NCBI GenBank assembly: GCA_020049775.1
Contig: JAGVLO010000015.1
Coordinates: 1-64,000, forward strand
DNA length: 64,000 bases
Direction: 5' to 3'
Source of the DNA: Alphaproteobacteria bacterium
GTDB taxonomy: Bacteria; Pseudomonadota; Alphaproteobacteria; Rickettsiales; SXRF01
How positions within the stretch are numbered: position 1 is the stretch's first letter; every line of letters starts with the position of its first letter. The position numbers and the translations under genes were made by a program. Below the pieces are notes generated by a model that saw only the letters and a list, made by a program, of their open reading frames with translations, was not told where the DNA came from and made no database searches. This document shows, piece after piece, positions 1-64,000 of this stretch.

Positions 1-98
1 AACAGTAAGGAAAGAACAGTAAGGAAAGAACAGTAAGGAAAGAACAGTAAGGAAAGAACAGTAAGGAAAGAACAGTAAGGAAAGAACAGTAAGGAAAG
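1..98. repeat. 14-bp tandem repeat array, 7 exact copies, cut by the window edge
   Basis: Seven perfect head-to-tail copies of AACAGTAAGGAAAG fill bases 1-98. The array may continue to the left of the window. Each unit carries AAGGAA, a good Shine-Dalgarno core, and the last copy (AAGGAAAG, 91-98) sits 5 bases before the ATG of the SDR gene at 104. The array is therefore also a tandem set of ribosome-binding-like sites. The unit length is not a multiple of three and each unit contains TAA, so the array is not read as protein in all frames. No spacers separate the copies, so this is not CRISPR. Confidence 0.95.
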
Positions 99-103
99 AT
101 GGT

Positions 104-883
104 ATGTTGCTAAAAGACAGGACAGTTTTCATCACCGGCGCCACCTCCGGCTTTGGCCTTGAATGCGCAAAATTATGTGTGGCGCAGGGTGCGCGGGTGA
201 TTATCACCGGCAGGCGTGCTGACAGGCTAAAGGCACTTGCCGCCGAACTCAAGGGTGCAGAGGTACACACGCTGTGCTTTGACGTGCGCGACAAGGTGGC
301 GGTGGAAAAAGCCATCGCCTCCCTGCCTGCAGCCTTTGCCAAAGTGGACATACTTATCAACAACGCAGGGCTGGCGCTGGATTTATCCTCGTTTGAAAAT
401 GTGAAAATGGCCGACGCCGAGCAGATGGTGGAAACCAACATAATGGGACTGATGTACTGCACCCATGCGCTGCTTCCTACTATGGTCGAGCGCGCGAAAG
501 ACAGCAGAACAGGCGGCCATATTGTCAATATCGGCTCCACCGCTGGCAACTACCCCTATCCGGGCGGCAATGTGTATGGCGCGACAAAAGCCTTCGTGAA
601 ACAATTTTCGCTTAATCTGCGCTCTGACCTGTATGGCAAGAATGTGCGCGTGACCAATATCGAACCGGGCATGGCAGAAACGGAATTCTCGCTGGTGCGC
701 TTCGGCGGTGACCAGCAAAAGTCGGACAGCGTCTATAAGGGGCTGACGCCGCTTTCCGCGCAGGATGTGGCGGAAACTATCCTGTGGTGCATTTGCCGCC
801 CGCGCCATGTGAACATCAACCGCGTGGAACTCATGCCTACCGAGCAGGCCTGCGGCCCATTCGTGCTAAGCCGGAAAGCATAA
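104..883 (+). CDS. Short-chain dehydrogenase/reductase, YdfG-like
   Basis: This is a classical SDR of 259 residues, close in length to the YdfG/3-hydroxy acid dehydrogenase group. Visible motifs in order are the Rossmann TGATSGFG at residues 11-18, a GRR pair at 36-38 that suggests NADP(H) preference, NNAG at 86-89, catalytic Ser145, and YGATK with Tyr158 and Lys162. It should be a soluble NADP-dependent oxidoreductase; the substrate cannot be read from sequence. The start at 104 is supported by AAGGAAAG at 91-98, inside the last unit of the tandem array. It is the first gene of a tight three-gene run, with the next ATG 3 bases after its stop, so the three genes are probably cotranscribed. 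Confidence 0.92.
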   Translation: MLLKDRTVFITGATSGFGLECAKLCVAQGARVIITGRRADRLKALAAELKGAEVHTLCFDVRDKVAVEKAIASLPAAFAKVDILINNAGLALDLSSFENVKMADAEQMVETNIMGLMYCTHALLPTMVERAKDSRTGGHIVNIGSTAGNYPYPGGNVYGATKAFVKQFSLNLRSDLYGKNVRVTNIEPGMAETEFSLVRFGGDQQKSDSVYKGLTPLSAQDVAETILWCICRPRHVNINRVELMPTEQACGPFVLSRKA

Positions 884-886
884 GCA

Positions 887-1606
887 ATGCAGGCGTTCCA
901 GTTTGCCAAGGAATTGATGCTGCTGATGCGTTCCCACAAGCAGCAACGGCTTAAAGACGGGGAAGTAGCCGCCAGTGAAGCCGACCCGTTGACCATAGCG
1001 GTGGATGCAGAGATTGAATATGATGAAACGCAAAAACCACTGCGGGAAATAAGCGTGACCTGTAGCTGCGGCACGGGCGATGACAAGGTAGAACGCAGCT
1101 ATGTGCTGAATGTGCCAGCAGGCAACCTGCTGCGCCGTGAGAGGGATGTACAGGAATGGCTTACCAGCGTATTTGAATTTGTGGCTAACGCGCATGGCAT
1201 GGCGCTGCGGCGCTTGGCCGAGAAAGATGACCACCAGTCACCGGAGGCAAAAGTGTTCATCAACCCCGACGCGTGGCAAATCAAGTGGCAGATGAAGGAC
1301 GGAAGCTTAAGCGAACTGCCCGTGGAAGCAGCGGCGCTGCAAATTGATAAAATGATGAAACAGGCATTAGACGGCTGGAAGGAAAGCAGCAGTGATGATC
1401 GCTATGTGGTGCGGCGTATAAAAGATTTGCGGCAGGCGGAGGAAACCAAAGAGCTGTTGCACCTGCTACTGGAAATTAACGGCCACAGCGATGAAGAACT
1501 GCGGCAGAACATTAAAATCAAACCATCCGGCGAAGGCGTTGCCCTGAAAATGCCAAAGCAGCACCTTCACCTGATACATAAGTCGGAACAGTATCTGGGG
1601 TATTGA
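887..1606 (+). CDS. Hypothetical soluble protein, 239 residues
   Basis: I do not recognise this protein. It has no signal peptide or membrane helix. The N-terminal third is charged and includes a single CSC pair around residues 59-61. The C-terminal half is rich in charged helices, with alternating Glu/Lys/Leu in the last 90 residues. It starts 3 bases after the SDR stop and ends one base before the DUF1905 gene, so it is probably translated from the SDR transcript. Its position between an oxidoreductase and a DUF1905 protein gives no clear clue to function. Confidence 0.75.
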   Translation: MQAFQFAKELMLLMRSHKQQRLKDGEVAASEADPLTIAVDAEIEYDETQKPLREISVTCSCGTGDDKVERSYVLNVPAGNLLRRERDVQEWLTSVFEFVANAHGMALRRLAEKDDHQSPEAKVFINPDAWQIKWQMKDGSLSELPVEAAALQIDKMMKQALDGWKESSSDDRYVVRRIKDLRQAEETKELLHLLLEINGHSDEELRQNIKIKPSGEGVALKMPKQHLHLIHKSEQYLGY

Positions 1607-1607
1607 A

Positions 1608-1940
1608 ATGAAAAAACGCGCAGCGGCAAAACCCGCAACCCATAACGGGCGCTACCATTTCAAGGCGGAAGTATGGGTGTATCGTGGCAATGGGACATGG
1701 CATTTCGTTACGCTGCCAAAAGAAACATCAAAGCAAATCAAGTTTTTTGCGACTGTCCCGCGAAGGGGCTGGGGTTCTGTACGGGTTACAGTGACGATTG
1801 GCGGCACCAGCTGGGCGACATCCATATTTCCTTACAGCAAAGTGGACTGTTACATATTGCCGCTGAAGGCTGGCGTGCGGAAAAAGGAAAATATTAAAAA
1901 TGGGACAGTTGCAAACGTAACGCTTGTAACTGTCCCATAG
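1608..1940 (+). CDS. DUF1905 family protein
   Basis: This small protein of 110 residues matches the DUF1905 pattern throughout. It has an F-x-A-x-V-W-x-Y-x-G opening near residues 18-26, then W-x-F-V-x-L-P around 31-37, GWGSVRV near 54-60, IGG-T-W-x-TS-I-FP near 64-75, and LPLKAGVRK near 84-92. The family is a small predicted beta-barrel of unknown biochemical role, often found alone or next to a YdeI-type domain, which is absent here. Its ATG follows the previous stop by one base. The last 13 codons lie in a strong inverted repeat (1901-1937), so the mRNA end is probably highly structured. Confidence 0.85.
   Translation: MKKRAAAKPATHNGRYHFKAEVWVYRGNGTWHFVTLPKETSKQIKFFATVPRRGWGSVRVTVTIGGTSWATSIFPYSKVDCYILPLKAGVRKKENIKNGTVANVTLVTVP
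1901..1937. terminator. Strong inverted repeat overlapping the 3' end of the DUF1905 gene
   Basis: The arms are TGGGACAGTTGCAA (1901-1914) and TTGTAACTGTCCCA (1924-1937), with a 9-base loop and one non-Watson-Crick position. The hairpin ends right at the TAG stop and lies between convergent genes. There is no T-tract on either side, so it may be an attenuator or mRNA stabiliser rather than a classical intrinsic terminator. Confidence 0.55.
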
Positions 1941-1967
1941 TGTAAATACCGTTAGTGTGCGCGGATC

Positions 1968-2342
1968 CTATAATATTGGGGGCATCAGCTTTAAACAATC
2001 ATTAACACAGGATTCATAAGCCTCATTAAATTGTTCTAGGCACTCATTTAATGCTACATGGGCTTGGCACGCAGCATCGTCATCACCTATTATTTCCGGA
2101 TCATGTGTATCATAGCACAAATTAACACCATCCTCATGTTGCTGTTTGCATTCGGCCCAGCATTTTTCAACTTCCGGCGGGAAAAGACCCACGTCTCCTG
2201 GTGGCTTTGGATCAACTTTTGGCGGCTGAACAATTACATCGCATTTCGGAAGTCTATCGATACCAACTCGGTCAGCATTTGCTGCGCTGGTGGACAGAAT
2301 TACGGCTGCGGATAAAAAAACTATATTTTTGAGAATACGCAT
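1968..2342 (-). CDS. Exported cysteine-rich small protein
   Basis: This is a 124-residue protein that I cannot assign to a named family. Residues 1-23 are a clear Sec signal peptide ending SAANA. The mature part opens with a Pro/Lys-rich segment (about residues 34-56). It then carries eight cysteines, including C-x3-C, C-x8-C, C-x10-C and a closing C-x3-C, in a helix-prone acidic background. Such spacing suggests paired helices held by disulfides in the periplasm. The pattern recalls, without matching exactly, the Cys-patterned exported proteins at 28638 and 29704. It is convergent with the SDR operon. Confidence 0.7.
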   Translation of the reverse strand: MRILKNIVFLSAAVILSTSAANADRVGIDRLPKCDVIVQPPKVDPKPPGDVGLFPPEVEKCWAECKQQHEDGVNLCYDTHDPEIIGDDDAACQAHVALNECLEQFNEAYESCVNDCLKLMPPIL

Positions 2343-2470
2343 ATCTACTCCATGTTTTTAAATTTGGTTTCTTGTAGTCAGGAAGTAAAATTGAATTGTC
2401 GTGGATTTAAGGAGCTGTTGGGTGGGTATTGGTTGTTGGGTAATAAAAAATAGTGGTTGTGATGCGATAA

Positions 2471-3430
2471 TTAGCGGGTGCGTATCGGTGCGCTGCGCGG
2501 AACTGGGCCACCGCCTCCGGTGCGTGACTTGACCACGGCCTTGAAAGCTTCCTTGCCGCTTTTGGAGCGTATGCCGAAATAGGCCTTGATGATGTTGGTG
2601 ATTGACTGCAGGTAGTTTTTGCCGTTACCCGTACCCCAGAACTGCACACCCTTACCAAACGGACTGCCGCCGATACCACCCCAAATGTTGCTGCTTGCAG
2701 TACCCCACACGTTGTCGGACATCGTACCCCATGCGTTGTCGGCGAACACGCCCCATGGGTTGTCGGCCATGGCACCGAAGGCTGTCACACCCACGTTGGT
2801 TCTGTCTTTACCGCCTGTTTCGCCGTAGAGGTTCATTTTTTCAGGTTTGTGATGATCGTCATGCCTGCCTTCCAATACGCCGAACAGGTTCACGGTTTCC
2901 TGTTGGCCGTAAATGGTGCTGTTTTGGGCTTCCTGTAACTTGCGCTGCTTGATGTAATACGGGCTGTATTTGTCGATAGCGCCCATGATGGCAGTGTGCG
3001 TGCGGCTTGAGCCGGGTTTGTACTTACCAAGGTTGGAGCCGCTGGCGACCATTTTACCTGTCTTGGTATCAATCTTACCTACGATGTTACCTTCAATGTC
3101 GGTGATGTTACCTTTGGCGTTCAATTTACCGTTGTGGTAAATCTTGGGCTGCACAATAACCATGCGCCGCAGCGCTTTGGCTTCCTTGGCCGCTTTCTTG
3201 GCCGCGATTTCCTTCAGCGCCTGTTCCGCGCGTTTGGACATGGTGCGTCCGCCCGGTTGGTTGAACATCGCTTTTTCTTTATTGGCGGCCAGCTTCTTTT
3301 TCAGGAGCATCTTGTAGCGCTCGCCCGGGGGCAGCTTGCCTTTTTTCTCGATTTCAAAACGCATGAGTTCCGCCGCAGCACTACGCTTGCGTGGATCTCT
3401 ACCGCCACCAAAAAATCGAACTGTACTCAT
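2471..3430 (-). CDS. Basic protein with four 8-residue NxWG repeats, function unknown
   Basis: The protein has 319 residues from the ATG at 3430; a longer in-frame start at 3499 adds an unlikely 23 residues. The first 90 residues are very Lys/Arg/Ala-rich and helical, and the middle holds a Gly/Thr-rich stretch. Around residues 222-253 comes a run of four near-identical octads of the form (A/S)-(D/S)-N-x-W-G-x-x, followed by a glycine-rich segment. The C-terminus is basic and Pro/Gly-rich with SRTGGGG. There is no signal peptide and no recognised domain. It is divergent from the DUF192 gene. The charge suggests nucleic acid or envelope binding, but this is a guess. Confidence 0.7.
   Translation of the reverse strand: MSTVRFFGGGRDPRKRSAAAELMRFEIEKKGKLPPGERYKMLLKKKLAANKEKAMFNQPGGRTMSKRAEQALKEIAAKKAAKEAKALRRMVIVQPKIYHNGKLNAKGNITDIEGNIVGKIDTKTGKMVASGSNLGKYKPGSSRTHTAIMGAIDKYSPYYIKQRKLQEAQNSTIYGQQETVNLFGVLEGRHDDHHKPEKMNLYGETGGKDRTNVGVTAFGAMADNPWGVFADNAWGTMSDNVWGTASSNIWGGIGGSPFGKGVQFWGTGNGKNYLQSITNIIKAYFGIRSKSGKEAFKAVVKSRTGGGGPVPRSAPIRTR
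2680..2775 (-). repeat. 24-bp coding repeats (NxWG octads)
   Basis: Four imperfect 24-base units run in frame inside the basic protein, each encoding an octad with Asn-x-Trp-Gly. Trp and Gly are invariant, while the residue between Asn and Trp varies (P, A, V, I). The regular Trp spacing suggests a short structural or binding repeat. Confidence 0.7.
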
Positions 3431-3499
3431 ATGAACATTATATATAAAATCCGGTTTCCTAACCAGTGCTTTGTAGCAAAATTCACAGAACTGCAACAA

Positions 3500-3988
3500 A
3501 TGTTAAATAAAGCAATATATTGTATTATAATTATTATTTCTTTGGCGGCACTGGTTTTGACCCCTGCGCTGGCCAGTGGTGCAACTCTAAAGCCGCCCGC
3601 CCAGGGGTTCACCAAAGGCACGATGAAGGTCAGGACCGGGGGGGCATTACTCGAGTTTGATGTCGAAATCGCGCAGACGCCGGAGCAGATGCAATACGGC
3701 CTGATGAACCGTACTGACCTGCCGGAAAACTATGCCATGCTGTTTCTGTTTCCTGATGACAGGCAGCGCTCTATGTGGATGAAGGACACGCCGCTGCCAT
3801 TGGACATGCTATTCGTTGATAAGCATGGTAAAATCCTGTATATCAAGCAGCGTGCGACGCCGAATTCCACCGAGGAAATCAGCTTTTCCACCCCTGCCCG
3901 TGCTGTCATAGAAATGTTGGGCGGCACAGCGGAGAAGAAGAACATTCAGGTCGGCGATTCCATCATTCACCCGTATTTCATACCATGA
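3500..3988 (+). CDS. Exported DUF192 family protein
   Basis: From the ATG at 3500 the protein has 162 residues. It starts with a signal peptide (LNKAIYC, then an Ile/Leu-rich core ending ALASG). The rest is a DUF192 domain: a Q-x-x-G-L-M-x-R block near residues 71-78, MLFLFP, the family hallmark MWMKDTPLPLDMLFVD near 96-111, and the closing GDSIIHPYF. DUF192 proteins are small beta-rich exported proteins of unresolved function. A start at 3431 is also open but would place 23 non-hydrophobic residues before the signal core. The stop overlaps the next start by 4 bases (ATGA), which implies translational coupling to a diverged second copy. Confidence 0.85.
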   Translation: MLNKAIYCIIIIISLAALVLTPALASGATLKPPAQGFTKGTMKVRTGGALLEFDVEIAQTPEQMQYGLMNRTDLPENYAMLFLFPDDRQRSMWMKDTPLPLDMLFVDKHGKILYIKQRATPNSTEEISFSTPARAVIEMLGGTAEKKNIQVGDSIIHPYFIP

Positions 3989-4707
3989 CACGTTTTTTTA
4001 CATTGATCGCTGTCCTGTTACTCCAGCTATGGCTTGCCGTGCCGTCATATGCAACGCAGCAAGGCCCGCTGGCCTATAGCCGCACCAATATCGTGCTTAT
4101 GCGGGCAAGCATGTTGGACAAAGGCCCTGCGCCCTTGCCATGGCAGCGCGATTCGCTACCGGCTGACAGCCCGGGGGTTATTTTCAGCGTGGAAATCCGC
4201 GATGGCATGACGCTCTATAATCAGGATGGCTGGTATAACTTGAGCGGGCTTTCCGATAAAAACGGCCTGATGCTGATATTCACCGCACCGGGCATTGCCC
4301 CGTTAGCGCCGATGTCGCAATATGCGCCGCTCGACATACTGATGATAGATAAAGAAGGCACGGTCATACAGATTATGCCTAACCTTGTGCTGGCGAATCT
4401 GGAAGACGACATGATGCCGCATTCCCCTATTCTTGCTTTCCTGTTTTTGCCGGGTGGAACGTGCGAAGCAAATGGCATTAATCCGGGTGACCGCGTGATG
4501 CACAAGGTTTTCAAACGCGCTCCCGCTGTGTTGACCACACCGACCAATCCTGTGCCGCAGCCAAAAGCTGCGCCAGTGCTTGCTGCTCCAGCTATTTCGA
4601 TGCCGTCTCAGCAGCCAGTTGCGGTTGAAGAACAACCTGCACAGCCACTTCTCAAGCCTGAACACCCAGTGCGCACCGGCGGTGCGTTGATGGTACCGAT
4701 TCCGTAA
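3985..4707 (+). CDS. Diverged DUF192-like exported protein with Pro-rich tail
   Basis: This 240-residue protein has a signal peptide (residues 1-23, ending SYA). Its core aligns by eye with the preceding DUF192 protein: FSVEI vs FDVEI, APLDILMIDKEG vs LPLDMLFVDKHG, FLPGGTCEANGINPGDRV vs MLGGTAEKKNIQVGDSI. The diagnostic WMK segment is lost and replaced by MSQY. A tail of about 60 residues is rich in Pro/Ala/Gln and ends with PVRTGGALMVPIP. The heptapeptide VRTGGAL also occurs near the mature N-terminus of the first copy. I read this as a tandem duplicate that has lost the family's core motif and gained a disordered tail. It is convergent with ntrX. Confidence 0.75.
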   Translation: MTRFFTLIAVLLLQLWLAVPSYATQQGPLAYSRTNIVLMRASMLDKGPAPLPWQRDSLPADSPGVIFSVEIRDGMTLYNQDGWYNLSGLSDKNGLMLIFTAPGIAPLAPMSQYAPLDILMIDKEGTVIQIMPNLVLANLEDDMMPHSPILAFLFLPGGTCEANGINPGDRVMHKVFKRAPAVLTTPTNPVPQPKAAPVLAAPAISMPSQQPVAVEEQPAQPLLKPEHPVRTGGALMVPIP

Positions 4708-4719
4708 ATAGTAAGAAAA

Positions 4720-6111
4720 TTATGCTGCTTTTTCTTCTGCGGCGGTGATGCCAAGCATTTTCAGCTTGCGGTGCAGAGCCGAACGTTCCATGCCGATGAA
4801 GTTTGACGTTTTGGAAATATTGCCGCCAAAACGCTCTATCTGTGCTGCGAGATATTGCTTTTCAAACAACTCACGTGCCTCACGCAAAGCCATGGACATA
4901 ATGTCGGCATTGGTTTCAGGACGTGCCAGCACCGGATTGGACGAAAGTATTTCCGGTGGCAGTTCGGCAGCGCTAATCGGTTCTTTGCTGACATTAGTCA
5001 TAATCAGCAGCCACTCCATCATGTTGCGTAGCTGGCGTACGTTACCCGGCCAGTTATAGGATTGCAGCATTGCCACGGCCTCTTCTGAAAGTTCACGCAG
5101 CGGCAGGCCCGCGATTTCCGAAGAGCGCTTCAGAAAATAACGGCAGAGTTCAGGGATATCTTCACGGCGGTCCTTAAGGGACGGCATTTTGATAGGCACT
5201 ACGTTGAGGCGGTAATATAAGCCCTCGCGGAAACGGCCGTCGGCGATTTCTGTGCCGAGGTCGCGGTTGCTGCTGGCAATAACACGCACATCCACTTCAA
5301 CGCGGCGGTTGCCGCGCACGCGGGTAAAGCTCTGTTCCTGCAAGGTACGCAGCACGCGGCCCTGCGTTTCCATAGGCATATCGGCCACTTCGTCGATAAA
5401 TAATGTGCCGTTGTGGGCGCGTTCAAAAAGCCCAAGTTTTTCTGCACCACCGGTGGGGTTGCTTTCTTCGATGCCGAACAGTTCGGCTTCTACGCGGTCG
5501 GGCGTCAGGCCTGCCGTACTCATGACCACAAAATTGCCACTGGCGCGCGACGAGCGGTTATGGATCATGCGTGCCAGCATTTCCTTGCCGGTACCTGGAG
5601 CGCCGGTAACCAGCACACGGCTGGATGTCGGTGCGATTTTTTCCAGCGACTGGCGGATTTGCTGTATGGAATACGAGTTGCCGTTGAGCTGCATTTCGAT
5701 TTTGCCGCGGGCTTTAAGCTCGATATTTTCGCTGCGCAGGCGGCTATGTTCGAGTGCGCGGGCAACGAGAAGCAGCAGGCGGTCTTCCTTGAAAGGCTTT
5801 TCGATAAAGTCGTAAGCACCCATTTTGATGGCGGAAACGGCGGTTTCGATATTGCCATGGCCGCTAATCATGATGACAGGCATGTGCGGGTATTTCTTCT
5901 TCACCATCTCGAGAATACCAAGCCCATCAAGCTCGCTACCCTGCAACCATATATCCAGAATCAGTACAGACGGAACGCGTTCAGCAAGCGACTTAAAAGC
6001 GCCGTCGCTGTTGCTGGCGGTACGGGTGGCATATTTCGCATCTTTCAGAATATCAGAAATGAGCTCGCGGATGTCGGATTCGTCATCAACAATGAGGATA
6101 TCTGCTGTCAT
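4720..6111 (-). CDS. ntrX: Nitrogen regulation response regulator NtrX
   Basis: NtrX has 463 residues. The N-terminal receiver holds the acidic pocket D9-D10, phosphoacceptor Asp53 and Lys105. The AAA+ domain has Walker A GAPGTGKE at 170-177 and Walker B GTLFIDE at 235-241. The Fis-type helix-turn-helix sits in the last 40 residues. The sigma54-contact loop GAFTGA is absent; the matching loop reads GIEESNPTGGAEKLG (213-227). This loss is characteristic of alphaproteobacterial NtrX, which regulates redox, envelope or nitrogen genes probably without classical sigma54 activation. It follows ntrY by 19 bases and is the last gene of the dusB-gpx-ntrBC-ntrYX run. Confidence 0.95.
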   Translation of the reverse strand: MTADILIVDDESDIRELISDILKDAKYATRTASNSDGAFKSLAERVPSVLILDIWLQGSELDGLGILEMVKKKYPHMPVIMISGHGNIETAVSAIKMGAYDFIEKPFKEDRLLLLVARALEHSRLRSENIELKARGKIEMQLNGNSYSIQQIRQSLEKIAPTSSRVLVTGAPGTGKEMLARMIHNRSSRASGNFVVMSTAGLTPDRVEAELFGIEESNPTGGAEKLGLFERAHNGTLFIDEVADMPMETQGRVLRTLQEQSFTRVRGNRRVEVDVRVIASSNRDLGTEIADGRFREGLYYRLNVVPIKMPSLKDRREDIPELCRYFLKRSSEIAGLPLRELSEEAVAMLQSYNWPGNVRQLRNMMEWLLIMTNVSKEPISAAELPPEILSSNPVLARPETNADIMSMALREARELFEKQYLAAQIERFGGNISKTSNFIGMERSALHRKLKMLGITAAEEKAA

Positions 6112-6130
6112 TTTTTAACCTTAGTTAAAG

Positions 6131-8338
6131 TTAAGTTGGGGCATTTATATCACAGTGTTGCAGAAAAGAAAGTACAACTCGCGCACCCCCCCCAGGTATA
6201 TTACTCAAGCCTATAGTACCTTTATGATCTTCCACGATTTTTTTAACGATTGCCAGCCCCAGTCCGGTGCCTTTGCTGCGCGTGGTTACATAGGGGTCCA
6301 GCACCTTGTTTATATCGGCCGCAGGGAAGCCGACGCCGTTATCTTCAATGCTGATTTCAAGCTTGTCGCCCTTGCTTGCCAGTGACACGCGTATAACGCC
6401 TTTTACCGGCTCTTCCGGCTGCCCTGCCTGTTTGCCTTCAATGGCCTCGGCAGCGTTTTTCAACAGGTTGGTCAGCACCTGCGTTATCTGCCGTTCATCG
6501 CACTTAAAGCAGATTTCGTTTTCAGGTACGTCATGCTCATAATCAATGGCGGGGTTGCTGACCTGCGCGGAGAAAATGGCCTTGCGGATGATGGAGGCGA
6601 TGTCCTCGTCCTGAAAGCGCGGGGTAGGCATACGTGCGAAGGACACAAATTCTTCCACCATTTTTCCGATATCGGCGACGTGCTTGGAAATAGTATCGGT
6701 GTATTTTATAAAATTGTCCTGATCTTCGGTGATAAAGCGCAAGTATTTACGCTTCAGGCGCTCGGCAGAAAGCTGGATAGGCGTCAGCGGGTTTTTGATC
6801 TCGTGTGCCACGCGCCGTGCCACGTCGGCCCATGCAGCGCTACGCTGCGCGTTCACGAGTGGCGATATGTCATCGAAGGTGACGATGAAGCCTTCAATTT
6901 CGCTGTCAAATTTTTCTACCGTAATGCGCACATGCAGGCTGATGATTTTACCTTCGCGGTCAAGTGTCAGAGTGTTCTGCGCTGTTTCGCCTGGCTGCTG
7001 CTCCGCCTGTTGCAGCAGCTCACGAATACCAGGGAGTATATCCGCAATATCGGTATCGGGTGTGATGCCCTGCTCTGCCGTGCCGAGGATGGCGCCCGCT
7101 GAGCGGTTGGAAAGGGTGATGCGCTTGTCGCGGTCAAGCGCGACAACACCTGCTGATACACCGGAAAGCACGGCTTCGGAGAAACGGCGGCGCTCGTCAA
7201 GGCGGCGGTTGGCGTCTATCAAGTCATCGCGCTGGGCGCTGAGCTGTTCGGTCATTTTATTGAAGGCGCGTGACAGGGTGCGCAGTTCATCTTTGTATTC
7301 GGGGTCTTGCACACGGGCGGAAAAATCGCCACCGCGCACGCGCTCGGCCGCCACCACCAGTCTTGAGATGGGCGTTGTCATGCGCGCGGCAAACAGCATG
7401 CCGTACCAGATGCAGGAAAACAGCAGCAGCAGCGCCAGCGTGATGTACATGAGCATGAAGGTGGATTGCAGCTTATTCAACTGTTCCTTGAGGTTGTTGT
7501 ATTCACTGACTGCGCCTTGCGTGTTTTGCATGTGGTTTAGCACTTTATTGTCAATCAGGCGTCCCACCAGCAGGTAGGTGTCCGCAAGCGCTTCCATTTG
7601 TATAAGCGCGCGAACCTTGTCATTCTCGTTGTCGGCCATTATGACAACCTCGCCGCGCTTCGCGCGCTCCAGCGCATCTTGCGGTATGCGCTCAAAAGCC
7701 AGCGCGAAACTGAACATGCCCTGCGCGATAATCTGGTTGCCACGGAAAACCATCGATTCAGTCAGTACGCGCAGCGCTGACTGGGCCGCTACAATGCGTT
7801 TGAACTCTGCCGGATTACTTATCGACACGCTGGCGACACTGTTGAGGTCGTCAGCCATGGCGATGGCGTCGGCGCGGATATTCTCCTTGTGTTCGGATAT
7901 ATAGGCCTCGGCTACTATCAGCGACTCTTCCAAGGCGGTTTGCACACGGTCATTGAACCATGCCTGAATACCGAGATTGAAGAACAATACCGAGAAAATC
8001 GATACGATAAGTGTGGGCAGGATTGCTACTAAGCTGAACAGGATAAGGATGCGCTTTTGCAGCTTTGATCCGGCACTGCCAGCGCGAAGCGATGACCACA
8101 GGTTATAGATGCGTATGCCGATGATTGTAACAAGCAGTGTCAGCAGCGTGATGTTGATAACCAGCATGTTAACCACGCGCTTGGGCTTGATGCCCAGTGG
8201 CGCTTCGCTACTGGTAATCACAATATAGGTCACTATGGCGGATATAAAAGCGGCAGCGGTAAGCACGATAGCGATGTTGCGGCCAACCCAGCTTTCATAG
8301 AGACGGGCAAGAAGGCGATCATAGGCAAGTGTCGTCAC
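6131..8338 (-). CDS. ntrY: Membrane sensor histidine kinase NtrY
   Basis: NtrY has 735 residues. The N-terminus holds several membrane helices (about residues 20-42, 58-78, 95-125 and one near 300), with a periplasmic sensor region of about 160 residues between the last two. After that come a HAMP segment (about 320-375), a PAS domain (about 390-490), the H-box RRVAHEIKNPL with His512, and an HATPase domain with N, G1 (DNGVGF) and G2 (KGTGLGLA) boxes. It should phosphorylate NtrX. Its ATG overlaps the ntrC stop by 4 bases, so the two are translationally coupled. The topology and length are typical of the family. Confidence 0.95.
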   Translation of the reverse strand: MTTLAYDRLLARLYESWVGRNIAIVLTAAAFISAIVTYIVITSSEAPLGIKPKRVVNMLVINITLLTLLVTIIGIRIYNLWSSLRAGSAGSKLQKRILILFSLVAILPTLIVSIFSVLFFNLGIQAWFNDRVQTALEESLIVAEAYISEHKENIRADAIAMADDLNSVASVSISNPAEFKRIVAAQSALRVLTESMVFRGNQIIAQGMFSFALAFERIPQDALERAKRGEVVIMADNENDKVRALIQMEALADTYLLVGRLIDNKVLNHMQNTQGAVSEYNNLKEQLNKLQSTFMLMYITLALLLLFSCIWYGMLFAARMTTPISRLVVAAERVRGGDFSARVQDPEYKDELRTLSRAFNKMTEQLSAQRDDLIDANRRLDERRRFSEAVLSGVSAGVVALDRDKRITLSNRSAGAILGTAEQGITPDTDIADILPGIRELLQQAEQQPGETAQNTLTLDREGKIISLHVRITVEKFDSEIEGFIVTFDDISPLVNAQRSAAWADVARRVAHEIKNPLTPIQLSAERLKRKYLRFITEDQDNFIKYTDTISKHVADIGKMVEEFVSFARMPTPRFQDEDIASIIRKAIFSAQVSNPAIDYEHDVPENEICFKCDERQITQVLTNLLKNAAEAIEGKQAGQPEEPVKGVIRVSLASKGDKLEISIEDNGVGFPAADINKVLDPYVTTRSKGTGLGLAIVKKIVEDHKGTIGLSNIPGGGARVVLSFLQHCDINAPT

Positions 8339-9789
8339 ACGGCAGTCTCCTTGACGTCTATGGCCAGCTCGTTGATCTTCTTGCGCAACGTGTTGCGGTT
8401 GATGCCCAGCACGAATGCGGCTTTTATCTGGTTACCGCCGGTGGCGCGCAGTGTCATTTCAATCAGTGGTTTTTCCACTAGCGGCAGGATACGGTCATAC
8501 AGGCCAGGCGGTGGTAGTTCGTCACCGCTATGGGCGGCGAAATATTGCCGCAGGTGCGCTTCTACGTTTTTTTCCAATGTGCCGCCGTTGGTGGCGGGCA
8601 TATTGTCTTTCTGGTCATGGCGGACTTCCGACAGGAATGTGCTTTTGCTGATGATGTTTTCCGAGTGCAGCGCGCTTAAGCGGTACATCATGTTTTCCAG
8701 CTCGCGCACGTTGCCCGGCCAGTCGTATTCCTGCATGGCCTCGATAGTCTCGGAATCCAGAATCTTGGGTGATAACCCCTTCTCATTCGCCTTGCGCAGG
8801 AAGTAATTGGCCAGCGGTGCTACATCCTCGCGGCGCTCGCGCAGGGGAGGTATGCGGATGGGAACGACGTTGAGTCGGTAATATAAATCTTCGCGGAAGT
8901 CGCCGGATTTGACCAGTTGCGTCAGGTCGCGGTGTGTGGCGCAGACAATGCGCACATTGGTTTTAATCAGGCGCGTGCCGCCGACGGTGATGTATTCGCC
9001 CTGCTGAAGCACGCGCAGCAGCTTGGTCTGCGCGTCCATCGGCATGTCGCCGATTTCATCAAGGAACAGCGTGCCGCCCTCGGCCTGCTCGAACTTGCCG
9101 CTTTTGCGTTGCGTCGCTCCGGTGAATGCGCCCTTCTCGTAGCCGAACAGTTCGCTTTCCACTAGTTCGCGCGGGATGGCGGCCATGTTAATGGCCACGA
9201 ACGGTGCGGTCTTGCGCTTGCCCAGCTGGTGCAGCGCGCGGGCCACCAGTTCTTTGCCGGTGCCGGACTCGCCGATGACGGTAACGGTCAGGTCGTTATT
9301 CACCATACGCGCCAGCGTGCGGTAAATATCCTGCATGGCGGGTGATGTGCCGATGAAATGTTCTACGCCGCGCTCGGAAGGAACATCCTGTTGCGGTGGC
9401 GGCGCGGCTTTACCAGCGCGTTCCAGCGATTTTTCTACATATTCCAGCAACACGTTGAGGTCGAATGGCTTGGGTACAAATTCATATGCCCCTACTTCAT
9501 TGGCGCGTACAGCGGTGGTCAGTGTGTTCTGTGCGCTGATAACGATAACAGGAAGCTCGGGGCGGATGCGGCGTATGTCGGGCAGCAGGTCAAGGCCGGT
9601 GCGGTGCGCGTCACCCACCGGCATGCGCACGTCGGTAATCACTACGTCGCCAAGCCCCTGCTCTATCCACTCCATCAGCGATTCGCCGCGGTGCGTGGTC
9701 ATGGGTTCCCAGCCACGTTTGCGCACGGCATGCGCAAGCACGGTGCAGATGGCTTTGTCGTCGTCGGCTATCAATATGGTCGGGGACAT
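8335..9789 (-). CDS. ntrC: Nitrogen regulation response regulator NtrC
   Basis: NtrC is a 484-residue sigma54-dependent activator. The receiver has D9-D11, phosphoacceptor Asp53 (ITDVRMP) and Lys107. The AAA+ domain has Walker A GESGTGKE (173-180), an intact GAFTGA loop (220-225) and Walker B GTLFLDE. The C-terminal Fis-like helix-turn-helix contains [19 protein letters not shown]. Unlike its neighbour NtrX it keeps every residue needed for sigma54 activation. It should control nitrogen assimilation genes in response to NtrB. It lies between ntrB (61-base gap) and ntrY (4-base overlap). Confidence 0.96.
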
Positions 9790-9850
9790 ATGCTATCTAT
9801 CTGTTTAAAGCCGCAGTTACAGTAATAAGCTGCAAGCGGCAAAGCAACCA

Positions 9851-10942
9851 TTAGCTGCCTTTTTCTACTGCCGGAAGCAATATGGTAAAGCGTGTTCCAC
9901 CGCTAAATTCAGTGTCCAGCTCAACCACTGCCCCTAAGTCCGAGGCGATTTTGGCGACAATGGCCAGCCCCAACCCGCGCCCGTCTTCTTTAGAAGAAAC
10001 AAAGGGTTCAAATAATCTTGGGCGCACATCTACGGGAATACCCGGCCCGTTATCCTCAATAACCACGGCAATGGGCAGCGGAATTTTTTCGCCGGATGTG
10101 CCTATTTGGATACGGTAGCCGCTGCGGTAGCTGGTGGTAAAGGTGATGGCGGCGTTTTTCTGGCCGGACAGCGCTTCGGCAGCGTTTTTGACAATGTTGA
10201 GTATCATCTGTATCAACAGGTCGCGCTTGCCCAGCACTTCCGGCAGTGACGGATCGTATTTTTCCCTGAACTCCACATGATGCGCAAAACCGGTATGCGC
10301 CACCGAGAGAACATATTGCAGCACCTGATGTATATTAACGGGTTGCTTTTCCACAGGCGCACCGGCGGCGAAGATTTCCACCTGCGCCAGCAGGTCGCGG
10401 ATGCGGTCGGTTTCCATGCAGATAAGCTCGGTCAGTGCTTGATGCTCCGGCGGCACTTCTTCACGCAGCAATTGTGCCGCGCCGCGTATGCCGGACAGCG
10501 GGTTTTTTACCTCATGCGCCAGCATGGCGGCCATAACGCCCGCCGCGCGGGTGGTTTCCTGCTTGGATTCGGCGGCGGCCAGCCTGCCGAAGCCATCGGA
10601 TTTTTCGATGGTGAATAATATCTGGGCGGCTTTGAGTTTTGCACCCGGCGTGAGGTCAGTGATGACAGGCGTGAGGTGGATATTGACGGGGATATGCCCC
10701 TGCGGTAGTGACAGCACATGCTGGAACAGGCTGATATCCTCGCACGAGGCAAGGATGCGTTCGCACATACTGCACAGGCTGTTGGTGATGCCGGGCAGCA
10801 TGGTCACCTGTTTTTGCATACACTGGCTGGTGCTGGTGGCAAACAGCTCTTCGGCCGCAGGATTGATGAACTGGATGTTGAGCGCGCGGTCAACGGCGAT
10901 GACTGCGGAAGGCATGGCGTTGAGGTAATGCGCTTCCATCAT
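9851..10942 (-). CDS. ntrB: Nitrogen regulation sensor kinase/phosphatase NtrB
   Basis: From the ATG at 10942 the protein has 363 residues: an N-terminal PAS domain, a dimerisation domain with H-box LAHEVKNPLSG (His143) and an HATPase domain with DNGPGIP and GRGLGLA. It has no membrane helices, as expected for the cytosolic partner of NtrC, where PII normally controls kinase versus phosphatase activity. An in-frame start at 11029 would overlap the glutathione peroxidase gene by 79 bases. The ATG at 10942 lies 8 bases after that gene's stop and matches the usual NtrB length better. Confidence 0.93.
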   Translation of the reverse strand: MMEAHYLNAMPSAVIAVDRALNIQFINPAAEELFATSTSQCMQKQVTMLPGITNSLCSMCERILASCEDISLFQHVLSLPQGHIPVNIHLTPVITDLTPGAKLKAAQILFTIEKSDGFGRLAAAESKQETTRAAGVMAAMLAHEVKNPLSGIRGAAQLLREEVPPEHQALTELICMETDRIRDLLAQVEIFAAGAPVEKQPVNIHQVLQYVLSVAHTGFAHHVEFREKYDPSLPEVLGKRDLLIQMILNIVKNAAEALSGQKNAAITFTTSYRSGYRIQIGTSGEKIPLPIAVVIEDNGPGIPVDVRPRLFEPFVSSKEDGRGLGLAIVAKIASDLGAVVELDTEFSGGTRFTILLPAVEKGS

Positions 10943-10950
10943 GGTGGCGG

Positions 10951-11469
10951 CTACGGTTTGTATTTGAGGTGCTGTTCGATACGTCCTGTTATGCGCCGTG
11001 ACAGCGGTGATGTCGAGGGCAAATGCCAACTGATGAGCTGGCCGTCTGGGCCGATGAGGTATTTATAGAAATTCCACGAAGGCGCGGAAAACCAGCCGCC
11101 CTGCTTTGCCGCCCATTTGAAAAACGGGTGGGCGTTTTTGCCGCGCACATGCGCTTTGGATGTCAGCGGGAAATTGACAAGGTACTTCACCTTGCAAAAT
11201 TTCTTTATTTCCGAATTGCTTTCCGGCTCCTGCTGGAAATCGTTGGACGGCACGCCGATGATGGTGAAACCGTGGCCGCCGTATTTTTTATAAAGGTCGC
11301 GCAGTGGTGCTAGTTGCAGTGTGAATACGCAGCGCGAGGCGGTATTGACGATAAGCACTGTTTGTCCGCGATATTCGGACAGCGGCATGCGGCCACCCTC
11401 GATACTTTCAAATTCGAAATCATAGGCGCTCTGAGCGGGCTTTGCAGAAAAATTCACAGAAGAGTTCAT
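10951..11469 (-). CDS. Glutathione peroxidase (Cys-type, BtuE-like)
   Basis: This thiol peroxidase of the GPx family has 172 residues. The peroxidatic cysteine Cys47 sits in NTASRCVFT; the usual consensus has Cys-Gly, so Val48 is a small departure. The family blocks GVPSNDF, FCKV, FPLTSK and PSWNFYKYLIGPDG follow, with the conserved Trp-Asn of the active site. Members reduce organic or lipid peroxides with glutathione or thioredoxin. No secretion signal is seen. The gene lies between dusB (3-base gap) and ntrB (8-base gap), where dusB and ntrB are normally direct neighbours in alphaproteobacteria, so it looks inserted into the operon. Confidence 0.88.
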   Translation of the reverse strand: MNSSVNFSAKPAQSAYDFEFESIEGGRMPLSEYRGQTVLIVNTASRCVFTLQLAPLRDLYKKYGGHGFTIIGVPSNDFQQEPESNSEIKKFCKVKYLVNFPLTSKAHVRGKNAHPFFKWAAKQGGWFSAPSWNFYKYLIGPDGQLISWHLPSTSPLSRRITGRIEQHLKYKP

Positions 11470-11472
11470 TTT

Positions 11473-12474
11473 TTATGCGGCAATCGTGTTGGTGGGGTTG
11501 TTGAGCAGGCCGTCGTAGAACGTGTGGATGGCCTGTTTTACTTTATCCGGGTTGGTAAGGGTGTTTACATGCTGGCGGTAGGTAGCGGAGTCGAACAGTC
11601 CGGTAGAATACCAGCCGATATGCTTGCGCGCAACCATCACGCCGTTTTCTGTTCCGTAATGTGTGAGCATGTCATCGTAATGTTCAAGCACGATGTCGCG
11701 CTGCAAATCCAGCGGCGGGGGATTCCTGCGTTCGCCCGTTTTGAGGTAATGCGCCACCTGTGCGGGAAACCAAGGGCGCCCATATGCGCCGCGCCCGATC
11801 ATCACGCCGTCGGCGCCGGATTCAGCCAGCGCGCGGTCAACGTCGTCAAAGCTTACGATATCGCCGTTAGCGATAACGGGCAGTTTCACCGCTTCTTTTA
11901 CCTTGCGGATAAAGCTCCAGTCGGCGCTGCCTTTATACATCTGGCAGCGCGTGCGGCCATGCACGGTGAGTAATTTGATACCTGCGTCTTCGGCGATTTT
12001 TGCCATGCTAGGCGCGTTGCGGCTGTTGTCGTCCCAGCCGGTGCGCATCTTGAGTGTTACAGGGATTTTTACGGCCTTCACGGTGGCTTCCAGAATTTTC
12101 GCCGCCAGCGGTTCGTCGCGCATCAGCGCCGAGCCAGCGTGTCCGCCGACCACTTTTTTCACGGGGCAACCGAAATTGATGTCGATAATCTGCGCACCGC
12201 GGCCTTCATTCATCTTAGCTGCTTCGGCCATTACTTCCGGATCGCATCCGGCAAGCTGGATGGCAAATGGGTATTCGTCGGGTGAGAAGCTGGCCATACG
12301 CAGGATATTTTTGGTCTCCAGCGTCATACCCCTTGAGGCAATCATTTCCGAAACCACCATGCCCGCGCCGAAACGCTTCACCAGCTTGCGAAACGGCAGG
12401 TCGGATACGCCGGTCATCGGCGCAAGCCATACCGGATCGTCAATCGAAAGCGGACCTATGTTTATACTACCCAT
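11473..12474 (-). CDS. dusB: tRNA-dihydrouridine synthase DusB
   Basis: DusB is an FMN enzyme that reduces uridines in the tRNA D-loop. The protein has 333 residues from the ATG at 12474, which is preceded by AAGGAA; a longer frame reaches 12561 without a better ribosome site. Landmarks are [12 protein letters not shown] near residues 18-29, [16 protein letters not shown] with catalytic Cys103, MRTGWD, VHGRTR, and ANGDI plus [13 protein letters not shown] for FMN phosphate binding. It heads the minus-strand run dusB-gpx-ntrBC-ntrYX. The same arrangement of dusB upstream of ntrBC is standard in alphaproteobacteria. Confidence 0.95.
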
Positions 12475-12594
12475 TATATTTCCTTGTGTTTTCGCCCCAA
12501 GGCACGCTAAAGTACCCGCGGATAAAACTACCTTATTATCACGGGCGGGGATATACCGCATGTTACGTTATTTTTCAAGGAATTCTGGTCATTT

Positions 12595-13776
12595 ATGGTT
12601 GAGAGAACCATAGCCCTGCTGGTGGCAGCGGGAAAAAGCGAGCGGATGCAGGCAGATATGCCAAAACCCTACCTGTCGGTAGATCAGGAGCCGCTGGTGC
12701 GCCGCGCCGTGAAATGCTTCCTCGGCCAGCCGGGGATTGACGGGGTGCGCGTGGTTATCCGCCGTGAACACCACCCCTACTATCGCAAGGCGGTTGAAGG
12801 ACTTACCCTGTTTCCCTGCGTTATTGGCGGCGAAACGCGTCAGGAATCGGTGCGTTTGGGCTTGGAAAGCGTCGCCCATCGCGCCCCCGAGCGTGTTTTG
12901 GTGCATGATGTGGCAAGGCCGATGGCTAGCCCCGCGCTGATTGCGCGTGTGCTTGCCGCGCTGGATACGCACAAGGCAGTGGTGCCTGCGCTGGCAGTGG
13001 CTGACACCATCAAACGCGTTGAGAACGGTGTGGTGGGTGAAACGATTTCCCGCGATAATCTCTATAATGTACAAACGCCGCAGGGCTTTAATTTCGAAGG
13101 CCTGCTTGCCGCGCATCGCAAACTGGTGGGGCAATCGCTTACCGATGATGCAGCCGTGATTGAAAGGTCTGGCGGCAAGGTGGCGATAGTGGACGGCGAT
13201 ACCGATAATTTCAAAATCACAACACAGATGGATGTTGCGCGTATGCAAACCTTGCTTTCACTCAATTCTGAAATCCGAACGGGTATGGGTTATGACGTGC
13301 ATCAGCTGAAGGCGCATGACAAAGACACGCCTATGACGCAGCAGGACATCAAGCTGTGCGGCGTGCGTATTCCTTTTACGCATGGGCTGGTAGGGCATTC
13401 CGATGCTGACGTCGGCCTGCACGCGATGGTGGATGCTGTACTCGGCGCGATTGCTGATGGCGATATCGGCACGCATTTCCCGCCGGATGATCCCAAATGG
13501 CAGGGCGCGGATTCCGAGCGTTTCCTGCTGCATGCCTATGAGCTTGTGCGGGCGCGCGGCGGCGAAATTGTGCATCTCGATGTGACATTGATTTGCGAAA
13601 AACCAAAAGTTGCGCCGCACCGCGAGCAAATGATAAACCACATTTCGCAGCTGCTGAAGCTCTCGCGCAGCCGTGTGAGCATCAAGGCTACCACCACGGA
13701 AAAGCTGGGCTTTACCGGACGCGGCGAAGGTATTGCCGCGCAAGCGGTGGCAACAGTACGTCTGCCAAGGGGATAA
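12595..13776 (+). CDS. ispDF: Bifunctional IspD/IspF enzyme of the MEP isoprenoid pathway
   Basis: This 393-residue fusion joins two non-consecutive steps of the non-mevalonate pathway. Residues 1-222 form the IspD cytidylyltransferase, with nucleotide-binding AAGKSERMQADMPKPY near 11-26 and HDVARP near 103. Residues from about 228 form the IspF cyclodiphosphate synthase, with metal ligands in GYDVHQL and HSDADVGLHA, and TTTEKLGFTGRGEGI near the end. The fusion is common in alphaproteobacteria. The ATG at 12595 is used here because the protein begins two residues before the first IspD strand. It is divergent from dusB and starts the run ispDF-pgpA-pncC. Confidence 0.96.
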   Translation: MVERTIALLVAAGKSERMQADMPKPYLSVDQEPLVRRAVKCFLGQPGIDGVRVVIRREHHPYYRKAVEGLTLFPCVIGGETRQESVRLGLESVAHRAPERVLVHDVARPMASPALIARVLAALDTHKAVVPALAVADTIKRVENGVVGETISRDNLYNVQTPQGFNFEGLLAAHRKLVGQSLTDDAAVIERSGGKVAIVDGDTDNFKITTQMDVARMQTLLSLNSEIRTGMGYDVHQLKAHDKDTPMTQQDIKLCGVRIPFTHGLVGHSDADVGLHAMVDAVLGAIADGDIGTHFPPDDPKWQGADSERFLLHAYELVRARGGEIVHLDVTLICEKPKVAPHREQMINHISQLLKLSRSRVSIKATTTEKLGFTGRGEGIAAQAVATVRLPRG

Positions 13777-13779
13777 CAC

Positions 13780-14340
13780 ATGGTCAAAAGCTGGAAACGC
13801 AAAATCATAAAACCTGCCCACCCGAATAAGGCATGGTGGCTGATTGCCACATGGTTCGGGTGTGGCCAATCGCCCTACCTTAGTGGCACAGTGGCATCAT
13901 TTGCCGCATTGCCCTTTGCTTTTGTCATACAATACACAATGGGCAGCATGGCGCTGGTGGTGGCCGCTTTCGCCGTCTTTTTTGTAGGATGGTGGGCGTC
14001 TAACGAATATCTCAGGCATGTCGGCGGTGAAGACCCGCATGAAATCGTGATTGATGAAGTGGCGGGGCAATGGCTGCTGCTGGCGGCGCTATTTCCCACA
14101 TGGCAGTCGTACCTTGTTGGTTTTATACTTTTCCGCCTGTTTGATATTTTCAAGCCGTGGCCGGTGAATATCGCTGACCAGAAAATCCACGGCGGGCTGG
14201 GCGTGATGTTTGACGACATGCTGGCGGGTATTTACCCCGTGCTGATATACCTCGTCATATTGTTCGAAACATACATGATGGACAGCTATAACCTGCTCCA
14301 TCCCGTCGTCAATTTCCTCGGGGGTGGCTATGTTCACTGA
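13780..14340 (+). CDS. pgpA: Phosphatidylglycerophosphatase A
   Basis: This 186-residue membrane protein dephosphorylates phosphatidylglycerophosphate to phosphatidylglycerol at the inner membrane. The PgpA signature is visible: GCGQSPYLSGTVASF near residues 27-41, then DPHEIVIDEVAGQW near 86-99 with the acidic metal ligands, and FRLFDIFKPWPV near 118-130. There are four hydrophobic segments. The ATG is 3 bases after the ispDF stop, and the 3' end overlaps the next gene, so the three genes are probably one operon. Confidence 0.93.
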   Translation: MVKSWKRKIIKPAHPNKAWWLIATWFGCGQSPYLSGTVASFAALPFAFVIQYTMGSMALVVAAFAVFFVGWWASNEYLRHVGGEDPHEIVIDEVAGQWLLLAALFPTWQSYLVGFILFRLFDIFKPWPVNIADQKIHGGLGVMFDDMLAGIYPVLIYLVILFETYMMDSYNLLHPVVNFLGGGYVH

Positions 14341-14836
14341 CGCGCAGCGCCAGCAGGCCACCGATGTGCTGGAGCATTGCCGCCGCAAGGGGCTGCTTAT
14401 GGCTACGGCCGAATCATGCACAGGCGGGTTGATTGGCGCGCTGCTTACCGATATTTCCGGCTCGTCCGATGTGTTTGAGCGCGGCTTTACCACCTATTCC
14501 TACCGATCAAAAACCGAATTACTCGGGGTAGAAACATCCATACTCGAACAGCACGGCGCGGTCAGCGAACAGGTTGTGACTATCATGGCGCAGCAGGCGA
14601 TGCTTCGCTCCAAGGTGGATATTGCCGTGGCGGTATCGGGCATTGCAGGGCCGGGCGGCGCTGTGGCGGGTAAGCCGGTAGGCACGGTGTATATCGGGGT
14701 CGCGACCAAGCAGGACACGGTGGTTCGCCGCTACCAGTTCGACGGCGACCGCACGCAGGTGCGCATCCAGACGGTGGAAACGGCGCTTACGATGCTACAG
14801 GATTCGCTTAACCGTTCTTTCGTTTACGTTGCCTGA
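14330..14836 (+). CDS. pncC: Nicotinamide-nucleotide amidohydrolase (CinA C-terminal domain)
   Basis: This 168-residue stand-alone CinA C-terminal domain hydrolyses nicotinamide mononucleotide to nicotinate mononucleotide in pyridine-nucleotide salvage. The signature TAESCTGGLIGALLTD lies near residues 26-41, and GIAGPGGAVAGKPVGTVYIG near 107-126. The ATG at 14330 has GGGGG 5 bases upstream; a GTG at 14324 is also in frame. The start overlaps pgpA by 11 bases, and the 3' end overlaps the convergent glmU by 29 bases, so both strands code there. Confidence 0.92.
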   Translation: MFTDAQRQQATDVLEHCRRKGLLMATAESCTGGLIGALLTDISGSSDVFERGFTTYSYRSKTELLGVETSILEQHGAVSEQVVTIMAQQAMLRSKVDIAVAVSGIAGPGGAVAGKPVGTVYIGVATKQDTVVRRYQFDGDRTQVRIQTVETALTMLQDSLNRSFVYVA

Positions 14837-16166
14837 TTTCTGTTGCCTTGGCGGGAACATTGAGCTGCTGCGCGCGCGCAACGCCTAAAGCATTGGCTTC
14901 TACGTCCTGCGTAATCACGCTGCCTGCGCCAATGATAGCGCCCTCGCCGATGGTTACGGGGGCGACCAGTGAGCTGTTAGAGCCAATAAAAGCGTTCTTG
15001 CCGATTTTCGTATCGTATTTATTGATGCCGTCGTAATTGCAGGTGATCGTGCCTGCGCCGATATTCGCACCCTCGCCCACGTCGGTATCGCCGACATAGC
15101 TTAAATGGTTGGCCTTAGCGCTCTTGCCCAACTTGGTTTTTTTGAGTTCCACGAAATTGCCAACATGCGCCCCCTCGCCCACCACAGTGCCTGGGCGCAG
15201 ACGTGCAAACGGGCCGATGACGGCGCCGTCTTCAATCACTGTGCCTTCGATATGGCTGAAGGCACGTATTTCCACATTGTTGCCGACAGTCACGTTCGGC
15301 CCGAAATACACATCCGGCTGGATGATGACATCACGGCCGATTTTAGTGTCCATATGCAAATAAACGCGTTCGGGCGCAAGCATGGTCGCCCCTTGCTCCA
15401 GCGCGCGTTCGCGCAGCCGCCACTGCATCACCACCTCGGCCTCTGCCAGCTGCATGCGCGTGTTCACGCCCATGGCCTCAGTTACGTCCATCGGTTCCAT
15501 GACCACTTTGAAACCCATGTCATTGGCGATTTCCACCAGCTTGGTCAGGTAGTATTCGCCCGTTACCTTCGAAGGCTGCAACGCCTCCAGCGCCTCATAA
15601 AGGAAGGTGGTTTCAAAGGCCATGACGCCGCCCCACACCCAGTGAATGTCTTTTTCTGCCGAGGTAGCGTCGCGGCATTCAACGATGCGTTCAACATAAG
15701 GTTCTCCGTTCATCACCAGCCGTCCGTAGCCCGTCGGATCTTCTGGGTACATGCCCAGAAGCGCAATGGCCGCCTTGTGCGATTCCCGCGATTGCAGCAA
15801 TGCATTAAGCGTAGATGGCTGGATAAGCGGCGTATCGCCATATACAACCAGCGTTGTTCCGGTTATGCCTGCCAGTTCGTCGCGTGCGGCAAGCACGGCA
15901 TGGCCGGTGCCAAGCGCCTTTTCCTGCACTATGAAATGTCCGTCTGGCGCGACGGAAAGCACATGTTCCTTCACGCTGTCCACATTGGGTGCGATAATGG
16001 TAATTACACGCTCGGGCGATAGCGGCTTGAGTGCCGAAAGCACATGTTCAATCATAGGCTTGCCCGCGATGCGGTGCATCACCTTGGGTAGGTCGGATTT
16101 CATGCGCCTGCCGTTACCGGCGGCCAGAATAAGGCTGACTAATTTATGCTTGTGATTGGCGGTCAT
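14808..16166 (-). CDS. glmU: Bifunctional GlmU (GlcN-1-P acetyltransferase / GlcNAc-1-P uridylyltransferase)
   Basis: GlmU makes UDP-GlcNAc for peptidoglycan and LPS. The protein has 452 residues from the ATG at 16166; a TTG at 16187 is in frame, but AAGGA lies between it and the ATG. The N-terminal domain has LAAGNGRRMKSDLPK near residues 14-28 and VVYGDTPL. The C-terminal half is a left-handed beta-helix of hexapeptide repeats, with the acetyltransferase region KKTKLG, NHLSYVGDTDVG and GTITCNYDG. It is convergent with pncC (29-base overlap) and divergent from rmuC. Confidence 0.96.
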   Translation of the reverse strand: MTANHKHKLVSLILAAGNGRRMKSDLPKVMHRIAGKPMIEHVLSALKPLSPERVITIIAPNVDSVKEHVLSVAPDGHFIVQEKALGTGHAVLAARDELAGITGTTLVVYGDTPLIQPSTLNALLQSRESHKAAIALLGMYPEDPTGYGRLVMNGEPYVERIVECRDATSAEKDIHWVWGGVMAFETTFLYEALEALQPSKVTGEYYLTKLVEIANDMGFKVVMEPMDVTEAMGVNTRMQLAEAEVVMQWRLRERALEQGATMLAPERVYLHMDTKIGRDVIIQPDVYFGPNVTVGNNVEIRAFSHIEGTVIEDGAVIGPFARLRPGTVVGEGAHVGNFVELKKTKLGKSAKANHLSYVGDTDVGEGANIGAGTITCNYDGINKYDTKIGKNAFIGSNSSLVAPVTIGEGAIIGAGSVITQDVEANALGVARAQQLNVPAKATEIRQRKRKNG

Positions 16167-16236
16167 AGGTCTAGAATCCTTGAGCAATATATGCAGTCAT
16201 ACTGCAAAAAAGAACCAAAAAACAGAGGATTTTTCA

Positions 16237-17601
16237 ATGCCGTCGTTAGATGTGCTTTCACTTGTTATCGGCCTTGCTTCAGGCGCTGCGTTTTGCTGGG
16301 TGCTGATGCGCTCTAAACTGCGTGCTGATATCGCTGGCGCCGTGGCTAAACCGGAGTTTGACGCTCTGGCCAATGAAAAGGCCTCGCTCACGGGTAAACT
16401 GGAAGCCCTGCAGGAAGCCCATGATAATCTGCAGGACGCGCTTTCTGCTATCCGCAGCGAGCTGACCGAACAGCGCGAACGTGCCGTGCGTGCCGATGCC
16501 GAAAAACGGGCAATCGAGCAGCGGTTCAAAGAACAACAGGAACAGCTCAAGCTGGAGTTTCGCAATGCAGCCACCAGCATTTTTGACGAAATGGGTAAAA
16601 AGTTTTCCACCCAGTCGGAAAAGCAAATTGGTGATATCCTCAATCCGCTGCGCGAGCGTCTTGGCGAATTCCAGAAACTAGTGGGCGATTCATTCACCAC
16701 ACAGGGTAAGGAACAACACGCGCTGAAAAGCGAAATTGAGCGCATCGTGAAGATGAATGAGCAAATGCGCTTGCAGACAGAAGGCCTGACCAAGGCGCTG
16801 CGCGGTGATGTAAAGGCACAGGGCAACTGGGGCGAAGTGATGCTGGAACGCATACTCGAAGAATCCGGCCTGCGCGAGGGTCAGGACTATGTGTTGCAAG
16901 GCGCGGAGATGGGGCTTTCCGGCGCGGAAGGCAACCGCCTGCAGCCGGATGTTATCGTGCGCCTGCCGGATAACAAGCACATCATTGTGGATTCCAAGGT
17001 GTCGCTGGTGGCCTATGAACGTTATTGCTCGGAAGAAGATGAAACGGCAAAGCAGATTCATCTGCGCGACTTCCTGAAATCCATCAAGGCACATATCAAC
17101 GGGCTGGAGCAGAAGCGTTACCAGAGCATAGAAAAACTTGGTACACCGGATTTCGTGCTTATGTTCTTGCCTGTGGAAGGCGCTTATTCGCTGGCCGTGC
17201 AGCAGGATAACGAACTGCACAGCTACGCATGGGGCAAGAAGATTGTACTCGTCTGCCCCGCCACGCTGTTTGCAAGTTTACGCACCATTGCTTCGCTATG
17301 GCGCATTGAACAGCAAAACCAGAACGCGCAGGAAATCGCGCGGCAGGCAGGCGCGATGTATGACAAGCTGGTGGGCTTCGTGGAAGACATGCAGGCCATT
17401 GACCGCAACATGAGCGGTATGCACAAGAGCTATGACGCGGCTATGAACAAGCTGGTAAGCGGCCGTGGCAACCTGATTGGCAGTGCGGAAAAGCTAAAGC
17501 AGCTCGGCGCGAAAACCGCCAAATCTCTGCCGCGTGAACTAGCGAATGCCGAGGGAGACGAAGAACAGGACACCCCTGCCCTGACCGCCGTGAATTCCTG
17601 A
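16237..17601 (+). CDS. rmuC: DNA recombination protein RmuC
   Basis: From the ATG at 16237 (AGAGGA at 16224-16229) the protein has 454 residues. An N-terminal hydrophobic anchor (about residues 3-24) is followed by a coiled coil (about 40-150). The RmuC domain then has KAQGNWGEVMLERILEESGL near 190-210, DSKVSLVAYERY, FVLMFLPVEGAY and ATLFASLRTIASLWR. RmuC is thought to act on DNA structure and limit inverted-repeat rearrangements, with a PD-(D/E)xK-like nuclease fold. It shares a 70-base intergenic region with glmU and is convergent with the sulfatase, with only one base between the stops. Confidence 0.93.
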   Translation: MPSLDVLSLVIGLASGAAFCWVLMRSKLRADIAGAVAKPEFDALANEKASLTGKLEALQEAHDNLQDALSAIRSELTEQRERAVRADAEKRAIEQRFKEQQEQLKLEFRNAATSIFDEMGKKFSTQSEKQIGDILNPLRERLGEFQKLVGDSFTTQGKEQHALKSEIERIVKMNEQMRLQTEGLTKALRGDVKAQGNWGEVMLERILEESGLREGQDYVLQGAEMGLSGAEGNRLQPDVIVRLPDNKHIIVDSKVSLVAYERYCSEEDETAKQIHLRDFLKSIKAHINGLEQKRYQSIEKLGTPDFVLMFLPVEGAYSLAVQQDNELHSYAWGKKIVLVCPATLFASLRTIASLWRIEQQNQNAQEIARQAGAMYDKLVGFVEDMQAIDRNMSGMHKSYDAAMNKLVSGRGNLIGSAEKLKQLGAKTAKSLPRELANAEGDEEQDTPALTAVNS

Positions 17602-17602
17602 G

Positions 17603-18982
17603 TTATAACTTCTGCAGGTGCTTTTTTTCTTCCTGCATTGCGTGGCGCATTTCACCCATTTTTTCTTCATATTCTGGGTTATTTGCCAGATTGATCAATT
17701 CATCAGGATCATCGTGTAGATTATAAAGGCAGTCACTGTAATCCAGTGGACTTTTGCGATTAATGTAATGCGTGTATTTCCATTGTTCGTTCCTGTAGCC
17801 AATACATGGGTTGATATTTGCATTGCCGCCGAACTGGTAATAAAAGCCATCTCTGGTTTTTTGATCTGTGTTTTCCATTACGTTAAGCAAGCTTTTACCT
17901 TGCGAACGTGAAGGTGATGGCAATAGAGACATATTCAGAATAGTCGGTGCTATATCCACGTTAAGTGCCATTACATCAAGCTTTGTTGGCCTCAAATTTG
18001 GGAATGTTGCAGCAGCAGGGCGAATCAGTAGTGGCACGCGGATGGAATCTTCAAACATAAAAGATTTTCCCCATAACCCATAGTCACCCTGCAGCAGCCC
18101 ATTACCTGAGGTAAATATAAGGGAAGTCTTTTCATCCAATTGCCGATCACTAAGTGCAGCCATAATCTTTCCAACCGATTCATCCATGCCGGAAACAAGC
18201 CGATAATATTTACGCATGTTCTCGCTGAATTCTTGATTATATTCAGGTGTTGGCTCTTCGTATTTGGCGTGCTTTTTTACAAGTTCAGGTAGGGAATCCA
18301 CGGCTTCCTTTGAGTCGGTTTTAAAACGCGGGATTTCAATATCTTTGTAGAGTTCGCTAAAACGCGGTTGCGGTACCAGTGGGTCGTGAGGTGCTTTGTA
18401 AGCAACAATAAGCGCAAAAGGCTTGTTTTTCGGCACTTCTTTAATAAATTTCGTTGCCAGATTAGTTTGTGAATCTGTCAGGTGTGGCGCACCCTTATTT
18501 GCATAATATTCGCCTTCTCCGGAAAATCCGTACCATTTATTAAAGTTCTTTAAAGGATGCTGGCCACCCAAGCCCCATTTGCCGATGAATCCTAAATGGT
18601 AGCCAATTTCCTTTAACTGCATGAAAAATGATTTGTCAAAAGAGGCTTTGCCTAGTGCCTGACCAGACGCCAGCACTTTGTGGCGTAATGCATATTCACC
18701 AGTGTAAATGCTGGCGCGGCTGCTTGGGCTGAACGAGGTGGTCACAAAGCTGTTTGTGAATACAAAGCTATCTTCAGCAAGCTTATCCAAATACGGGGTT
18801 TTTACAGTATTGTTCCCCGTAAAACCAAGGGCATCATAGCGTAGGTCATCAGCAATAAATAAAATCAGGTTAGGACGCCTGGAGGATATTTTTTTGGGCA
18901 TAAAAGCACAACGCGCACTTGCCAGTGCTGTTATTGAAAGTACTCCCATGCCTGCAATGACCTTGCGTCGTGTAATTTTCAT
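17603..18982 (-). CDS. Tat-type sulfatase family protein with atypical maturation motif
   Basis: This is a 459-residue arylsulfatase-superfamily hydrolase. The N-terminus has a twin-arginine signal (TRRKVIAGMG, residues 4-13). Metal-binding Asp45-Asp46 lie in ADDLRYD, GKWGLGG follows around 136, and APHDP near 198. The position of the formylglycine cysteine or serine reads S85-P-S-S-R89, where the consensus is C/S-x-P-S/A-R, so Pro is displaced by one residue. If active it would use a serine that needs an anSME-type enzyme, and none is in the window. Its ATG is one base after the era stop, with AGGAAA inside the era end, so it is tied to the lepB-rnc-era operon. The codon use looks more AT-rich than era. 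Confidence 0.85.
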   Translation of the reverse strand: MKITRRKVIAGMGVLSITALASARCAFMPKKISSRRPNLILFIADDLRYDALGFTGNNTVKTPYLDKLAEDSFVFTNSFVTTSFSPSSRASIYTGEYALRHKVLASGQALGKASFDKSFFMQLKEIGYHLGFIGKWGLGGQHPLKNFNKWYGFSGEGEYYANKGAPHLTDSQTNLATKFIKEVPKNKPFALIVAYKAPHDPLVPQPRFSELYKDIEIPRFKTDSKEAVDSLPELVKKHAKYEEPTPEYNQEFSENMRKYYRLVSGMDESVGKIMAALSDRQLDEKTSLIFTSGNGLLQGDYGLWGKSFMFEDSIRVPLLIRPAAATFPNLRPTKLDVMALNVDIAPTILNMSLLPSPSRSQGKSLLNVMENTDQKTRDGFYYQFGGNANINPCIGYRNEQWKYTHYINRKSPLDYSDCLYNLHDDPDELINLANNPEYEEKMGEMRHAMQEEKKHLQKL

Positions 18983-18983
18983 A

Positions 18984-19886
18984 TCAAGATTTCCTGAATT
19001 CCAGCCCTAAGGTACTGTAGTTTTCCGAGTCTTCTTTCCAGTTGGGTTTTACTTTGACGAATAGTTCAAGATGGATTTTTTTGCCTGTGAACTTTTCCAG
19101 TTCCTTGCGCGCACTCATGCCGATTGCTTTTATCATGCTACCTTTATCGCCGATGACAATCTTTTTTTGTCCTTCGCGCTGTACCAAAATGGCTTGTGAA
19201 ATCTTAATAAGCCGGTCACTCTCGTCCCAACCCTCTGTTTCCACAAAAATGGCATAGGGTAGCTCCTTATCCAGCTTCATGAATATTTTCTCGCGCGTGA
19301 CCTCGGCGGCAAGCAGGCGCATGGAAATATCGCTCATTTGCTCTTCTGGGTATAGCCAGTGGCCCTCCGGTATGTGGCTGGCCAGCGTAGAAAGAATATC
19401 GGAAACACCGTCGCCCTTGAGGGCGGAAATCATGAATATACGCTTGAAATTGCCTAGACCGTCGCAGTTTTTCGCAAGGCTGATGAGTACGTCCTTCTTC
19501 ACCATGTCAATTTTGTTGATGGCAAGGAACACGGGCTTCTGGGAGATTTTTTTCAAGCGTTCGATAAGTTGTACCGTGCTGTCGCGCATGCCGTGCTTGG
19601 CGTCGAGCATCATCAATACGGCGTCGGCATCGCCGATGCCTGACCACGCTGCCTTCACCATTGCTTTTTCAAATTGCTTGCCCGCATCGAAAATGCCGGG
19701 TGTATCGACAAATATAAGCTGTGTGTGTTCATGCACGCATACGCCGCGAATATTGAAGCGCGTGGTCTGCACCTTGGGGGAAACGATGGACACCTTGCCG
19801 CCGACTAGCTTGTTGATGAGTGTGGACTTGCCCGCGTTCGGCTCACCAACGATGGCTATGATGCCGCAATGTTGTTTAGGTGTCAT
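18984..19886 (-). CDS. era: GTPase Era
   Basis: Era is a ribosome-assembly GTPase that binds 16S rRNA near its 3' end. The protein has 300 residues with G1 GEPNAGKSTL at residues 15-24, G3 DTPG, G4 NKID, and a C-terminal KH domain around GDKGSMIKAIGMSARKEL. The start overlaps the 3' end of rnc by 11 bases, the usual coupling. In many proteobacteria recO follows era; here a sulfatase follows and recO is about 37 kb away in the window. Confidence 0.96.
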   Translation of the reverse strand: MTPKQHCGIIAIVGEPNAGKSTLINKLVGGKVSIVSPKVQTTRFNIRGVCVHEHTQLIFVDTPGIFDAGKQFEKAMVKAAWSGIGDADAVLMMLDAKHGMRDSTVQLIERLKKISQKPVFLAINKIDMVKKDVLISLAKNCDGLGNFKRIFMISALKGDGVSDILSTLASHIPEGHWLYPEEQMSDISMRLLAAEVTREKIFMKLDKELPYAIFVETEGWDESDRLIKISQAILVQREGQKKIVIGDKGSMIKAIGMSARKELEKFTGKKIHLELFVKVKPNWKEDSENYSTLGLEFRKS

Positions 19887-20538
19887 GGTTGAGTTCTTTC
19901 AGCAGGAGTGAAGCCGCCGCCTGCTCGGCGATGCGTTTGGTGTTGCCCTGCGCTTGCACGGATGGGTAACCCTGAATGGTGACCTCGATGGTAAATAGCG
20001 GTGCGTGTGAAGGGCCAACGCTTTCTACCGTGCGGTAGCGCGGCACGGGCAGGCTGCGTGCCTGCGCCCACTCCTGCAGTGCGGTTTTGGCGTCCTTAGG
20101 CGCGATTTGCACACGCTTGGCCAGATCACTCCAGCGCGGGTGAATAAAGCGCTCTGCTACTTCCATGCCGCCATCGAGATAAAGCGCACCGATGAGCGCT
20201 TCCAGCGCATCTTCAAGGTTGGAGGCAGTGTTTTTACCGCCCGCCTGCACTTCACTTAAGCCGAAAGTGAGAGCCTCGCCGATGTCGATGTCGCGCGCGA
20301 TTTGCGTTAGCGTTTCGCCGCGCACCAGTGCCGCGTGACGGCGGGCAAGCTCGCCTTCCTGCTCGTCGGGGAAGAGGTCATAAAGTATTTTGGCGACAAC
20401 TGCGCCCAGAATGGCGTCGCCGAGAAATTCAAGCCGCTGGTTGCTGGTCTGCGTATTCACGCTGGGGTGCGTCAGCGCCAGCGCCAGCAGGCTTTCGTTC
20501 CTGAACTGGTAGCCAATGCTTTCCTGCAGCGTTTTCAT
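19876..20538 (-). CDS. rnc: Ribonuclease III
   Basis: RNase III cleaves double-stranded RNA in rRNA and mRNA processing. The protein has 220 residues. The catalytic signature QRLEFLGDAILG lies near residues 35-46, with the second acidic site in NLEDALEALIGALYLDGG near 107-124. A dsRNA-binding domain fills the last 70 residues and ends EQAAASLLL. It is 13 bases behind lepB and overlaps era by 11 bases. Confidence 0.96.
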   Translation of the reverse strand: MKTLQESIGYQFRNESLLALALTHPSVNTQTSNQRLEFLGDAILGAVVAKILYDLFPDEQEGELARRHAALVRGETLTQIARDIDIGEALTFGLSEVQAGGKNTASNLEDALEALIGALYLDGGMEVAERFIHPRWSDLAKRVQIAPKDAKTALQEWAQARSLPVPRYRTVESVGPSHAPLFTIEVTIQGYPSVQAQGNTKRIAEQAAASLLLKELNHDT

Positions 20539-20551
20539 TGGTATCTGCGGA

Positions 20552-21307
20552 TTAGTTGATATATTTGAAGAATCGGTCGAAACGCATGGCGGTAAACCAG
20601 CTTATCGGGTTGCTCCATTTCATCGTGCCGTCGGTGGAAAAGAAAATCAGTTCGGCGCGGCCAATCAGGTTTTCTTCCGGCACAAAGCCCACATCTTCCG
20701 GATAGCGGCTGTCGCGGGAGCTGTCGCGGTTATCACCCAGCATGAAATAATGCCCTAAGGGAACGCGGAATTCCGGCGTATTGTCCACCTCGCCTACGGG
20801 TGTTTCATCCAATACATGAATGATTTTGCCCTCGGGCAATGTTTCGGCATAGCGCGGGATGGATTTCAGCAGGTGCTTTTTTTCATCATCCATGAAATTG
20901 CCATCGGCTATTTTTGGCAATGCCACACCATTTATATATACGACGCCCTGCTTCATCTGTATGCGGTCGCCGGGTAACCCGATAACGCGCTTGATGAAGT
21001 CAATGCGGGGGTTTGCAGGCTGTCGGAACACCACCACGTCACCGCGCTGCGGCGAATTGGCGAGCATACGCCCTTCCATCACCGGCATTCCCAGCGGGAA
21101 AGAATAACGGCTATAGCCATAGGTGTATTTTGAAACAAAAAGATAATCGCCGATAAGCAGCGTGTCTTTCATCGAACCGGAAGGAATATGGAACGGTTCA
21201 AAGGCAAAACTGCGGAAAATCAACGCCAAAACCAGCGCGAATATCAGGGTACGGATGGTTTCGTCCCATGGCTTTCTTTGTTTTTCAGCGGATTGTATGG
21301 TGGTCAT
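20552..21307 (-). CDS. lepB: Signal peptidase I
   Basis: LepB removes Sec and Tat signal peptides at the outer face of the inner membrane. The protein has 251 residues with one N-terminal membrane helix (about 20-36), catalytic Ser45 in IPSGSMKDTL and general base Lys106 in FIKRVIGLPGDRI. The box GDNRDSSRDSRYPEDVGFVP confirms the S26 family. Its many likely clients here include the DUF192 pair, the Cys-patterned proteins, TpsB and MsrA. It is the first gene of lepB-rnc-era-sulfatase. Confidence 0.96.
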   Translation of the reverse strand: MTTIQSAEKQRKPWDETIRTLIFALVLALIFRSFAFEPFHIPSGSMKDTLLIGDYLFVSKYTYGYSRYSFPLGMPVMEGRMLANSPQRGDVVVFRQPANPRIDFIKRVIGLPGDRIQMKQGVVYINGVALPKIADGNFMDDEKKHLLKSIPRYAETLPEGKIIHVLDETPVGEVDNTPEFRVPLGHYFMLGDNRDSSRDSRYPEDVGFVPEENLIGRAELIFFSTDGTMKWSNPISWFTAMRFDRFFKYIN

Positions 21308-21461
21308 TCGGGAGTGGCGGGAAAAAGGTATGTTTGATTATCAGCATATTACTTGTAGTCCGCCTGAAGGCAATCAGCAATTGCGAAACTTTGGCTGAAA
21401 ATTGGCCCGAAACTTTGATAAATGTTTAACTAAAATTAAGCATTCTTTAGCGAAGAAGGCC

Positions 21462-21467
21462 TATAAT
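21462..21467 (+). promoter_or_regulatory. Putative -10 box upstream of the gene at 21500
   Basis: A perfect TATAAT occurs here. I find no convincing -35 element at the expected spacing, so the call is weak. It would place the transcript start near 21474, compatible with translation from 21500 or 21545. Confidence 0.3.
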
Positions 21468-21499
21468 AGACTGATAGAACTATTACGAGATATATCAAT

Positions 21500-22099
21500 A
21501 TGTTGTACGGTTACACCTATTCTTATCCCCTCGGGTCATCACACATGAAAATAGAAGATTTTGGTCACCTGCAAAACCGCTATCAGTCGCTGACGTTGGC
21601 TAGCCGCGCATCTGCCGTGCTTGCCGATGCCGAACCGGCACTACAGACGGCGGAACGTATCCTCGGAACGCTTGCCGAAAGCAAGCAGACCAAGGAGGCG
21701 TTTGAACGCCTGCGCAAGAATAGCTTACTGATTGGCAAGATGCGTCCATCTGATGCAAAAGTGATGCTTATGGATAGCACCTGTGATTTTGTGTCTGAAA
21801 TTACGCGCAAGCTTGGCGCATGGCGCAAGACCATGGAACGCCTGAGCAAGGGCGAAGCCATTATGATGGAGAATAATAAAGAGTTCATCAGCATGGAGCA
21901 GCCGCTGGCTATGGCTGTGCAGGCCTGCATGGGCCTGAGTGGTTATATTGCTATTGTGCAGCTGGCATTGACAGAAATGGCCAAGTTGGATGCGAGCAAC
22001 GCCAACAAATATGCTTCGATGACGTCAGAAATTCGCCGCTGCGCGACTGTGCTAAGCGACTACGAAAATGCCTCCTCCTTTCAGGCCATGGTGCATTAA
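21500..22099 (+). CDS. Hypothetical helical protein
   Basis: This is a protein of 199 residues from 21500, or 184 from the ATG at 21545; neither start has a strong ribosome site. It is not a family I recognise. It has no signal peptide or transmembrane helix, is mostly Ala/Leu/Glu/Lys helix, and is Met-rich in the middle (IMMENNKEFISMEQPLAMA near residues 119-137). The gene stands alone between lepB (divergent) and tRNA-Ser. Confidence 0.7.
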   Translation: MLYGYTYSYPLGSSHMKIEDFGHLQNRYQSLTLASRASAVLADAEPALQTAERILGTLAESKQTKEAFERLRKNSLLIGKMRPSDAKVMLMDSTCDFVSEITRKLGAWRKTMERLSKGEAIMMENNKEFISMEQPLAMAVQACMGLSGYIAIVQLALTEMAKLDASNANKYASMTSEIRRCATVLSDYENASSFQAMVH

Positions 22100-22234
22100 G
22101 CTCCGCTGGTCTAAAGGGTATCTATTTGAAATACAGCATATAACAGCCTGTTGCCATTCGTGCAGTAGATAGTTGCATTCTGGATTTATAGATGCTTAAA
22201 TGCCGCCTCTTAAATTGTTCTTTTGGGATAATGT

Positions 22235-22326
22235 GGAGCGGTGGCCGAGTGGCCGAAGGCGGCGGTTTGCTAAACCGTTATACGGGTAACACCGTATCGG
22301 AGGTTCGAATCCTCTCCGCTCCGCCA
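22235..22326 (+). tRNA. tRNA-Ser (anticodon GCU)
   Basis: The acceptor arms GGAGCGG (22235-22241) and CCGCTCC (22316-22322) pair perfectly, followed by discriminator G and an encoded CCA. The anticodon GCT is at 22269-22271, flanked by the stem GCGGT/ACCGT. A long variable arm (TACGGGTAACACCGTA region) marks a class II serine tRNA, and the T-arm contains GGTTCGAATCC. It reads AGC and AGU codons. Confidence 0.97.
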
Positions 22327-22405
22327 TTCCCGTGCTGCTGGTGGTGCGCAGGCGGATATGGTATAAGAAGACTACAAAGGCACATTACTAGAAACGCCAC
22401 ACATC

Positions 22406-22795
22406 ATGGTCACAAAAGACACCATTCTCATTGTTGATGATTCGCCCCTCTACCGCGAGATGCTGAAGGCAATCGTGGAGAAGGAAGGCTATAAGGCCGA
22501 TTTATGCAGCAACGGCAAGGACGCATTGGCACGCATCCACGAAATTTCCGGCGATACATTTGCCGTCATTCTCGACCTGTATATGCCGGAGCTGGACGGA
22601 ATATCCGTGCTGGGCAATATCCGCCACCATTTTCCTGATATGCCAGCCATTGTGCTAAGCGGAAGTGATGACAGCGACGACGAAGCCGCCGTGCGCAAGC
22701 TGGGCGCAAAAAGCTATCTCCCCAAAAATCTGAGAATAGAACAGTTACAGGCCGCGATAAGCGAGCTGATGTCCGAATTTAGAAAAGCCGCGTAA
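22406..22795 (+). CDS. Single-domain response regulator (CheY-like)
   Basis: This 129-residue stand-alone receiver has the acidic pair Asp11-Asp12, phosphoacceptor Asp57 in VILDLYMPELDG, a Ser in VLSGSDD as the switch hydroxyl, and Lys in YLPKNL. It has no output domain, so it acts by protein contact or as a phosphorelay link. No kinase gene is adjacent; the nearest genes are a tRNA and an asparaginase-domain protein 6 bases downstream. Confidence 0.9.
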   Translation: MVTKDTILIVDDSPLYREMLKAIVEKEGYKADLCSNGKDALARIHEISGDTFAVILDLYMPELDGISVLGNIRHHFPDMPAIVLSGSDDSDDEAAVRKLGAKSYLPKNLRIEQLQAAISELMSEFRKAA

Positions 22796-22801
22796 GTAGA
22801 A

Positions 22802-23332
22802 GTGCGCGACAGGACGCTTATAGTTATTTCCGGCGGCACTATTGATGCGCGCGCCTACCGTGAAACCCCCGTGAATATTACACCGCTGGAAAGCAGCATC
22901 ATTCCCGATTCGCTGAAAAAGCTGAAACTGGCGGAAGAATGCGTGTGTTTCACGTGGCTGCGCAAAGACAGCAAGGAATTCACCGAAACAGAACTGCGCG
23001 AACTGGCGGAACTTATCCGCGAGCATGATTTCACCCGCGTGGTGATCACCCACGGCACCGACCGCATGGTGGAAAATGCACGCAGCATGCAGCAGCTCCG
23101 CAAGATGCTGGGCGGTGACAAGGTGGTGATGTTCACCGGATCGATGATCCCAATCGCCAATGAACTGGAAGGCATTTGTAAAAGCGACGGCTATGACAAC
23201 CTCCGCTTCGCCATTGAACAGGCGCGCACCGCACCCGCAGGCGTCTATATCGCCTTCACCGAAAAACTCTTTGACCCTTCGCGAACGAAGAAGGATTATG
23301 AAAAGAAGGTGTTTGTGGAGGTTGAGAATTAG
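22802..23332 (+). CDS. Asparaginase N-terminal domain protein
   Basis: This 176-residue protein matches only the N-terminal domain of type I/II L-asparaginases. ISGGTIDA near residues 9-16 carries the first catalytic Thr, THGTDRM near 80-86 carries the second Thr-Asp pair, and MFTGSMIPI is near 106-114. The C-terminal domain of about 150 residues is missing. The start is GTG with no clear ribosome site, 6 bases behind the receiver gene. The short form is known as a separate family of asparaginase-like proteins, so it need not be a broken gene. The 3' end overlaps the HEPN-like gene by 4 bases on the other strand. Confidence 0.8.
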   Translation: MRDRTLIVISGGTIDARAYRETPVNITPLESSIIPDSLKKLKLAEECVCFTWLRKDSKEFTETELRELAELIREHDFTRVVITHGTDRMVENARSMQQLRKMLGGDKVVMFTGSMIPIANELEGICKSDGYDNLRFAIEQARTAPAGVYIAFTEKLFDPSRTKKDYEKKVFVEVEN

Positions 23333-24369
23333 GTTGTGTTTTTGCTAGCTATTTTAGGCAGCCTTATTTGAAGCACATTTTGTTCAGGTGTGTTTAAGTT
23401 GTTTGGATTAAACCCGTTTTTAACATACCTTAATAGATGTTTTTGGGGCGGCAATTCAAGTTTATGTCTAAGTAGGTCAATATATAAAACATGAATGTAT
23501 CGTTCCTGCGCATCTAACAATGGGTATTCTTTTCCTTCATGAAAGTAATTGTTTCTTATATCGGTTATAAATTGAATACCTAAATCATTACCTAAGAAAT
23601 CAGGGTTGCCATTTAAAGCCTCTGCCTTAATTTCACTGCTGTAAATGTGTTTAAAGATACGAAAAGGATTGTTATCATCCTTTCCAAGTAGAATATCTAT
23701 CGCTATCCAATAATATATAAATCTTTTCTCTCTCTCTTCTTTAGCGGCTCGTTCAAATATATCCAAAGAAAGCTGTATCAATTCTTTTTTTGTGCCTTCA
23801 CATGATGTAACGGCAGTATATATCTCTTTTAATTCTGATATGTTGACTTCGTTCAAAAATGGGCCATGGTCAGGCGTAATTAAAGACACTATTTCACCGT
23901 GTGAGGTCATGTTTCCATCGATTAAATCCAACTCAAATTCGTAAAATACATCCTTGAGAAAATTGCTGCCTATCATGATTCTTAACAGCGCAGCTATTTT
24001 ATTTAATCGTGCGTGTATAGTTCTTTCCCCGATTTTTTTTCCATCAATTTTTGCAGGGGTTGAAAGAATTGTGTAATTTGAATTAGGAAGTTTTAAGTCT
24101 TTAACCTGCAATAATATGGGATTTTGAGGGTTGCCATTTTCATCGGATGGTAAAAATGCTTTAGATAATGAGTAATAAAGGTCTGCGACAAATCCTGTCC
24201 GCACTAAAACATCATCGAAGCCTTCTTGAAACTCTTTGCCAAAAAACTGTTCTATCAATTTCTCATTGACGCGATGAGATGAATAAAAACGCATCATAAC
24301 AGAAGAATTGCGATAATCCTTAAACCAACCATTTTTATAAAAGATTTTGATAATTTCGGCCTGATTCAT
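23329..24369 (-). CDS. HEPN-domain-like protein, AT-rich gene
   Basis: This protein has 346 residues and a base composition visibly more AT-rich than both neighbours. The C-terminal part has FIYYWIAIDILLG (about residues 217-229), then RNNYFHEGKE with Arg272 and His277, an R-x4-H spacing as in HEPN/Apea-type RNases. The N-terminal 180 residues show no motif I know. HEPN proteins often act in toxin or antiviral systems as ribonucleases. No antitoxin gene is seen next to it. The composition suggests recent acquisition. The assignment rests on one motif and context, so it is moderate. Confidence 0.6.
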   Translation of the reverse strand: MNQAEIIKIFYKNGWFKDYRNSSVMMRFYSSHRVNEKLIEQFFGKEFQEGFDDVLVRTGFVADLYYSLSKAFLPSDENGNPQNPILLQVKDLKLPNSNYTILSTPAKIDGKKIGERTIHARLNKIAALLRIMIGSNFLKDVFYEFELDLIDGNMTSHGEIVSLITPDHGPFLNEVNISELKEIYTAVTSCEGTKKELIQLSLDIFERAAKEEREKRFIYYWIAIDILLGKDDNNPFRIFKHIYSSEIKAEALNGNPDFLGNDLGIQFITDIRNNYFHEGKEYPLLDAQERYIHVLYIDLLRHKLELPPQKHLLRYVKNGFNPNNLNTPEQNVLQIRLPKIASKNTT

Positions 24370-24410
24370 AGCTTAACTCATTCAATTACATGGTTTGCCT
24401 AAATAAAACA

Positions 24411-24441
24411 AAACCCGCGCTGGTCGCCCATGCGCGGGTTT
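24411..24441 (-). terminator. Rho-independent terminator of cspA, possibly bidirectional
   Basis: The arms AAACCCGCGC (24411-24420) and GCGCGGGTTT (24432-24441) pair perfectly around an 11-base loop. On the minus strand the hairpin is followed by TTTTGTTTTATTT. It lies 31 bases behind the cspA stop and also stands ahead of the HEPN-like gene, so it should insulate that gene. Confidence 0.9.
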
Positions 24442-24472
24442 TATGTTTGAAGTTAAGCGTGAGTGCTTGAGA

Positions 24473-24688
24473 TTAAGCGGCTTCGCTCATCAGCTTCAGG
24501 TTGGCGGCAGAGGTTTTACCCTTGTTTGTCGCCAGTTCATAGCTGATCTTCTGTCCTTCGTTCAGGGTGGAAAGGCCTGCGCGTTCCAGTGCGCTAATAT
24601 GCACGAATACGTCGCTGCCGCCCTGATCGGGTTGAATGAAGCCAAAACCTTTTGTTGGGTTGAACCACTTTACAATACCAGTTGCCAT
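24473..24688 (-). CDS. Cold shock protein, CspA family
   Basis: This 71-residue OB-fold nucleic-acid-binding protein contains both RNA-binding motifs: RNP1 KGFGFIQ and RNP2 VFVHIS. It should act as an RNA chaperone. The ATG at 24688 is fixed by GAGGAG 6-11 bases upstream and by the family's usual first residues [11 protein letters not shown] longer frame to 24787 would translate the leader. The upstream 100 bases contain hairpins, as in many csp mRNAs whose leaders control translation by temperature. Confidence 0.95.
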
Positions 24689-25034
24689 TGTCATCTCCTC
24701 GACTCTGTTAGCACGTTTTTGCCACCCCACCGTGGGGCAGCTATTGTTATTGAGAGTTCCTTCTCCGGTGTAACCGGTCACTCTCAAGTACTACATCGTC
24801 CGGGATATTCAGGCACACAGTGGATACTAAGAGTAAGCAGAAAACTCAAGGGTGAGGATGCTGTAACAAGTGGTTAAAGTCAAGAAAAAGGCCGCTTGCC
24901 GCGCTGCAACACGCTGCAATGCCTTGCAAACCGCCATGTTCATGACAATTCAATAAATTATCCTGTTAATTACCAAGGCTTAATTGTGTTATTCACAGGC
25001 AAAAATGCTAAGTTGGCTAACTGACTCGGATAGA
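24689..25034 (-). promoter_or_regulatory. cspA leader and intergenic region with hairpins
   Basis: This gap of about 346 bases lies between cspA and the PEBP-family gene. Close to cspA it contains a tight hairpin CCCCACCGTGGGG (24724-24736) and a wider inverted pair GAGAGT (24752-24757) / ACTCTC (24780-24785) enclosing CCGGTGTAACCGG. These would fold in the 5' leader of cspA mRNA. The rest is AT-rich with no gene that I can support. Confidence 0.5.
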
Positions 25035-25616
25035 TTATGCTACGGCCTGCCGCAGTTTCGGGTTTGTGGTGTATGTACCCGTCACTTCCGTTTTAGCCAG
25101 TATATGTTTGCTTATCGCCGCCATCGCTTGCTTTCCGGAAAAACCTTCCTTCAGTCCAAGCGAACCAATATCCAGCGCATAGAGTGTGAAGTGATAGTGA
25201 TGCAGGCGCTCGTCGTTCCATGGCGGACACGGGCCGTCATAGCCGATTCCCTTGTCGGTGCCGCTGGCGCCGTAGTCGTTGCGCCCGCTTATGCCGATGT
25301 CGCACAAACCTGCGGGCGCTTCCGGCAGATTTGTGGTGGTGTGCGGAATATCCAGTTGCAGCCAGTGATAAAAATTCTGGCGCGTCATGCTGGCGGGAAT
25401 GGTGTGGCCTTCTCGGTTGGCCATCTCGAAGCTGCTCGGCACGTCGGGGTCCACCACGATAATGGCGAATGATTTCGTGCCTGCGGGGGCGCCGCTCCAG
25501 TGCATAGCGGGGCGTTTGTTGCCGCCTTTTTTATTATGCGATGCGCAATGTGAAAATTGTTCCGGTATCGGGCTGCCATTGGCGATGCCATCAATTATCA
25601 GTGTGAATCCGGACAT
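25035..25616 (-). CDS. YbhB/YbcL family (PEBP, Raf kinase inhibitor-like) protein
   Basis: This 193-residue PEBP-fold protein shows the bacterial landmarks: PAMHWSGAPAGTKSFA near residues 36-51, VVDPDVPS, NFYHWLQLDIP near 81-91, YDGPCPPWND near 127-136 and HHYHFTLYALD near 139-149. The family binds anions or phospholipid headgroups; the cellular role of the bacterial proteins is not settled. There is no signal peptide. It is on the same strand as the small gene at 25646, with a 29-base gap. Confidence 0.9.
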   Translation of the reverse strand: MSGFTLIIDGIANGSPIPEQFSHCASHNKKGGNKRPAMHWSGAPAGTKSFAIIVVDPDVPSSFEMANREGHTIPASMTRQNFYHWLQLDIPHTTTNLPEAPAGLCDIGISGRNDYGASGTDKGIGYDGPCPPWNDERLHHYHFTLYALDIGSLGLKEGFSGKQAMAAISKHILAKTEVTGTYTTNPKLRQAVA

Positions 25617-25645
25617 GGGTATGTAATTCCTTTTTTGTTTGAATG

Positions 25646-26080
25646 TTACAGCGGTATGCCGCCGCCGAGCAGCTCGGTTTCTGCGCGGTCGATAAGGTCT
25701 GCCCTGTGCCAGCGTATGGCCTCGACAAGCGCCATGGCATTGGCGGGTTGCACCAGCCTTATTTCACGCAGCTTGCCGTTATCTTCCTGCGGCTCAAGCG
25801 CAAAGGCGTTGCGTCCGGCGCTGCTGATGGCTTGAAGCTCTTCCAGCATGTCGCGGTTTGCCGCATTTGCTTCCTGCGCACCGATAGCCATTATTTTCAT
25901 GGCGATGTGCGGCTTTGCGGGATCGCCCACACCATGTTCGACGGATACGGCGGGCAGGTTGCGGGCGTTGAAATGCCGCGCGAGATGTTCGAGATACAAC
26001 AGCTTCAGTGCTGCGCTGGCTACTGCCAGTGCATCATAGCGCATACCGCCGGAGATACCTTGGTTAGGACGAAACACCAT
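25646..26080 (-). CDS. Hypothetical protein, 144 residues
   Basis: I do not recognise this protein. It is compact, Ala/Leu-rich and mostly helical, with a single central His-Gly motif (VEHGVGDPAKPH near residues 47-58). It has no signal peptide, membrane helix or cysteine. It lies 29 bases upstream of the PEBP gene on the same strand and may share its transcript. Confidence 0.65.
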   Translation of the reverse strand: MVFRPNQGISGGMRYDALAVASAALKLLYLEHLARHFNARNLPAVSVEHGVGDPAKPHIAMKIMAIGAQEANAANRDMLEELQAISSAGRNAFALEPQEDNGKLREIRLVQPANAMALVEAIRWHRADLIDRAETELLGGGIPL

Positions 26081-26225
26081 AATGCCGTGAGCATAGAAAA
26101 TTATATAAATAAAAACAATAATTTATTGCCTTGGCTTAATATATGCCATTCCGATATGCAAAGAATAATAGAAAGCCGTTACGCTGCCGATGCCGCCAAA
26201 CTGTGTTGCAGTGGCGTATTAGACG

Positions 26226-26444
26226 CTATCGTATTATTGATGAAATGAATGAGAATAAGCTATTCATTGATACGCTGAGCTGGCATTGTAACAATGAACT
26301 CGCATCCTTAACCAGATCCTTGCCTCCGCCCCACAGCTCCTGCGTAACAAACCACACCCGTTCAAAGAATTCTTTGGCGGTACTTGCCAGCTCACTCCAG
26401 TAATAACCAAGCCTATCTGAAATTTTAATGCTTAGGTCATGCAT
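26226..26444 (-). CDS. Possible small hypothetical protein, 72 residues
   Basis: This short frame starts at an ATG preceded by GGGGGGAA 3-10 bases upstream, a good ribosome site. The product has amphipathic helices rich in Trp/Phe (YYWSEL, FFERVWF, ELWGGG) and a hydrophobic C-terminus. No family is recognised. It sits in an AT-rich gap, so coding status is uncertain. Confidence 0.4.
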   Translation of the reverse strand: MHDLSIKISDRLGYYWSELASTAKEFFERVWFVTQELWGGGKDLVKDASSLLQCQLSVSMNSLFSFISSIIR

Positions 26445-26808
26445 AAGTTCCCCCCACGACGTCCAGCCATTATTGTTAATATTTCATTAATTATTGGTTT
26501 TTGATTAATGTTTCATCAGTCTCATTCTACCATAGGTTTAATAAAATGTAATATAAATTTTATGCAGCTAGCTAATATATTGAAATAACAATAATTATAT
26601 AAATAGCCCCCGCTATCTGGGGTTGTATAGCCATTATCCTGTTGATAATACTTTGAGATGTTCATCTTCTAGTGCTGTCCATGCTCCTGCATATTGATTG
26701 CACTGTTGTCGGCGTGCGTGCGGGGTCACCAGTGTCGTAATCATCCCTACATAAAAGGGTAACATAAAGTGGTTATACTGGCCGTGGCTCTGGTTCTTAT
26801 GGGTAAGG
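26445..26808. other. AT-rich intergenic region with small hairpins
   Basis: This 364-base region lies between the small minus-strand gene and the FAD-protein gene. It contains a GC hairpin CCCC...GGGG at about 26607-26622 and an inverted pair ATTATC (26633-26638) / GATAAT (26644-26649). A TATACT near 26773 could be a -10 for the downstream gene. No supported gene is seen. Confidence 0.5.
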
Positions 26809-28317
26809 ATGGCAGATAATCTTGCAATAGTGGGGCTTGGCCCCAGCAACGTAAATCTTGTAGCTCAACTTGTTGAGCAAACCCGTACGCTCGAGCAATT
26901 ATCCGGTTCTCCCCTACCTCCCAAAACACTTTACCTCATCGACCATGAAGGCAACCACGGTACCGGTAAGGCCTGGGGGCGGCACGCGCATCCCAGCATG
27001 TTGTTCAGCCACACGGTGGGCGGCTTCAGCGACGGTTTTACCGATTGGCTCAAAAACAGCGAAGATGCGTGGATGCCCAAGGTGGAAGCCCACCACGACG
27101 GTGCATTGAAAACATGGTTTGAGCAGAATGCTGACGCGCTGGCGCAAAAGGATTATGGAAAAGTACATTTCCCGCGCTTTACCTACGGCATGTTCATGAA
27201 GGAAAAACTATACGACGCGTTGCAGGGTTTGCCCAAGTCGCTTAGCGTAGTCATGCTCGATGGCAAGGTGACAGGCGTCGGCGCGAATGAACTCGGCAAC
27301 GAGCTAGCATTTGAAAAACCCGCCACGGAAGTGACACTGGTAAAAGACAGTGACGGCGTAATTTCTGTGCAGCCCAAAGAAGGCACAACGCTTACCAGCC
27401 TGACGGTGGACATGGACGTTATCGGCGTTGGCCCGCCCGAGCCAAAGCCATTCGTCGCCATGCAGGGAAACCGCGACTATTTCCACAATCCCACCGAGCT
27501 TCACAGCACGCGCGAGGGCGATAACTTTGCCGGCCAGTTCAAGCAGGCCGTGATGGAAAAATACAAGGAAAGCGGCCAGAAGGTCGAAGTCGGCATACTC
27601 GGCGCAGGGTTGTCGTTCCTCGACATGGTGAATTTGATTTATAACGACAAGGAACTAAAGGAGGCTGTCAGCCTCAGTTCTATTTCATCCACGGGTTATA
27701 CACGCACCGTGCAGGAAGCAGCGGAAGGCAAGCAGAAAGACATGGCGCCGGAATCACAGGCAGCGCTAAACGGCATGGATGTTAGGTTCATTGCCGCCAA
27801 AGTCGAGGATTTGCAGCCAGCAACGGACGGCGCAGGCATTACCGTTAAAACATCAGACAAGCATCTCGACGAAGCCGATGTGAAATACCGCGACGGCGCG
27901 CGCTCGGACAAGAGAGAGCATACATTTGACATCGTGGTGCAGGCCATCGGCTTCGGGAAATGGAAAGAGCAAGGCGTGTTCAAAAGCGGGTATAATGCAG
28001 GTGTTTTCAAGGAAGACACGACCATACGCGCGCTGAATATCGACACTGAACAGAAAATCGCCCCCACACATTACATCAACGGGTTTGTGGCGGAAAAAGT
28101 CATTGGTGACGCCATTGCAAGGCGCGGGCTGGAAAGTCAGGGATTCCTGAACAATGTTTACCGCAACAGCCCTGTGCTGGCAGCAAATATAATGCGCGGG
28201 ATGTATAGCGAACAGATACAGAATATCGGCGAAAACCTGCAAGGCAGCATTAGCCAGCAGCCGGAACTGGAACGTTTTGGCAAGGCCGAAGCCAAGACTC
28301 AGGAGAAAGTGGTATGA
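26809..28317 (+). CDS. FAD/NAD(P)-binding protein
   Basis: This 502-residue protein begins with a dinucleotide-binding fold, IVGLGPSNVNLV at residues 7-18, and continues with a GKAWGRHAHPSML segment near 53-65, typical of the FAD-NAD(P)-binding group (pfam13454 type). A second Rossmann-like glycine motif VGILGAGLSFLDM lies near 261-273, and a late VVQAIGFGKW near 378-387 matches the closing FAD contact in flavin-dependent monooxygenase-like proteins. It is cytosolic, with substrate unknown. The stop overlaps the next gene by 4 bases. Confidence 0.8.
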   Translation: MADNLAIVGLGPSNVNLVAQLVEQTRTLEQLSGSPLPPKTLYLIDHEGNHGTGKAWGRHAHPSMLFSHTVGGFSDGFTDWLKNSEDAWMPKVEAHHDGALKTWFEQNADALAQKDYGKVHFPRFTYGMFMKEKLYDALQGLPKSLSVVMLDGKVTGVGANELGNELAFEKPATEVTLVKDSDGVISVQPKEGTTLTSLTVDMDVIGVGPPEPKPFVAMQGNRDYFHNPTELHSTREGDNFAGQFKQAVMEKYKESGQKVEVGILGAGLSFLDMVNLIYNDKELKEAVSLSSISSTGYTRTVQEAAEGKQKDMAPESQAALNGMDVRFIAAKVEDLQPATDGAGITVKTSDKHLDEADVKYRDGARSDKREHTFDIVVQAIGFGKWKEQGVFKSGYNAGVFKEDTTIRALNIDTEQKIAPTHYINGFVAEKVIGDAIARRGLESQGFLNNVYRNSPVLAANIMRGMYSEQIQNIGENLQGSISQQPELERFGKAEAKTQEKVV

Positions 28318-28574
28318 AGCAACAGAAACTGAGTCATGTGGAAAAGGTTCGCTTTGAGAAATCAAAAGCGCTGGTGCTGGTGAAATGCGCACATGAATCC
28401 GGTATAGATATATTTGTGTACCTTAAAATGGAGCGCAAGGGCTATGAGCAGCTTATGGGCGCATACGAAACATCGGAAACGGTTAAATTTTCAGACTATG
28501 GCGAAGTGTTAATGTTCGGCAAGGGCGAGCCTAACGAAGAAACAAGACAATTCATGGCTTCCATAGAGTTGTAG
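28314..28574 (+). CDS. Small hypothetical protein, 86 residues, translationally coupled
   Basis: The ATG overlaps the FAD-protein stop (ATGA), so the two are cotranslated. The product is charged and soluble, with no known domain. Its C-terminus (VKFSDYGEVLMFGKGEPNEE and QFMASIEL) is preserved in a second degraded copy at 29007-29099, so the gene took part in a local duplication. The conservation of reading frame in both copies suggests that this end of the protein was under selection for some time. Confidence 0.75.
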   Translation: MKQQKLSHVEKVRFEKSKALVLVKCAHESGIDIFVYLKMERKGYEQLMGAYETSETVKFSDYGEVLMFGKGEPNEETRQFMASIEL

Positions 28575-28637
28575 ATTTTTTGCAGTTTACACTCTAGTTT
28601 ACGCTGCGTTCTGCACATTGATATCGGGGGGAGTTTC

Positions 28638-28985
28638 ATGCGTAAGATTTTTTACATATCCCTGAAAAAGAAACTCTCCAGCCACATTGTTGTTGCGGGT
28701 GTAATTTCTGCACTGCTGGCAGTGCTGCTTTTGCCTATGTTATTTACCGACGGGCCAGCAAGCCTAAATAAAAAGCCTTCTTGCGAGAAGGTAATGACCG
28801 ATGGTTATGCCGCTTGCGCAGAGAGTGTGGATACACGCTATCAAAATTGTATGAGCAGGGCAAAAGTGCTTTTTAATGAATCAGACCGGGCGGCAGGTAC
28901 GAGCCAATGCAAACGTAAAGCAGTATTGGAAATAACCACCTGCAAATGGGAGCATACCGTGTGCGCAGACGAAAAAACGGATTAA
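28638..28985 (+). CDS. Membrane-anchored or exported Cys-patterned protein, copy A
   Basis: This 115-residue protein has one N-terminal hydrophobic helix (about residues 17-38) that could be an uncleaved anchor or signal. The rest carries six cysteines with spacing C-x10-C-x10-C-x19-C-x10-C-x6-C. The same spacing occurs without change in the protein at 29704, and both share AK-x-x-F-N-x4-R-x2-GT-x-QCKR. I know no named family with this pattern. Regular x10 spacing suggests a helical bundle tied by disulfides in the periplasm. A strong GGGGGG ribosome site lies at 28626-28631. Confidence 0.75.
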   Translation: MRKIFYISLKKKLSSHIVVAGVISALLAVLLLPMLFTDGPASLNKKPSCEKVMTDGYAACAESVDTRYQNCMSRAKVLFNESDRAAGTSQCKRKAVLEITTCKWEHTVCADEKTD

Positions 28986-29006
28986 CCTATCCTATTCAGT
29001 TATGTG

Positions 29007-29099
29007 GTTAAATTTTCAAAATTTGGCAAATTGTTAATGTTCAGCAACGATGAAACCAATGAAGGATCAAAGCAATTCATGACTTCCATAGAGTTGTAG
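29007..29099 (+). pseudogene. Duplicated 3' fragment of the 86-residue gene
   Basis: Reading in frame gives VKFSKFGKLLMF...DETNE...QFMTSIEL and a stop. This matches the last 31 codons of the gene at 28314-28574 at a constant offset of 525 bases without any gap. Similarity continues past the stop through the intergenic bases (ATTTTTTG) to the ATGCGTAA start of the next gene in both places (28638 and 29166). The 5' two thirds of the gene are missing, so this is a remnant. Confidence 0.85.
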
Positions 29100-29165
29100 A
29101 TTTTTTGTAAATTACCCCCTAATCTGTTGCTTGTTGAATATATAAATTTCACAGGGGATAATTTC

Positions 29166-29693
29166 ATGCGTAAAACTTTTTCATTTACTATTGCGGGCCT
29201 GATGATTGCAGCGTCCGTTGCTGTTTCCTCCGCATCATTTGCAGAGCCACCAGCAGGTAAAGGCAAGCCGGAAGCACATGGCAGCAAGTCAGAAAAAATG
29301 GATAAACATGCAAATAAAGGTGAAAACAAGAAATCAGAAAAAATGGATCACGCTGACAAAAGCAAGATTGAGAAATCAAAACATGCTGCGATTGCTTCAG
29401 AAGACATGAAATTACTGCGTGATTTCCTGAAGGAAGACCACGCCAAAAATTGTCCGCCGGGCCTTGCTAAAAAGGAAAATGGCTGCCTGCCACCAGGGAT
29501 TGCCAAGAAATACACAGTCGGCAAGCCACTTCCTTCCGGCGTGAATATGTCTAATTTACCTGCATCACTGCTTAATAAGCTCCATCCTGCGGCAGGCCAC
29601 AAATACGGAAAAATTGACAACGATATCGTGCTGATATCGGAAGCCACTAAAAAGGTTGTGGATGCTGTAACATTGCTTACAGGCGTGCAATAA
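29166..29693 (+). CDS. Exported CigR-like protein with Lys-rich N-terminal region
   Basis: From the ATG at 29166 (AGGGGATA upstream) the protein has 175 residues. It has a signal peptide (residues 1-26, ending SFA) and a Lys/Glu/His-rich segment (about 28-78) with two copies of KSEKMD. The C-terminal domain has CPPGLAKKENGCLPPGIAKK near 94-113, then GKPLPSG and a hydrophobic end with VLISEATKKVVDAV. This matches the RcnB/CigR group of periplasmic proteins; Salmonella CigR is an anti-virulence regulator. The Lys-rich linker is disordered. It lies between the two Cys-patterned proteins. Confidence 0.75.
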   Translation: MRKTFSFTIAGLMIAASVAVSSASFAEPPAGKGKPEAHGSKSEKMDKHANKGENKKSEKMDHADKSKIEKSKHAAIASEDMKLLRDFLKEDHAKNCPPGLAKKENGCLPPGIAKKYTVGKPLPSGVNMSNLPASLLNKLHPAAGHKYGKIDNDIVLISEATKKVVDAVTLLTGVQ

Positions 29694-29703
29694 TGGGTTG
29701 GAG

Positions 29704-30021
29704 ATGAGAATTCACTTAATACATTTGGTGTGGTTACTGTTTTTATGCAGTCCTAGTCTTTCTACGGCTGCAGAAAAAGCGGAGAAAACAGAGAAAATTG
29801 ACAAAGAGGAACTTGAGTTGTGTAAGCAGCAATTCTCAGCCGATCATCATGACTGCGCGGAAGAAGTAAAAGAAAAAATGAAGACATGCATGATTAAAGC
29901 TAAAATTATTTTTAACCGCGCAGAAAGAATGTCGGGTACCACTCAATGCAAAAGACAGTCAAATGCAGGACTTTTCCTCTGCAAAGAGGTGTACGCCGAA
30001 TGCTACAAGGATAAGGAGTAA
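29704..30021 (+). CDS. Exported Cys-patterned protein, copy B
   Basis: This 105-residue protein has a signal peptide (about residues 1-22, ending STA). The six mature-part cysteines repeat the spacing of the protein at 28638 exactly: C-x10-C-x10-C-x19-C-x10-C-x6-C. Shared residues include C-AEE/AES, AK-x-x-F-N, R-x-x-GT-x-QCKR and a final C-K-x5-C. The start at ATG 29704 is chosen over an in-frame TTG at 29698. It is the last gene of the plus-strand run that begins at 26809 and is convergent with the 24-codon gene at 30026. Confidence 0.75.
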   Translation: MRIHLIHLVWLLFLCSPSLSTAAEKAEKTEKIDKEELELCKQQFSADHHDCAEEVKEKMKTCMIKAKIIFNRAERMSGTTQCKRQSNAGLFLCKEVYAECYKDKE

Positions 30022-30025
30022 AATC

Positions 30026-30100
30026 CTATCTAGCTTTGATTTTCTTACCGCGTATGGTGATATAATCAATTCTGATTTCAACCGGATTTTTAGAAGACAT
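30026..30100 (-). CDS. Putative 24-residue basic microprotein
   Basis: The frame begins 13 bases after the GNAT stop, with GAGGG 6 bases before its ATG, an excellent ribosome site. The product starts MSSKNPVEIRIDYITIRG and ends KKIKAR, net basic, with alternating hydrophobic residues as in a beta hairpin. It is too short for domain assignment. Spacing and ribosome site argue that it is translated as the last gene of the GNAT transcript. Confidence 0.5.
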   Translation of the reverse strand: MSSKNPVEIRIDYITIRGKKIKAR

Positions 30101-30113
30101 ATTAGACCCTCTG

Positions 30114-30638
30114 CTATAATTTTGCCGGACAATGCATCATAATAATTTCGCGGTCAAGCTGCGTGCCAACGGGGTACATATATTCCCCTACTGCGGAAAA
30201 TCCGTAACGGCTGTAAAAACGCTGGGCTTTAATATTATTTTCCCAGACGCCAAGATATATGGCAGGTGATGACTGAATTCTGTCGTGCCGCATGACTTCT
30301 TCCATAAGCGCGGCGCCAACACCTCTGGCCTGATAAGGCTGTGTAACATATAGCCGGTGGATTTCAGTGGCGTCCCGCTGTGGATTATTGACGGGCAATC
30401 CAAGGCCACCGAATTTTGCATAGCCGATAATTAAATCGCCATCGCGCGCGGTGATTATGTGGTCTTGTTTAAGCGACGACATAAAAAAATCTGTAGAGCA
30501 GGTTTTATCGAGGTGCTGGTACAGGTTTTCGGCAGTGTAGAGATAGCCGAATGTCTCGATAAATGTCTGCCGTGCTAGCGCTGAAAGCGCCTGTACATCA
30601 TCAATAGAGGCCACATCTAAAGAAAGATTCATTCGCAA
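30114..30638 (-). CDS. GNAT family N-acetyltransferase
   Basis: This 174-residue protein has the GNAT fold. Motif A reads RLYVTQPYQARGVGAALM near residues 95-112 with the acetyl-CoA pyrophosphate loop Q-A-R-G-V-G-A. Motif B includes IYLGVWENNIKAQRFYSRYGF near 128-148, with the terminal Phe-Tyr-x-x-x-Gly-Phe pattern. The substrate is not evident. It directly follows the fasciclin gene on the same strand (one base between the ATG and the previous stop). Confidence 0.9.
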   Translation of the reverse strand: MRMNLSLDVASIDDVQALSALARQTFIETFGYLYTAENLYQHLDKTCSTDFFMSSLKQDHIITARDGDLIIGYAKFGGLGLPVNNPQRDATEIHRLYVTQPYQARGVGAALMEEVMRHDRIQSSPAIYLGVWENNIKAQRFYSRYGFSAVGEYMYPVGTQLDREIIMMHCPAKL

Positions 30639-31292
30639 TTATTGCTGATGAATGCCCTTGAAAGAGCGAATGGTCGTTGTTGTGGTAGTAGAAGAACGCG
30701 GGCAACCCTTCTCGCCGCAGGCGGGGTCAGGAATGGTGATGGTTTCCGTCTTTACGCTTTCCTTTACTTCGCCTTCCTTGGCAAACAGCTCGAGCGATGC
30801 GAGTTCATAGCGCGAAGCTATAACGCCATCGATAATATGCATCACACCGCTGTCATAGTTTGCAGTGTCAATGATGTTGTGTCCTTCAACAGTTAGCCGC
30901 CCTGCCCCGACATCGGTTATGGGAATCGCGTGGCCACTGATACCAAATAGGCTGCCACGGTATTTTACGGCGTCACTTACTGGCTGCACACCTTTGACGA
31001 TGTGGTTGCGCACAATATTTTTGAGTACTTCCTTACATTCAGGGTCTGCTGCGCATTTGTCATAGTTTTCTGCTATTGAATCGGTCTGGAAATTGGCCGG
31101 AGCAAAAATAGTATATCTGGTGTCCGGCTGCAATTCAGCCAGTACGCCGGTGTTTGTAGCCAGTGTGTAAAACAATGAAATCTCGTTTTGGCCCTTCAGG
31201 GTTTCTTCGAGTGTGCCGGAAGCGTTTGCCGGTGTCTGGGTAGCCAGCATGAATGCAAAACCGCAAATAACAGTGCGTAGTAAATATTTCAT
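30639..31292 (-). CDS. Exported fasciclin (FAS1) domain protein
   Basis: From the ATG at 31292 (GGAG 9 bases upstream) the protein has 217 residues. A signal peptide (1-25, ending ANA) is followed by a single FAS1 domain: YTIFAPANF near residues 60-68, NHIVKGVQPV near 95-104, and the closing VMHIIDGVIASR. Single-domain FAS1 proteins act in adhesion or surface association. A C-terminal extension with a CGEKGC pair and a run of threonines (STTTTTT) may form a small disulfide loop and linker. A longer start to 31376 adds 28 residues that do not fit a signal. Confidence 0.88.
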   Translation of the reverse strand: MKYLLRTVICGFAFMLATQTPANASGTLEETLKGQNEISLFYTLATNTGVLAELQPDTRYTIFAPANFQTDSIAENYDKCAADPECKEVLKNIVRNHIVKGVQPVSDAVKYRGSLFGISGHAIPITDVGAGRLTVEGHNIIDTANYDSGVMHIIDGVIASRYELASLELFAKEGEVKESVKTETITIPDPACGEKGCPRSSTTTTTTIRSFKGIHQQ

Positions 31293-31398
31293 AGCAATTG
31301 CTCCAAGCATTGAGTGAACCCCATAACTATATAGACCATGTTTCGCTAATTTCCAGCAGCATGGCACTATAATCAAGAAATTTAATGATTACATAAAG

Positions 31399-32970
31399 TT
31401 AACCATTGCGCACAAGGCGGTAGCGGTCTTCGTCATGATGCAGCCTGAGTGCGGTACTGGTTTCGATAATAGTTTTGAGTTTGCTAAATTCGATAGGTTT
31501 GACGATATAACCGGCTGCGCCAAGCTCCAGTGCCCTGCTCATATCTTTGTCGTAAATTGAGCCGCTGCACATTACGACATGAGTTTTTTGCAGCTTTTTA
31601 TCTTTGCGAATTTCCTCCAGCAAGTCAAAACCACCCATTTCCGGCATGTTGATATCAAGCAGCATGAGATCTATCGGGTCGCCGGTACGCATGGTTGTCA
31701 GTGCGGATTCACCGTCAAGCGCAGTGAGTAGATTACATTCAAGATGCGATCTTTCCAGCAAGCGGAACTTGGTCATCTCCAGATCATCGGCGCTGTCATC
31801 CACCAGCAGAACGTTGGCCAACTGCGCCCCCTTCCTGCTGCGTCCGGTTAGTTGCAGCATATTATTTGATGAAACTTGTTGCTGCTCTTCAGCATTCACC
31901 GGCATTTCGCGAGGCAGGGTAAAGAGGAACGCAGTTCCCTCGCCTGCGCCGGTTTCACACCATATTTTGCCGCCGTGTGACTCAACGATTTTTTTGCAGA
32001 TAGATAGCCCGAGTCCTGCACCTTGCGGGCCATCCCTGTTCAGGCGGCGGAAGGGGTCAAAAATACTTTTGACGTGGGCGGGGTCGATGCCGGATCCGTT
32101 ATTGCTGACGCGGAATAGCCAGTAATCATGCTGTGCGGAAACGCGGATACTGATTTGTACGGGGCCGTTGTTGTGGTTAATGGCATTGCATATTAGATTT
32201 TGCAGCAGCTGCGTCATCTGTGTATGGCTCACATGCACTATGGGCAACGAATTAGCTGATATTGTGGCGTGGCGCTCTTGAATCAACTGCGCGACGTTTT
32301 CCTGTACTTCCTGCAACACTTTGCGTGTATCACATGCGCTCCTTGCCATCAGGCCCGGGTCATCGAGGCGCGTGTATAGGAATACGGTATCAATCAGGGT
32401 GAGCATACGGTCGGAAGCATTTTGTATGTGCTGAAGGTATTGATGCCCCTTTTCCGAGAATTTTTCGTAGTGGTTCAGCATCTCCACAATCGAACGTATG
32501 GTGCGCGCCGGCTCTTTTAAATCGTGGGCAAGCGCCCGCGTGAACACTTCCAGCGAGGTGCGCTGATCATCTATGCGTTTTTGCATCAGGCAGTGTTCAA
32601 TCGCCATGTTGATGACATGGTCAAGCGTTTCAGGTGTTATGGCTGATTTGGAAATATAATTCTGTGCGCCATGCTGCATGGCGTCCACAGCCACTTTTTC
32701 GTTGCCCTGCCCTGTAAGCATCACGACCGGTACAAAGGGATGCCTGCTGCGGATGCGTTTGAGTACCTCAATACCGTTCCTGCCAGGTAACGAGTAATCC
32801 AGCAGCACGCAATGGGGTGGCTGCTCGTCGATCCATTGTAGTCCTTCATCACCATTATCTGTTTCTGCGAGATAACAATGATTGCCGAATATAGTGTGCA
32901 ACACACGCTTGTAGAACAGCCTGTCGTCTTCGCTGTCGTCAATTACAAGTATGTTCACCTGCTCAAGCAT
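31399..32970 (-). CDS. Hybrid receiver-histidine kinase-receiver protein
   Basis: This 523-residue cytosolic protein has the order receiver (residues 1-120, phosphoacceptor Asp58), His kinase dimerisation domain (H-box ALAHDLKEPART, His149), HATPase with NNGSGID and GAGLGLSICKKI, and a second receiver (about 385-505, LLDINMPEMGG). The kinase type is that of cyanobacterial phytochrome-like kinases. The ATG at 32970 overlaps the upstream stop by 8 bases and has AAGGAAA in the right place; GTG 32976 is possible. It sits at the 3' end of a three-gene relay: PAS kinase, receiver, this hybrid. Confidence 0.93.
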   Translation of the reverse strand: MLEQVNILVIDDSEDDRLFYKRVLHTIFGNHCYLAETDNGDEGLQWIDEQPPHCVLLDYSLPGRNGIEVLKRIRSRHPFVPVVMLTGQGNEKVAVDAMQHGAQNYISKSAITPETLDHVINMAIEHCLMQKRIDDQRTSLEVFTRALAHDLKEPARTIRSIVEMLNHYEKFSEKGHQYLQHIQNASDRMLTLIDTVFLYTRLDDPGLMARSACDTRKVLQEVQENVAQLIQERHATISANSLPIVHVSHTQMTQLLQNLICNAINHNNGPVQISIRVSAQHDYWLFRVSNNGSGIDPAHVKSIFDPFRRLNRDGPQGAGLGLSICKKIVESHGGKIWCETGAGEGTAFLFTLPREMPVNAEEQQQVSSNNMLQLTGRSRKGAQLANVLLVDDSADDLEMTKFRLLERSHLECNLLTALDGESALTTMRTGDPIDLMLLDINMPEMGGFDLLEEIRKDKKLQKTHVVMCSGSIYDKDMSRALELGAAGYIVKPIEFSKLKTIIETSTALRLHHDEDRYRLVRNG

Positions 32971-33418
32971 AAGCACTTTCCTTAGGTAATAACGCGGTAT
33001 CTAACCAGTATTCTTTCAGTCGGCGCACGGTTTCGGTAAGCGCATCGAAATCAAGCGGCTTCTGGATATAGGTGCTTGCGCCAAGTTGGTAGCAGTGGTT
33101 GATGTCGCGGTCGTTATCCGATGTGCTGACAATAATCACCGGAATGGATTTCATCCTGTCATGTGATTTGATGGTTTTCAGAATCTTCCTACCATCTATG
33201 CCGGGCATGTTCAGATCAAGCAGGATAAGAATGGGCCGTAATGTACTGTCCTGCACACAGCTTTTATGCATCATATCCAGTGCCTGCTGGCCTGTATTGC
33301 ACCATATAATCGGGTGATCTGCCCCTGATTTGCGGAATGCACGCATGATGGCCTCGCAGTCGTCTTCGCTGTCTTCGATAAGCACTATGGGCTGAAGTTT
33401 TGCGGGCATTTTTATCAT
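32963..33418 (-). CDS. Single-domain response regulator, Rcp1-like
   Basis: This 151-residue receiver resembles the Rcp1 partners of phytochrome-type kinases: IEDSEDDCEAI with the acidic pocket, phosphoacceptor Asp68 in LLDLNMPGIDG, VSTSDNDRDI as the switch region and QKPLDF with the invariant Lys. Its ATG overlaps the stop of the upstream PAS kinase (ATGA), and its own 3' end overlaps the hybrid kinase start. It should carry phosphate between the two kinases. Confidence 0.93.
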   Translation of the reverse strand: MIKMPAKLQPIVLIEDSEDDCEAIMRAFRKSGADHPIIWCNTGQQALDMMHKSCVQDSTLRPILILLDLNMPGIDGRKILKTIKSHDRMKSIPVIIVSTSDNDRDINHCYQLGASTYIQKPLDFDALTETVRRLKEYWLDTALLPKESAYA

Positions 33419-35409
33419 ACGGCACTACCCAGTGTGAAATAGAACGTAGAACCTTTCTGGGGTTCTGACTCCAGCCAGATATGCCCATTGTGGCGTTCAA
33501 TAATTTTTTTGACGAATGTAAGGCCGACGCCCGTGCTTTCTTCCTTGTCGCGCGATGTGTTGTGCAGGCGCTTGAAGATGCGGAATATGTCCTGATGAAA
33601 TTCTTCCGCTATGCCGTTGCCGTTGTCTTTTACATAAAACACGTTTTTCTCAATACCATTGCGTGTATTAACTTCAGGAATGAAGCCGATTTCAATCTTG
33701 CGTTCCGGCTTGTCATTATACTTGATGGCGTTGGTAATAAGGTTGCGGAACACTTCGGTGATTCGCGGCTTATCACAAACGATAACGGGCATTTCCTTCG
33801 GTATGGTAATGCTGGTTCGATGGTCGGGCATGGAGCTGTCGAGCATCTGCTTAATCTCGTTTACGATATCGTTAGGGTCGGTTTCGCGGATAGCAAGCTC
33901 GGTACGGCCAAGGCGTGAATAATACAGCAGGTCATTGATGAGTTGCTCCATGCGCCGTGTCAGCTGCGAAAGCCTGTTTAAGCGGCGGATACCGTCTTCA
34001 TCCAGCTTATCCTTGTAATCTTCGAGCAGGAACGTGGCGTGATTAAACAGGCCGCGCAATGGCTCTTTCAGGTCGTGTGACGCAATATAGGCGAAGTCAT
34101 TCAGTTCTTGGTTGCTGCGCTCTAGCTCCCATGTGTAGTGCAGAAGCTTTGCTTCCACTTCCTTACGCTGGGTGATGTCGGTGGAAATACCGCAGACGCC
34201 ATATATTTTATCATTGGCATCAAACAGCGGGAATTTTACGGAAGTGTAGGTATGGATACTGCCATCCTTATGCGGGACTTTCTCTTCGAACTCTATGGCC
34301 GCGCATTGTTCTATTACCAGAAGGTCATTCTGCCTTAATTTTTCAGCAAATTCTTTCGGGAAGAAATCACTGCATTTTTTGCCTACAGCGTCCTCTTCTC
34401 TGATTTCCATGAGCGAGATAAGCTCGCTGTTAATTTGAATGAAGCGTCCTTCCAGATCTTTGATATACACGGGCCTGCCGGAATGATCCATAATAGCGCG
34501 CAAGCGTGCTTCATCGCTTTCCTTGAGTTTGGCTTCCATTTCATGCAGCTCGGTAATATCACGGATAACGCCCACCAGTATCGGTTCGCCGTTAGGAGCA
34601 ATAAAGCGTGCTTTCTTTGTAGAAATAATATGGATTTTGCCTGAGGCGTCAGTGAAGTTTTCAATATTGATGTTCACCTGTCCGCTGTTGAAAACCTCTT
34701 CGTCTTTTTGCCAGAAAACATCGGCTTCTTCCTTGGGGAAGAAATCGTAGTCGCTTTTGCCGAGCAAGTCGTTTTCTGATTTGCCGAACAATGCCCAGAG
34801 CGCGTTATTGCCTTCTATCCAGCGGTGTTTCCTGTCTTTCACGAAAATCGGGTCCACCACCGTGTTGATAATATTTTTCAGGAATGCACGTGATTCGGAA
34901 AGTTCCTTGTTTGCGATATAGAGCTTTTGCGTAATTTCGCCGACTTCCTTGTCGTGTGCTTTACCCTGCTGGCTCATGGTGACGACTTCCGTCATGTCTT
35001 TTACGCAGTGGATAATATATTCCACACGGCCATCTTTGTCTTTTACCGGCACATTGCACGGACTCCAGTAACGCTCTTCATATCCACCGCCTTCCGCTTT
35101 CGGGCGGCGAATATCGTATTTCTGGGTGGGCATATCGTCCATCTCACCCGTTTTGATTACCTTTTCCAGTGATGCGCGTAGGTTGCGCACGCCATTAGCG
35201 TTTGGGTCATTCGGGTTGTCAGGAAATATGTCGAATACATAATGCCCGACAATTTCCTCACGCGCTGTCATGGTGGTGCCAAGGTACATGTCGCTTGCAG
35301 CAAGGATGGTGAAATCGGTGGACAGCACAAGGCAATGCCCTGGTACGGATTCAAATATCACCTGAAAATCAAGTGCGGGGAGCTGCGTTGCTACCTTGGC
35401 TTTACTCAT
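33415..35409 (-). CDS. Multi-PAS histidine kinase
   Basis: This 664-residue cytosolic kinase has about three PAS domains. The first occupies residues 20-150 (VFESVPGHCLVLSTDF). The second is at about 175-290 (NTVVDPIFVKDRKHRWIEGN). The third is at about 300-420 (IMDHSGRPVYIKDLEGRF) and closes with the PAC segment ITQRKEVEAK. The kinase core has H-box ASHDLKEPLRGL (His445), an N-box DNGNGI and a G-box STGVGLTFV. No heme or chromophore site can be named. It is the first gene of the minus-strand relay and is divergent from the small kinase at 35621. Confidence 0.93.
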   Translation of the reverse strand: MSKAKVATQLPALDFQVIFESVPGHCLVLSTDFTILAASDMYLGTTMTAREEIVGHYVFDIFPDNPNDPNANGVRNLRASLEKVIKTGEMDDMPTQKYDIRRPKAEGGGYEERYWSPCNVPVKDKDGRVEYIIHCVKDMTEVVTMSQQGKAHDKEVGEITQKLYIANKELSESRAFLKNIINTVVDPIFVKDRKHRWIEGNNALWALFGKSENDLLGKSDYDFFPKEEADVFWQKDEEVFNSGQVNINIENFTDASGKIHIISTKKARFIAPNGEPILVGVIRDITELHEMEAKLKESDEARLRAIMDHSGRPVYIKDLEGRFIQINSELISLMEIREEDAVGKKCSDFFPKEFAEKLRQNDLLVIEQCAAIEFEEKVPHKDGSIHTYTSVKFPLFDANDKIYGVCGISTDITQRKEVEAKLLHYTWELERSNQELNDFAYIASHDLKEPLRGLFNHATFLLEDYKDKLDEDGIRRLNRLSQLTRRMEQLINDLLYYSRLGRTELAIRETDPNDIVNEIKQMLDSSMPDHRTSITIPKEMPVIVCDKPRITEVFRNLITNAIKYNDKPERKIEIGFIPEVNTRNGIEKNVFYVKDNGNGIAEEFHQDIFRIFKRLHNTSRDKEESTGVGLTFVKKIIERHNGHIWLESEPQKGSTFYFTLGSAV

Positions 35410-35620
35410 TATGTGTGGGCCTGTATTGAGTTATGAAAGGCCAGAATACTAGCATTTATCAGTGGTTATGTCACTTTTATCGGTATATTTTTAAGTATTG
35501 ATTATGTGCCATATTGATGCAGGAAATGCGAGAATAATTTATGGCAAATTTTATATATAACACTATGAATTTCCATAAATATGTGTACATATGATATAAT
35601 AAAACTGCGCATGAAATGTG

Positions 35621-36343
35621 ATGGATAAAAACGTATCAAAGCTGGTTCGTGAACTGGAAGTGCTTGCCTATGCTGCGTCCCACAGCCTGCAGTCACCGGT
35701 GCGTGGCTTGCTCGCAGGCTGCGAAGAGTTGCAAAGAAATGCGGCTACGCTGCCACCTGAACAGCGCGCAACATTGGAAATGATGGCTTCGGAAGCGCAG
35801 CGTCTGAAGTCCATGATACAGTCGATGGTGGACTATATTCAGCTTGAGACGCATCCGGTGACGAGTGCGGCAGTAGATTGCAATGAGGTGGTGCAAACAG
35901 TTATTACCATGCTGGAAGAGGATATAAAACAAGCGGGCGCAACAGTGACATGTGATCGTTTGCCGACCGTGTGGGGGCATTACGGGCGTATTACCCGCTT
36001 GTTTGCGGCATTGTTGCAGAACGCTCTCAAGTTTCGCGGCAAGCAGCCACCGATGATACATGTATCGGCGCGTGGTGCGGGCAGCGGCTGGCAGGAGATA
36101 AGCGTTACCGATAACGGTATCGGCATGCGCGGGGAAGATACGGATATGCTTTTCCGGCTTTTCAGGCGATTACAACCGGGTGATGCATATCAGGGTCATG
36201 GATCGGGACTTGCGCTTTCGCGCAAGATTGTTGAGGCACATGGCGGCAAGATTGGTGTTGAATCCGCGACAGGAAAAGGGTGCCGTTTTTTCTTTACCCT
36301 ACCTGATTCGGCGGCGGCGAGTAATATACAGGAGGCAGTATGA
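35621..36343 (+). CDS. Small stand-alone histidine kinase
   Basis: This 240-residue protein has a dimerisation domain with the phosphoacceptor His21 in AASHSLQSPVRG and an HATPase domain with NALKF, DNGIGM and GSGLALSRKI. It has no sensor or membrane domain, so input must come from a partner. The kinase core matches the phytochrome-type class seen across the divergent promoter. The ATG at 35621 is preferred over GTG 35618. The stop overlaps the next ATG by 4 bases. Confidence 0.9.
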   Translation: MDKNVSKLVRELEVLAYAASHSLQSPVRGLLAGCEELQRNAATLPPEQRATLEMMASEAQRLKSMIQSMVDYIQLETHPVTSAAVDCNEVVQTVITMLEEDIKQAGATVTCDRLPTVWGHYGRITRLFAALLQNALKFRGKQPPMIHVSARGAGSGWQEISVTDNGIGMRGEDTDMLFRLFRRLQPGDAYQGHGSGLALSRKIVEAHGGKIGVESATGKGCRFFFTLPDSAAASNIQEAV

Positions 36344-36789
36344 TGCAGCTTGCAGAAATGACCAAACCACAGGATATCGTGGCACTGCTGGTAGAAGATT
36401 CGCCGGGTGACGCCGCGGCCATTACCAAAGCCATGGTGTATGGCGCACCTTTTTATAATTTCAGGATTACGCGTAAGGCGACGCTGGAGGCGGGCATAGA
36501 GTTTTTAAGCACCATCAAGGTAGATGTGGTGCTGCTTGACCTTGAACTGCCTGATGCCAAGGAGCTTAAGGCCATAGAAGAAGTGCGCAGCCAGTTTCCC
36601 GATGTGCCGATTGTGGTTATCAGCGGCTATTCGGACATCAACATGGTGCATGATGCGCTTCAGGCAGGCGCACAGGAATTCCTGATTAAAGGGGAATGCA
36701 GCGGTGTGACGATACGCCAGAGCATTTATCAGGCTATTGCCCGCAAACAGATAGAAGTGTCCTACAAGCGTGGCGACAAGCTTATCTAG
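36340..36789 (+). CDS. Single-domain response regulator
   Basis: This 149-residue receiver has LLVEDSPGDA with the acidic pair, phosphoacceptor Asp67 in VVLLDLELPDAKEL, VISGYSD and IKGEC with the invariant Lys. Its start overlaps the upstream kinase stop (ATGATG over TGA), making a translationally coupled kinase-receiver pair. It is convergent with nrsF with a 1-base gap. Confidence 0.92.
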   Translation: MMQLAEMTKPQDIVALLVEDSPGDAAAITKAMVYGAPFYNFRITRKATLEAGIEFLSTIKVDVVLLDLELPDAKELKAIEEVRSQFPDVPIVVISGYSDINMVHDALQAGAQEFLIKGECSGVTIRQSIYQAIARKQIEVSYKRGDKLI

Positions 36790-36790
36790 C

Positions 36791-37426
36791 TTACCATTTA
36801 AGCAGCAGTTTTCCGAGTTGCATGCCGATATAGGCAACCGCCACCATAGGCAGGTAATGCCAGCATGCGATATGGCTTATGGAATCAGTTTCTTCAGCCA
36901 TTCTCAACAATAACGCGCCTATTCCAAACGCCGTAAGCACGGCACAGCAGCCAGCTTGTGTGGCATGGGTAGTGGCCATGCGGCGCACGGCATAAAAAAT
37001 TCCGGTGGCGGGAAGCAACGCAATTAAGGAAATACTCAGCAAGCACACCCAGCCCTCTTCCTGCGGCGCCGGTGCTGGTGGATTATCGGCCAGCCACGCG
37101 GCTACCAGCGTAAATGTAAACAGTGCAGCAAAAACATAAGGCAGCGATAGCAGCTTCCTTCTTTGGTAAAGGTCAGGGTAAGACAGCAGGGCTGCGCCTA
37201 GCGTGCTGCTTGCCACCAGCCCCGCCAGCGATAGAATTTCAGCACAGAACAGAAATGATTGCATTTTAGCCGGCAAGTCTGGCCGCATACCCATGAGCAA
37301 CAGCGCAACCAGACCATACACAGACATAATAGCCAGCCAGTTGATCGCAAGGCCAAAAGGCGATACGCCCTTTTTAACGGGTGTCACCTCTCCGGCCAGT
37401 TGTTTTATGAGGTCGTCGCTACTCAT
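36791..37426 (-). CDS. nrsF: NrsF-like anti-sigma factor (DUF1109)
   Basis: This 211-residue membrane protein has six hydrophobic segments and the DUF1109 ending CWHYLP near residues 189-194. Two cysteine sites (QAGCC near 158-162 and SHIACWH) match the conserved cysteines that in Caulobacter NrsF are needed to sense metals or oxidants. The family holds SigF-type ECF sigma factors at the membrane. Its ATG shares one base with the sigma stop (TGATG), so synthesis is coupled. Confidence 0.88.
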   Translation of the reverse strand: MSSDDLIKQLAGEVTPVKKGVSPFGLAINWLAIMSVYGLVALLLMGMRPDLPAKMQSFLFCAEILSLAGLVASSTLGAALLSYPDLYQRRKLLSLPYVFAALFTFTLVAAWLADNPPAPAPQEEGWVCLLSISLIALLPATGIFYAVRRMATTHATQAGCCAVLTAFGIGALLLRMAEETDSISHIACWHYLPMVAVAYIGMQLGKLLLKW

Positions 37427-37968
37427 CAGCTATCCAGCCTTTTTTTTAATACTTTATAGGCGCGGTGCGCTGCTACCTTGACTGCGGACTCATTCATGCC
37501 GATTTTTTCTGCAACTTCTTTTGCCGTATATCCTTCTTCATGTATCATCTGTAATATAACCGCCTGTTTTTTAGGCAATTGATCTATCTCTCCTTTAATT
37601 GATTCGTAGGTAAATTCGGATTTGGTTACATCATCGCCAATCATATATTCCACGTCCGACAAATCGGCAGCGTGGCGCAGCTTGTCGGCATAGTGCGTGC
37701 GCAGGTAGTCGGTAAGTCGGAAACGGGCAATGGCAAAGGCCCACGGCGCATAGGCGCGGTTGCCATCATAAGTATGGCGGGCCTTATGTATAGAAAGCAA
37801 TATTTCCTGCATTACGTCGTCTGTGGCGCTGGCGCTGTTTAGGCGGCGTAACAGGTAGGGACGCAGAAGGCGGCTGGTATAGTGCAGCACGGATTCATAA
37901 GCACGCTTGTCGCCTGCAAGCGCCTGTCTCATCAATATTTCTACCGTTGTGTCCTGCTCCGGCGGCAT
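37426..37968 (-). CDS. sigF: ECF sigma factor, SigF-like
   Basis: This 180-residue ECF sigma factor has region 2 around residues 27-98 (DDVMQEILLSIHKARHTYD near 49-67 and PWAFAIARFRLTDYLR near 74-89) and region 4 around 120-178 (LPKKQAVILQMIHEEGYTAKE, HTH ESAVKVAAHRAYKVLKK). The direct pairing with NrsF and the divergent msr operon identify it as a SigF type, which in Caulobacter responds to oxidative and heavy-metal stress and controls msrA. I do not see its own consensus in front of it. Confidence 0.88.
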   Translation of the reverse strand: MPPEQDTTVEILMRQALAGDKRAYESVLHYTSRLLRPYLLRRLNSASATDDVMQEILLSIHKARHTYDGNRAYAPWAFAIARFRLTDYLRTHYADKLRHAADLSDVEYMIGDDVTKSEFTYESIKGEIDQLPKKQAVILQMIHEEGYTAKEVAEKIGMNESAVKVAAHRAYKVLKKRLDS

Positions 37969-37990
37969 GAAACCCTTTAAAGACCCTGTT

Positions 37991-38016
37991 GTAACTTTTT
38001 TAAGGCTTGGTACGAA
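37991..38016 (+). promoter_or_regulatory. SigF-type promoter of doxX-msrB-msrA
   Basis: GTAACT (37991-37996), 16 bases, then CGAA (38013-38016). The consensus I recall for Caulobacter SigF promoters is GTAACC-N16-CGAA; this site differs by one base and has exactly the same spacer. It is 38 bases before the doxX ATG and lies between that gene and sigF. Confidence 0.75.
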
Positions 38017-38054
38017 TTACTTGCCAGATAGCATAAAAAATAAGGAAATTCTGC

Positions 38055-38495
38055 ATGCAAGCCATACTCCGTTTACATAACTGCTTTTTATACTACGCTG
38101 CGGCCATTAGTCCAGCCATGATACTGGTTTTGCGTCTATGGATGGCAAAGATATTCCTGACTTCCGGCGTACTTAAGGCGAGCGATTGGGATAATACATT
38201 GTCACTGTTCATGTATGAGCATCCCGTACCGTTCCTGCCGGTGCCGCTGGCGGCTTTTATGGGTACCATGTTTGAGGTTGTCTGCCCAATCCTGCTTGCC
38301 GTCGGCTTTATGAGCCGTGTCGCTACCCTGCCCCTGATTGTGATGACGCTGGTCATCAATTTTACCTATCAGGAAGCCACCGAACATTATTACTGGCTGA
38401 TGCTGCTGGGTGTCATACTCACGCAGGGTGCGGGCAAGTTTTCGGCAGATCATTTGCTGCGCCTGCGTTATGGTAAGCAATATAAACTGTCCTGA
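38055..38495 (+). CDS. DoxX family membrane protein
   Basis: This 146-residue inner-membrane protein has four hydrophobic helices. DoxX landmarks are RLWMAKIFLTSGVLKASDW near residues 26-44, the HPVPFLPVPLAA and MGTMFEVVCPILLAVGFMSR blocks, and TYQEATEHYYWLMLLG. DoxX proteins accompany redox-stress operons and may interact with thiol or quinone chemistry. It is the first gene of the SigF-type operon, 9 bases ahead of msrB. Confidence 0.88.
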   Translation: MQAILRLHNCFLYYAAAISPAMILVLRLWMAKIFLTSGVLKASDWDNTLSLFMYEHPVPFLPVPLAAFMGTMFEVVCPILLAVGFMSRVATLPLIVMTLVINFTYQEATEHYYWLMLLGVILTQGAGKFSADHLLRLRYGKQYKLS

Positions 38496-38504
38496 GGTTT
38501 TTGT

Positions 38505-39029
38505 ATGGTTGGGCGCAGGTCGTTTCTAAAATTGTCATTAAAATTACTGGGGGTTTCGGCTGGCATGGCCGCATTTGGTAATGTGCTACATGCGGGCAAG
38601 GTATTTGCCGCAGAAGTCAAAGCAAAGATTGAGAGGATAACCATGACTGATGAAGAATGGAAAAAAAAGCTGTCATCCGAGCAATATGATGTATTGCGTG
38701 AGGAAGGCACAGAGCGCGCTTTCACCAGCCCGCTGAATGAAGAAAAGCGCGAAGGTGTGTTTGTATGCGCGGGTTGCGATTTTCCCCTCTTTCCCGCCAA
38801 ATTCAAATATAACAGCGGCACAGGCTGGCCAAGTTTCTATGATGTGCTACCCGGCCATGTGGAAACAAGGACAGATTATAAAATCGGATTGCCACGCACG
38901 GAATATCACTGCGCAAAATGCGGCGGCCATCAGGGGCATGTGTTTGAAGACGGCCCCGACCCGACCGGCCTGCGCTATTGCAACAACGGCGTGGCGCTTA
39001 AGTTCGTGCCGGATAAGGGTGACATATGA
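38505..39029 (+). CDS. msrB: Tat-exported methionine-R-sulfoxide reductase MsrB
   Basis: This 174-residue protein has a clear twin-arginine signal (GRRSFLKLSL, residues 3-12) and a mature MsrB domain. Zinc ligands are C88-x-x-C91 and C136-x-x-C139, and the catalytic cysteine is Cys159 in GLRYCNNGVALKF. It reduces methionine-R-sulfoxide, here in the periplasm. GAGG upstream supports the ATG. It overlaps msrA by 4 bases. Confidence 0.94.
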   Translation: MVGRRSFLKLSLKLLGVSAGMAAFGNVLHAGKVFAAEVKAKIERITMTDEEWKKKLSSEQYDVLREEGTERAFTSPLNEEKREGVFVCAGCDFPLFPAKFKYNSGTGWPSFYDVLPGHVETRTDYKIGLPRTEYHCAKCGGHQGHVFEDGPDPTGLRYCNNGVALKFVPDKGDI

Positions 39030-39628
39030 AAATACGGCTTCTCGTAGCGGTACTATGTTCACTGGTAATATGTAAATCAGCAATGGCAGGGGATATGACA
39101 AAAAAAGCGACATTTGCAGGCGGGTGTTTCTGGTGCATGGAACCGGAGTTTAAATCCATCGATGGCGTAAGCAAGGTAGTTTCCGGCTATACCGGCGGTA
39201 CTGTACCCAACCCCACTTATGAGCAGGTTTCGACAGGTGATACCGGCCATTTCGAAGCCATCGAGATTACCTATGATCCGTCAAAAGTGTCGTATATGGC
39301 GCTGCTGGATATCTTCTGGAAAAACGTTGATCCGCTGGATGATTATGGCCAGTTCTGCGACAAGGGATCGCAATACCGCGCAGGCGTATTCGTGCATGAC
39401 GATGAGCAAAAGGTGCAGGCGGAGATATCTAAAGAAAAAGTACAGGGTATGTTTGAAAAGCCCATAGCAACCGTTATCAGGCCTGCGGTGGAGTTCTGGC
39501 CTGCCGAGGACTATCATCAGGATTATTACATCAAGAACAAAACACGCTACAAAATGTACCGATACGGTTGCGGCCGTGATGAAAAGCTGAATATTTTGTG
39601 GAATGGCAAACCCAAGATAGCGGAGTAG
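39026..39628 (+). CDS. msrA: Exported methionine-S-sulfoxide reductase MsrA
   Basis: This 200-residue protein has a Sec signal peptide (residues 1-21, ending AMA) and an MsrA domain with catalytic Cys34 in GGCFWCMEPEF, GYTGG, and HFEAIEITYDP near 74-84. Export puts it with MsrB in the periplasm, so the pair covers both sulfoxide stereoisomers. The electron donor is not in the window; DoxX or a quinone-linked partner may supply it. Confidence 0.94.
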   Translation: MKIRLLVAVLCSLVICKSAMAGDMTKKATFAGGCFWCMEPEFKSIDGVSKVVSGYTGGTVPNPTYEQVSTGDTGHFEAIEITYDPSKVSYMALLDIFWKNVDPLDDYGQFCDKGSQYRAGVFVHDDEQKVQAEISKEKVQGMFEKPIATVIRPAVEFWPAEDYHQDYYIKNKTRYKMYRYGCGRDEKLNILWNGKPKIAE

Positions 39629-39633
39629 TTCGC

Positions 39634-40902
39634 TTACGCGCTCTTTACTTCGCGCAGGAACGCCCCTACTTCCTGTTGCAGCTTGTTGGCCTGCGTTGAC
39701 AGAGTACCTACGCCTTCCAGCACGCGCTGGGAAGAAGCAGTCGCCACGTCAGACGCCTGACGTACTTCCCCGATATCGGTCGAAATTTGTGTGGTGCGCT
39801 GTGCAGCGGTGACCATGTTATGGGCGATTTCATTGGTCGCTGTGGTCTGCTGGCGGATAGCTTCTGCAATCGAGGTGGAAAGCTCGTCCACTTCATGAAT
39901 GGAATCATTGATGGTTGCCAGCGACTGTATCACCTGCTTGGACACGCTCTGGATGTTCACTACCTGATTGGAGATGTCGTCAGTTGCTTTGGTCGTCTGG
40001 TTGGCCAGCGATTTTACCTCGTTAGCTACCACGGCAAAGCCTTTACCGGCTTCCCCTGCCCTTGCCGACTCAATGGTGGCATTGAGTGCCAGCAAATTGA
40101 TCTGTCCGGCGATGGCAAGAATGAGTTCTACGATTTCACCAATTTTGGTAGCGGCCACTTCCAGTGTTTCCGATACCTGATTGGCGCGTTCTTTCGCCTG
40201 TACAGCTTCCTTCACGGAATCATTTGAGTGGTTAATCTGGTTAGCCACTTCGCGCACGGTGGATGACATTTCTTCAACGGAGGAAGCCACATTGTTCACG
40301 TTTTGTGAGGTCGCCTCAGCCGTTTGCGCCACAACAGATGCCTTCTGGTTGGCATTATCGATAGCGGCGGACATTTCTTCAGAGGTGCTTTTCAGGGTGG
40401 AAACGGTGGTAATCACTTCGTTGATGATGCCCTGCACGCGTGATTCAAAGCTGCCCGCCAGGTCGTGCATGGCTTTTTTCTTTTCGGCCAGCATTTTTTC
40501 TTCATGTTCTTTCTGGTGTTTTTCCAGCTCTAATTTCTCGATGGCGTTCTTCTTAAAAATATCAACTTTACGCGCCATGCTACCGATTTCGGTATGGTGT
40601 GTGACGTACGGCACTGCAACTTCCAGCTCATTCTGTGTGATTGCTCGCATGCTTTCACCCAGCACCTTGATGGGCTTTGTGGCAATCTGGTAAAGCACTA
40701 ATGCCACAATTACGTTTACGCCAATCGATGCCAAAATCTGCATCATGAGGTCGTCATAGAACGTTAGGCTGGCTTCAGCCCCGTATAGATCTTTTATGTG
40801 CAGGTAACTTTTAACGCCGAATGCAATGCCCACTAATGACAGGAAAATACATGTCAATTGTAAGCGAAAAGACAAGCTATGCATCAATCTTCCGACGGCC
40901 AT
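39634..40902 (-). CDS. Methyl-accepting chemotaxis protein
   Basis: This 422-residue receptor has two membrane helices (about residues 12-30 and 52-74) with a periplasmic loop of only some 20 residues, then a HAMP domain and the signalling domain. The hairpin tip motif INLLALNATIESARAGE lies near residue 271. The short loop suggests sensing of a membrane or intracellular state rather than a bound ligand. A good AAGAGG precedes the ATG. No other chemotaxis genes are in the window. Confidence 0.94.
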   Translation of the reverse strand: MAVGRLMHSLSFRLQLTCIFLSLVGIAFGVKSYLHIKDLYGAEASLTFYDDLMMQILASIGVNVIVALVLYQIATKPIKVLGESMRAITQNELEVAVPYVTHHTEIGSMARKVDIFKKNAIEKLELEKHQKEHEEKMLAEKKKAMHDLAGSFESRVQGIINEVITTVSTLKSTSEEMSAAIDNANQKASVVAQTAEATSQNVNNVASSVEEMSSTVREVANQINHSNDSVKEAVQAKERANQVSETLEVAATKIGEIVELILAIAGQINLLALNATIESARAGEAGKGFAVVANEVKSLANQTTKATDDISNQVVNIQSVSKQVIQSLATINDSIHEVDELSTSIAEAIRQQTTATNEIAHNMVTAAQRTTQISTDIGEVRQASDVATASSQRVLEGVGTLSTQANKLQQEVGAFLREVKSA

Positions 40903-41029
40903 AAAAAGAACCTCTTAAATTTTTTGAAATGTTAAAACTGCGACTTATTTATTAAAATACAACGTTAGTTGTTAAATTTCTGTAAATGCACTTGGTTGGT
41001 TGCTAGGTAATTTATACATAAAGCACATA

Positions 41030-41062
41030 AAAAAAGCGCCCCCGTTTAAGGAGCGCTTTTTT
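41030..41062 (-). terminator. Rho-independent terminator after the SapC gene
   Basis: The arms AAAAAAGCGC (41030-41039) and GCGCTTTTTT (41053-41062) enclose a GC-rich loop. On the minus strand it follows the SapC-family stop by about 20 bases and closes with a run of T. It should end the tpsB-tpsA-sapC transcript. Confidence 0.85.
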
Positions 41063-41081
41063 AGTGTAAATATAAATTAAC

Positions 41082-41864
41082 CTATTCTTTTTCAAACTCA
41101 GCGGCCATATCGACCAGCTTTTTCCAGTTTGAAGAAGACATCAGCGCTGCATAAATCAGTGGCAGCCAGCCCTTCTTGAAGAACTCAAGAATGGTTGCTT
41201 CCGGCAGTGCATTCAGGCGCTTTTCATCAATTGCCTGGAAACCACCGAGGTGGATTTCGCGGCCATTGAACAGCTTGGCATCCGAACGTGTCGGGGTCAG
41301 CAGGTTTGCCACCTTCAGGTCTTCGCAGAAACGGCGGGTCAGCTGGTGATGGTTGTGGTATGCGGTGCAGAATTCAAGCGCATTGCGCGTAAGTTCAGCC
41401 GGTTGGCCGTCCTTATAGAGCGGCAGGGCGTCCTTGCTACCAGATTCTTTGTATTGCGAAGCACCTTCGTCGATGCACAGCAGGAATTCCTTACGTTCCG
41501 GCATATCCATGAATACGAACGGATATTTACGAACATAAGCGGGCTGATAGGCGCCGTCTTTCCAGCTGCCCTTCTCGTTTACGAAGTAGTTCTGCTTTTC
41601 AAGGCCGACAATAGCGGCAGGCAGAGGGTTTTCACCCTGTGTAAACACGATGGGGTACTGCTTCGCAGCTTCAAAGAACTCAACTGCATTCACCAGAATA
41701 GAGTTGGTTGAGCTGGCAAAGGATAAATCCTGCACAGGAAGAAGGCCGGCCTTGGCATGACGCTTCATGTCCAGTGGCATAGGCTTCTTGAAAAACAGGG
41801 GCAGGCTTGAAGGCGCTGCGGGTTCAGTACCCTGTGTGGATTTAGGTTGGGCAGATTTAGCCAT
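41082..41864 (-). CDS. SapC family protein
   Basis: This 260-residue protein carries the SapC domain (pfam07277): LPVQDLSFASSTNSILVNAV near residues 42-61, FPIVF-like YPIVFT near 70-75, YVRKYPFVFMDMPERKE near 109-125, LCIDEGA near 128-134 and HLGGFQAIDEKRLNAL near 206-221. The name comes from a gene linked to a Campylobacter S-layer locus; no enzymatic role is established. No signal peptide. It starts 28 bases behind the giant exoprotein, with AAGGA 10 bases before the ATG, so it is the third gene of the two-partner secretion operon. Confidence 0.88.
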   Translation of the reverse strand: MAKSAQPKSTQGTEPAAPSSLPLFFKKPMPLDMKRHAKAGLLPVQDLSFASSTNSILVNAVEFFEAAKQYPIVFTQGENPLPAAIVGLEKQNYFVNEKGSWKDGAYQPAYVRKYPFVFMDMPERKEFLLCIDEGASQYKESGSKDALPLYKDGQPAELTRNALEFCTAYHNHHQLTRRFCEDLKVANLLTPTRSDAKLFNGREIHLGGFQAIDEKRLNALPEATILEFFKKGWLPLIYAALMSSSNWKKLVDMAAEFEKE

Positions 41865-41892
41865 AAAATTAAGTCCTTTTTACCTTATAGGT

Positions 41893-44800
41893 TTACTGGT
41901 TAGCGTTACAAGCGCCGCCAAAGACACCCTTAGCAAGGAAGTCATTGCCGCAATCCTGATAACCATCGCCACCCGCAGATGGGCTGAGGTTTGCCAGGTC
42001 ACCGGCGTTACCGCCTGCGGCCGGAGCCAGGTTGTTGAGTGCGCCCGGGCCACCAGTTGGCGGGTTGCCGCCTTGGCCAAGCATGCTCAGGTTAACATCA
42101 TTGATGTTAAAGTTCATCGGTGCGCGGCCCGATCCATTGAGGAGGAAGCCAGCGTAGGAGAACAGCGGGCCTTCAAACAGACCACTGCGATCCTGCAGGA
42201 ACTGGTTCAGCAGATCAATGTTGATACCATCCGGTGAGGTGTACAGAACCAGACCCAACGTGCCGTTATCCGGCAGGTGGCGGGTCTTCAGTTCTGCTGC
42301 GGCCAGCTGTTCATCGGTGAAGGTGTTTGCAACTACACCATCGAACGTCTGGAAGCGAGCGTCAAGGATGCGGCCGAACATCGCGCCGTTGGTCAGGTAG
42401 AAGTAGTAGTTCATACCCGTGAAGCTGCTGCCGTTACCAATGAACTGCATTTCAGTGTTGGTATCGTCAAAGCCGGTGCGACCGAGGAATACGCCGGTGA
42501 AGCCACCAGTGAAGGTAGTGTCGCCAACGAGAACGGTGGAACCGTTGTAAGCCCACAGATGCGTCCAGTTGTCGGTCAGTGCAACATTGCTGATTACTGT
42601 ATCAGTAGCGTTGTTCAGCCTTACACCAACCAGGTAGTCGAGGATTTCGCCACCAGTGATGGTGGTACCCTGTGTGTTGGTCATCAGCACACCAATATTG
42701 GAGCCTATTCCTACACCCGTGATAACGTTGGAAGCAAGCTGAGTATTATTGCTATTGGAAATGTTCACACCCCAGTAGTTACCGAACAGGTAGTTGTTGC
42801 TTACAACATTGTCGTTGCTGCCGTTGGACAAGCGTATGCCGTTACCGTTGAAGTACAACTCGTTATCGTTAATGGTAGCCTGGCTGCCATTGAGGCTGAT
42901 GCCTGCGCCAAAACCAGTGACATAGTTGTTTTCAATCAGGTTGACGCCAGTGACGTTAATGAGCGAGATACCGTTGTCAGCAACGAATGGGAGGCCATAT
43001 ACGGAGTTTCCGGATACCAGTAAGTCGCTATTGGTAACAAGGATACCATCGCCGTTGGAAGCATAAACTTCATTGTTAGTGATGGAGACATCGTCACTCT
43101 CATCAACAAAGATGCCAGCCACACTCGAACCGAAGGTGTAGTTGTCGTCGATGAGCGCACCATCGCTGCCGTCAACTGCCGCGATGTTGGTATTGAAGAA
43201 GCCAACTTCGTTGCCGCTGATGGTAGCATCCTGAACGTTAGAGATGATAATGCCATAACCTAAGCCATCTGCATAAACATCGTTGTTTGTTACGGTGATT
43301 ACGCCGTCGCTATCGCTGATGTCGATACCGTTGCCGAATACGTCATAGATGTTGTTGTTATCTACGAGTATGTCGGTGCTGTCGCTTACGACAACGCCAT
43401 GGAATGGTTCATCGATTTCGTTTTCGGTGATGTCAACATTGCTGCTGCCTTCAACCAGAATGCTGAATTCATAGGTCTGGATGTAGTTGTTGCCAATGTT
43501 AGCATCGGTCACGTTATCGAGGCCGATACCGGTGTTGCTGTAGTCACCATAGATGTTGTTGTTGTTGATCTCCAGGTCTTCGCTGTCGTTGACCAGGATA
43601 CCGTTACTCTGAGCATAGAGCTGGTTGCCGTCCACGTCGATGTTGCGGCTGTTTGAAACAATCACACCATCTTCAACTTCTTCAACATAGTTGTTGGTGA
43701 CTTCGATATCGAACGAGGTCGGGTCAAGCGGGCTATCGCCTTCGCCGCCGAACGGTTCGCCGGATACTTCGATACCCGTGTAGAAGTCGTCGATGTAGTT
43801 GTCATCAACAATACCGCTGTTGCTATCGGTAACGCGGATGCCCGTGTTGCCTTCATCACCGTAAATATCGTTGTTGGTGATTTCGAAGGTGGTTACTTCA
43901 TCAAGGCTGATACCTACATCATAGATGTCAGAGAGGTTGTTGCTGTCGATGATGATGTTGCTTACTGGATCAACATCGATACCGATATTTACATTTTCAA
44001 TAGTGTTATCAGATACCGAGATATTTTCGGTGGTGAAGCCTTCATCCATCACGCCATAGACACCTACGCCGATGTTAAAGCTGTAGATTTCGTTGCCATC
44101 AATGGTGGAGTTGGTGCTGTCGTTCAGCAGAACGCCGTAGCTGCCCCAATCCCATGAATTGATGTAGTTGTTGTCAACGTTGATATTATCGCTGTCGGAA
44201 ACATTGACGCCAACATCAGAGATATCAACAATGTAATTGTTGGTAACGGTGACATATTCGCTGTCTGAAACAATCACGCCGGTGTCAATATCTGATACCG
44301 AGTTATCGTCAACATCAATATTGTTGCTGCCGGTTATATTTATGCCGGTGGTGCCAATATTGATCGAGTTGTCATAGACAGTGATTTGGCTGCTACCGGT
44401 TACATTGATGCCAGTGGCGAAGTCGTCAATGATGTTCTGGTCAACCATACCGTCTTCGCTGCTATCAATATTGATAGCGGTGTCAACTTCGTCGATTGTG
44501 TTCGCGGTTACATTGAACTCTTCGGTGTTTGTAACATTGATACCGGTGGTAGCATCTTCAATATTGTTGTTGCTGATGCCAACCAGAGATGAGGAACCAA
44601 CGTTGATGCCGGTGGTAACTTCATCAATTTCGTTGCCTTCGATGCCGATATCTTCGCCATTTGTTACGTTGATGCCGGTGGTAGCGTTCGTAATGACGTT
44701 TGTGGCGATATACAACATGTCGGAATTGTCAACATTGATACCGGTCACCGAATTGGTGATGTCATTGCTTTCTACAACGCCATCTACACTATCGTTGATA

Positions 44801-47800
44801 TTCACACCGTTTGTGACTTCATCAATTCCGTTATCAACGATATCGAAATCTTCGCTATTCTGTACGTTGATACCGTTGGTGCTGTCATTGATAGTGTTGT
44901 TATTGACAGTGAACAATTCGCCGTCGGTCACGAGAACGCCATTATCAACCGCCACGTCAATGTTATTACCGTTGATGTGGAAATCGTAAGAATTGGTTAC
45001 GAACACACCGGTGAGGCTGTTGTTGATAGTGTTGCCGTTTACATTGAACAGTTCGCTATCTGAAACGCTGACGCCAGTGTCAACATCTTCAATCGTGTTG
45101 TTGTTGACCTGGAAGTCATAACCAGTGTCAACATTAACGCCGGTTACAGCGTCGGTGATATCGTTGCTGTTAACATCGAATGACCCACTGTCGGTTACGT
45201 TGATACCGGTGGTGGTCTCTTCAACAATATTATCGTTCACGTAGAAGTCTTCACTGTTGTTCACGTTGATACCGGTTACGGCATCGATAACAGTGTTGTT
45301 GATTACGTTGAACGTATCGCTTTCGCCGATATTGATGCCGGTGGTGGCATTATCAACGCTGTTTCCATCCACGCCAAATTCAAAGCTGTTGAAAATGTTG
45401 ATGCCGTTTTCTTCAGCGGTATCCACAATGTTGGTGTTTACACCAAAGAAGCTGGAGTTGAGGATGTTGATACCGTTTGTAGAAAGCGTGATATCGTTGT
45501 TGGTGATATCGAAATCCGTGCTGGACACAACATTGATACCAGTGGTGGTGCTGGTGATGGTGTTGTTATCGACCCCGAAGAGTTCACCATCAACAATATT
45601 GATGCCAGTGTTGGCTTCTTCAATGTCGTTGTTGTCTATATCGAAGTCATAGCTGTCGGTAACATTGATACCGGTGGTGGTGTTATCAATGGTATTGCCG
45701 CTAGCATCAAACAGTTCGCTTTCATCAACATTGATGCCAGTGGCGGCGTTCTCAATGGTGTTGGAATTAACTAGGAAGTTGTAGCCGTCAAAGACATTGA
45801 TGGCCGTGCCGGTGATGTTGGTCACTTCGTTACTATTTACGGTAAAGTCTTCACTTTCGGTAACGTTGATGCCGGTGTCGGCGACGTCAACATCGTTGCT
45901 ACCAACGCTGAAATCTTGCGAGAAGTAAACGTTGATACCGGTGCCGGTATTGGTAACGATGTTGTTGTCAGCATCGAAGAATGAGCTTTCCTCTACGTTG
46001 ATACCGGTCGTTGCTTCATCAACTTCGTTGTTGTTCACGGTGAAGTCGGTGGACAGGTAAACGTTGATACCAGTGGTGCTGTTGGTCACGCTGTTGTAGT
46101 CAACGTTGAAAGTAGCACTTTCCTGAACGTTGATACCAGTGTCAAAACCGTCAACCGTGTTACCGTTGCCAAGGCTGCCGATGGTAGCGTTGGAGGATTG
46201 GTACATGTAGATACCGTTGCTTGCGCCACCTGCGTCAGCGGTGATGCTGTTGCCGGTTACAGTGATGCCAACCACGTCATCGATATAGATACCATCCGAG
46301 GTAATGTCGGTCAGGGTGTTGTTCGATACGATGTTGTTGTCGCTGTTGGTGACATAGATACCGGTGGTGCTGTTATCGATCAGGTTGCCATCGACAAGGT
46401 TGAGGTCGCTGGTGTTGACGAGGCTGATACCTGTGGTGTTGTTGTACAGGAAGTTGCCCGTAACATCAGCCTGGCTGTCATCAAGATGGATACCGGTAGC
46501 AAAATCATTCACCGTATTGGTGTTGATAGTGTTGCCGATGCCGAACACGCCATCCAGCAGGATACCGGTGCCGGTGCCTAAGGTGGCAGCGGTGATATCG
46601 TTGCCGCTGACCACGAGATCGCTGTCAACTACATGTACACCTGCGAAGTCGATTTCAGTCAGTGTGTTGTCAGAAATCGTAGCGTAGTCGCTGAGTTCCA
46701 CATACACGCCGGTGTAGCTGTTATCGATGATGTTGTTGGTAACAAACACGTTATCGCTGTTGCTGTAGAGGCTCACACCCGTGGTGAAGTCAGTGATGGT
46801 GTTGTTATCAATGGTGGAGTTAGTGGTTTCGGACAGGTACACGCCGGTTGCGCCTGAATCAGGTGCAGCAGAGGTGATGCTGTTGCCAGCAACATAGATA
46901 TCATCGCTGAAGGTCGAGCTTACACCTGTCAGGTAGATACTGGTCAGGGTGTTATCTTCCACATTTACATCTGAGCTGTTGGAGATAACCACGCCATAGT
47001 CAGCATCATCGATGATGTTGTTGGAAGCGGTGATTGCAGTGCTGTTGCCAACGTTGATGCCTGTGGTGGTGTCGGTTACGTTGTTTGCATCAACCAGAAT
47101 ATCATCGCTGTAAGTTACAGTGATGCCGGTGGTCGCAGTCTCAACGTCGTTCTCATCAACGGTGCCTTCTTCACTGTAGCTGATGTCGATGCCGTTGGTC
47201 GTGTTGGTTACGCCGTTGCCGGTTACGTTGAAAAATTCAGCTTCGGTGACATAGATACCATAAGTGGCAACATCAACCGTGTTGTCGGTGATATCGAAGT
47301 CAGAAGCGTAACCAACGCCGATGCCAGCATAGCTGTTGGTGACGGTGTTGTTGTTGATGCTGAAGTTCTCGCTGAAAATAGCGCCGGCGCCAACATATGT
47401 ATCATCAATAGTGTTGCCGGTGATTTCGAAATCATCAGAGTCAGCAGCGCCGATACCAATCATGGTGTCGGTCACTTCGTTATTCTGGACGATAAAGTCA
47501 TAGCTGCTTACGGCGATGATGCCGCCGGTGCCATGGGTATCAACCGTGTTGCTGTCGATATTGAAGTTGTTGCTGTTGTCGAAGGCAATACCGAACTGGC
47601 CGTTGTCATGAACGTTGTTAAAGCCAACATAAACATCGTTAGATGAAGAAATCGTCATACCGTTGGTAAAGCCGGTCACTTCGTTGCCATCGCCATCTGC
47701 GCCGATTTCAGCGTCGCTGAAGGAACTCAGGGCGATACCGTCAGAACCAAGGTTGCCGGTCACGCTGTTGTTAAGGATGGTGGCGGTGGTGCCGGAAACC

Positions 47801-50800
47801 AGAGAAATGCCGTCATTGGTGATTCCGCTGATGGTGTTGTCGGTAATTTCAAGTTCATTGCTGTTGTTGCTTATCACGCCGTTTGTAGCGGTGGTGATGG
47901 TGTTGTTGGTGACAAACACGCCGGTGGTGTCGTTGATGCTGACACCGCTACCGCTGACAGTAGTCATGGTGTTGTTGTCAATGGTTGCATTGTTGCTGCC
48001 GTTGTGCAGTTCAACGCCATTTCCAACATTGGTCAGGATGTTGTTGTTGATATCAACATTGGTAGCGCCGTCGCCGATAATGCCGGGACCCGCGATATTG
48101 CTGATGGTGTTTTCAGTAACAGTTACTGCGTCGCTGTCATCAACGCTTACGCCAACGTTGCCGCCGGTGATGTCGTTTTCATCAACGAGGACGTTGTTGC
48201 TGCCGTTTTCAACACTGATACCGACCGTGTTGTTGGTAACGGTGTTGTCGAAAATGGTGCCGCTGCTTGCGTCGAAGGTAATACCATAGTGGAAGCCGTC
48301 CACATCATTGTTCTCAACCAGGCTGCTGATAGCCGAGTTACCAACAAAGATACCAACGCCTGAACCTGCGAGGCCAGAGGTTACGGTGTTGTCGTTGATG
48401 ACGGTGTTATCACCGAAGTTAACGTAGATACCGTTGCCGCCGGTAACAGAGGTGCTAACCGTGTTATCGGTTACTGTGTTGCCGGTGCTGTTTTCGATGA
48501 AGATACCATTGACGCTTGCGCCTGCCACCGAGTTATCGGTGATCTGGTTGTCATCGCTGCCGTTAGTCACCAGGATACCGCTTTCAACAGTAGTAATGGT
48601 GTTGTTGGTAACATCTGCGCTGCTTGCATCGAGCGAGATACCGTTTTCGAAGATGCTTACATCGTTGTTGTCAACGAGGTTGCCGCTGCCGAATACGCCA
48701 ACGAGCGAGATACCGGTGCCGGTGCCAACGCCGCTGATGGTGTTGTTCTGGATCAGCAGGTCGCTGTCAACAATCTGGATACCATAACCGTTTACGCCGG
48801 AGATGTTGTTGTTAGTGATGCTCAGGTCATCGCTGAGGTACGCATACACGCCAGTGCCGCCGCCAGTAATGGTGTTCTGGTCAACGAGGCTGTCATCGCT
48901 TTCGGTGAGGCTGACGCCGGTGTTGTTGTTGGTCATGGTGTTGAGGACGATGGAACCAACGGTATTATCGAGTGCGATACCGATGTTGAAGTTGCTCACG
49001 GTGTTGGTGCCGCTGGCAAAGCCATTGCCCACGGTGGTGGTGCCGGTGCCGTCAACAACCAGTATGCCGGTGCCGGTGTTGCCCAGTGCGCCGCTTACGT
49101 TGTTTGCGGTGAAGGCGTTGTTTTCGCCGCCGGAGAGTACGATACCGTCATTCAGGATACCGGTGAGCGTGTTCTTCTTAACATGCATGTTGTCGGTGTT
49201 GGTGACAACGATACCATCGTAGAAGTCGCTGACAGTGTTTACGCCGAGCAGTGTGCCGTCGCCAATCTGGTTAACGCCGAGGCCATCGGTGATGATGATA
49301 CCGGTGCCGGTGCTGCTGGCTGCAGCATCAATGCTGTTGCCGAGAATGGTCACGCTGTCGCTGTTGGTAACGATGATGCCGTCGCCGGTCATGTCGGTCA
49401 GGGTGTTGCGGTAAACGCTGGTCACACTGAGGGTAAGGTCTTGCAGGGCGATACCATCCATGAATTCGCTGATGATGTTGCCGCCGAGGAGCGTGCCGTC
49501 ACCTACGTTGTTCACACCGGTGGTGCCGATGTACTTGATGGCCGTGCCGTTATTCACGCCAACGAGACCGTCGATTTCGTTACCGACGATGGTTACGCTG
49601 TCGCCACCGTTGACTACGATGCCGTCGCCTTCAAGATCGGTGAAGGTGTTGCTGGAGATGGTGGTGCTGTTAGCGTTGTTCAGCACGAGGCCCGAGCCGG
49701 TGCCGCCAATGATGGTGTTGTTGGAAACGGTAGCGGATGCGCCGTTCTGCAGCACGATGCCGTTGGTGTTGTTGGTCAGGGTGTTGCCATCCACCAGAAT
49801 ACCGGTGCTGCCATCAACAAGGATGCCGTTTTCGAAGTCGGAAACATCGTTATTGGTAACATCAGCGCCGTTGCTGCCGTTGATGATGGAGATGCCGTTA
49901 CCCACGCCTGCTACGCCTGCAGTCACCACGTTGTTGTCGATGGTGCCGTTGGTGCTGCCATCATAGACGATGCCGTCGGTCACGCCGGTGATGTTGCTGT
50001 TGAGTACGGAGTTGTTGTTGCCGCCGAGTACTTCGATACCGGTGACGCCGCCAACGATGATTGCGCCGTCAATCACCACGTTGGAACTCGGGTTAACGAG
50101 AATGCCGGTGGTGTTGTTGGTCAGGGTGTTGTTGCCATAGTAGGTGCCATTGCTGCCGCTGTTGTGGATACCAATATCGTAATCAGCAACAATGTTGTCG
50201 GAGATATTGTTATTCACGGTGCCGCTTTGCAGCAGGATACCCTTGCCGGCATTTGCAACGCCGGTCAGGTCGTTGTTGGTAATGGTGGTGTTGTTAACGC
50301 CAACCGCATTGATACCATTGGTTGCGCCGGTAACGGTGTTTGCATCAATGGTGTTGAAGTGGCTGGTTACGTTGATTGCAGTAGTGCCGCCGTCAATTTC
50401 GTTGTTGCTGACGGTTGCGCCGCCGGTGCCGATGAGGCTGATGCCGGTCGTGTTATTGGTCAGAACGTTGTTATTGATTAAAGCTGCAACTGCGTTGCGG
50501 ATACCGGTGAGGAAGCCGCTGATAGTGTTCTGACCAGCCGGAGTGCCGTCACCGATGTTAATGCCTGTGCCGCTTACAACATCAATACCGATGCCTGCGC
50601 CGGTGCCGGTAACGGTGTTATCAACTACGGAAGCGTTGTTAGCGCTGGTCAGCGAGATACCGGTAGCTGCACCAGTGATGGTGTTACCGCTCAGCGTGTT
50701 GCTTGGTGCGTTATTCACGTTGATGCCGGTGGTACCGCCGGTGATGATGTTACCGTCGATAACGTTATTGACGCTGGAACCTGTAACACTAATGCCGGTG

Positions 50801-53800
50801 GTGTTAGCCGTAGTGCCGCCTAGCGTGTTGTTGCTGACGGTGTTGGTGCTGGAAGAGCCGATGATGCCGACACCAACAGAGTAGTTGTCGATGGTGTTGC
50901 TATCGACCAATGCGCCAATGGTTGCGCCAGTCAAGGTTACGGCTGTGCTGCCACCAGTGAAAATGTTGTTGGAAACGGTAGCGTCGCTGCCGCCGCTGAT
51001 CTGAACGCCGGTGCTGGAACCGCCGATGGTGTTGCCATCGATAAGCGCGTTGTTGCTGGCGTTCACGTTAATGCTGGTGGTGCCGCCGGTGAAGGTGCTG
51101 TTGGTAACAGACGAATCATGGCTGTTGCTAACGAAAGACACGCCTGCGGTGGTGTTGTTGGTCAGGGTGCTGCTGCTGATATCAAGCTGGCTGGTGGTAG
51201 CGCGGATACCGGTAGCCGTGTTGACAACGGTTACGCCGGATACATCACCCGAGGCGGTGTTGTAGCCGATACCTACAACGTTGCTGAAGCCGTTGCCGCT
51301 AACCTGCAGGTTGGAAACGTCTGCGTTGCTGCCGGTTACGTTGATAACGGTGTTGTTGTTAGCCTGCGCGTTGATGATGGTGGTCGCGCCTTGGCCGGTG
51401 AGAGTGAAGTTGGATTCGTTGAGTGCAACGAGCTGGTTGAAGGTACCCGCACGCAGCGCGAGGGTTGCTTCATCATGTGTGCCTACAGCGTTAATGGCGG
51501 TCTGGATGCTTCCGCCGGTGCTTTGGAACAGGTTGACGATATGGCCGGAGAGCGAGTTTGCGCTGCCGCTGAATACGTCAAGGTTATTGATTTGCAGTGT
51601 ACCTGCAGCGGCGTCTGCACTGATGGCGCTACCATCGGTTACAGTTACGTCATCAGCATTGATGGTGGTGTCGAAACCGGTGATGGAAGAGCCGTCATCG
51701 AGGATAACGTCATCGCCTGCAGTGACGGTGGTGGTGCCTGCGGCATCACCGATTGCGCTGCCGTCATCGAGAAGTACGTCGCCACCGGCGGTAACGCTGG
51801 CGCTGGTGCTGCCGGTAATGCTGGAAATATTGTCATTATCAAGATCAACATCACCCAGTGTAGCGGTTATGCTTACAACCGCGCCGTCAATGGAGCTGCC
51901 ATCGATGATCATGGTGCCGCTGCTTGCGGTGATGGAAATGTCGCCACCAGTGAACATATCAGAATCGTGCATGTCGAAGTCGGCAGCGGAAACAACGATA
52001 TTGCCGGTGGTCGAATCAACGGTTGCGTTTCCTGAACCTTGGTCATCAAGATTGACGCGGTCAGTAGCGGTCAGGGTAATCAGGCCGGTGCCGGTAGTGA
52101 CCCTGCCATCGTTACCGTTAGCAATGATGTTGATGTCCTCAGAGGAGAGCGTGATAGAACCGTTGGCGCTGGATACAGTACGGCTGTTGATATCGATATT
52201 ATCACCCGCTTGCATGGTGATACCGCCTTGGCCGGCGGTGCCGGAGGTGCCGGTGACGTTGGCGTTAACAATGATGTCATCAAGCGCGATGAGGGTCAGG
52301 TTACCTGCGCCGCTCCATGACAGGTTGTTGCTGATAGTGATATCGCCATCATGGCTAGGGTTAAAGCCAGCGGTAGCGGTGTCGATGGTGACGTTAGCTG
52401 CGTTAAGCTGTCCCTGAAGGGTGGTTACGTTGATGTGGTTTGGGCCGCCTGCTGCGTTGCTGATGGTCCAGTTACCCGGATCGAGCAGCAATTCGCCAAG
52501 GCCGTCAGTGCCGTAGGCATTGGTGAAGCCTGCATAGGTGAGTTCATTAGCGGAGGAAACTTCTGCGAAGCCGCCCACGCCGTCATTGTTGCTGACGTTG
52601 ATGGTGCCTTCGAATACGGTGGAGTTGTCGCTCCATACCACTACGTCACCGGCCAGACCGCTCTGGGTGCTGGCGTCGATAACGCTTGCGGAATCAATAG
52701 TTACGTTAGCAGCGCGCGCCATGGCGCCCTGACCTTTATGGTCGCCGCCGATGCGTACTTTGCCGCCACCTGCGTTACCGCTGGCGTCAACAGTTGCGGA
52801 AGCGAGTGCAATATCACCCTTGGTTTCAACGGTGATCGAGCCGCCCTTCGCGCCCGCGCCCTTGCCGGATGCATCGATGGTGCCAGCAACGGTAATGTCG
52901 CCTTCGCCGCCATTAAGAACGATAACGCCGCCGTTAACGGTTGCAGAAGAAGCATCAATGATGCCGGTGGTGTTGATCGCCTTGTCAACTACGTCTTTAG
53001 CTGCATTGGCGGTCATGAAAATCTGGCCACCCTTGGCGGTGATGGAGCCGGTGTTTTCGATAGCGGCATTCATGTCGTTGCCGTTTTCGTCTTTGGCTTT
53101 CTGTGAAGCTTGCTGGGTGATCTGGAAGCTGTAGAGGTTGTCACCATACATATCTACGGTGAAGGCTTCACCCGCGCCGATGGCAATGGTGCCGCCGTTT
53201 GCAACGATAACGCCGTCGTTCTTCACGCCAGCGCCTACGAGGGCAACGAGACCGCCTTCTTTAGCGGTGATAGTGCCTTTGTTGATGATAGCGGCAGACT
53301 TGTTGGCGCTTGCAGCGTCAAAGTTGTAGTTGCCAGCGTTGAAATTAGCGTCGCTGATATCAGCGGTAGAAAGAACCAGGCTACCTGCGTTGATAGAGCC
53401 AGAATTGCCAACCAGCACCCCGTTCGGGTTGACAACCATAAGTGTAGCATCAGCAGTGAGGCGGCCGTGAATGTTGCTCGTCGGACCGTTAACGCGAACC
53501 AGCATGACATCCCCTGCACTCTGGTTAATGCGCCACAGTTCATCTGCCGCGATATCGATATAGTTAGTGAGCAGCGCGGTTTTTTGCGCGTGCTGATCGG
53601 TTACAACCGTCTTCGGGTCCAGCTGGTAGGACGTTGCGGAACCGGAGGTCACAATAAGATTATTGGGATCCGGATTTGCAAACGCGTCGCGCGTGCTGCC
53701 AAAGCCAGCCATAAACATGGCCATGCCGGCTACAACGTATGCGCGAGAATTGAGTGCGGAGCTGGTATAGAGGGAAGAACGGTTCTGTTTCATAATATGT

Positions 53801-53922
53801 CTCTTACGTTTGGGATGAATTTCGTAAACTGCTGTATTGTATGAATTGTTTGTTAGTTGCTCACCTGTTGCTCCAAAAAGATTATTTTTGAAGGAACTCT
53901 TGGTTAACTGCTTCTTAATCAT
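41893..53922 (-). CDS. Giant two-partner-secretion exoprotein (TpsA), about 4009 residues
   Basis: The protein begins with a signal peptide inside residues 1-83; the hydrophobic core and cleavage site TRDAFA sit near 66-83. The TPS haemagglutination-type domain follows, with VVNPNGVLVGNSG near residues 163-175. Residues from about 840 to 3830 are right-handed beta-helix repeats of about 22 residues (consensus TTGINVxxSxxFxVxxNxI), of the NosD/PbH1 kind. The C-terminal tail (about 3958-4009) is Gly/Pro/Ala-rich, holds PAAG at 3967-3970 and ends with Cys3991 and Cys4005, the only cysteines I see. The start at 53922 has AAGGG; the ATG at 53793 is an alternative that leaves a 39-residue signal. 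It should be secreted by TpsB and stay at the surface. Confidence 0.93.
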   Translation of the reverse strand: MIKKQLTKSSFKNNLFGATGEQLTNNSYNTAVYEIHPKRKRHIMKQNRSSLYTSSALNSRAYVVAGMAMFMAGFGSTRDAFANPDPNNLIVTSGSATSYQLDPKTVVTDQHAQKTALLTNYIDIAADELWRINQSAGDVMLVRVNGPTSNIHGRLTADATLMVVNPNGVLVGNSGSINAGSLVLSTADISDANFNAGNYNFDAASANKSAAIINKGTITAKEGGLVALVGAGVKNDGVIVANGGTIAIGAGEAFTVDMYGDNLYSFQITQQASQKAKDENGNDMNAAIENTGSITAKGGQIFMTANAAKDVVDKAINTTGIIDASSATVNGGVIVLNGGEGDITVAGTIDASGKGAGAKGGSITVETKGDIALASATVDASGNAGGGKVRIGGDHKGQGAMARAANVTIDSASVIDASTQSGLAGDVVVWSDNSTVFEGTINVSNNDGVGGFAEVSSANELTYAGFTNAYGTDGLGELLLDPGNWTISNAAGGPNHINVTTLQGQLNAANVTIDTATAGFNPSHDGDITISNNLSWSGAGNLTLIALDDIIVNANVTGTSGTAGQGGITMQAGDNIDINSRTVSSANGSITLSSEDINIIANGNDGRVTTGTGLITLTATDRVNLDDQGSGNATVDSTTGNIVVSAADFDMHDSDMFTGGDISITASSGTMIIDGSSIDGAVVSITATLGDVDLDNDNISSITGSTSASVTAGGDVLLDDGSAIGDAAGTTTVTAGDDVILDDGSSITGFDTTINADDVTVTDGSAISADAAAGTLQINNLDVFSGSANSLSGHIVNLFQSTGGSIQTAINAVGTHDEATLALRAGTFNQLVALNESNFTLTGQGATTIINAQANNNTVINVTGSNADVSNLQVSGNGFSNVVGIGYNTASGDVSGVTVVNTATGIRATTSQLDISSSTLTNNTTAGVSFVSNSHDSSVTNSTFTGGTTSINVNASNNALIDGNTIGGSSTGVQISGGSDATVSNNIFTGGSTAVTLTGATIGALVDSNTIDNYSVGVGIIGSSSTNTVSNNTLGGTTANTTGISVTGSSVNNVIDGNIITGGTTGINVNNAPSNTLSGNTITGAATGISLTSANNASVVDNTVTGTGAGIGIDVVSGTGINIGDGTPAGQNTISGFLTGIRNAVAALINNNVLTNNTTGISLIGTGGATVSNNEIDGGTTAINVTSHFNTIDANTVTGATNGINAVGVNNTTITNNDLTGVANAGKGILLQSGTVNNNISDNIVADYDIGIHNSGSNGTYYGNNTLTNNTTGILVNPSSNVVIDGAIIVGGVTGIEVLGGNNNSVLNSNITGVTDGIVYDGSTNGTIDNNVVTAGVAGVGNGISIINGSNGADVTNNDVSDFENGILVDGSTGILVDGNTLTNNTNGIVLQNGASATVSNNTIIGGTGSGLVLNNANSTTISSNTFTDLEGDGIVVNGGDSVTIVGNEIDGLVGVNNGTAIKYIGTTGVNNVGDGTLLGGNIISEFMDGIALQDLTLSVTSVYRNTLTDMTGDGIIVTNSDSVTILGNSIDAAASSTGTGIIITDGLGVNQIGDGTLLGVNTVSDFYDGIVVTNTDNMHVKKNTLTGILNDGIVLSGGENNAFTANNVSGALGNTGTGILVVDGTGTTTVGNGFASGTNTVSNFNIGIALDNTVGSIVLNTMTNNNTGVSLTESDDSLVDQNTITGGGTGVYAYLSDDLSITNNNISGVNGYGIQIVDSDLLIQNNTISGVGTGTGISLVGVFGSGNLVDNNDVSIFENGISLDASSADVTNNTITTVESGILVTNGSDDNQITDNSVAGASVNGIFIENSTGNTVTDNTVSTSVTGGNGIYVNFGDNTVINDNTVTSGLAGSGVGIFVGNSAISSLVENNDVDGFHYGITFDASSGTIFDNTVTNNTVGISVENGSNNVLVDENDITGGNVGVSVDDSDAVTVTENTISNIAGPGIIGDGATNVDINNNILTNVGNGVELHNGSNNATIDNNTMTTVSGSGVSINDTTGVFVTNNTITTATNGVISNNSNELEITDNTISGITNDGISLVSGTTATILNNSVTGNLGSDGIALSSFSDAEIGADGDGNEVTGFTNGMTISSSNDVYVGFNNVHDNGQFGIAFDNSNNFNIDSNTVDTHGTGGIIAVSSYDFIVQNNEVTDTMIGIGAADSDDFEITGNTIDDTYVGAGAIFSENFSINNNTVTNSYAGIGVGYASDFDITDNTVDVATYGIYVTEAEFFNVTGNGVTNTTNGIDISYSEEGTVDENDVETATTGITVTYSDDILVDANNVTDTTTGINVGNSTAITASNNIIDDADYGVVISNSSDVNVEDNTLTSIYLTGVSSTFSDDIYVAGNSITSAAPDSGATGVYLSETTNSTIDNNTITDFTTGVSLYSNSDNVFVTNNIIDNSYTGVYVELSDYATISDNTLTEIDFAGVHVVDSDLVVSGNDITAATLGTGTGILLDGVFGIGNTINTNTVNDFATGIHLDDSQADVTGNFLYNNTTGISLVNTSDLNLVDGNLIDNSTTGIYVTNSDNNIVSNNTLTDITSDGIYIDDVVGITVTGNSITADAGGASNGIYMYQSSNATIGSLGNGNTVDGFDTGINVQESATFNVDYNSVTNSTTGINVYLSTDFTVNNNEVDEATTGINVEESSFFDADNNIVTNTGTGINVYFSQDFSVGSNDVDVADTGINVTESEDFTVNSNEVTNITGTAINVFDGYNFLVNSNTIENAATGINVDESELFDASGNTIDNTTTGINVTDSYDFDIDNNDIEEANTGINIVDGELFGVDNNTITSTTTGINVVSSTDFDITNNDITLSTNGINILNSSFFGVNTNIVDTAEENGINIFNSFEFGVDGNSVDNATTGINIGESDTFNVINNTVIDAVTGINVNNSEDFYVNDNIVEETTTGINVTDSGSFDVNSNDITDAVTGVNVDTGYDFQVNNNTIEDVDTGVSVSDSELFNVNGNTINNSLTGVFVTNSYDFHINGNNIDVAVDNGVLVTDGELFTVNNNTINDSTNGINVQNSEDFDIVDNGIDEVTNGVNINDSVDGVVESNDITNSVTGINVDNSDMLYIATNVITNATTGINVTNGEDIGIEGNEIDEVTTGINVGSSSLVGISNNNIEDATTGINVTNTEEFNVTANTIDEVDTAINIDSSEDGMVDQNIIDDFATGINVTGSSQITVYDNSINIGTTGINITGSNNIDVDDNSVSDIDTGVIVSDSEYVTVTNNYIVDISDVGVNVSDSDNINVDNNYINSWDWGSYGVLLNDSTNSTIDGNEIYSFNIGVGVYGVMDEGFTTENISVSDNTIENVNIGIDVDPVSNIIIDSNNLSDIYDVGISLDEVTTFEITNNDIYGDEGNTGIRVTDSNSGIVDDNYIDDFYTGIEVSGEPFGGEGDSPLDPTSFDIEVTNNYVEEVEDGVIVSNSRNIDVDGNQLYAQSNGILVNDSEDLEINNNNIYGDYSNTGIGLDNVTDANIGNNYIQTYEFSILVEGSSNVDITENEIDEPFHGVVVSDSTDILVDNNNIYDVFGNGIDISDSDGVITVTNNDVYADGLGYGIIISNVQDATISGNEVGFFNTNIAAVDGSDGALIDDNYTFGSSVAGIFVDESDDVSITNNEVYASNGDGILVTNSDLLVSGNSVYGLPFVADNGISLINVTGVNLIENNYVTGFGAGISLNGSQATINDNELYFNGNGIRLSNGSNDNVVSNNYLFGNYWGVNISNSNNTQLASNVITGVGIGSNIGVLMTNTQGTTITGGEILDYLVGVRLNNATDTVISNVALTDNWTHLWAYNGSTVLVGDTTFTGGFTGVFLGRTGFDDTNTEMQFIGNGSSFTGMNYYFYLTNGAMFGRILDARFQTFDGVVANTFTDEQLAAAELKTRHLPDNGTLGLVLYTSPDGINIDLLNQFLQDRSGLFEGPLFSYAGFLLNGSGRAPMNFNINDVNLSMLGQGGNPPTGGPGALNNLAPAAGGNAGDLANLSPSAGGDGYQDCGNDFLAKGVFGGACNANQ
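42013..42024 (-). other. Candidate LapG-type cleavage site P-A-A-G in the TpsA tail
   Basis: These bases encode Pro-Ala-Ala-Gly (residues 3967-3970), 20 residues before the first cysteine of the C-terminal pair. LapG-family proteases cleave between the two alanines of T/A/P-A-A-G/V sequences, and CdrA-type adhesins carry the site just before a C-terminal cysteine hook. A second similar stretch (SPSAGG, 3980-3985) has lost the second Ala. The assignment is by motif and position only. Confidence 0.5.
42430..51440 (-). repeat. Long array of about 66-bp coding repeats (beta-helix rungs)
   Basis: Some 9 kb of tpsA encode roughly 130 rungs of about 22 residues. The most regular stretch runs from about residue 2700 to 3150, where TGIN recurs at near-constant spacing. 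Asn ladders (NNN, NxN) mark the turns. The protein repeats are degenerate at DNA level, so the array is old rather than freshly expanded. Confidence 0.85.
53904..53918. promoter_or_regulatory. CtrA-like box near the tpsA start
   Basis: TTAA (53904-53907), 7 bases, TTAA (53915-53918), a full match to the alphaproteobacterial CtrA consensus TTAA-N7-TTAA. It lies in codons 2-7 if tpsA starts at 53922, or about 110 bases upstream if it starts at 53793. Chance matches are common in AT-rich stretches. Confidence 0.35.
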
Positions 53923-54012
53923 TTGGCAACCCTTTTTTCATACTTTTTTAACAAATGCGACAAATCAGGTGCTTAACTGACTATTGCAGCTAAGCTACTG
54001 ATCTAGATGATT

Positions 54013-55698
54013 TTAGTAACGGTATGATAAGTCAAAGAAGAAGCGCGGCGCGCCACCGTCTTGACCATATGCGGCAACTTTTCTTGTGGTTGGTAACGCA
54101 ATTTCAAAGCCACCGGAGAGAGGTTGTGATGCGTCAAAGCGAACACCAAGGCCGGTAGAGGCAAGCGCGGCAGTGGAACCTGGGCCAACTACAGTGCGTG
54201 ACCACACCTTACCCACGTCATAGAAACCATAGAGCTGGTAGCTTTCAAAGAAGCCAACATCTTCCATGCCACTAAATTGGAGTTCAGCACGTGCGGCCAC
54301 ACCGTCATCGCCGATAATTTCAGAAGTGTCATAAGCAGAACCGAAGTTCGGGCCGCCAACACCGAACTGTTCGGCGGAGAGCAACACATTGCCCGATTTC
54401 TGGCCCTGAGCAGCAACAAAGAGGTTGAATGGCCCTTCGATTGGCTGCAAGCGGCTTACATAAGCAGTGATTTTGCTAAAGTCCATGTCACCACGTGCGC
54501 GTGACTGCAACGCCGGACGGCCATAGCCATCCCACTTGAAACCGCGGGAAACTTCAGTTTCGATTTTGTTTACGGCAGCGAACTGGTCAACAAAGTCGTA
54601 GGCGGCACCTGTGCGCAGTACACGCAGTCTATCGCGGAACAGAGCAGTGTCGAGAGCGTCGGTCGAGGTGTTGCGCCAGTCAAACTTCACATGGCCAAAC
54701 AGGTTGGTTTCACGCGAGCGGATAAAGGGGTGGGAAACTGCTGCCGATAAGGTGGTATCCTTACCGACGATATCAAAATTCTTGAGGGTGTACCCTGGGT
54801 TGGTGCGTGTGCGGCCAGCAGAAAGCTGAAGCTTGGTACCTTCATCATCCAACTGGAATTCCTGAACAATCTGGCCATATTTCAATTCGTTTGTATTGTC
54901 AGCCGCAAACAGGCGGACCTGTGTGCGGTCATACATGCCCATTAGATTATTGAATGCGGTGGAGAAGCTGAACTCAACCGGACCGAGATAGCGTGTGCCA
55001 CGGTTATCCATGGTAGCGGTAACATCAACTGGCTTTTCTTCAATCTGAATCACGATGTCAGACGCACCGGAAACGCCCTGAGCCGGGCGGATTACAGCGT
55101 GTGCCTTTACACCTGGCAGATCTTCCATCAGGAGCAGGTAGCGCTCAAGCGTGGCGGAATCCAGCGGCTTGGCGCCGCGGATTTTCTCTGCGTACTGGGC
55201 AAGGCGGCTGGTTTCATCGCTCAGGCCTTCGATGGTCACTTGATTAACAAAACCTTCCACGATGCGGATTTTCAGCACGCCGTTACCAATGCGCTGTGGC
55301 GGGATTACGGCGCGGGACAGGATGTAGCCCGCGTTGCGGTACTTTGCGGTGATCTTGCCAGCGGCCTTGTTCAGGGTGCCGAGGTTAATCTTGGTGTTGA
55401 GGTATTCTTGGAACTCAGCGGTCAGTTCTTCGCTGGTGAAGCTGGTATTGCCCTCAAATGAGACGCCTTTGATGGTGAAGGTGGCACCTTCGGAGAGCTT
55501 CTTGTCCTTACCTTCGTCATCCGGCACGGTGATGATGGGCATACCACCTACTTCCGGACGGGCTTCCTGAATGCGCGTGCGCTCTGCCTGACGGCCTGTC
55601 TGGGCCGGGGCTGGGTTAGGAACCTGCGCCAGCACATCGCCGGAAACAAAGAGAAATGCGAGGGAAAGCGATAAGGGAAGTGTAAGTTGGCGTTTCAT
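54013..55698 (-). CDS. TpsB outer-membrane transporter (ShlB/FhaC/HecB family)
   Basis: This 561-residue protein has a signal peptide (1-24, DVLA|Q), a Pro-rich linker helix region (about 25-70), and a POTRA domain (about 72-148: FTIKGVSFEGNTSF, EYLNTKINLGTLN, YRNAGYILSRAVIPPQ). A second POTRA-like segment follows, then a 16-stranded barrel whose C-terminal strand ends FFFDLSYRY. FhaC-type motifs such as GQKSGNVLLSAEQFGVGG near residues 428-445 are visible. It should export the neighbouring TpsA across the outer membrane. The gap to the tpsA ATG is 90 bases. Confidence 0.94.
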   Translation of the reverse strand: MKRQLTLPLSLSLAFLFVSGDVLAQVPNPAPAQTGRQAERTRIQEARPEVGGMPIITVPDDEGKDKKLSEGATFTIKGVSFEGNTSFTSEELTAEFQEYLNTKINLGTLNKAAGKITAKYRNAGYILSRAVIPPQRIGNGVLKIRIVEGFVNQVTIEGLSDETSRLAQYAEKIRGAKPLDSATLERYLLLMEDLPGVKAHAVIRPAQGVSGASDIVIQIEEKPVDVTATMDNRGTRYLGPVEFSFSTAFNNLMGMYDRTQVRLFAADNTNELKYGQIVQEFQLDDEGTKLQLSAGRTRTNPGYTLKNFDIVGKDTTLSAAVSHPFIRSRETNLFGHVKFDWRNTSTDALDTALFRDRLRVLRTGAAYDFVDQFAAVNKIETEVSRGFKWDGYGRPALQSRARGDMDFSKITAYVSRLQPIEGPFNLFVAAQGQKSGNVLLSAEQFGVGGPNFGSAYDTSEIIGDDGVAARAELQFSGMEDVGFFESYQLYGFYDVGKVWSRTVVGPGSTAALASTGLGVRFDASQPLSGGFEIALPTTRKVAAYGQDGGAPRFFFDLSYRY

Positions 55699-55735
55699 GC
55701 GATGTTATTCCTATGACGCTAAATTGAGAAAAAAT

Positions 55736-55763
55736 ACGGGACATTCCTAACGGGACATTCCTA
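55736..55763. repeat. Perfect 14-bp direct repeat upstream of tpsB
   Basis: ACGGGACATTCCTA occurs twice in direct tandem (55736-55749 and 55750-55763), 38-65 bases before the tpsB ATG. Position and perfection suggest an operator for a DNA-binding protein that reads the same face of the helix twice. On the coding strand each copy carries AGGAAT. Confidence 0.6.
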
Positions 55764-55894
55764 GTGGATAGCGTATTTAATGTAAAGCTGTAATAACGTA
55801 TTGTTAACATTACTTGTCACAGCTGTTGTATCAAGTACACACACTTGTTAACTGACTGATTGTTCTGGGGTGTATCGAGCCGTATCAATCTGGA
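55764..55894. promoter_or_regulatory. tpsB upstream region
   Basis: This stretch holds the probable promoter of the TPS operon. It has an inverted pair CAAGT/ACTTG around 55832-55846, and TTAACTGACT at 55848-55857. The same 10-mer recurs at 53973-53982 between tpsB and tpsA. No clear -35/-10 pair can be fixed by eye and no gene is seen. Confidence 0.4.
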
Positions 55895-55940
55895 ATAAAA
55901 AATCCCCGCCACATCGGTTTTGTCAGCATGGCGGGGACTG
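55895..55940 (-). terminator. Rho-independent terminator of hsp20
   Basis: The arms TCCCCGCCA (55903-55911) and TGGCGGGGA (55929-55937) pair perfectly. On the minus strand the hairpin is followed by TTTTTTATT. It lies 43 bases behind the hsp20 stop and insulates the tpsB promoter region. Confidence 0.9.
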
Positions 55941-55979
55941 GTAGTAACTCCGGCAGGGACCGAAGTTCTTCAGGGCATT

Positions 55980-56462
55980 TTAGGCGGCTTTTTTAGGCGC
56001 TTTGTCCTCAATCAGCTTACCGTTGCTATTGTTTGCGGTGTTAATGGTAATCGTCCGCGGCTTGCTTGCCTCTGGGATTTCACGTACCAGTTTAAGTGTC
56101 AGCAGGCCATCGGCGAGATGCGCGTCCACCACCTTGACATGGTCAGCCAGCGAGAATTTGCGCTCGAAGCTGCGGGTGCCGATACCACGGTGCAGGTAAG
56201 CCTTACCCGCCTCTTCCGCCTTCTCAGCCGTGGATCCGCTGACAGTGAGCGTGTTCTGCTGTGCGGTGATGACCAGCTCGGATTGTTTAAATCCGGCGAC
56301 TGCCATGGTAATTTCATAGTCGTCTTCCGACAGCTTGGCGATGTTATAGGGCGGATAACTTGGCCCGCGCTCGTCCATTTTGAAAGCGCTGTCAATCAGT
56401 TGTGACAGATGGTCAAAACCGACTGTGGAACGGAATAATGGCGACAAATCGTAAGCATTCAT
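55980..56462 (-). CDS. Small heat shock protein, Hsp20/IbpA family
   Basis: This 160-residue holdase chaperone has an alpha-crystallin domain at about residues 32-140 (PPYNIAKLSEDDYEITMAVAG is its opening; GIGTRSFERKFSL and ADGLLTLKL its core) and the C-terminal I-x-I anchor in RTITIN near 135-140. It should bind unfolding proteins under heat stress. A perfect AGGAGG precedes the ATG by 5 bases but is predicted to pair in the leader. It is divergent from recO. Confidence 0.94.
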   Translation of the reverse strand: MNAYDLSPLFRSTVGFDHLSQLIDSAFKMDERGPSYPPYNIAKLSEDDYEITMAVAGFKQSELVITAQQNTLTVSGSTAEKAEEAGKAYLHRGIGTRSFERKFSLADHVKVVDAHLADGLLTLKLVREIPEASKPRTITINTANNSNGKLIEDKAPKKAA

Positions 56463-56525
56463 ATAAACCTCCTAAATAAGCTAGGTCTGTTAAGTTGCCG
56501 GACCCGTTATGGCGTCCGGTAATAC
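56463..56525 (-). promoter_or_regulatory. Candidate RNA thermometer in the hsp20 leader
   Basis: In the minus-strand leader a GC hairpin CCGGAC...GTCCGG (56514-56519 with 56498-56503) is followed by a weaker one in which CCTA (56482-56485) pairs with TAGG (56471-56474). The second covers part of the Shine-Dalgarno AGGAGG (56468-56473). A stable upstream stem plus a weak stem over the ribosome site is the plan of ROSE-type thermometers found in front of alphaproteobacterial hsp20 genes. The exact ROSE consensus is not matched. Confidence 0.5.
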
Positions 56526-56570
56526 TAGATCTGGTGATGGTTTTTTGGATTTCAAGCCCCCTTAAAGCAC

Positions 56571-57320
56571 ATGCAGTGGACCGACAGCGCAATTTTGCTA
56601 TCTATCAGAAAATACGGCGAAAATAGCGCTCTTGTGCGCGCCTTTTCGCGTGAACACGGCGTATATGGCGGGGTGGTCCGCAGCGCTACGTCCAAAACCA
56701 TGCGCGGTGTGGTCCAGTCGGGCAATATAGTGAGCGCCACATGGCAGGCACGGTTACAGGAGCAGCTGGGAAGCTTTAAGCTGGAAATGACCGAGCCGGT
56801 TGCCGCTTTGCTGATGCAGTATCCGGACAGGCTGGCGGCGCTGACGTCGGTGTGTGCGTTGGTGGAATCGGCATTGCCCGAGCGTCACCCCTACCCGCGG
56901 CTTTACACCTTGCTTACACAATTCCTGCAATTGCTCAAAACCGGCGAGGATTGGCAGCAGCACTATATATATCTTGAACTGGAATTGCTGGCGGAAACAG
57001 GCTTTGGGCTGGATTTGCGTGAATGTGCGGCGACGGGCGAAAAAGAAAATCTTGTGTATGTTTCGCCGAAATCTGGCCGTGCCGTATCGGAAGATGCGGG
57101 TATGCCCTACCGTGAAAAATTATTGCCGCTGCCTTCATTCCTGTTGCCTGCGAATAAAAAAAACCTTGCAAAAGGCGCGGAAATCCTTGATGGATTGCAT
57201 CTGACAGGATACTTTCTCGAACACTGGCTGCTTGCGCCGCACCACCGCAAACTACCAGCCGCGCGCAGCAGGCTCATATATATAGTGAAAGAAAACAATG
57301 CCGCCAAAACAGACTCGTGA
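56571..57320 (+). CDS. recO: DNA repair protein RecO
   Basis: RecO anneals DNA and loads RecA with RecR in recombinational repair. The protein has 249 residues, with an OB-fold N-terminus (ILLSIRKYGENSALVRAFSR near 8-27, GGVVRSA) and the C-terminal block CAATGEKENLVYVSPKSG near 152-169. The zinc site found in some RecO proteins is reduced to one cysteine. The 3' end overlaps parC by 23 bases. Confidence 0.93.
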   Translation: MQWTDSAILLSIRKYGENSALVRAFSREHGVYGGVVRSATSKTMRGVVQSGNIVSATWQARLQEQLGSFKLEMTEPVAALLMQYPDRLAALTSVCALVESALPERHPYPRLYTLLTQFLQLLKTGEDWQQHYIYLELELLAETGFGLDLRECAATGEKENLVYVSPKSGRAVSEDAGMPYREKLLPLPSFLLPANKKNLAKGAEILDGLHLTGYFLEHWLLAPHHRKLPAARSRLIYIVKENNAAKTDS

Positions 57321-59526
57321 AGAACATATCAACGTAGTTTCTTTCCGCACCACGCTGGAAGAAAAATATCTGGCTTATGCCCTTTCCACCATTACTTCCC
57401 GCTCGCTGCCGGACGTGCGCGACGGACTGAAGCCTGTACACCGCCGCCTGCTCTATGCGATGCTGCAACTCAAGCTCGACCCCAAGTCCGGCTATAAAAA
57501 ATGCGCGCGCGTGGTCGGTGACGTTATCGGTAAATACCACCCGCACGGTGACGTAGCTGTGTATGAAGCCATGGTGCGCCTCGCCCAGACATTTGCTGTG
57601 CGCTATACATTAGTAGAAGGTCAGGGTAACTTCGGTTCTATCGATGGCGACAACGCGGCGGCCATGCGTTATACGGAAGCGCGCCTTACCGAAGTGGCGA
57701 TGACGCTACTCGACGGCATTGACGAAGATACAGTTGCTTTCCGCCCTACCTATGACGGCGAAGACGCCGAGCCGATGGTGTTGCCGTCTGCATTCCCGAA
57801 TCTGCTGGCTAACGGCTCCGAAGGTATCGCTGTGGGTATGGCAACATCCATCCCACCGCACAATGTGGGCGAAATCTGCGATGCGCTGAATTACCTTATA
57901 GGCCACCCCGACTGCACGGTGGCACGGCTGGTGAAACACATCCCTGGCCCCGATTTCCCGACCGGCGGCGTGATTATAGAACCCGAGGCCAGCATCACCG
58001 CTGCCTATGAAACTGGTCGTGGCGCCATTCGTGTGCGTGCGTGTTGGGAAAAAGAGGAACTCAGTCATGGCCTGTACCAGATTGTCATTACCGAGATTCC
58101 CTATCAGGTGGCCAAGTCCAAACTGATTGAGGACATCGCCGAAAAGTTTAAAGAAAAGAAATTGCCGCTGCTTGGCAATATCCGTGACGAGTCGGCAGAA
58201 GAAATGCGCGTCGTACTCGAGCCTAAGAGCCGCTCGGTTGATCCGGAAATGCTTATGGAATCGCTGTTTAAGGTCACAGATCTCGAGAAACGCTTTAACA
58301 TGAATTTAAACGTGCTGAATGCACAAGGCACGCCGCAGGTGATGAACCTGAAAGACATATTGTTGGCGTTCCTGGATCATAGGCTGGACGTGCTTGTCCG
58401 CCGCACCAATTTCCGCTTGGGTAAAATTGCACACCGTCTTGAAATACTTGAAGGTTTACTGGTCGCCTACCTCAACCTCGACGAAGTTATCCGCATCATA
58501 CGGCAGGAAGATGAACCCAAGCCGATTATGATGAAAAAATGGAAACTCAGCGAAGTGCAGGTGGAATCCATCCTGAACATGCGTTTGCGTTCTCTACGAA
58601 AACTTGAAGAATTCGAGATAAAGGGCGAACATAACGCACTTTCCAAGGAACAGAAGGAGCTGAAAAGCCTGCTGGCGTCCGACGAAAAATGCTGGATTAA
58701 GATTTCCGAGGAAATAAAAGACATAAAACTGCGCTTCGGCGCCAAGAACCCCATGGGTAAGCGCCGCACCGAATTTGCCGATGCGCCAGTGGGTAAGGTC
58801 ATCGATATTGAAGCGTTTGTTGAAAAAGAACCCATCACCATTTTCTGCTCGAAAATGGGCTGGCTTCGTGCAGTGCGCGGCCATGCTGCGGATACCTCCG
58901 ATACTAAATATAAAGAGGGTGACGAAGGCCGCTTCCAGCTACACGGCCAGACGACCGACAAGCTATTGCTGTTCGCATCGGACGGCCGCTTCTACACTCT
59001 GCCTTGCGACAAGATTCCGCGTGGCAAGGGTCAGGGAGAACCGGTACGCCTGATGATAGATCTTGAGAATGACGCTGATATCGTTGGCATGAGCATCTAT
59101 ACCGAAGGTGCGAAATGGCTGGTGGCATCATCCGGCGGCAAAGGCTTTGTCGTTGATGCTGGTGAAGTTATGGCGCAGACTCGCGGTGGCAAGCAGATTC
59201 TCACTGTCCCCGATGGCCAGAAAGCCGTTATTTGCTACCCTGTGTCGGGTGACCATGTGGCCATTATTGGCGACAACCGCAAGCTGCTTGTTTTCCCGCT
59301 TTCACAAATACCTCCGATGAAAAAGGGCATGGGCGTGACGCTACAAAAATATAAAGACGGCGGCTTGTCCGACCTGCAGGTATTTAACCTCAAGGAGGGA
59401 TTGAGCTGGATGGTGGGTGGCCGCGTGCGCGTGGAAACCGACCTGAAACCGTGGGTAGGAAACCGCGCGGATGCAGGCAGGCTGCCGCCTACAGGCTTTC
59501 CGCGTAGCAACAAATTTTCGGGGTAA
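57298..59526 (+). CDS. parC: DNA topoisomerase IV subunit A
   Basis: ParC is the breakage-reunion subunit that decatenates chromosomes with ParE. The protein has 742 residues, the usual length. Landmarks are [20 protein letters not shown] near 36-55, [17 protein letters not shown] at 81-97, [12 protein letters not shown], and active-site Tyr125 in AMRYTEAR. Val86 stands where Escherichia coli ParC has the quinolone-contact Ser80, while Glu90 (Glu84) is kept. The C-terminal domain is a short beta-pinwheel. It begins inside recO and ends 3 bases before the hydrolase gene. Confidence 0.96.
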
Positions 59527-59529
59527 GCG

Positions 59530-60336
59530 ATGCAACAGAAAAACAAGGGAAGCGGATTTAATATCAATACGGCCATCTTGTTTGTGATTGTCGTCAGTAT
59601 TGGGCTTGTCCCCATATATCTTTCTAAAGGCAAATCCGTATTTCAAGACAAATCTGTGTCTGGCCAGCCACCTTCTACCTTATATTATACCACGGATAAG
59701 GGAACAAAAATTCACTACATAATGAAAGGTGAAGGCACTCCTGTATTGCTTATCCATGGTGCAAAATACACTGCCCGCACAAATTGGGTGGCATCAGGCA
59801 TTTTCCCGATGCTTGCAGAAAACTATAAGGTGATTGCACTTGACCTGTCTGGTTACGGAGAATCTGACAAACCGTCATCTGCGGAGGCGTATGGAATGCA
59901 GTGGGTAAACGATATTAAATCGCTTATGGCATCTCTGAACATACAGAAAGCACACATAGTTGGATATTCATTAGGCGGTATGGTGGCGATGAAGTTTATT
60001 TCGACGCACCCCGATTATATCATATCGGGTATTATTGGAGGTGCCGGCTGGCTTCAGCAGGGAAGTCGCATACAAACTGCATGGGACCGCATGAAAGATC
60101 CGCTATCCAGCGGGCCGGCAAAACTTGCTCTGACAGAGGAAGAAATTCGCGCAATAAAAAAACCTGTGACATTTATCGTGGGTAGCCGTGATAACGCGAA
60201 GCGGAGTTATATCGATCCCGTTTCTGCCATACGCACAGATTGGCCGTTAACGGTGATTGAAAATGCAGGCCACGGAAGTACAGTTACCAAGCAGGAATTT
60301 AAAGATGCGTTGGTAAAATGGCTAAGCAAGCATTAA
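59530..60336 (+). CDS. Membrane-anchored alpha/beta hydrolase
   Basis: This 268-residue protein has an N-terminal membrane helix (about residues 12-32), which probably places the enzyme domain in the periplasm. The alpha/beta hydrolase fold shows LLIHGAK (oxyanion strand, near 73-79), DLSGYGES, nucleophile Ser in GYSLGG near 146-151, acid Asp in GSRDN near 220-224, and base His in NAGHGS near 243-248. The substrate is unknown. It is 3 bases behind parC and more AT-rich. Confidence 0.88.
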   Translation: MQQKNKGSGFNINTAILFVIVVSIGLVPIYLSKGKSVFQDKSVSGQPPSTLYYTTDKGTKIHYIMKGEGTPVLLIHGAKYTARTNWVASGIFPMLAENYKVIALDLSGYGESDKPSSAEAYGMQWVNDIKSLMASLNIQKAHIVGYSLGGMVAMKFISTHPDYIISGIIGGAGWLQQGSRIQTAWDRMKDPLSSGPAKLALTEEEIRAIKKPVTFIVGSRDNAKRSYIDPVSAIRTDWPLTVIENAGHGSTVTKQEFKDALVKWLSKH

Positions 60337-60358
60337 GCCTAATATAGGGGCTTTTGCT
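60335..60358. terminator. Weak bidirectional terminator between convergent genes
   Basis: The arms AAGCC (60335-60339) and GGCTT (60349-60353) flank an A/T-rich loop and are followed by TTGCTTTTT. The stem is only five base pairs and overlaps the stops of both genes, so the call is weak. Confidence 0.4.
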
Positions 60359-62510
60359 TTTTCCTGAGTTCTGAAGTGCCAACCATCATTTGCGCCAGCC
60401 ATTCACGGCCGCTGTGGTTTTCCACATAATTAATCAGCGCGATCACAGTGCGGCGGTCAAAGGCCCTATCCGCATTATCCAGAAGCTGCTTGCTGGCATC
60501 ATCCACGGGAATCGCATCGCGCCAGGCGCGCGGACTTATCATGCCCACGAAGGCATTGGCCACGGCAATGATGCGTGCGGAGATAAGGATTGCTTCGTGC
60601 TTCAGTCCCAGCGGGCCTGCGCCGTCCCAGCGTTCTTGCCACTGGCGTAGCGTGTCCTCCACCGGTCCGTCGAAATAAATGCCATGCAACATATCAGCGG
60701 AAGCATTCATCGAGTCGCGGATAATTCCTTTTTCTTCTTCAGTGAGTTTATTTGTCTTGGTTAGCAGCTCTGTCGGAATTACGATTTTACCGATATTCAT
60801 AAGGTTTGCCGCGGTTTGCGTGGTTTCCACCATCACCTGATCCAGCGCCACGCTGATGGCTACTTCATATGCTACCTTGGAGACCAGCTTGGAGTGATTG
60901 GCAGAGAACGGATCGCGCTTATCAACCATGCTCACCAGCATTTCTACTAGCTGCCGGTTGGTTTCCATGCGCTGTTCCCGTTCGCGCACTACTTCTGTGA
61001 TGTCCTGATCTACCACCAGCACACCCGGGATTTTTTCAGGTAGCGATGGCACAGGTATATAGCGAAGCGGCACAAAAGCACTGCGCACTACGCGCTCGCC
61101 CTCGCCCGTTCCCGTGCGGTACATGTCGTAACCGACGGAGTTGTCCTCCAGCGCTTGTATGCACTGGCCGCCGATTTGCACGGAGCGGTCCCTGCCCACC
61201 ACATCTTCCAGTTGCCTGCTTCCGAGTGTGCCAGGCGTCATGTTGGCATCGACTGCGGCTTGCAGGTTGGCAAAGTGGATAGTGTTTTTAGTATCCACAA
61301 TCATGATGGATTCCGGTTGGTAATCTGTCACGAGTTGCAACAGCACTTCCTGCGCTTTTGCTTGCGCGGCAAGCCTGCGGAAATAACGCGACATAAAAAT
61401 GGCGCGCTTGGAATAAGCGTACCACCATATGGCAATGATGATCATGATGATGAAACCAATCATCAGGCAGAAGAACGTAATCATGCTGACGCGCCGGTCG
61501 TTGCCTGCTGAATAGGCCTCGGGCCGGTCGATCTTAACTACCATTATCCACGGGGTATTGATGACACTGCGCGAGGTCCCGAGTACCGGCTTGTCGCGGT
61601 AATCTTTCTGGTTGAACATAAAGTCACCAATATTTTGGACAAGCTTTGCCTCGGTATATTTATTGATGTCGAAAGCATTCTGTTTGCTAAGTGCGCTGGT
61701 GCCGTCGCTTAGTGGCGATAGATACTCAAGCTGGTTATTCGTTTTGCGCACCAGAATGGTTTCCAGTGTTTTTTCTGTTGTACCCGGGTGTTTCAGCAGG
61801 CTGAAAAAACTATCATCCAGTGCGGCGATGGCGACAATGCGCCCAATCTGGGATTCCGGTTTGCGGTCGCCCTGAATAGAATATACCGGTACGACAAAAC
61901 CGACATAAGGTTTACCGTCACTGCCCTTGAACATATCGATGAGGCGTTGCTGGCCTGCAGGCGTCTGTGCGGCTTGCGCCACCATGGAGTCGCGTGTTTC
62001 ATTATTCACAATGGTGGAGACCACCATCTCGTTTTTACTATTTAGGATGATGACGCCGCTGGTGCTTTCCGGAGTGACGTTGGCCGGTATGGCGGGCAGG
62101 TTATTGCGGACGATGAATCCTGCGCGCTCCGCCGAAAATATCAGGAGGTTGCGCAGGTAGCTGCGGGGGGCGGGTTCACTTTCCTCGACGAAACCGTTTT
62201 CACCTGTTGGTGCGGCGGACATCATCTGCAATTCGGTCATGTATATTTGTAGCGAAGGATTATCCGCCAGCAGGTGCAACTCTTTATATTTATCTGCTAC
62301 CCATTTATTGATATCGCTGGCACGACTTTCGGCAATCAGGGTCAGTTTTTCCTGCCACGCTTCCTGGTCACGCTTGAAGTCGATAGCAGTATAGCGGTTA
62401 ACAAGCCAGATGCCGGTAATGATAAGCGCAGTCACCAAAAGCGCAATGCCATAGAGCTTGGGTGCGAAGTTTGGATTATCGTGCGGGCTATGGATAGTGG
62501 ATTCAGACAT
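60339..62510 (-). CDS. Membrane sensor with degenerate HD-GYP domain
   Basis: This 723-residue protein has two membrane helices (about 17-37 and 348-370) with a large dCache-like periplasmic domain between, a cytosolic PAS-like domain (about 390-520), and a C-terminal HD-GYP fold (about 540-700). HD-GYP enzymes break down cyclic di-GMP, but here the key residues are changed: HD-x-GK reads MN-I-GK (Met571-Asn572), HHE reads QWQE, GYP reads AGP (631-633), and the later VAD reads VAN. It should be catalytically dead and could act as a ligand-responsive switch. ATG 62510 is chosen (GGAG upstream). The gene precedes the hydrolase convergently and follows the LapG-like gene on the same strand. Confidence 0.85.
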   Translation of the reverse strand: MSESTIHSPHDNPNFAPKLYGIALLVTALIITGIWLVNRYTAIDFKRDQEAWQEKLTLIAESRASDINKWVADKYKELHLLADNPSLQIYMTELQMMSAAPTGENGFVEESEPAPRSYLRNLLIFSAERAGFIVRNNLPAIPANVTPESTSGVIILNSKNEMVVSTIVNNETRDSMVAQAAQTPAGQQRLIDMFKGSDGKPYVGFVVPVYSIQGDRKPESQIGRIVAIAALDDSFFSLLKHPGTTEKTLETILVRKTNNQLEYLSPLSDGTSALSKQNAFDINKYTEAKLVQNIGDFMFNQKDYRDKPVLGTSRSVINTPWIMVVKIDRPEAYSAGNDRRVSMITFFCLMIGFIIMIIIAIWWYAYSKRAIFMSRYFRRLAAQAKAQEVLLQLVTDYQPESIMIVDTKNTIHFANLQAAVDANMTPGTLGSRQLEDVVGRDRSVQIGGQCIQALEDNSVGYDMYRTGTGEGERVVRSAFVPLRYIPVPSLPEKIPGVLVVDQDITEVVREREQRMETNRQLVEMLVSMVDKRDPFSANHSKLVSKVAYEVAISVALDQVMVETTQTAANLMNIGKIVIPTELLTKTNKLTEEEKGIIRDSMNASADMLHGIYFDGPVEDTLRQWQERWDGAGPLGLKHEAILISARIIAVANAFVGMISPRAWRDAIPVDDASKQLLDNADRAFDRRTVIALINYVENHSGREWLAQMMVGTSELRKKQKPLY

Positions 62511-62626
62511 GTTATTTTTTCTCCGGGGCCGATTCAGTACATGCGAACGCCGCATACAATAACACTATATATATAGAATGGAATACAAAATGACATTTGT
62601 TGTGTGTACCAAGAATGAAGAAAATA

Positions 62627-63292
62627 TTAATTCATTTTGGGGCGGTATGACCACCACGCATCTTCGTTAATGCCATAGACGGGGCGGTAGTGATAAATTT
62701 TCATGGCGGGCGTTACCTGCTTAATCTGGTTATCGAGTATGAAAAGTTCGCCGCCGTCATAGACACCTAGCACGGCGTGGATAATACCGCCGAGGTTCAG
62801 GTCCTGAAGAATGATAATACGCATCTTGTCTGCTGATACACCAAGTGCGCGCAGGGAATAATATTTTGAAATGGCGTAGTCCTCGCAGTCGCCGTTTATT
62901 TCCATAAATTCGTATGGGGTTTCCCAGTAATCTTCCAGACCCCAGTTCATCATATCTTCGATGTAGGGGTGTTCGTTCGACCAGCTGTTGACAATCTTCA
63001 ACTGCTCGCGCAGCGACTTTCCTTCTATGGATTCCAGTAAAGACCGCCAGTCTTTTACAGAGCATGGGTGAAATTTGGTTTTACCGCATTGACTATCGGG
63101 AACGCCTTTTTGCCTGTCATAGCGCAAGCGCATTCCGGTCCATTTGGTGAAGGGCGAGATATTGCCGGAGCGTGTTTCGCCCATGATAAAGTAGGAATTA
63201 TTGTTGGCGGCGGAAGCCTGTCCGGTACCAGCTAGCAGGTATAGCGGCGTGCATGATAACAGTAAAAAAAGTATCGACTGTAAGCTGCGCAT
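62627..63292 (-). CDS. LapG-like periplasmic cysteine protease (DUF920/BTLCP)
   Basis: This 221-residue protein has a signal peptide (1-29, ending ASA). The transglutaminase-like fold has the catalytic triad Cys136 in GDCEDYAISKYYSLRALG, His172 in IIHAVLGVY and Asp187 in ILDNQI. The GDCEDYA segment also matches the calcium-linked acidic site of LapG proteins. LapG releases giant adhesins from cells by cutting xAAG sites in the periplasm or at the surface. An extra N-terminal pair, CGKTKFHPC (69-77), may form a disulfide. It sits 116 bases upstream of the degenerate HD-GYP sensor gene, on the same strand. Confidence 0.88.
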   Translation of the reverse strand: MRSLQSILFLLLSCTPLYLLAGTGQASAANNNSYFIMGETRSGNISPFTKWTGMRLRYDRQKGVPDSQCGKTKFHPCSVKDWRSLLESIEGKSLREQLKIVNSWSNEHPYIEDMMNWGLEDYWETPYEFMEINGDCEDYAISKYYSLRALGVSADKMRIIILQDLNLGGIIHAVLGVYDGGELFILDNQIKQVTPAMKIYHYRPVYGINEDAWWSYRPKMN

Positions 63293-63666
63293 AGGCCTCG
63301 TAATTAGTGATTACTCTAGCTATACCGCATGTTTGCGGCGGCTTCCATAGTGATTTTTATATCACACTCGGAACGATATTTGTTCTAGATAAAATTTTAT
63401 GCATGTGCATTTTTTCGACGCGAAAAACAAATATTCGTAACGGATGCGAATCGATGTAACAAAGAGTGAGAGCCGATTTGCAGTCGATGATATTTGTAAC
63501 GCATACGGTATGAATTTGCATCATGATGCTGTGCAAGCACTTCACAAAGAGCAACTTTGCTTTTTGCGTTAATAGAATTTTCACCATTTTTCTGCTATGA
63601 CTGTAAGCGTAATATTTGTTCACGTGGTGTGAGCAGGTATTTATCTAACCAAGATGGAGTTTAACC
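63293..63666. other. AT-rich intergenic region before the histone-like gene
   Basis: This 374-base gap holds an AT-rich stretch with several TGCGAATC/GTAACGGATGCGAATCG-like fragments around 63435-63461 but no clear repeat structure. It must contain the promoter for the downstream gene. A frame at 63357-63623 on the minus strand lacks a ribosome site and protein character. Confidence 0.5.
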
Positions 63667-63927
63667 ATGTCTGTTGCAAAAAAGAAGCCAGCCAAGAAGA
63701 AGGCAGCTAAAAAGACCGCTACCAAAAAGAAGGTAGTGAAGAAGGTAGCTAAGAAGAAGACCGCTAAAAAGAAGACCGCTAAGAAGAAGACCGCTAAGAA
63801 GAAGGTTGCCAAAAAGAAGGTTGCCAAAAAAGCTAAGCGTCCTGCTAAGCGTTCCAAGCCAAAGGTTGGCATGAGCATGATGGCTCGCGCTGCTGCGGCT
63901 AAGAAAGTAACTCCGATCCGTCTCTAA
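63667..63927 (+). CDS. Lysine-rich histone H1-like protein
   Basis: This 86-residue protein consists mainly of K-K-x-A-K repeats (AKKKTAKKKTAKKK type) over residues 5-60, followed by a short tail with RPAKRSKPKVGMSMMARAAA. It resembles bacterial H1-like or AlgP-type C-terminal DNA-condensing tails. It should bind DNA non-specifically. GGAG at 63655-63658 marks the ribosome site. The codons alternate AAG/AAA in near-identical 15-base units, so the gene can vary in length by slippage or recombination. Confidence 0.85.
   Translation: MSVAKKKPAKKKAAKKTATKKKVVKKVAKKKTAKKKTAKKKTAKKKVAKKKVAKKAKRPAKRSKPKVGMSMMARAAAAKKVTPIRL
63731..63830 (+). repeat. 15-bp coding repeats in the histone-like gene
   Basis: Repeats of the type AAGAAGACCGCTAAG and AAGAAGGTTGCCAAA encode KKTAK and KKVAK. 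They are nearly identical and in frame, a typical substrate for copy-number change. Confidence 0.8.
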
Positions 63928-63955
63928 TTCGACGGTCTAAGTGACTTAAAAAAAT

Positions 63956-63986
63956 AGGGCTCCTTCTTTAAGGGGCCCTTTTTTTA
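63956..63986 (+). terminator. Rho-independent terminator
   Basis: The arms AGGGCTCC (63956-63963) and GGGGCCCT (63972-63979) pair with one G-T, followed by TTTTTTT. It lies 29 bases behind the histone-like gene stop. Confidence 0.93.
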
Positions 63987-64000
63987 TCCAAAAATTGGCT

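Follow-up and report, generated by a model that had tools for sequence, protein, structure and literature searches.

The 64,000-nucleotide stretch of DNA that we analyzed (the window) encodes a large two-partner-secretion (TPS) adhesin, its transporter, a LapG-like protease and a sensor with a degenerate HD-GYP domain. These probably form a c-di-GMP-controlled switch for the retention and release of the adhesin, in which a DvhD/DvhG-type regulator pair acts on a CdrA-like TPS adhesin. This reading is carried by the parts and their homology, the loss of the HD and HH residues required for catalysis, the retention of several c-di-GMP contacts, the absence of LapD, and the co-occurrence and linkage of sensor, protease and adhesin tail in related genomes. 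The window's own genome is referred to as G000, and the order to which it belongs was surveyed in 262 genomes; the relatives named below are uncultured genomes that bear labels such as Rickettsiales, Alphaproteobacteria or Pseudomonadota bacterium. The features concerned are the following.

62627..63292, minus strand: LapG-like periplasmic cysteine protease (Peptidase_C93, PF06035), 221 aa, with C136/H172/D187 and putative Ca ligands D135/E137
60339..62555, minus strand: DvhD-like sensor, 738 aa, with a dCache periplasmic domain, membrane helices, PAS and a catalytically dead HD-GYP domain
54013..55698, minus strand: TpsB outer-membrane transporter, 561 aa (POTRA_2 79 bits, ShlB 78.5 bits)
41893..53922, minus strand: TpsA adhesin, 4009 aa, with a TPS domain, beta-helix/NosD repeats and a Gly/Pro/Ala tail
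42013..42024, minus strand: candidate protease site PAAG, TpsA residues 3967-3970 ([TAP]AAG in 21/23 order tails)
41908..41952, minus strand: Cys3991 to Cys4005 of TpsA, candidate terminal disulfide hook (Cys pair in 22/23 tails)
41082..41864, minus strand: SapC-family protein (PF07277, 205 bits), 260 aa, with its gene immediately after tpsA

In the window, the regulator pair (protease and sensor) is separated from the TPS pair by four unrelated genes, which according to Pfam encode Hsp20, RecO, a DNA topoisomerase IV/gyrase A-type subunit and an alpha/beta hydrolase. The protease gene starts 6.9 kb upstream of tpsB, in agreement with the 7 kb given in the original prediction.

The protease and the DvhD-like sensor

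The protease had been predicted to be a DUF920/LapG-like enzyme, and it is indeed a Peptidase_C93 member (PF06035, 56.7 bits; cut-off 27) with the predicted C136/H172/D187 triad in place and, on either side of the cysteine, the putative Ca ligands D and E. The triad is present in all 36 aligned relatives, of which 32 keep D135 and 31 keep E137. Its closest PDB sequences are LapG of P. fluorescens (4u65, 1.6e-23) and of L. pneumophila (4fgo, 1.9e-21), and the N-terminus, judged by eye, resembles a signal peptide. The protein scores below the NCBIfam LapG equivalog NF045674 (101.7 bits versus a cut-off of 320); judged from its sequence, it belongs to the same family as gammaproteobacterial LapG and is not its equivalog. 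A LapD with a LapG of its own elsewhere in the genome, which would have spoken against the prediction, was looked for and is absent: profile searches of G000 detected no LapD_MoxY_N domain, and no second Peptidase_C93 besides the single LapG.

The sensor contains an HD_5 domain (99.8 bits; cut-off 27.2), and neither GGDEF nor EAL was detected in its Pfam scan. The dCache_1 match (21.9 bits; cut-off 45) and the PAS_4 match are both under their Pfam cut-offs, and the PAS region aligns with that of DvhD (9rc0). The best PDB sequence matches are DvhD fragments (9rc0, 2.9e-35; 9rbz, 2.1e-32), followed by active PmGH (1.4e-11), and a profile built from 24 sensors also ranks DvhD first in the PDB (2.6e-67 and 1.4e-54). 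In fold comparisons of an AlphaFold model (28 sequences; mean pLDDT 83.9, pTM 0.48), DvhD PAS/HD-GYP came first and the DvhD HD-GYP domain next (9rc0, 9rbz). The periplasmic domain of DvhD (9rc2) ranked 11th (E 1.6e-8, 11% identity), with a modest TMt of 0.69. We conclude that the sensor is homologous to DvhD, which serves Desulfovibrio vulgaris as c-di-GMP receptor. Plasmid records contained no relative of the window sensor at E 1e-20.

According to the accessible part of PMC13090378, DvhD binds c-di-GMP with an affinity of about 0.1 uM without hydrolysing it, and an earlier study cited there used a reconstituted system to show that DvhG, a LapG-like protease, is under DvhD's control. The original prediction had stated that no case was described in which a dead HD-GYP sensor replaces LapD. 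This statement does not hold: the sensor's best PDB match by both sequence and fold belongs to just such a system, and a dead HD-GYP receptor in LapD's stead is therefore already known (DvhD-DvhG, PMC13090378, accessible part).

The active site of the window sensor is lost as predicted, HD being replaced by MN and the HH motif by QW. HD is likewise replaced (by MN, LN or IN) in all 30 order sensors aligned, and also in all 30 aligned loci of the class search, two of which (G000, G023) also belong to the order. These replacements make it highly improbable that the sensor works as an active c-di-GMP phosphodiesterase, encoded beside the protease gene but with no direct part in the protease's regulation. 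The nearest NCBIfam model is indeed a c-di-GMP phosphodiesterase response regulator (NF053512), but the score of 90.8 bits is far under its cut-off of 400, and DvhD, which has similar losses, failed to hydrolyse c-di-GMP in the experiments described in the accessible part of PMC13090378.

We then compared the positions that contact c-di-GMP, numbered on DvhD; one truncated row is absent from the 3' alignment columns. R650 and R653 are conserved in 29/29 order sensors, and P567 and L577 in 29/30. M646 stays Met in 26/29, K582 is K or R in 23/30, K520 is replaced by Arg in 29/30, and the position of Y652 holds W, Y, F or H in 29/29. Three contacts are not conserved: Y621 is absent, E668 is variable, and R569 is Glu in 21/30. 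As read from the alignment, this residue pattern speaks for a receptor rather than an enzyme.

Both dCache and PAS occur commonly as sensory domains, and the sensor might control the protease in response to an outside cue perceived through them, its dead HD-GYP domain being a scaffold and c-di-GMP not the signal. The three unconserved contacts fit this alternative, which we nevertheless regard as unlikely: R650, R653, P567, L577 and M646 are conserved although the metal ligands are lost, and the closest solved relative, DvhD, is a c-di-GMP-binding protein. Regarding the signal itself, G000 contains seven GGDEF matches, and c-di-GMP can therefore be made.

Sensor, LapG and TPS genes in related genomes

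The original prediction proposed that the dead HD-GYP sensor takes the place of LapD, and that relatives be searched for its co-occurrence with LapG and for the absence of LapD. Peptidase_C93 is present in 39 of the 262 order genomes. At a threshold of E < 1e-80, which leaves out four genomes with weaker matches (in one of these, G026, a fragment is present at the end of a contig), the sensor is found in 32 genomes, 30 of which also have LapG; the exceptions are G012 (99% complete) and G143. In 26 of the 30 genomes having both, sensor and LapG are neighbours on the same contig, in tandem in 15 and divergent in 11. A predicted frame lies between them in G095; contig ends block a judgement on linkage in G117 and G065, and the two genes look unlinked in G157 and G048. 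LapD_MoxY_N (PF16448) was detected in a single order genome, G151, beside its LapG. Since the sensor adjoins LapG elsewhere in the order, the dead HD-GYP receptor occupies there the place that LapD has in G151, and this part of the prediction is supported.

Beside LapG of seven sensor-less genomes (G018, G020, G024, G031, G039, G079, G105), no obvious receptor was seen on the basis of gene lengths and first residues only. G069, another LapG genome lacking the sensor, has a divergent LapG-like frame.

In 11 order genomes from nine families, no more than about 8 kb separates LapG or the sensor from TPS genes or from the adhesin tail described below; G000, G037, G118, G068, G138, G008 and G026 have a sensor, whereas G020, G024, G031 and G079 have LapG only. 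In G037, the genes for LapG, the sensor, TpsB, TpsA and SapC are consecutive (SapC at L060 16225-17001). Outside the order, SapC, LapG, the sensor and TpsB are close together in G408, where the TpsA frame is incomplete in the fetched sequence; this is the only one of 20 mapped class loci with TpsB. In G276, also outside the order, TpsB lies beside an MN-type sensor and no LapG is present in the 12 kb seen.

SapC (PF07277) is encoded by 24 of the 262 order genomes, 21 of which have LapG and 17 the tail, and its gene directly follows that of TpsA in 13 of the 23 tail genomes. It is possibly an accessory part of the module.

The C-terminal tail of TpsA and the candidate LapG site

The translation of TpsA confirmed the predicted length of about 4009 residues, PAAG at 3967-3970 and cysteines 3991 and 4005 as the only two. 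The TPS domain TIGR01901 is matched at the N-terminus (46.6 bits; cut-off 29.1), and the body contains 22 Beta_helix and 23 NosD stretches according to Pfam, these being the only repeats shown; MBG2-type repeats are not among them. A near-copy of the PAAG site, PSAGG, is found at residues 3981-3985. The 'DP' motif of the LapG consensus, as given in the accessible part of PMC13090378, was not seen before the PAAG of TpsA. Because 3.75% of shuffled TpsA tails also contain [TAP]AAG, the window alone does not prove the site.

We therefore turned to relatives and inspected, by script and by eye, the last 130 residues of large genes next to TpsB homologues, leaving out neighbours that by eye are not TpsA (G077, G103, G246) and genes broken by contig ends. 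Eleven complete TpsA tails from LapG genomes (G000, G037, G138, G023, G085, G043, G068, G130, G024, G020, G018) contain [T/A/P]AAG. Among other LapG genomes, the G084 tail lacks it and the G031 tail has near-matches only (TAGG, PAGG). None of the six TpsA tails from LapG-less genomes (G016, G057, G144, G047, G004, G028) contains the motif, and it is also lacking in the 602-aa gene after TpsB of G012, which has the sensor and no LapG and was kept outside the tail counts.

A tail profile (A2) was built from 12 tails, all from LapG genomes; the motif-less G084 gene was excluded although LapG is present there. The profile matches 23 of the 262 order genomes, including a single match in G000, and 22 of the 23 have LapG. 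For the tail genomes outside A2, LapG is present in 10/11 (hypergeometric 4e-10, a p-value that is too small, the genomes being related). The lone tail genome without LapG is G026, which contains TpsB, SapC and a fragment of the sensor; together with five genomes that have LapG and no sensor (G018, G020, G024, G031, G079), it makes up the six tail genomes lacking a full sensor. One to four [T/A/P]AAG sites are present in all tails except those of G031 and G021, and the terminal Cys pair in all except that of G024. The common form of the tail is L..L.PAAGG, repeated, followed by CGN.FL..G and then the last Cys. A lack of conserved PAAG in close relatives, which would have counted against the prediction, was thus not observed, and the proposal of a CdrA-like tail is supported. 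Judged from these alignments, it is the conservation in relatives, unlike the window alone, that proves the candidate site.

It could be argued that the sensor and the protease form a real pair whose main substrate in G000 is some other surface protein, the PAAG of TpsA being incidental. The four genes that separate the two pairs in the window would fit this, as would the 17 of 39 LapG genomes in which no tail was found, which means either that other LapG substrates exist or that the tail was missed in broken assemblies. Moreover, type I retention modules were detected weakly, always under the curated cut-off, in 9 of 42 scanned genomes. The near confinement of the tail profile to LapG genomes argues against this explanation, however, as do the uninterrupted five-gene row of G037 and the six motif-free tails of LapG-less genomes. 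In G000 itself, with its single tail match, the type I retention module NF033682 was not detected, a weak test considering that none of the 42 scanned genomes exceeded the cut-off. Overall, we consider it unlikely that TpsA is not the main substrate.

For the retention and release switch, we draw on DvhD and CdrA as analogues to infer that c-di-GMP is bound, that TpsA is cleaved, that its cysteines form a disulfide and in which direction control runs. TpsB would export TpsA with its N-terminus leading, until the C-terminal Cys pair, forming a disulfide knot, becomes stuck in the TpsB pore, so that the PAAG tail stays in the periplasm. When cytoplasmic c-di-GMP is high, the nucleotide would bind the sensor's dead HD-GYP domain, which, via the PAS stalk and the membrane, would set dCache so that the LapG-like protease is held back. 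A fall in c-di-GMP would allow the protease to cut PAAG between the two alanines; having lost its hook, TpsA would slip out and the cell would detach.

Receptor branches in the class and relation to known systems

The sensor profile matches 74 of 367 class genomes at E < 1e-40, many of the weak matches covering the HD-GYP part only. At 24 of the best 30 class loci, LapG lies within the 1.5-kb flanks; of the other loci, L239 ends at a contig end, and L243, L248, L252, L253 and L257 have no LapG in these flanks. In a tree of 77 HD-GYP domains, 69 domains without HD are separated from eight that retain it (support 0.952 and 0.997). The 69 fall into an MN-type branch that includes the window sensor (58 domains, support 0.899) and the DvhD branch (11 domains, support 0.867). 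In the latter, DvhD and six of the ten others have the motif SQ, and the remaining members have AQ, SG or AG. The branching is provisional, as it relies on midpoint rooting and a small outgroup, from which the short pieces L287 and L298 were dropped. Sensors of the second kind, i.e., of the DvhD branch, were located at 13 places, ten assigned by the tree and three (L312, L314, L315) by motif. LapG is adjacent to the open frame or overlaps it at 12 of these and is absent at L309. Two genomes, G600 and G428, contain both kinds of receptor, each with a LapG.

On balance, we favour the view that the dead HD-GYP receptors of the distinct 'MN' branch, the sister of the DvhD branch, are common regulators of LapG in Alphaproteobacteria, that in several lineages they run a module of five genes (for LapG, the receptor, TpsB, TpsA and SapC) by which a giant TPS adhesin would be released at one or several PAAGG sites, and that some genomes have both branches, each with its own LapG.

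Three known systems resemble the one described here. As in the window, DvhD of Desulfovibrio/Nitratidesulfovibrio vulgaris is a dCache-PAS-dead HD-GYP receptor encoded next to a LapG-family protease, LapD is lacking and the adhesin has a [T/A/P]AAG site. The Dvh adhesins, however, are type I secreted and have an N-terminal retention domain, whereas the candidate adhesin here is a TPS protein with a C-terminal site and a Cys pair; DvhG is membrane-anchored, whereas the window protease looks secreted (all for Dvh as described in the accessible part of PMC13090378). The HD motif also differs, being SQ in DvhD and MN in the window sensor, which belong to sister branches.

The CdrA-CdrB and LapD-LapG proteins of Pseudomonas aeruginosa likewise combine a TPS adhesin with a LapG-family protease. 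CdrA is cut by LapG near its C-terminus, and its terminal cysteines are thought to hook it in its TpsB, CdrB, an arrangement like that proposed for TpsA (accessible parts of PMC4694147, PMC11898600 and PMC7616799). The receptor there is LapD, with degenerate GGDEF-EAL, in contrast to the DvhD-like protein here, and the adhesin body of CdrA has MBG2-type repeats (PMC7616799, accessible part) in contrast to the beta-helix/NosD repeats of TpsA. Because MBG2-type repeats are absent, we describe TpsA as working like CdrA and do not file it as a CdrA orthologue. LapA-LapD-LapG of Pseudomonas fluorescens shares the inside-out logic and the protease family. Unlike TpsA, LapA is a type I adhesin that has its retention module at the N-terminus, and LapD is an EAL-based receptor with a periplasmic fold other than that of the window sensor (PMC13090378, accessible part).

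A DvhD-type receptor combined with a TPS (type Vb) rather than a type I adhesin may be a new pairing. Neither this pairing nor the MN branch was found in the literature searched, in which PMC13090378 was accessible in part; the word Alphaproteobacteria is absent from its text, although its class-level DvhDG figure (Fig. 9b) may include them.

These results would provide LapG homologues of many Alphaproteobacteria with a candidate receptor and a candidate signal, and they suggest that the Dvh type of receptor can pair with a type Vb adhesin. They also call for caution in annotation, as DvhD-type receptors may be named c-di-GMP phosphodiesterases by similarity. Finally, they put SapC forward as a possible accessory factor and turn surface release in these bacteria into a question that is directly testable with four cloned parts.

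LapG genomes and their receptors

Among the 262 genomes of the order that were searched, both the DvhD-like sensor and the LapD_MoxY_N domain, the periplasmic domain of LapG's usual c-di-GMP receptor LapD, were absent from seven genomes encoding the LapG protease (G018, G031, G020, G024, G039, G079 and G105; loci L077-L081, L198 and L199). The TpsA tail is present in five of these seven (G018, G020, G024, G031 and G079). The only LapD_MoxY_N protein detected in the 262 genomes is that of G151 (locus L076), which directly adjoins the LapG of this genome, as if it had been exchanged for the DvhD-like sensor.

Two loci, L312 (G600) and L314 (G428), each contain two receptor-LapG pairs, one MN-type and one SQ-type, named after the residues that replace HD. 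Outside the order, the gene for the transporter TpsB adjoins that for a dead HD-GYP sensor in L313 (G276) and in L273 (G408), accompanied in the latter by LapG and SapC.

LapG variants at presumed Ca-ligand positions

In 4 of the 36 LapG relatives, the motif around the catalytic Cys reads GNCKDYA instead of GDCEDYA (L046 of G157, L050 of G111, L058 of G117 and L066 of G021). Both presumed Ca-ligand positions flanking this Cys are thus altered jointly, and these four proteins may be Ca-independent.

SapC and naming of the sensor

Genes of the window considered here:
33415-35409, minus strand: multi-PAS histidine kinase (664 aa), judged by eye from sequence
39634-40902, minus strand: methyl-accepting chemotaxis protein, just past SapC
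41082-41864, minus strand: SapC-family gene, directly 3' of tpsA
60339-62555, minus strand: sensor with dead HD-GYP domain

A SapC-family gene immediately follows tpsA in the window and in 13 of the 23 tail genomes of the order; a literature search for SapC together with two-partner secretion yielded no paper. The NCBIfam model nearest to the window's sensor is a c-di-GMP phosphodiesterase response regulator, with a score far under the cut-off, and its phosphodiesterase name is a naming trap when the dead HD-GYP domain is annotated.

Follow-up and report, generated by a model that had tools for sequence, protein, structure and literature searches.

The closest described counterpart of the receptor analysed here is DvhD of Desulfovibrio vulgaris Hildenborough (PDB entries 9RBZ, 9RC0 and 9RC2). 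According to the DvhD study (PMC13090378), which explained the structure only in 2026 and for one genus, DvhD consists of a dCache domain, a PAS domain and a degenerate HD-GYP domain. The same study describes DvhD as a metal-free protein that does not hydrolyze c-di-GMP and binds three c-di-GMP molecules per HD-GYP dimer. 3'3'-cGAMP is also accepted, with a 5-fold lower affinity. The stalk geometry of DvhD shifts on c-di-GMP binding, and DvhD controls the BTLCP protease DvhG; the α1' helix forms the surface modelled as touching the protease. The mutations most harmful to DvhD are those at R650, P567 and Y652/R653, and LapG cleavage sites conform to the motif [T/A/P]AAG (PMC13090378).

The logic proposed here for the present receptor, in which an inactive inner-membrane c-di-GMP receptor restrains a periplasmic LapG protease, is that of LapD of Pseudomonas fluorescens. 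In Pseudomonas aeruginosa, LapG cleaves the two-partner adhesin CdrA close to the C-terminus, and the cysteines of CdrA presumably act as a hook in CdrB (PMC4694147, PMC11898600 and PMC7616799).

The locus described below lies in the window, which is the whole stretch of 64,000 nucleotides that was analysed. It probably encodes an inner-membrane c-di-GMP receptor of the DvhD type that functionally replaces LapD and restrains LapG at high c-di-GMP, so that an adhesin stays attached. The kind of receptor and its control logic are already known from DvhD.

Domain organization and catalytic positions of the receptor

The receptor gene (60339..62510, minus strand) encodes 723 residues, with an ATG at 62510 that is preceded by GGAG at 62524–62521 and a stop codon at 60339. 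The original prediction placed these boundaries correctly; the reading direction is that of the minus strand (62510→60339). The gene was characterized using Pfam, hydropathy, Foldseek and PDB sequence matches. Hydropathy and Pfam define a first transmembrane segment (TM1; residues ∼16–40), a periplasmic dCache domain (∼40–342), a second transmembrane segment (TM2; ∼340–367), a PAS domain (∼385–510) and a degenerate HD-GYP domain (∼515–700). In the HD-GYP domain (residues 515–700; 60411..60968, minus strand), residues 524–686 match Pfam HD_5 strongly (E = 1.8e-28) despite the lost residues. The matches of the other two domains are weak, at residues 50–325 for dCache_1 (below the cut-off) and at residues 398–508 for PAS, and the Pfam order is dCache, PAS and HD-GYP. 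LapD is built differently, from a LapD/MoxY periplasmic domain, a HAMP domain and a GGDEF-EAL module, none of which was found in the receptor by the Pfam scan.

The signature of active phosphodiesterases (HD, third His, HHE, GYP and late Asp) is entirely replaced or deleted in the receptor. In the alignment, HD becomes M571-N572 (60795..60800), the His of the third motif becomes S600 in RDSMNAS (60711..60713) and the late metal-binding Asp becomes N652 (60555..60557), as it does in DvhD (all coordinates on the minus strand). The replacement of every metal and catalytic position, including AGP at 631–633, had been predicted and is confirmed by the alignment. Two assignments are refined. The loss at HHE, which had been written as a change to QWQE, is real, and the alignment assigns the His-His pair to W624-Q625 (60636..60641, minus strand), with the following Glu kept. 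At GYP, now A631-G632-P633 (60612..60620, minus strand), the loss of the tyrosine stands, but the alignment gives a deletion of Tyr rather than a substitution, with a gap in 33 of 37 homologues. The domain shares the HD_5 fold and surrounding motifs with PmGH and other active HD-GYP phosphodiesterases and differs from them in the loss of all metal ligands and of the catalytic signature.

Alignment with HD-GYP domains also revealed a clade that shares these changes, the check that the original prediction had suggested. The HD pair, the third His and the GYP tyrosine are absent from all 37 window-type homologues; 36 of these carry Asn in place of the late Asp, and the remaining one carries Glu. 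The replacements recur, with M-N in 33/37, Ser for the third His in 27/37 and the Tyr gap in 33/37; this uniformity shows that they did not arise by chance. The 36 intact HD-GYPs used for comparison all keep HD, the third His, Tyr and the late Asp. The receptor type is present in all 16 genomes of its family, in 33 of the 263 sampled genomes of the order and in 10 of the 398 genomes sampled across the phylum, mostly at full length and with 26–72% identity.

Purifying selection on the catalytically dead domain is strong, and no other part of the receptor is as constrained. Against a same-genus homologue, dN/dS is 0.069 (NG86) with 83% identity in the HD-GYP domain and 0.19 with 65% identity in the periplasmic domain, ratios that are approximate because dS exceeds 1. 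The HD-GYP domain is again the best-conserved domain across 26 homologues. These values indicate that selection keeps the HD-GYP domain in its dead form, and a pseudogene was rejected on the basis of dN/dS and family-wide retention. The clade, the strongest conservation in this domain and those DvhD contact residues that are kept support the original proposal that selection maintains the domain for binding or protein contact. The gene neighbourhood, which that proposal did not consider, points to the likely role, with a LapG-type protease gene beside the receptor and, elsewhere in the window, an adhesin that looks cleavable by LapG. Single in-frame stops (TAA or TAG) occur inside some homologues, namely in the receptor at L028 and L052 and in the protease loci L029, L033 and L035; they possibly reflect assembly errors or recent decay.

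Relationship to DvhD

The top PDB sequence matches of the receptor are the DvhD PAS/HD-GYP structure 9RC0 (2.9e-35) and the DvhD HD-GYP structure 9RBZ (2.1e-32), which also rank best for the HD-GYP domain, followed by the active PmGH (1.4e-11). Similarity of the HD-GYP domain to DvhD was rejected as sole proof of kinship, as many intact HD-GYPs are equally similar (up to 42%). Because many intact HD-GYPs are as DvhD-like as the window protein, a tree was built without the catalytic columns (nine columns removed, 178 columns, quick IQ-TREE search, 36 intact HD-GYPs included). In this tree, a branch with an SH-aLRT value of 99 separates the window type, DvhD and the alphaproteobacterial SQ-type L120 from the 36 intact HD-GYPs, with long branches for L131 and L120 that make their placement less certain. 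The simplest reading of this sequence tree is that the dead HD-GYP would have arisen once.

The periplasmic domain provides a separate comparison. The dCache domain (residues 40–342; 61485..62393, minus strand) was modelled alone with AlphaFold2 from a 5-sequence alignment (pLDDT 78). A Foldseek search ranked 9RC2, the periplasmic domain of DvhD, first among 350,542 chains (E = 2.7e-9, target TM 0.72). DvhD was reached by fold comparison only; when the PDB was searched with a sequence profile of the dCache domain, no match had an E value below 0.2. The modelled α1 helix is broken at domain residues 44–45 (H3-43/H46-60), matching the break described for DvhD (PMC13090378). In the model, the helix past the break (residues 85–99, containing PSLQIYMTELQ; 62214..62258, minus strand) is the predicted counterpart of DvhD α1'. 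Residues 81–92 (LADNPSLQIYMT), the 12-residue segment with the highest conservation in the periplasmic region, overlap this helix. For the full-length protein, AlphaFold2 gave a model of poor quality (pLDDT 61, pTM 0.39) whose confidence is low precisely in the HD-GYP region, and the HD-GYP site was therefore not read from it.

The c-di-GMP contacts of DvhD at its canonical and bridging sites, taken from PMC13090378, are in part preserved and in part changed. In DvhD numbering, P567, L577, K582, M646, R650 and R653 are identical in the window protein, whereas Y652 is changed to W, Y523 to F, K520 to R, E668 to N and R569 to E, and Y621 is deleted. The segment R661-A-W663-R664 of the window protein (60519..60530, minus strand) is equivalent to DvhD R650-S-Y652-R653. 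Arg occupies the R661 and R664 positions in all 37 window-type homologues, and the residue between them is Trp, Tyr, His or Phe in all 37. P567, R650 and R653 are likewise conserved in 37/37, L577 in 36/37 and M646 in 33/37; retained residues like R650 are common to HD-GYP domains in general. Since the most mutation-sensitive DvhD positions are kept or conservatively changed, their sequences suggest that the window receptor is likely to bind c-di-GMP, although its specificity could differ. The differing contacts (Y621, E668, R569, K520 and Y523) mean that affinity or ligand choice may differ.

The two receptors have lost HD, His-His and the late Asp in common, and each gene adjoins a BTLCP protease gene. 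They differ in how far the enzyme has been dismantled, as HD is SQ in DvhD and MN in the window protein, and the third His and GYP, both lost from the window protein, are still present in DvhD. Several c-di-GMP contacts are also changed in the window protein. The adhesins differ in type, with a type I secretion system (T1SS) adhesin carrying an N-terminal retention module in the DvhD system and a two-partner adhesin carrying a C-terminal motif and Cys pair in the window.

The LapG-type protease and the candidate adhesin

Directly upstream of the receptor, ∼116 bp apart and co-directional with it, lies a gene for a 221-residue LapG-type periplasmic cysteine protease (BTLCP, Peptidase_C93; 62627..63292, minus strand), assigned by Pfam, PDB match, alignment and NCBIfam. 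The protein has an apparent signal peptide, the Cys-His-Asp triad and the calcium-site Asp/Glu. It matches PF06035 (3.1e-15), and its best PDB matches are P. fluorescens LapG (4U65, 1.6e-23) and then Legionella pneumophila LapG; its score of 102 of 320 bits lies under the NCBIfam LapG equivalog cut-off. The triad is intact in all 33 aligned proteases and the calcium-site Asp/Glu in 31 of them. The gene is the sole Peptidase_C93-type gene in the genome. A very Lys/Ala-rich 86-residue open reading frame at 63667–63927 of the window (plus strand) resembles histone H1-like proteins.

Receptor and protease are linked across genomes. In 33 of 41 genomes, at most 1.5 kb separates the receptor gene from a protease homologue, which is co-directional in some cases and divergent in others. 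Among the 263 genomes of the order, 30 contain both genes, three the receptor only, seven the protease only and 223 neither (Fisher p = 2e-29, with the kinship of the genomes ignored). In one nearly complete genome (G027; loci L026 and L074), the receptor is present and a LapG-type protease was not detected; another output or a diverged protease is possible there. One clade (SH-aLRT 97), separate from the receptor-paired LapGs, unites five of the six receptor-less LapGs that were examined and a single LapG with an SQ-type partner. At L187, L190 and L191 (genomes G035, G038 and G045), a LapG of this clade lies beside an FhaC gene and a two-partner adhesin, and a window-type receptor was not found in the genome.

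The candidate substrate is a giant two-partner-secretion adhesin of 4009 residues (41893..53922, minus strand), in which Pfam identifies right-handed β-helix repeats as 22–25 Beta_helix/NosD stretches. Its partner is an FhaC/ShlB-type outer-membrane transporter with POTRA_2 and ShlB domains (54013..55698, minus strand). The adhesin operon lies ∼5 kb from the receptor/protease pair, with housekeeping genes in between. The adhesin tail, NLAPAAGG...DCGNDFLAKGVFGGACNANQ, contains PAAG ∼40 residues before the C-terminus, and this sequence motif, P3967-A-A-G3970 (42013..42024, minus strand), is a candidate LapG cleavage site. The only two Cys residues of the adhesin, C3991 and C4005 at positions −19 and −5 (41908..41952, minus strand), form a candidate cysteine hook. 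This arrangement resembles the CdrA/CdrB-LapG system of P. aeruginosa in its two-partner adhesin with a C-terminal LapG-like site and a Cys pair, with the motif alone observed here and cleavage predicted. The two systems differ in their adhesin repeats, which are β-helical here, and in their receptor, which is the EAL-type LapD in P. aeruginosa and a DvhD-type HD-GYP protein in the window.

All five adhesins found beside receptor/protease genes by whole-protein similarity (the window adhesin and those at L072, L089, L090 and L093, with identical layout) carry [PT]AAG within 75 residues of the C-terminus and, beyond it, a terminal Cys pair. The same tail layout occurs in seven more proteins of the family and two of other families (L187 and L188), nine tails that were collected by tail similarity and are not independent of the query. 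In shuffled sequences, the motif falls within the last 70 residues with a probability of 0.02–0.07 per tail. Two adhesins beside receptor-less LapGs show only part of this layout: that at L190 carries the motif but no Cys pair, and that at L191 has no motif. Of the genomes of the order, 19 contain adhesin tails; the protease is present in 18 of these (p = 1e-16) and the receptor in 16 (p = 6e-14). The tail was not found in six of the 16 genomes of the same family. A SapC-family gene follows the adhesin in the window (41082..41864, minus strand); judging by position and size, a counterpart also follows the adhesin at L072, L093 and L188, and the one at L188 looks like SapC.

Proposed control of the protease and alternative readings

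Seven GGDEF and three EAL domains are encoded in the genome, along with two more HD_5 domains whose HD motifs are intact, and c-di-GMP is therefore probably made and in use. A LapD in the same genome was rejected as the regulator, as the LapD periplasmic domain was not found in any of the three EAL proteins. In the mechanism proposed here, the dead HD-GYP dimer would bind c-di-GMP without cutting it, and the signal would pass from the HD-GYP domain through the PAS domain, the stalk and TM2 to the dCache domain. At high c-di-GMP, the HD-GYP dimer would be loaded and the dCache domain would restrain the LapG-type protease. At low c-di-GMP, the freed protease would cut the adhesin at PAAG, parting it from the cysteine hook and releasing it from the cell surface. 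Ligand binding, the direction of control, the contact between dCache and protease and the cleavage of the adhesin are the steps that we infer.

Several observations count against this DvhD-type control. The linkage of the two genes is not universal, as seen in the receptor alone in G027 and the seven protease-only genomes; the six family genomes without the adhesin tail and the ∼5 kb gap to the adhesin operon point the same way, as does the low confidence of the full-length model in the HD-GYP region. The DvhD contacts that are changed in the window protein, and the general occurrence in HD-GYPs of kept residues like R650, weigh against it too. One could also suppose that the dead domain has lost c-di-GMP binding and acts only as a dimerising stalk and transmission element, with a periplasmic or PAS-borne ligand controlling the protease independently of c-di-GMP. 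The dCache and PAS domains are both sensor folds, the GYP tyrosine is deleted in 33/37 homologues, the E668 position is variable, and the conserved Arg and Pro residues are also general HD-GYP features. However, nearly all of the 37 homologues retain P567, R650, R653, L577 and, at the Y652 position, His or an aromatic residue, and the HD-GYP domain is the best-conserved part of the receptor; a simple stalk would require neither. We regard such a stalk as unlikely.

Remodelling of the site for another dinucleotide, such as 3'3'-cGAMP or pGpG, sensed in place of c-di-GMP, would fit the Asn at the base-specificity residue E668 of DvhD, which is variable in the clade, the loss of Y621 and the weaker acceptance of 3'3'-cGAMP by DvhD itself (PMC13090378). 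It is nevertheless very improbable in a genome with ordinary GGDEF, EAL and intact HD-GYP genes. The loss of every catalytic residue could also be taken as the mark of a decaying phosphodiesterase gene in a coincidental neighbourhood, but this reading is refuted by purifying selection and family-wide conservation and is scarcely credible: dN/dS is approximately 0.07–0.19 across the domains, the receptor occurs in 16/16 family genomes, unrelated families share the substitutions, and the protease is linked in 33/41 genomes. A further proposal, which we hold to be rather unlikely, is that the window-type clade forms a receptor class of its own among dead HD-GYPs, without the GYP Tyr and the base-reading Glu, which would read another nucleotide, or c-di-GMP in a new way, and release a type Vb rather than a T1SS adhesin.

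Relative to DvhD-type control as described, three features appear to be new: a mostly alphaproteobacterial clade with all ligands and the GYP tyrosine lost; its spread through an alphaproteobacterial order and scattered occurrence elsewhere in the phylum, part of which is possibly already contained in the distribution data of PMC13090378; and the pairing of a dead HD-GYP receptor with a CdrA-like two-partner (type Vb) adhesin. A degenerate HD-GYP beside LapG is not mentioned in the available portions of the LapD/LapG papers PMC3032545, PMC3032553 and PMC4359373 or of the alphaproteobacterial c-di-GMP gene survey PMC9756655. If DvhD-type control holds for the window receptor, a LapD replacement of this kind would be frequent within one alphaproteobacterial order and would also occur in other parts of the phylum, and this control would pair with a different adhesin secretion class and with a further dismantled enzyme. 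Treating every HD-GYP domain as a phosphodiesterase leads to an overestimate of c-di-GMP breakdown; of the three HD_5 proteins in this genome, one is a non-enzyme judging by its residues. The natural series of intact HD-GYP, SQ-type and MN-type without Tyr offers a test of which residues a c-di-GMP sensor needs after catalysis is lost.

Both receptor types occur on one alphaproteobacterial contig. Locus L193:1-9892 (G692:C3:213000-222891) carries the 5' part of a window-type receptor gene and a divergent LapG gene, and 7 kb further on, an SQ/DvhD-type receptor gene and a second LapG gene follow T1SS ABC, membrane-fusion and TolC-like genes.
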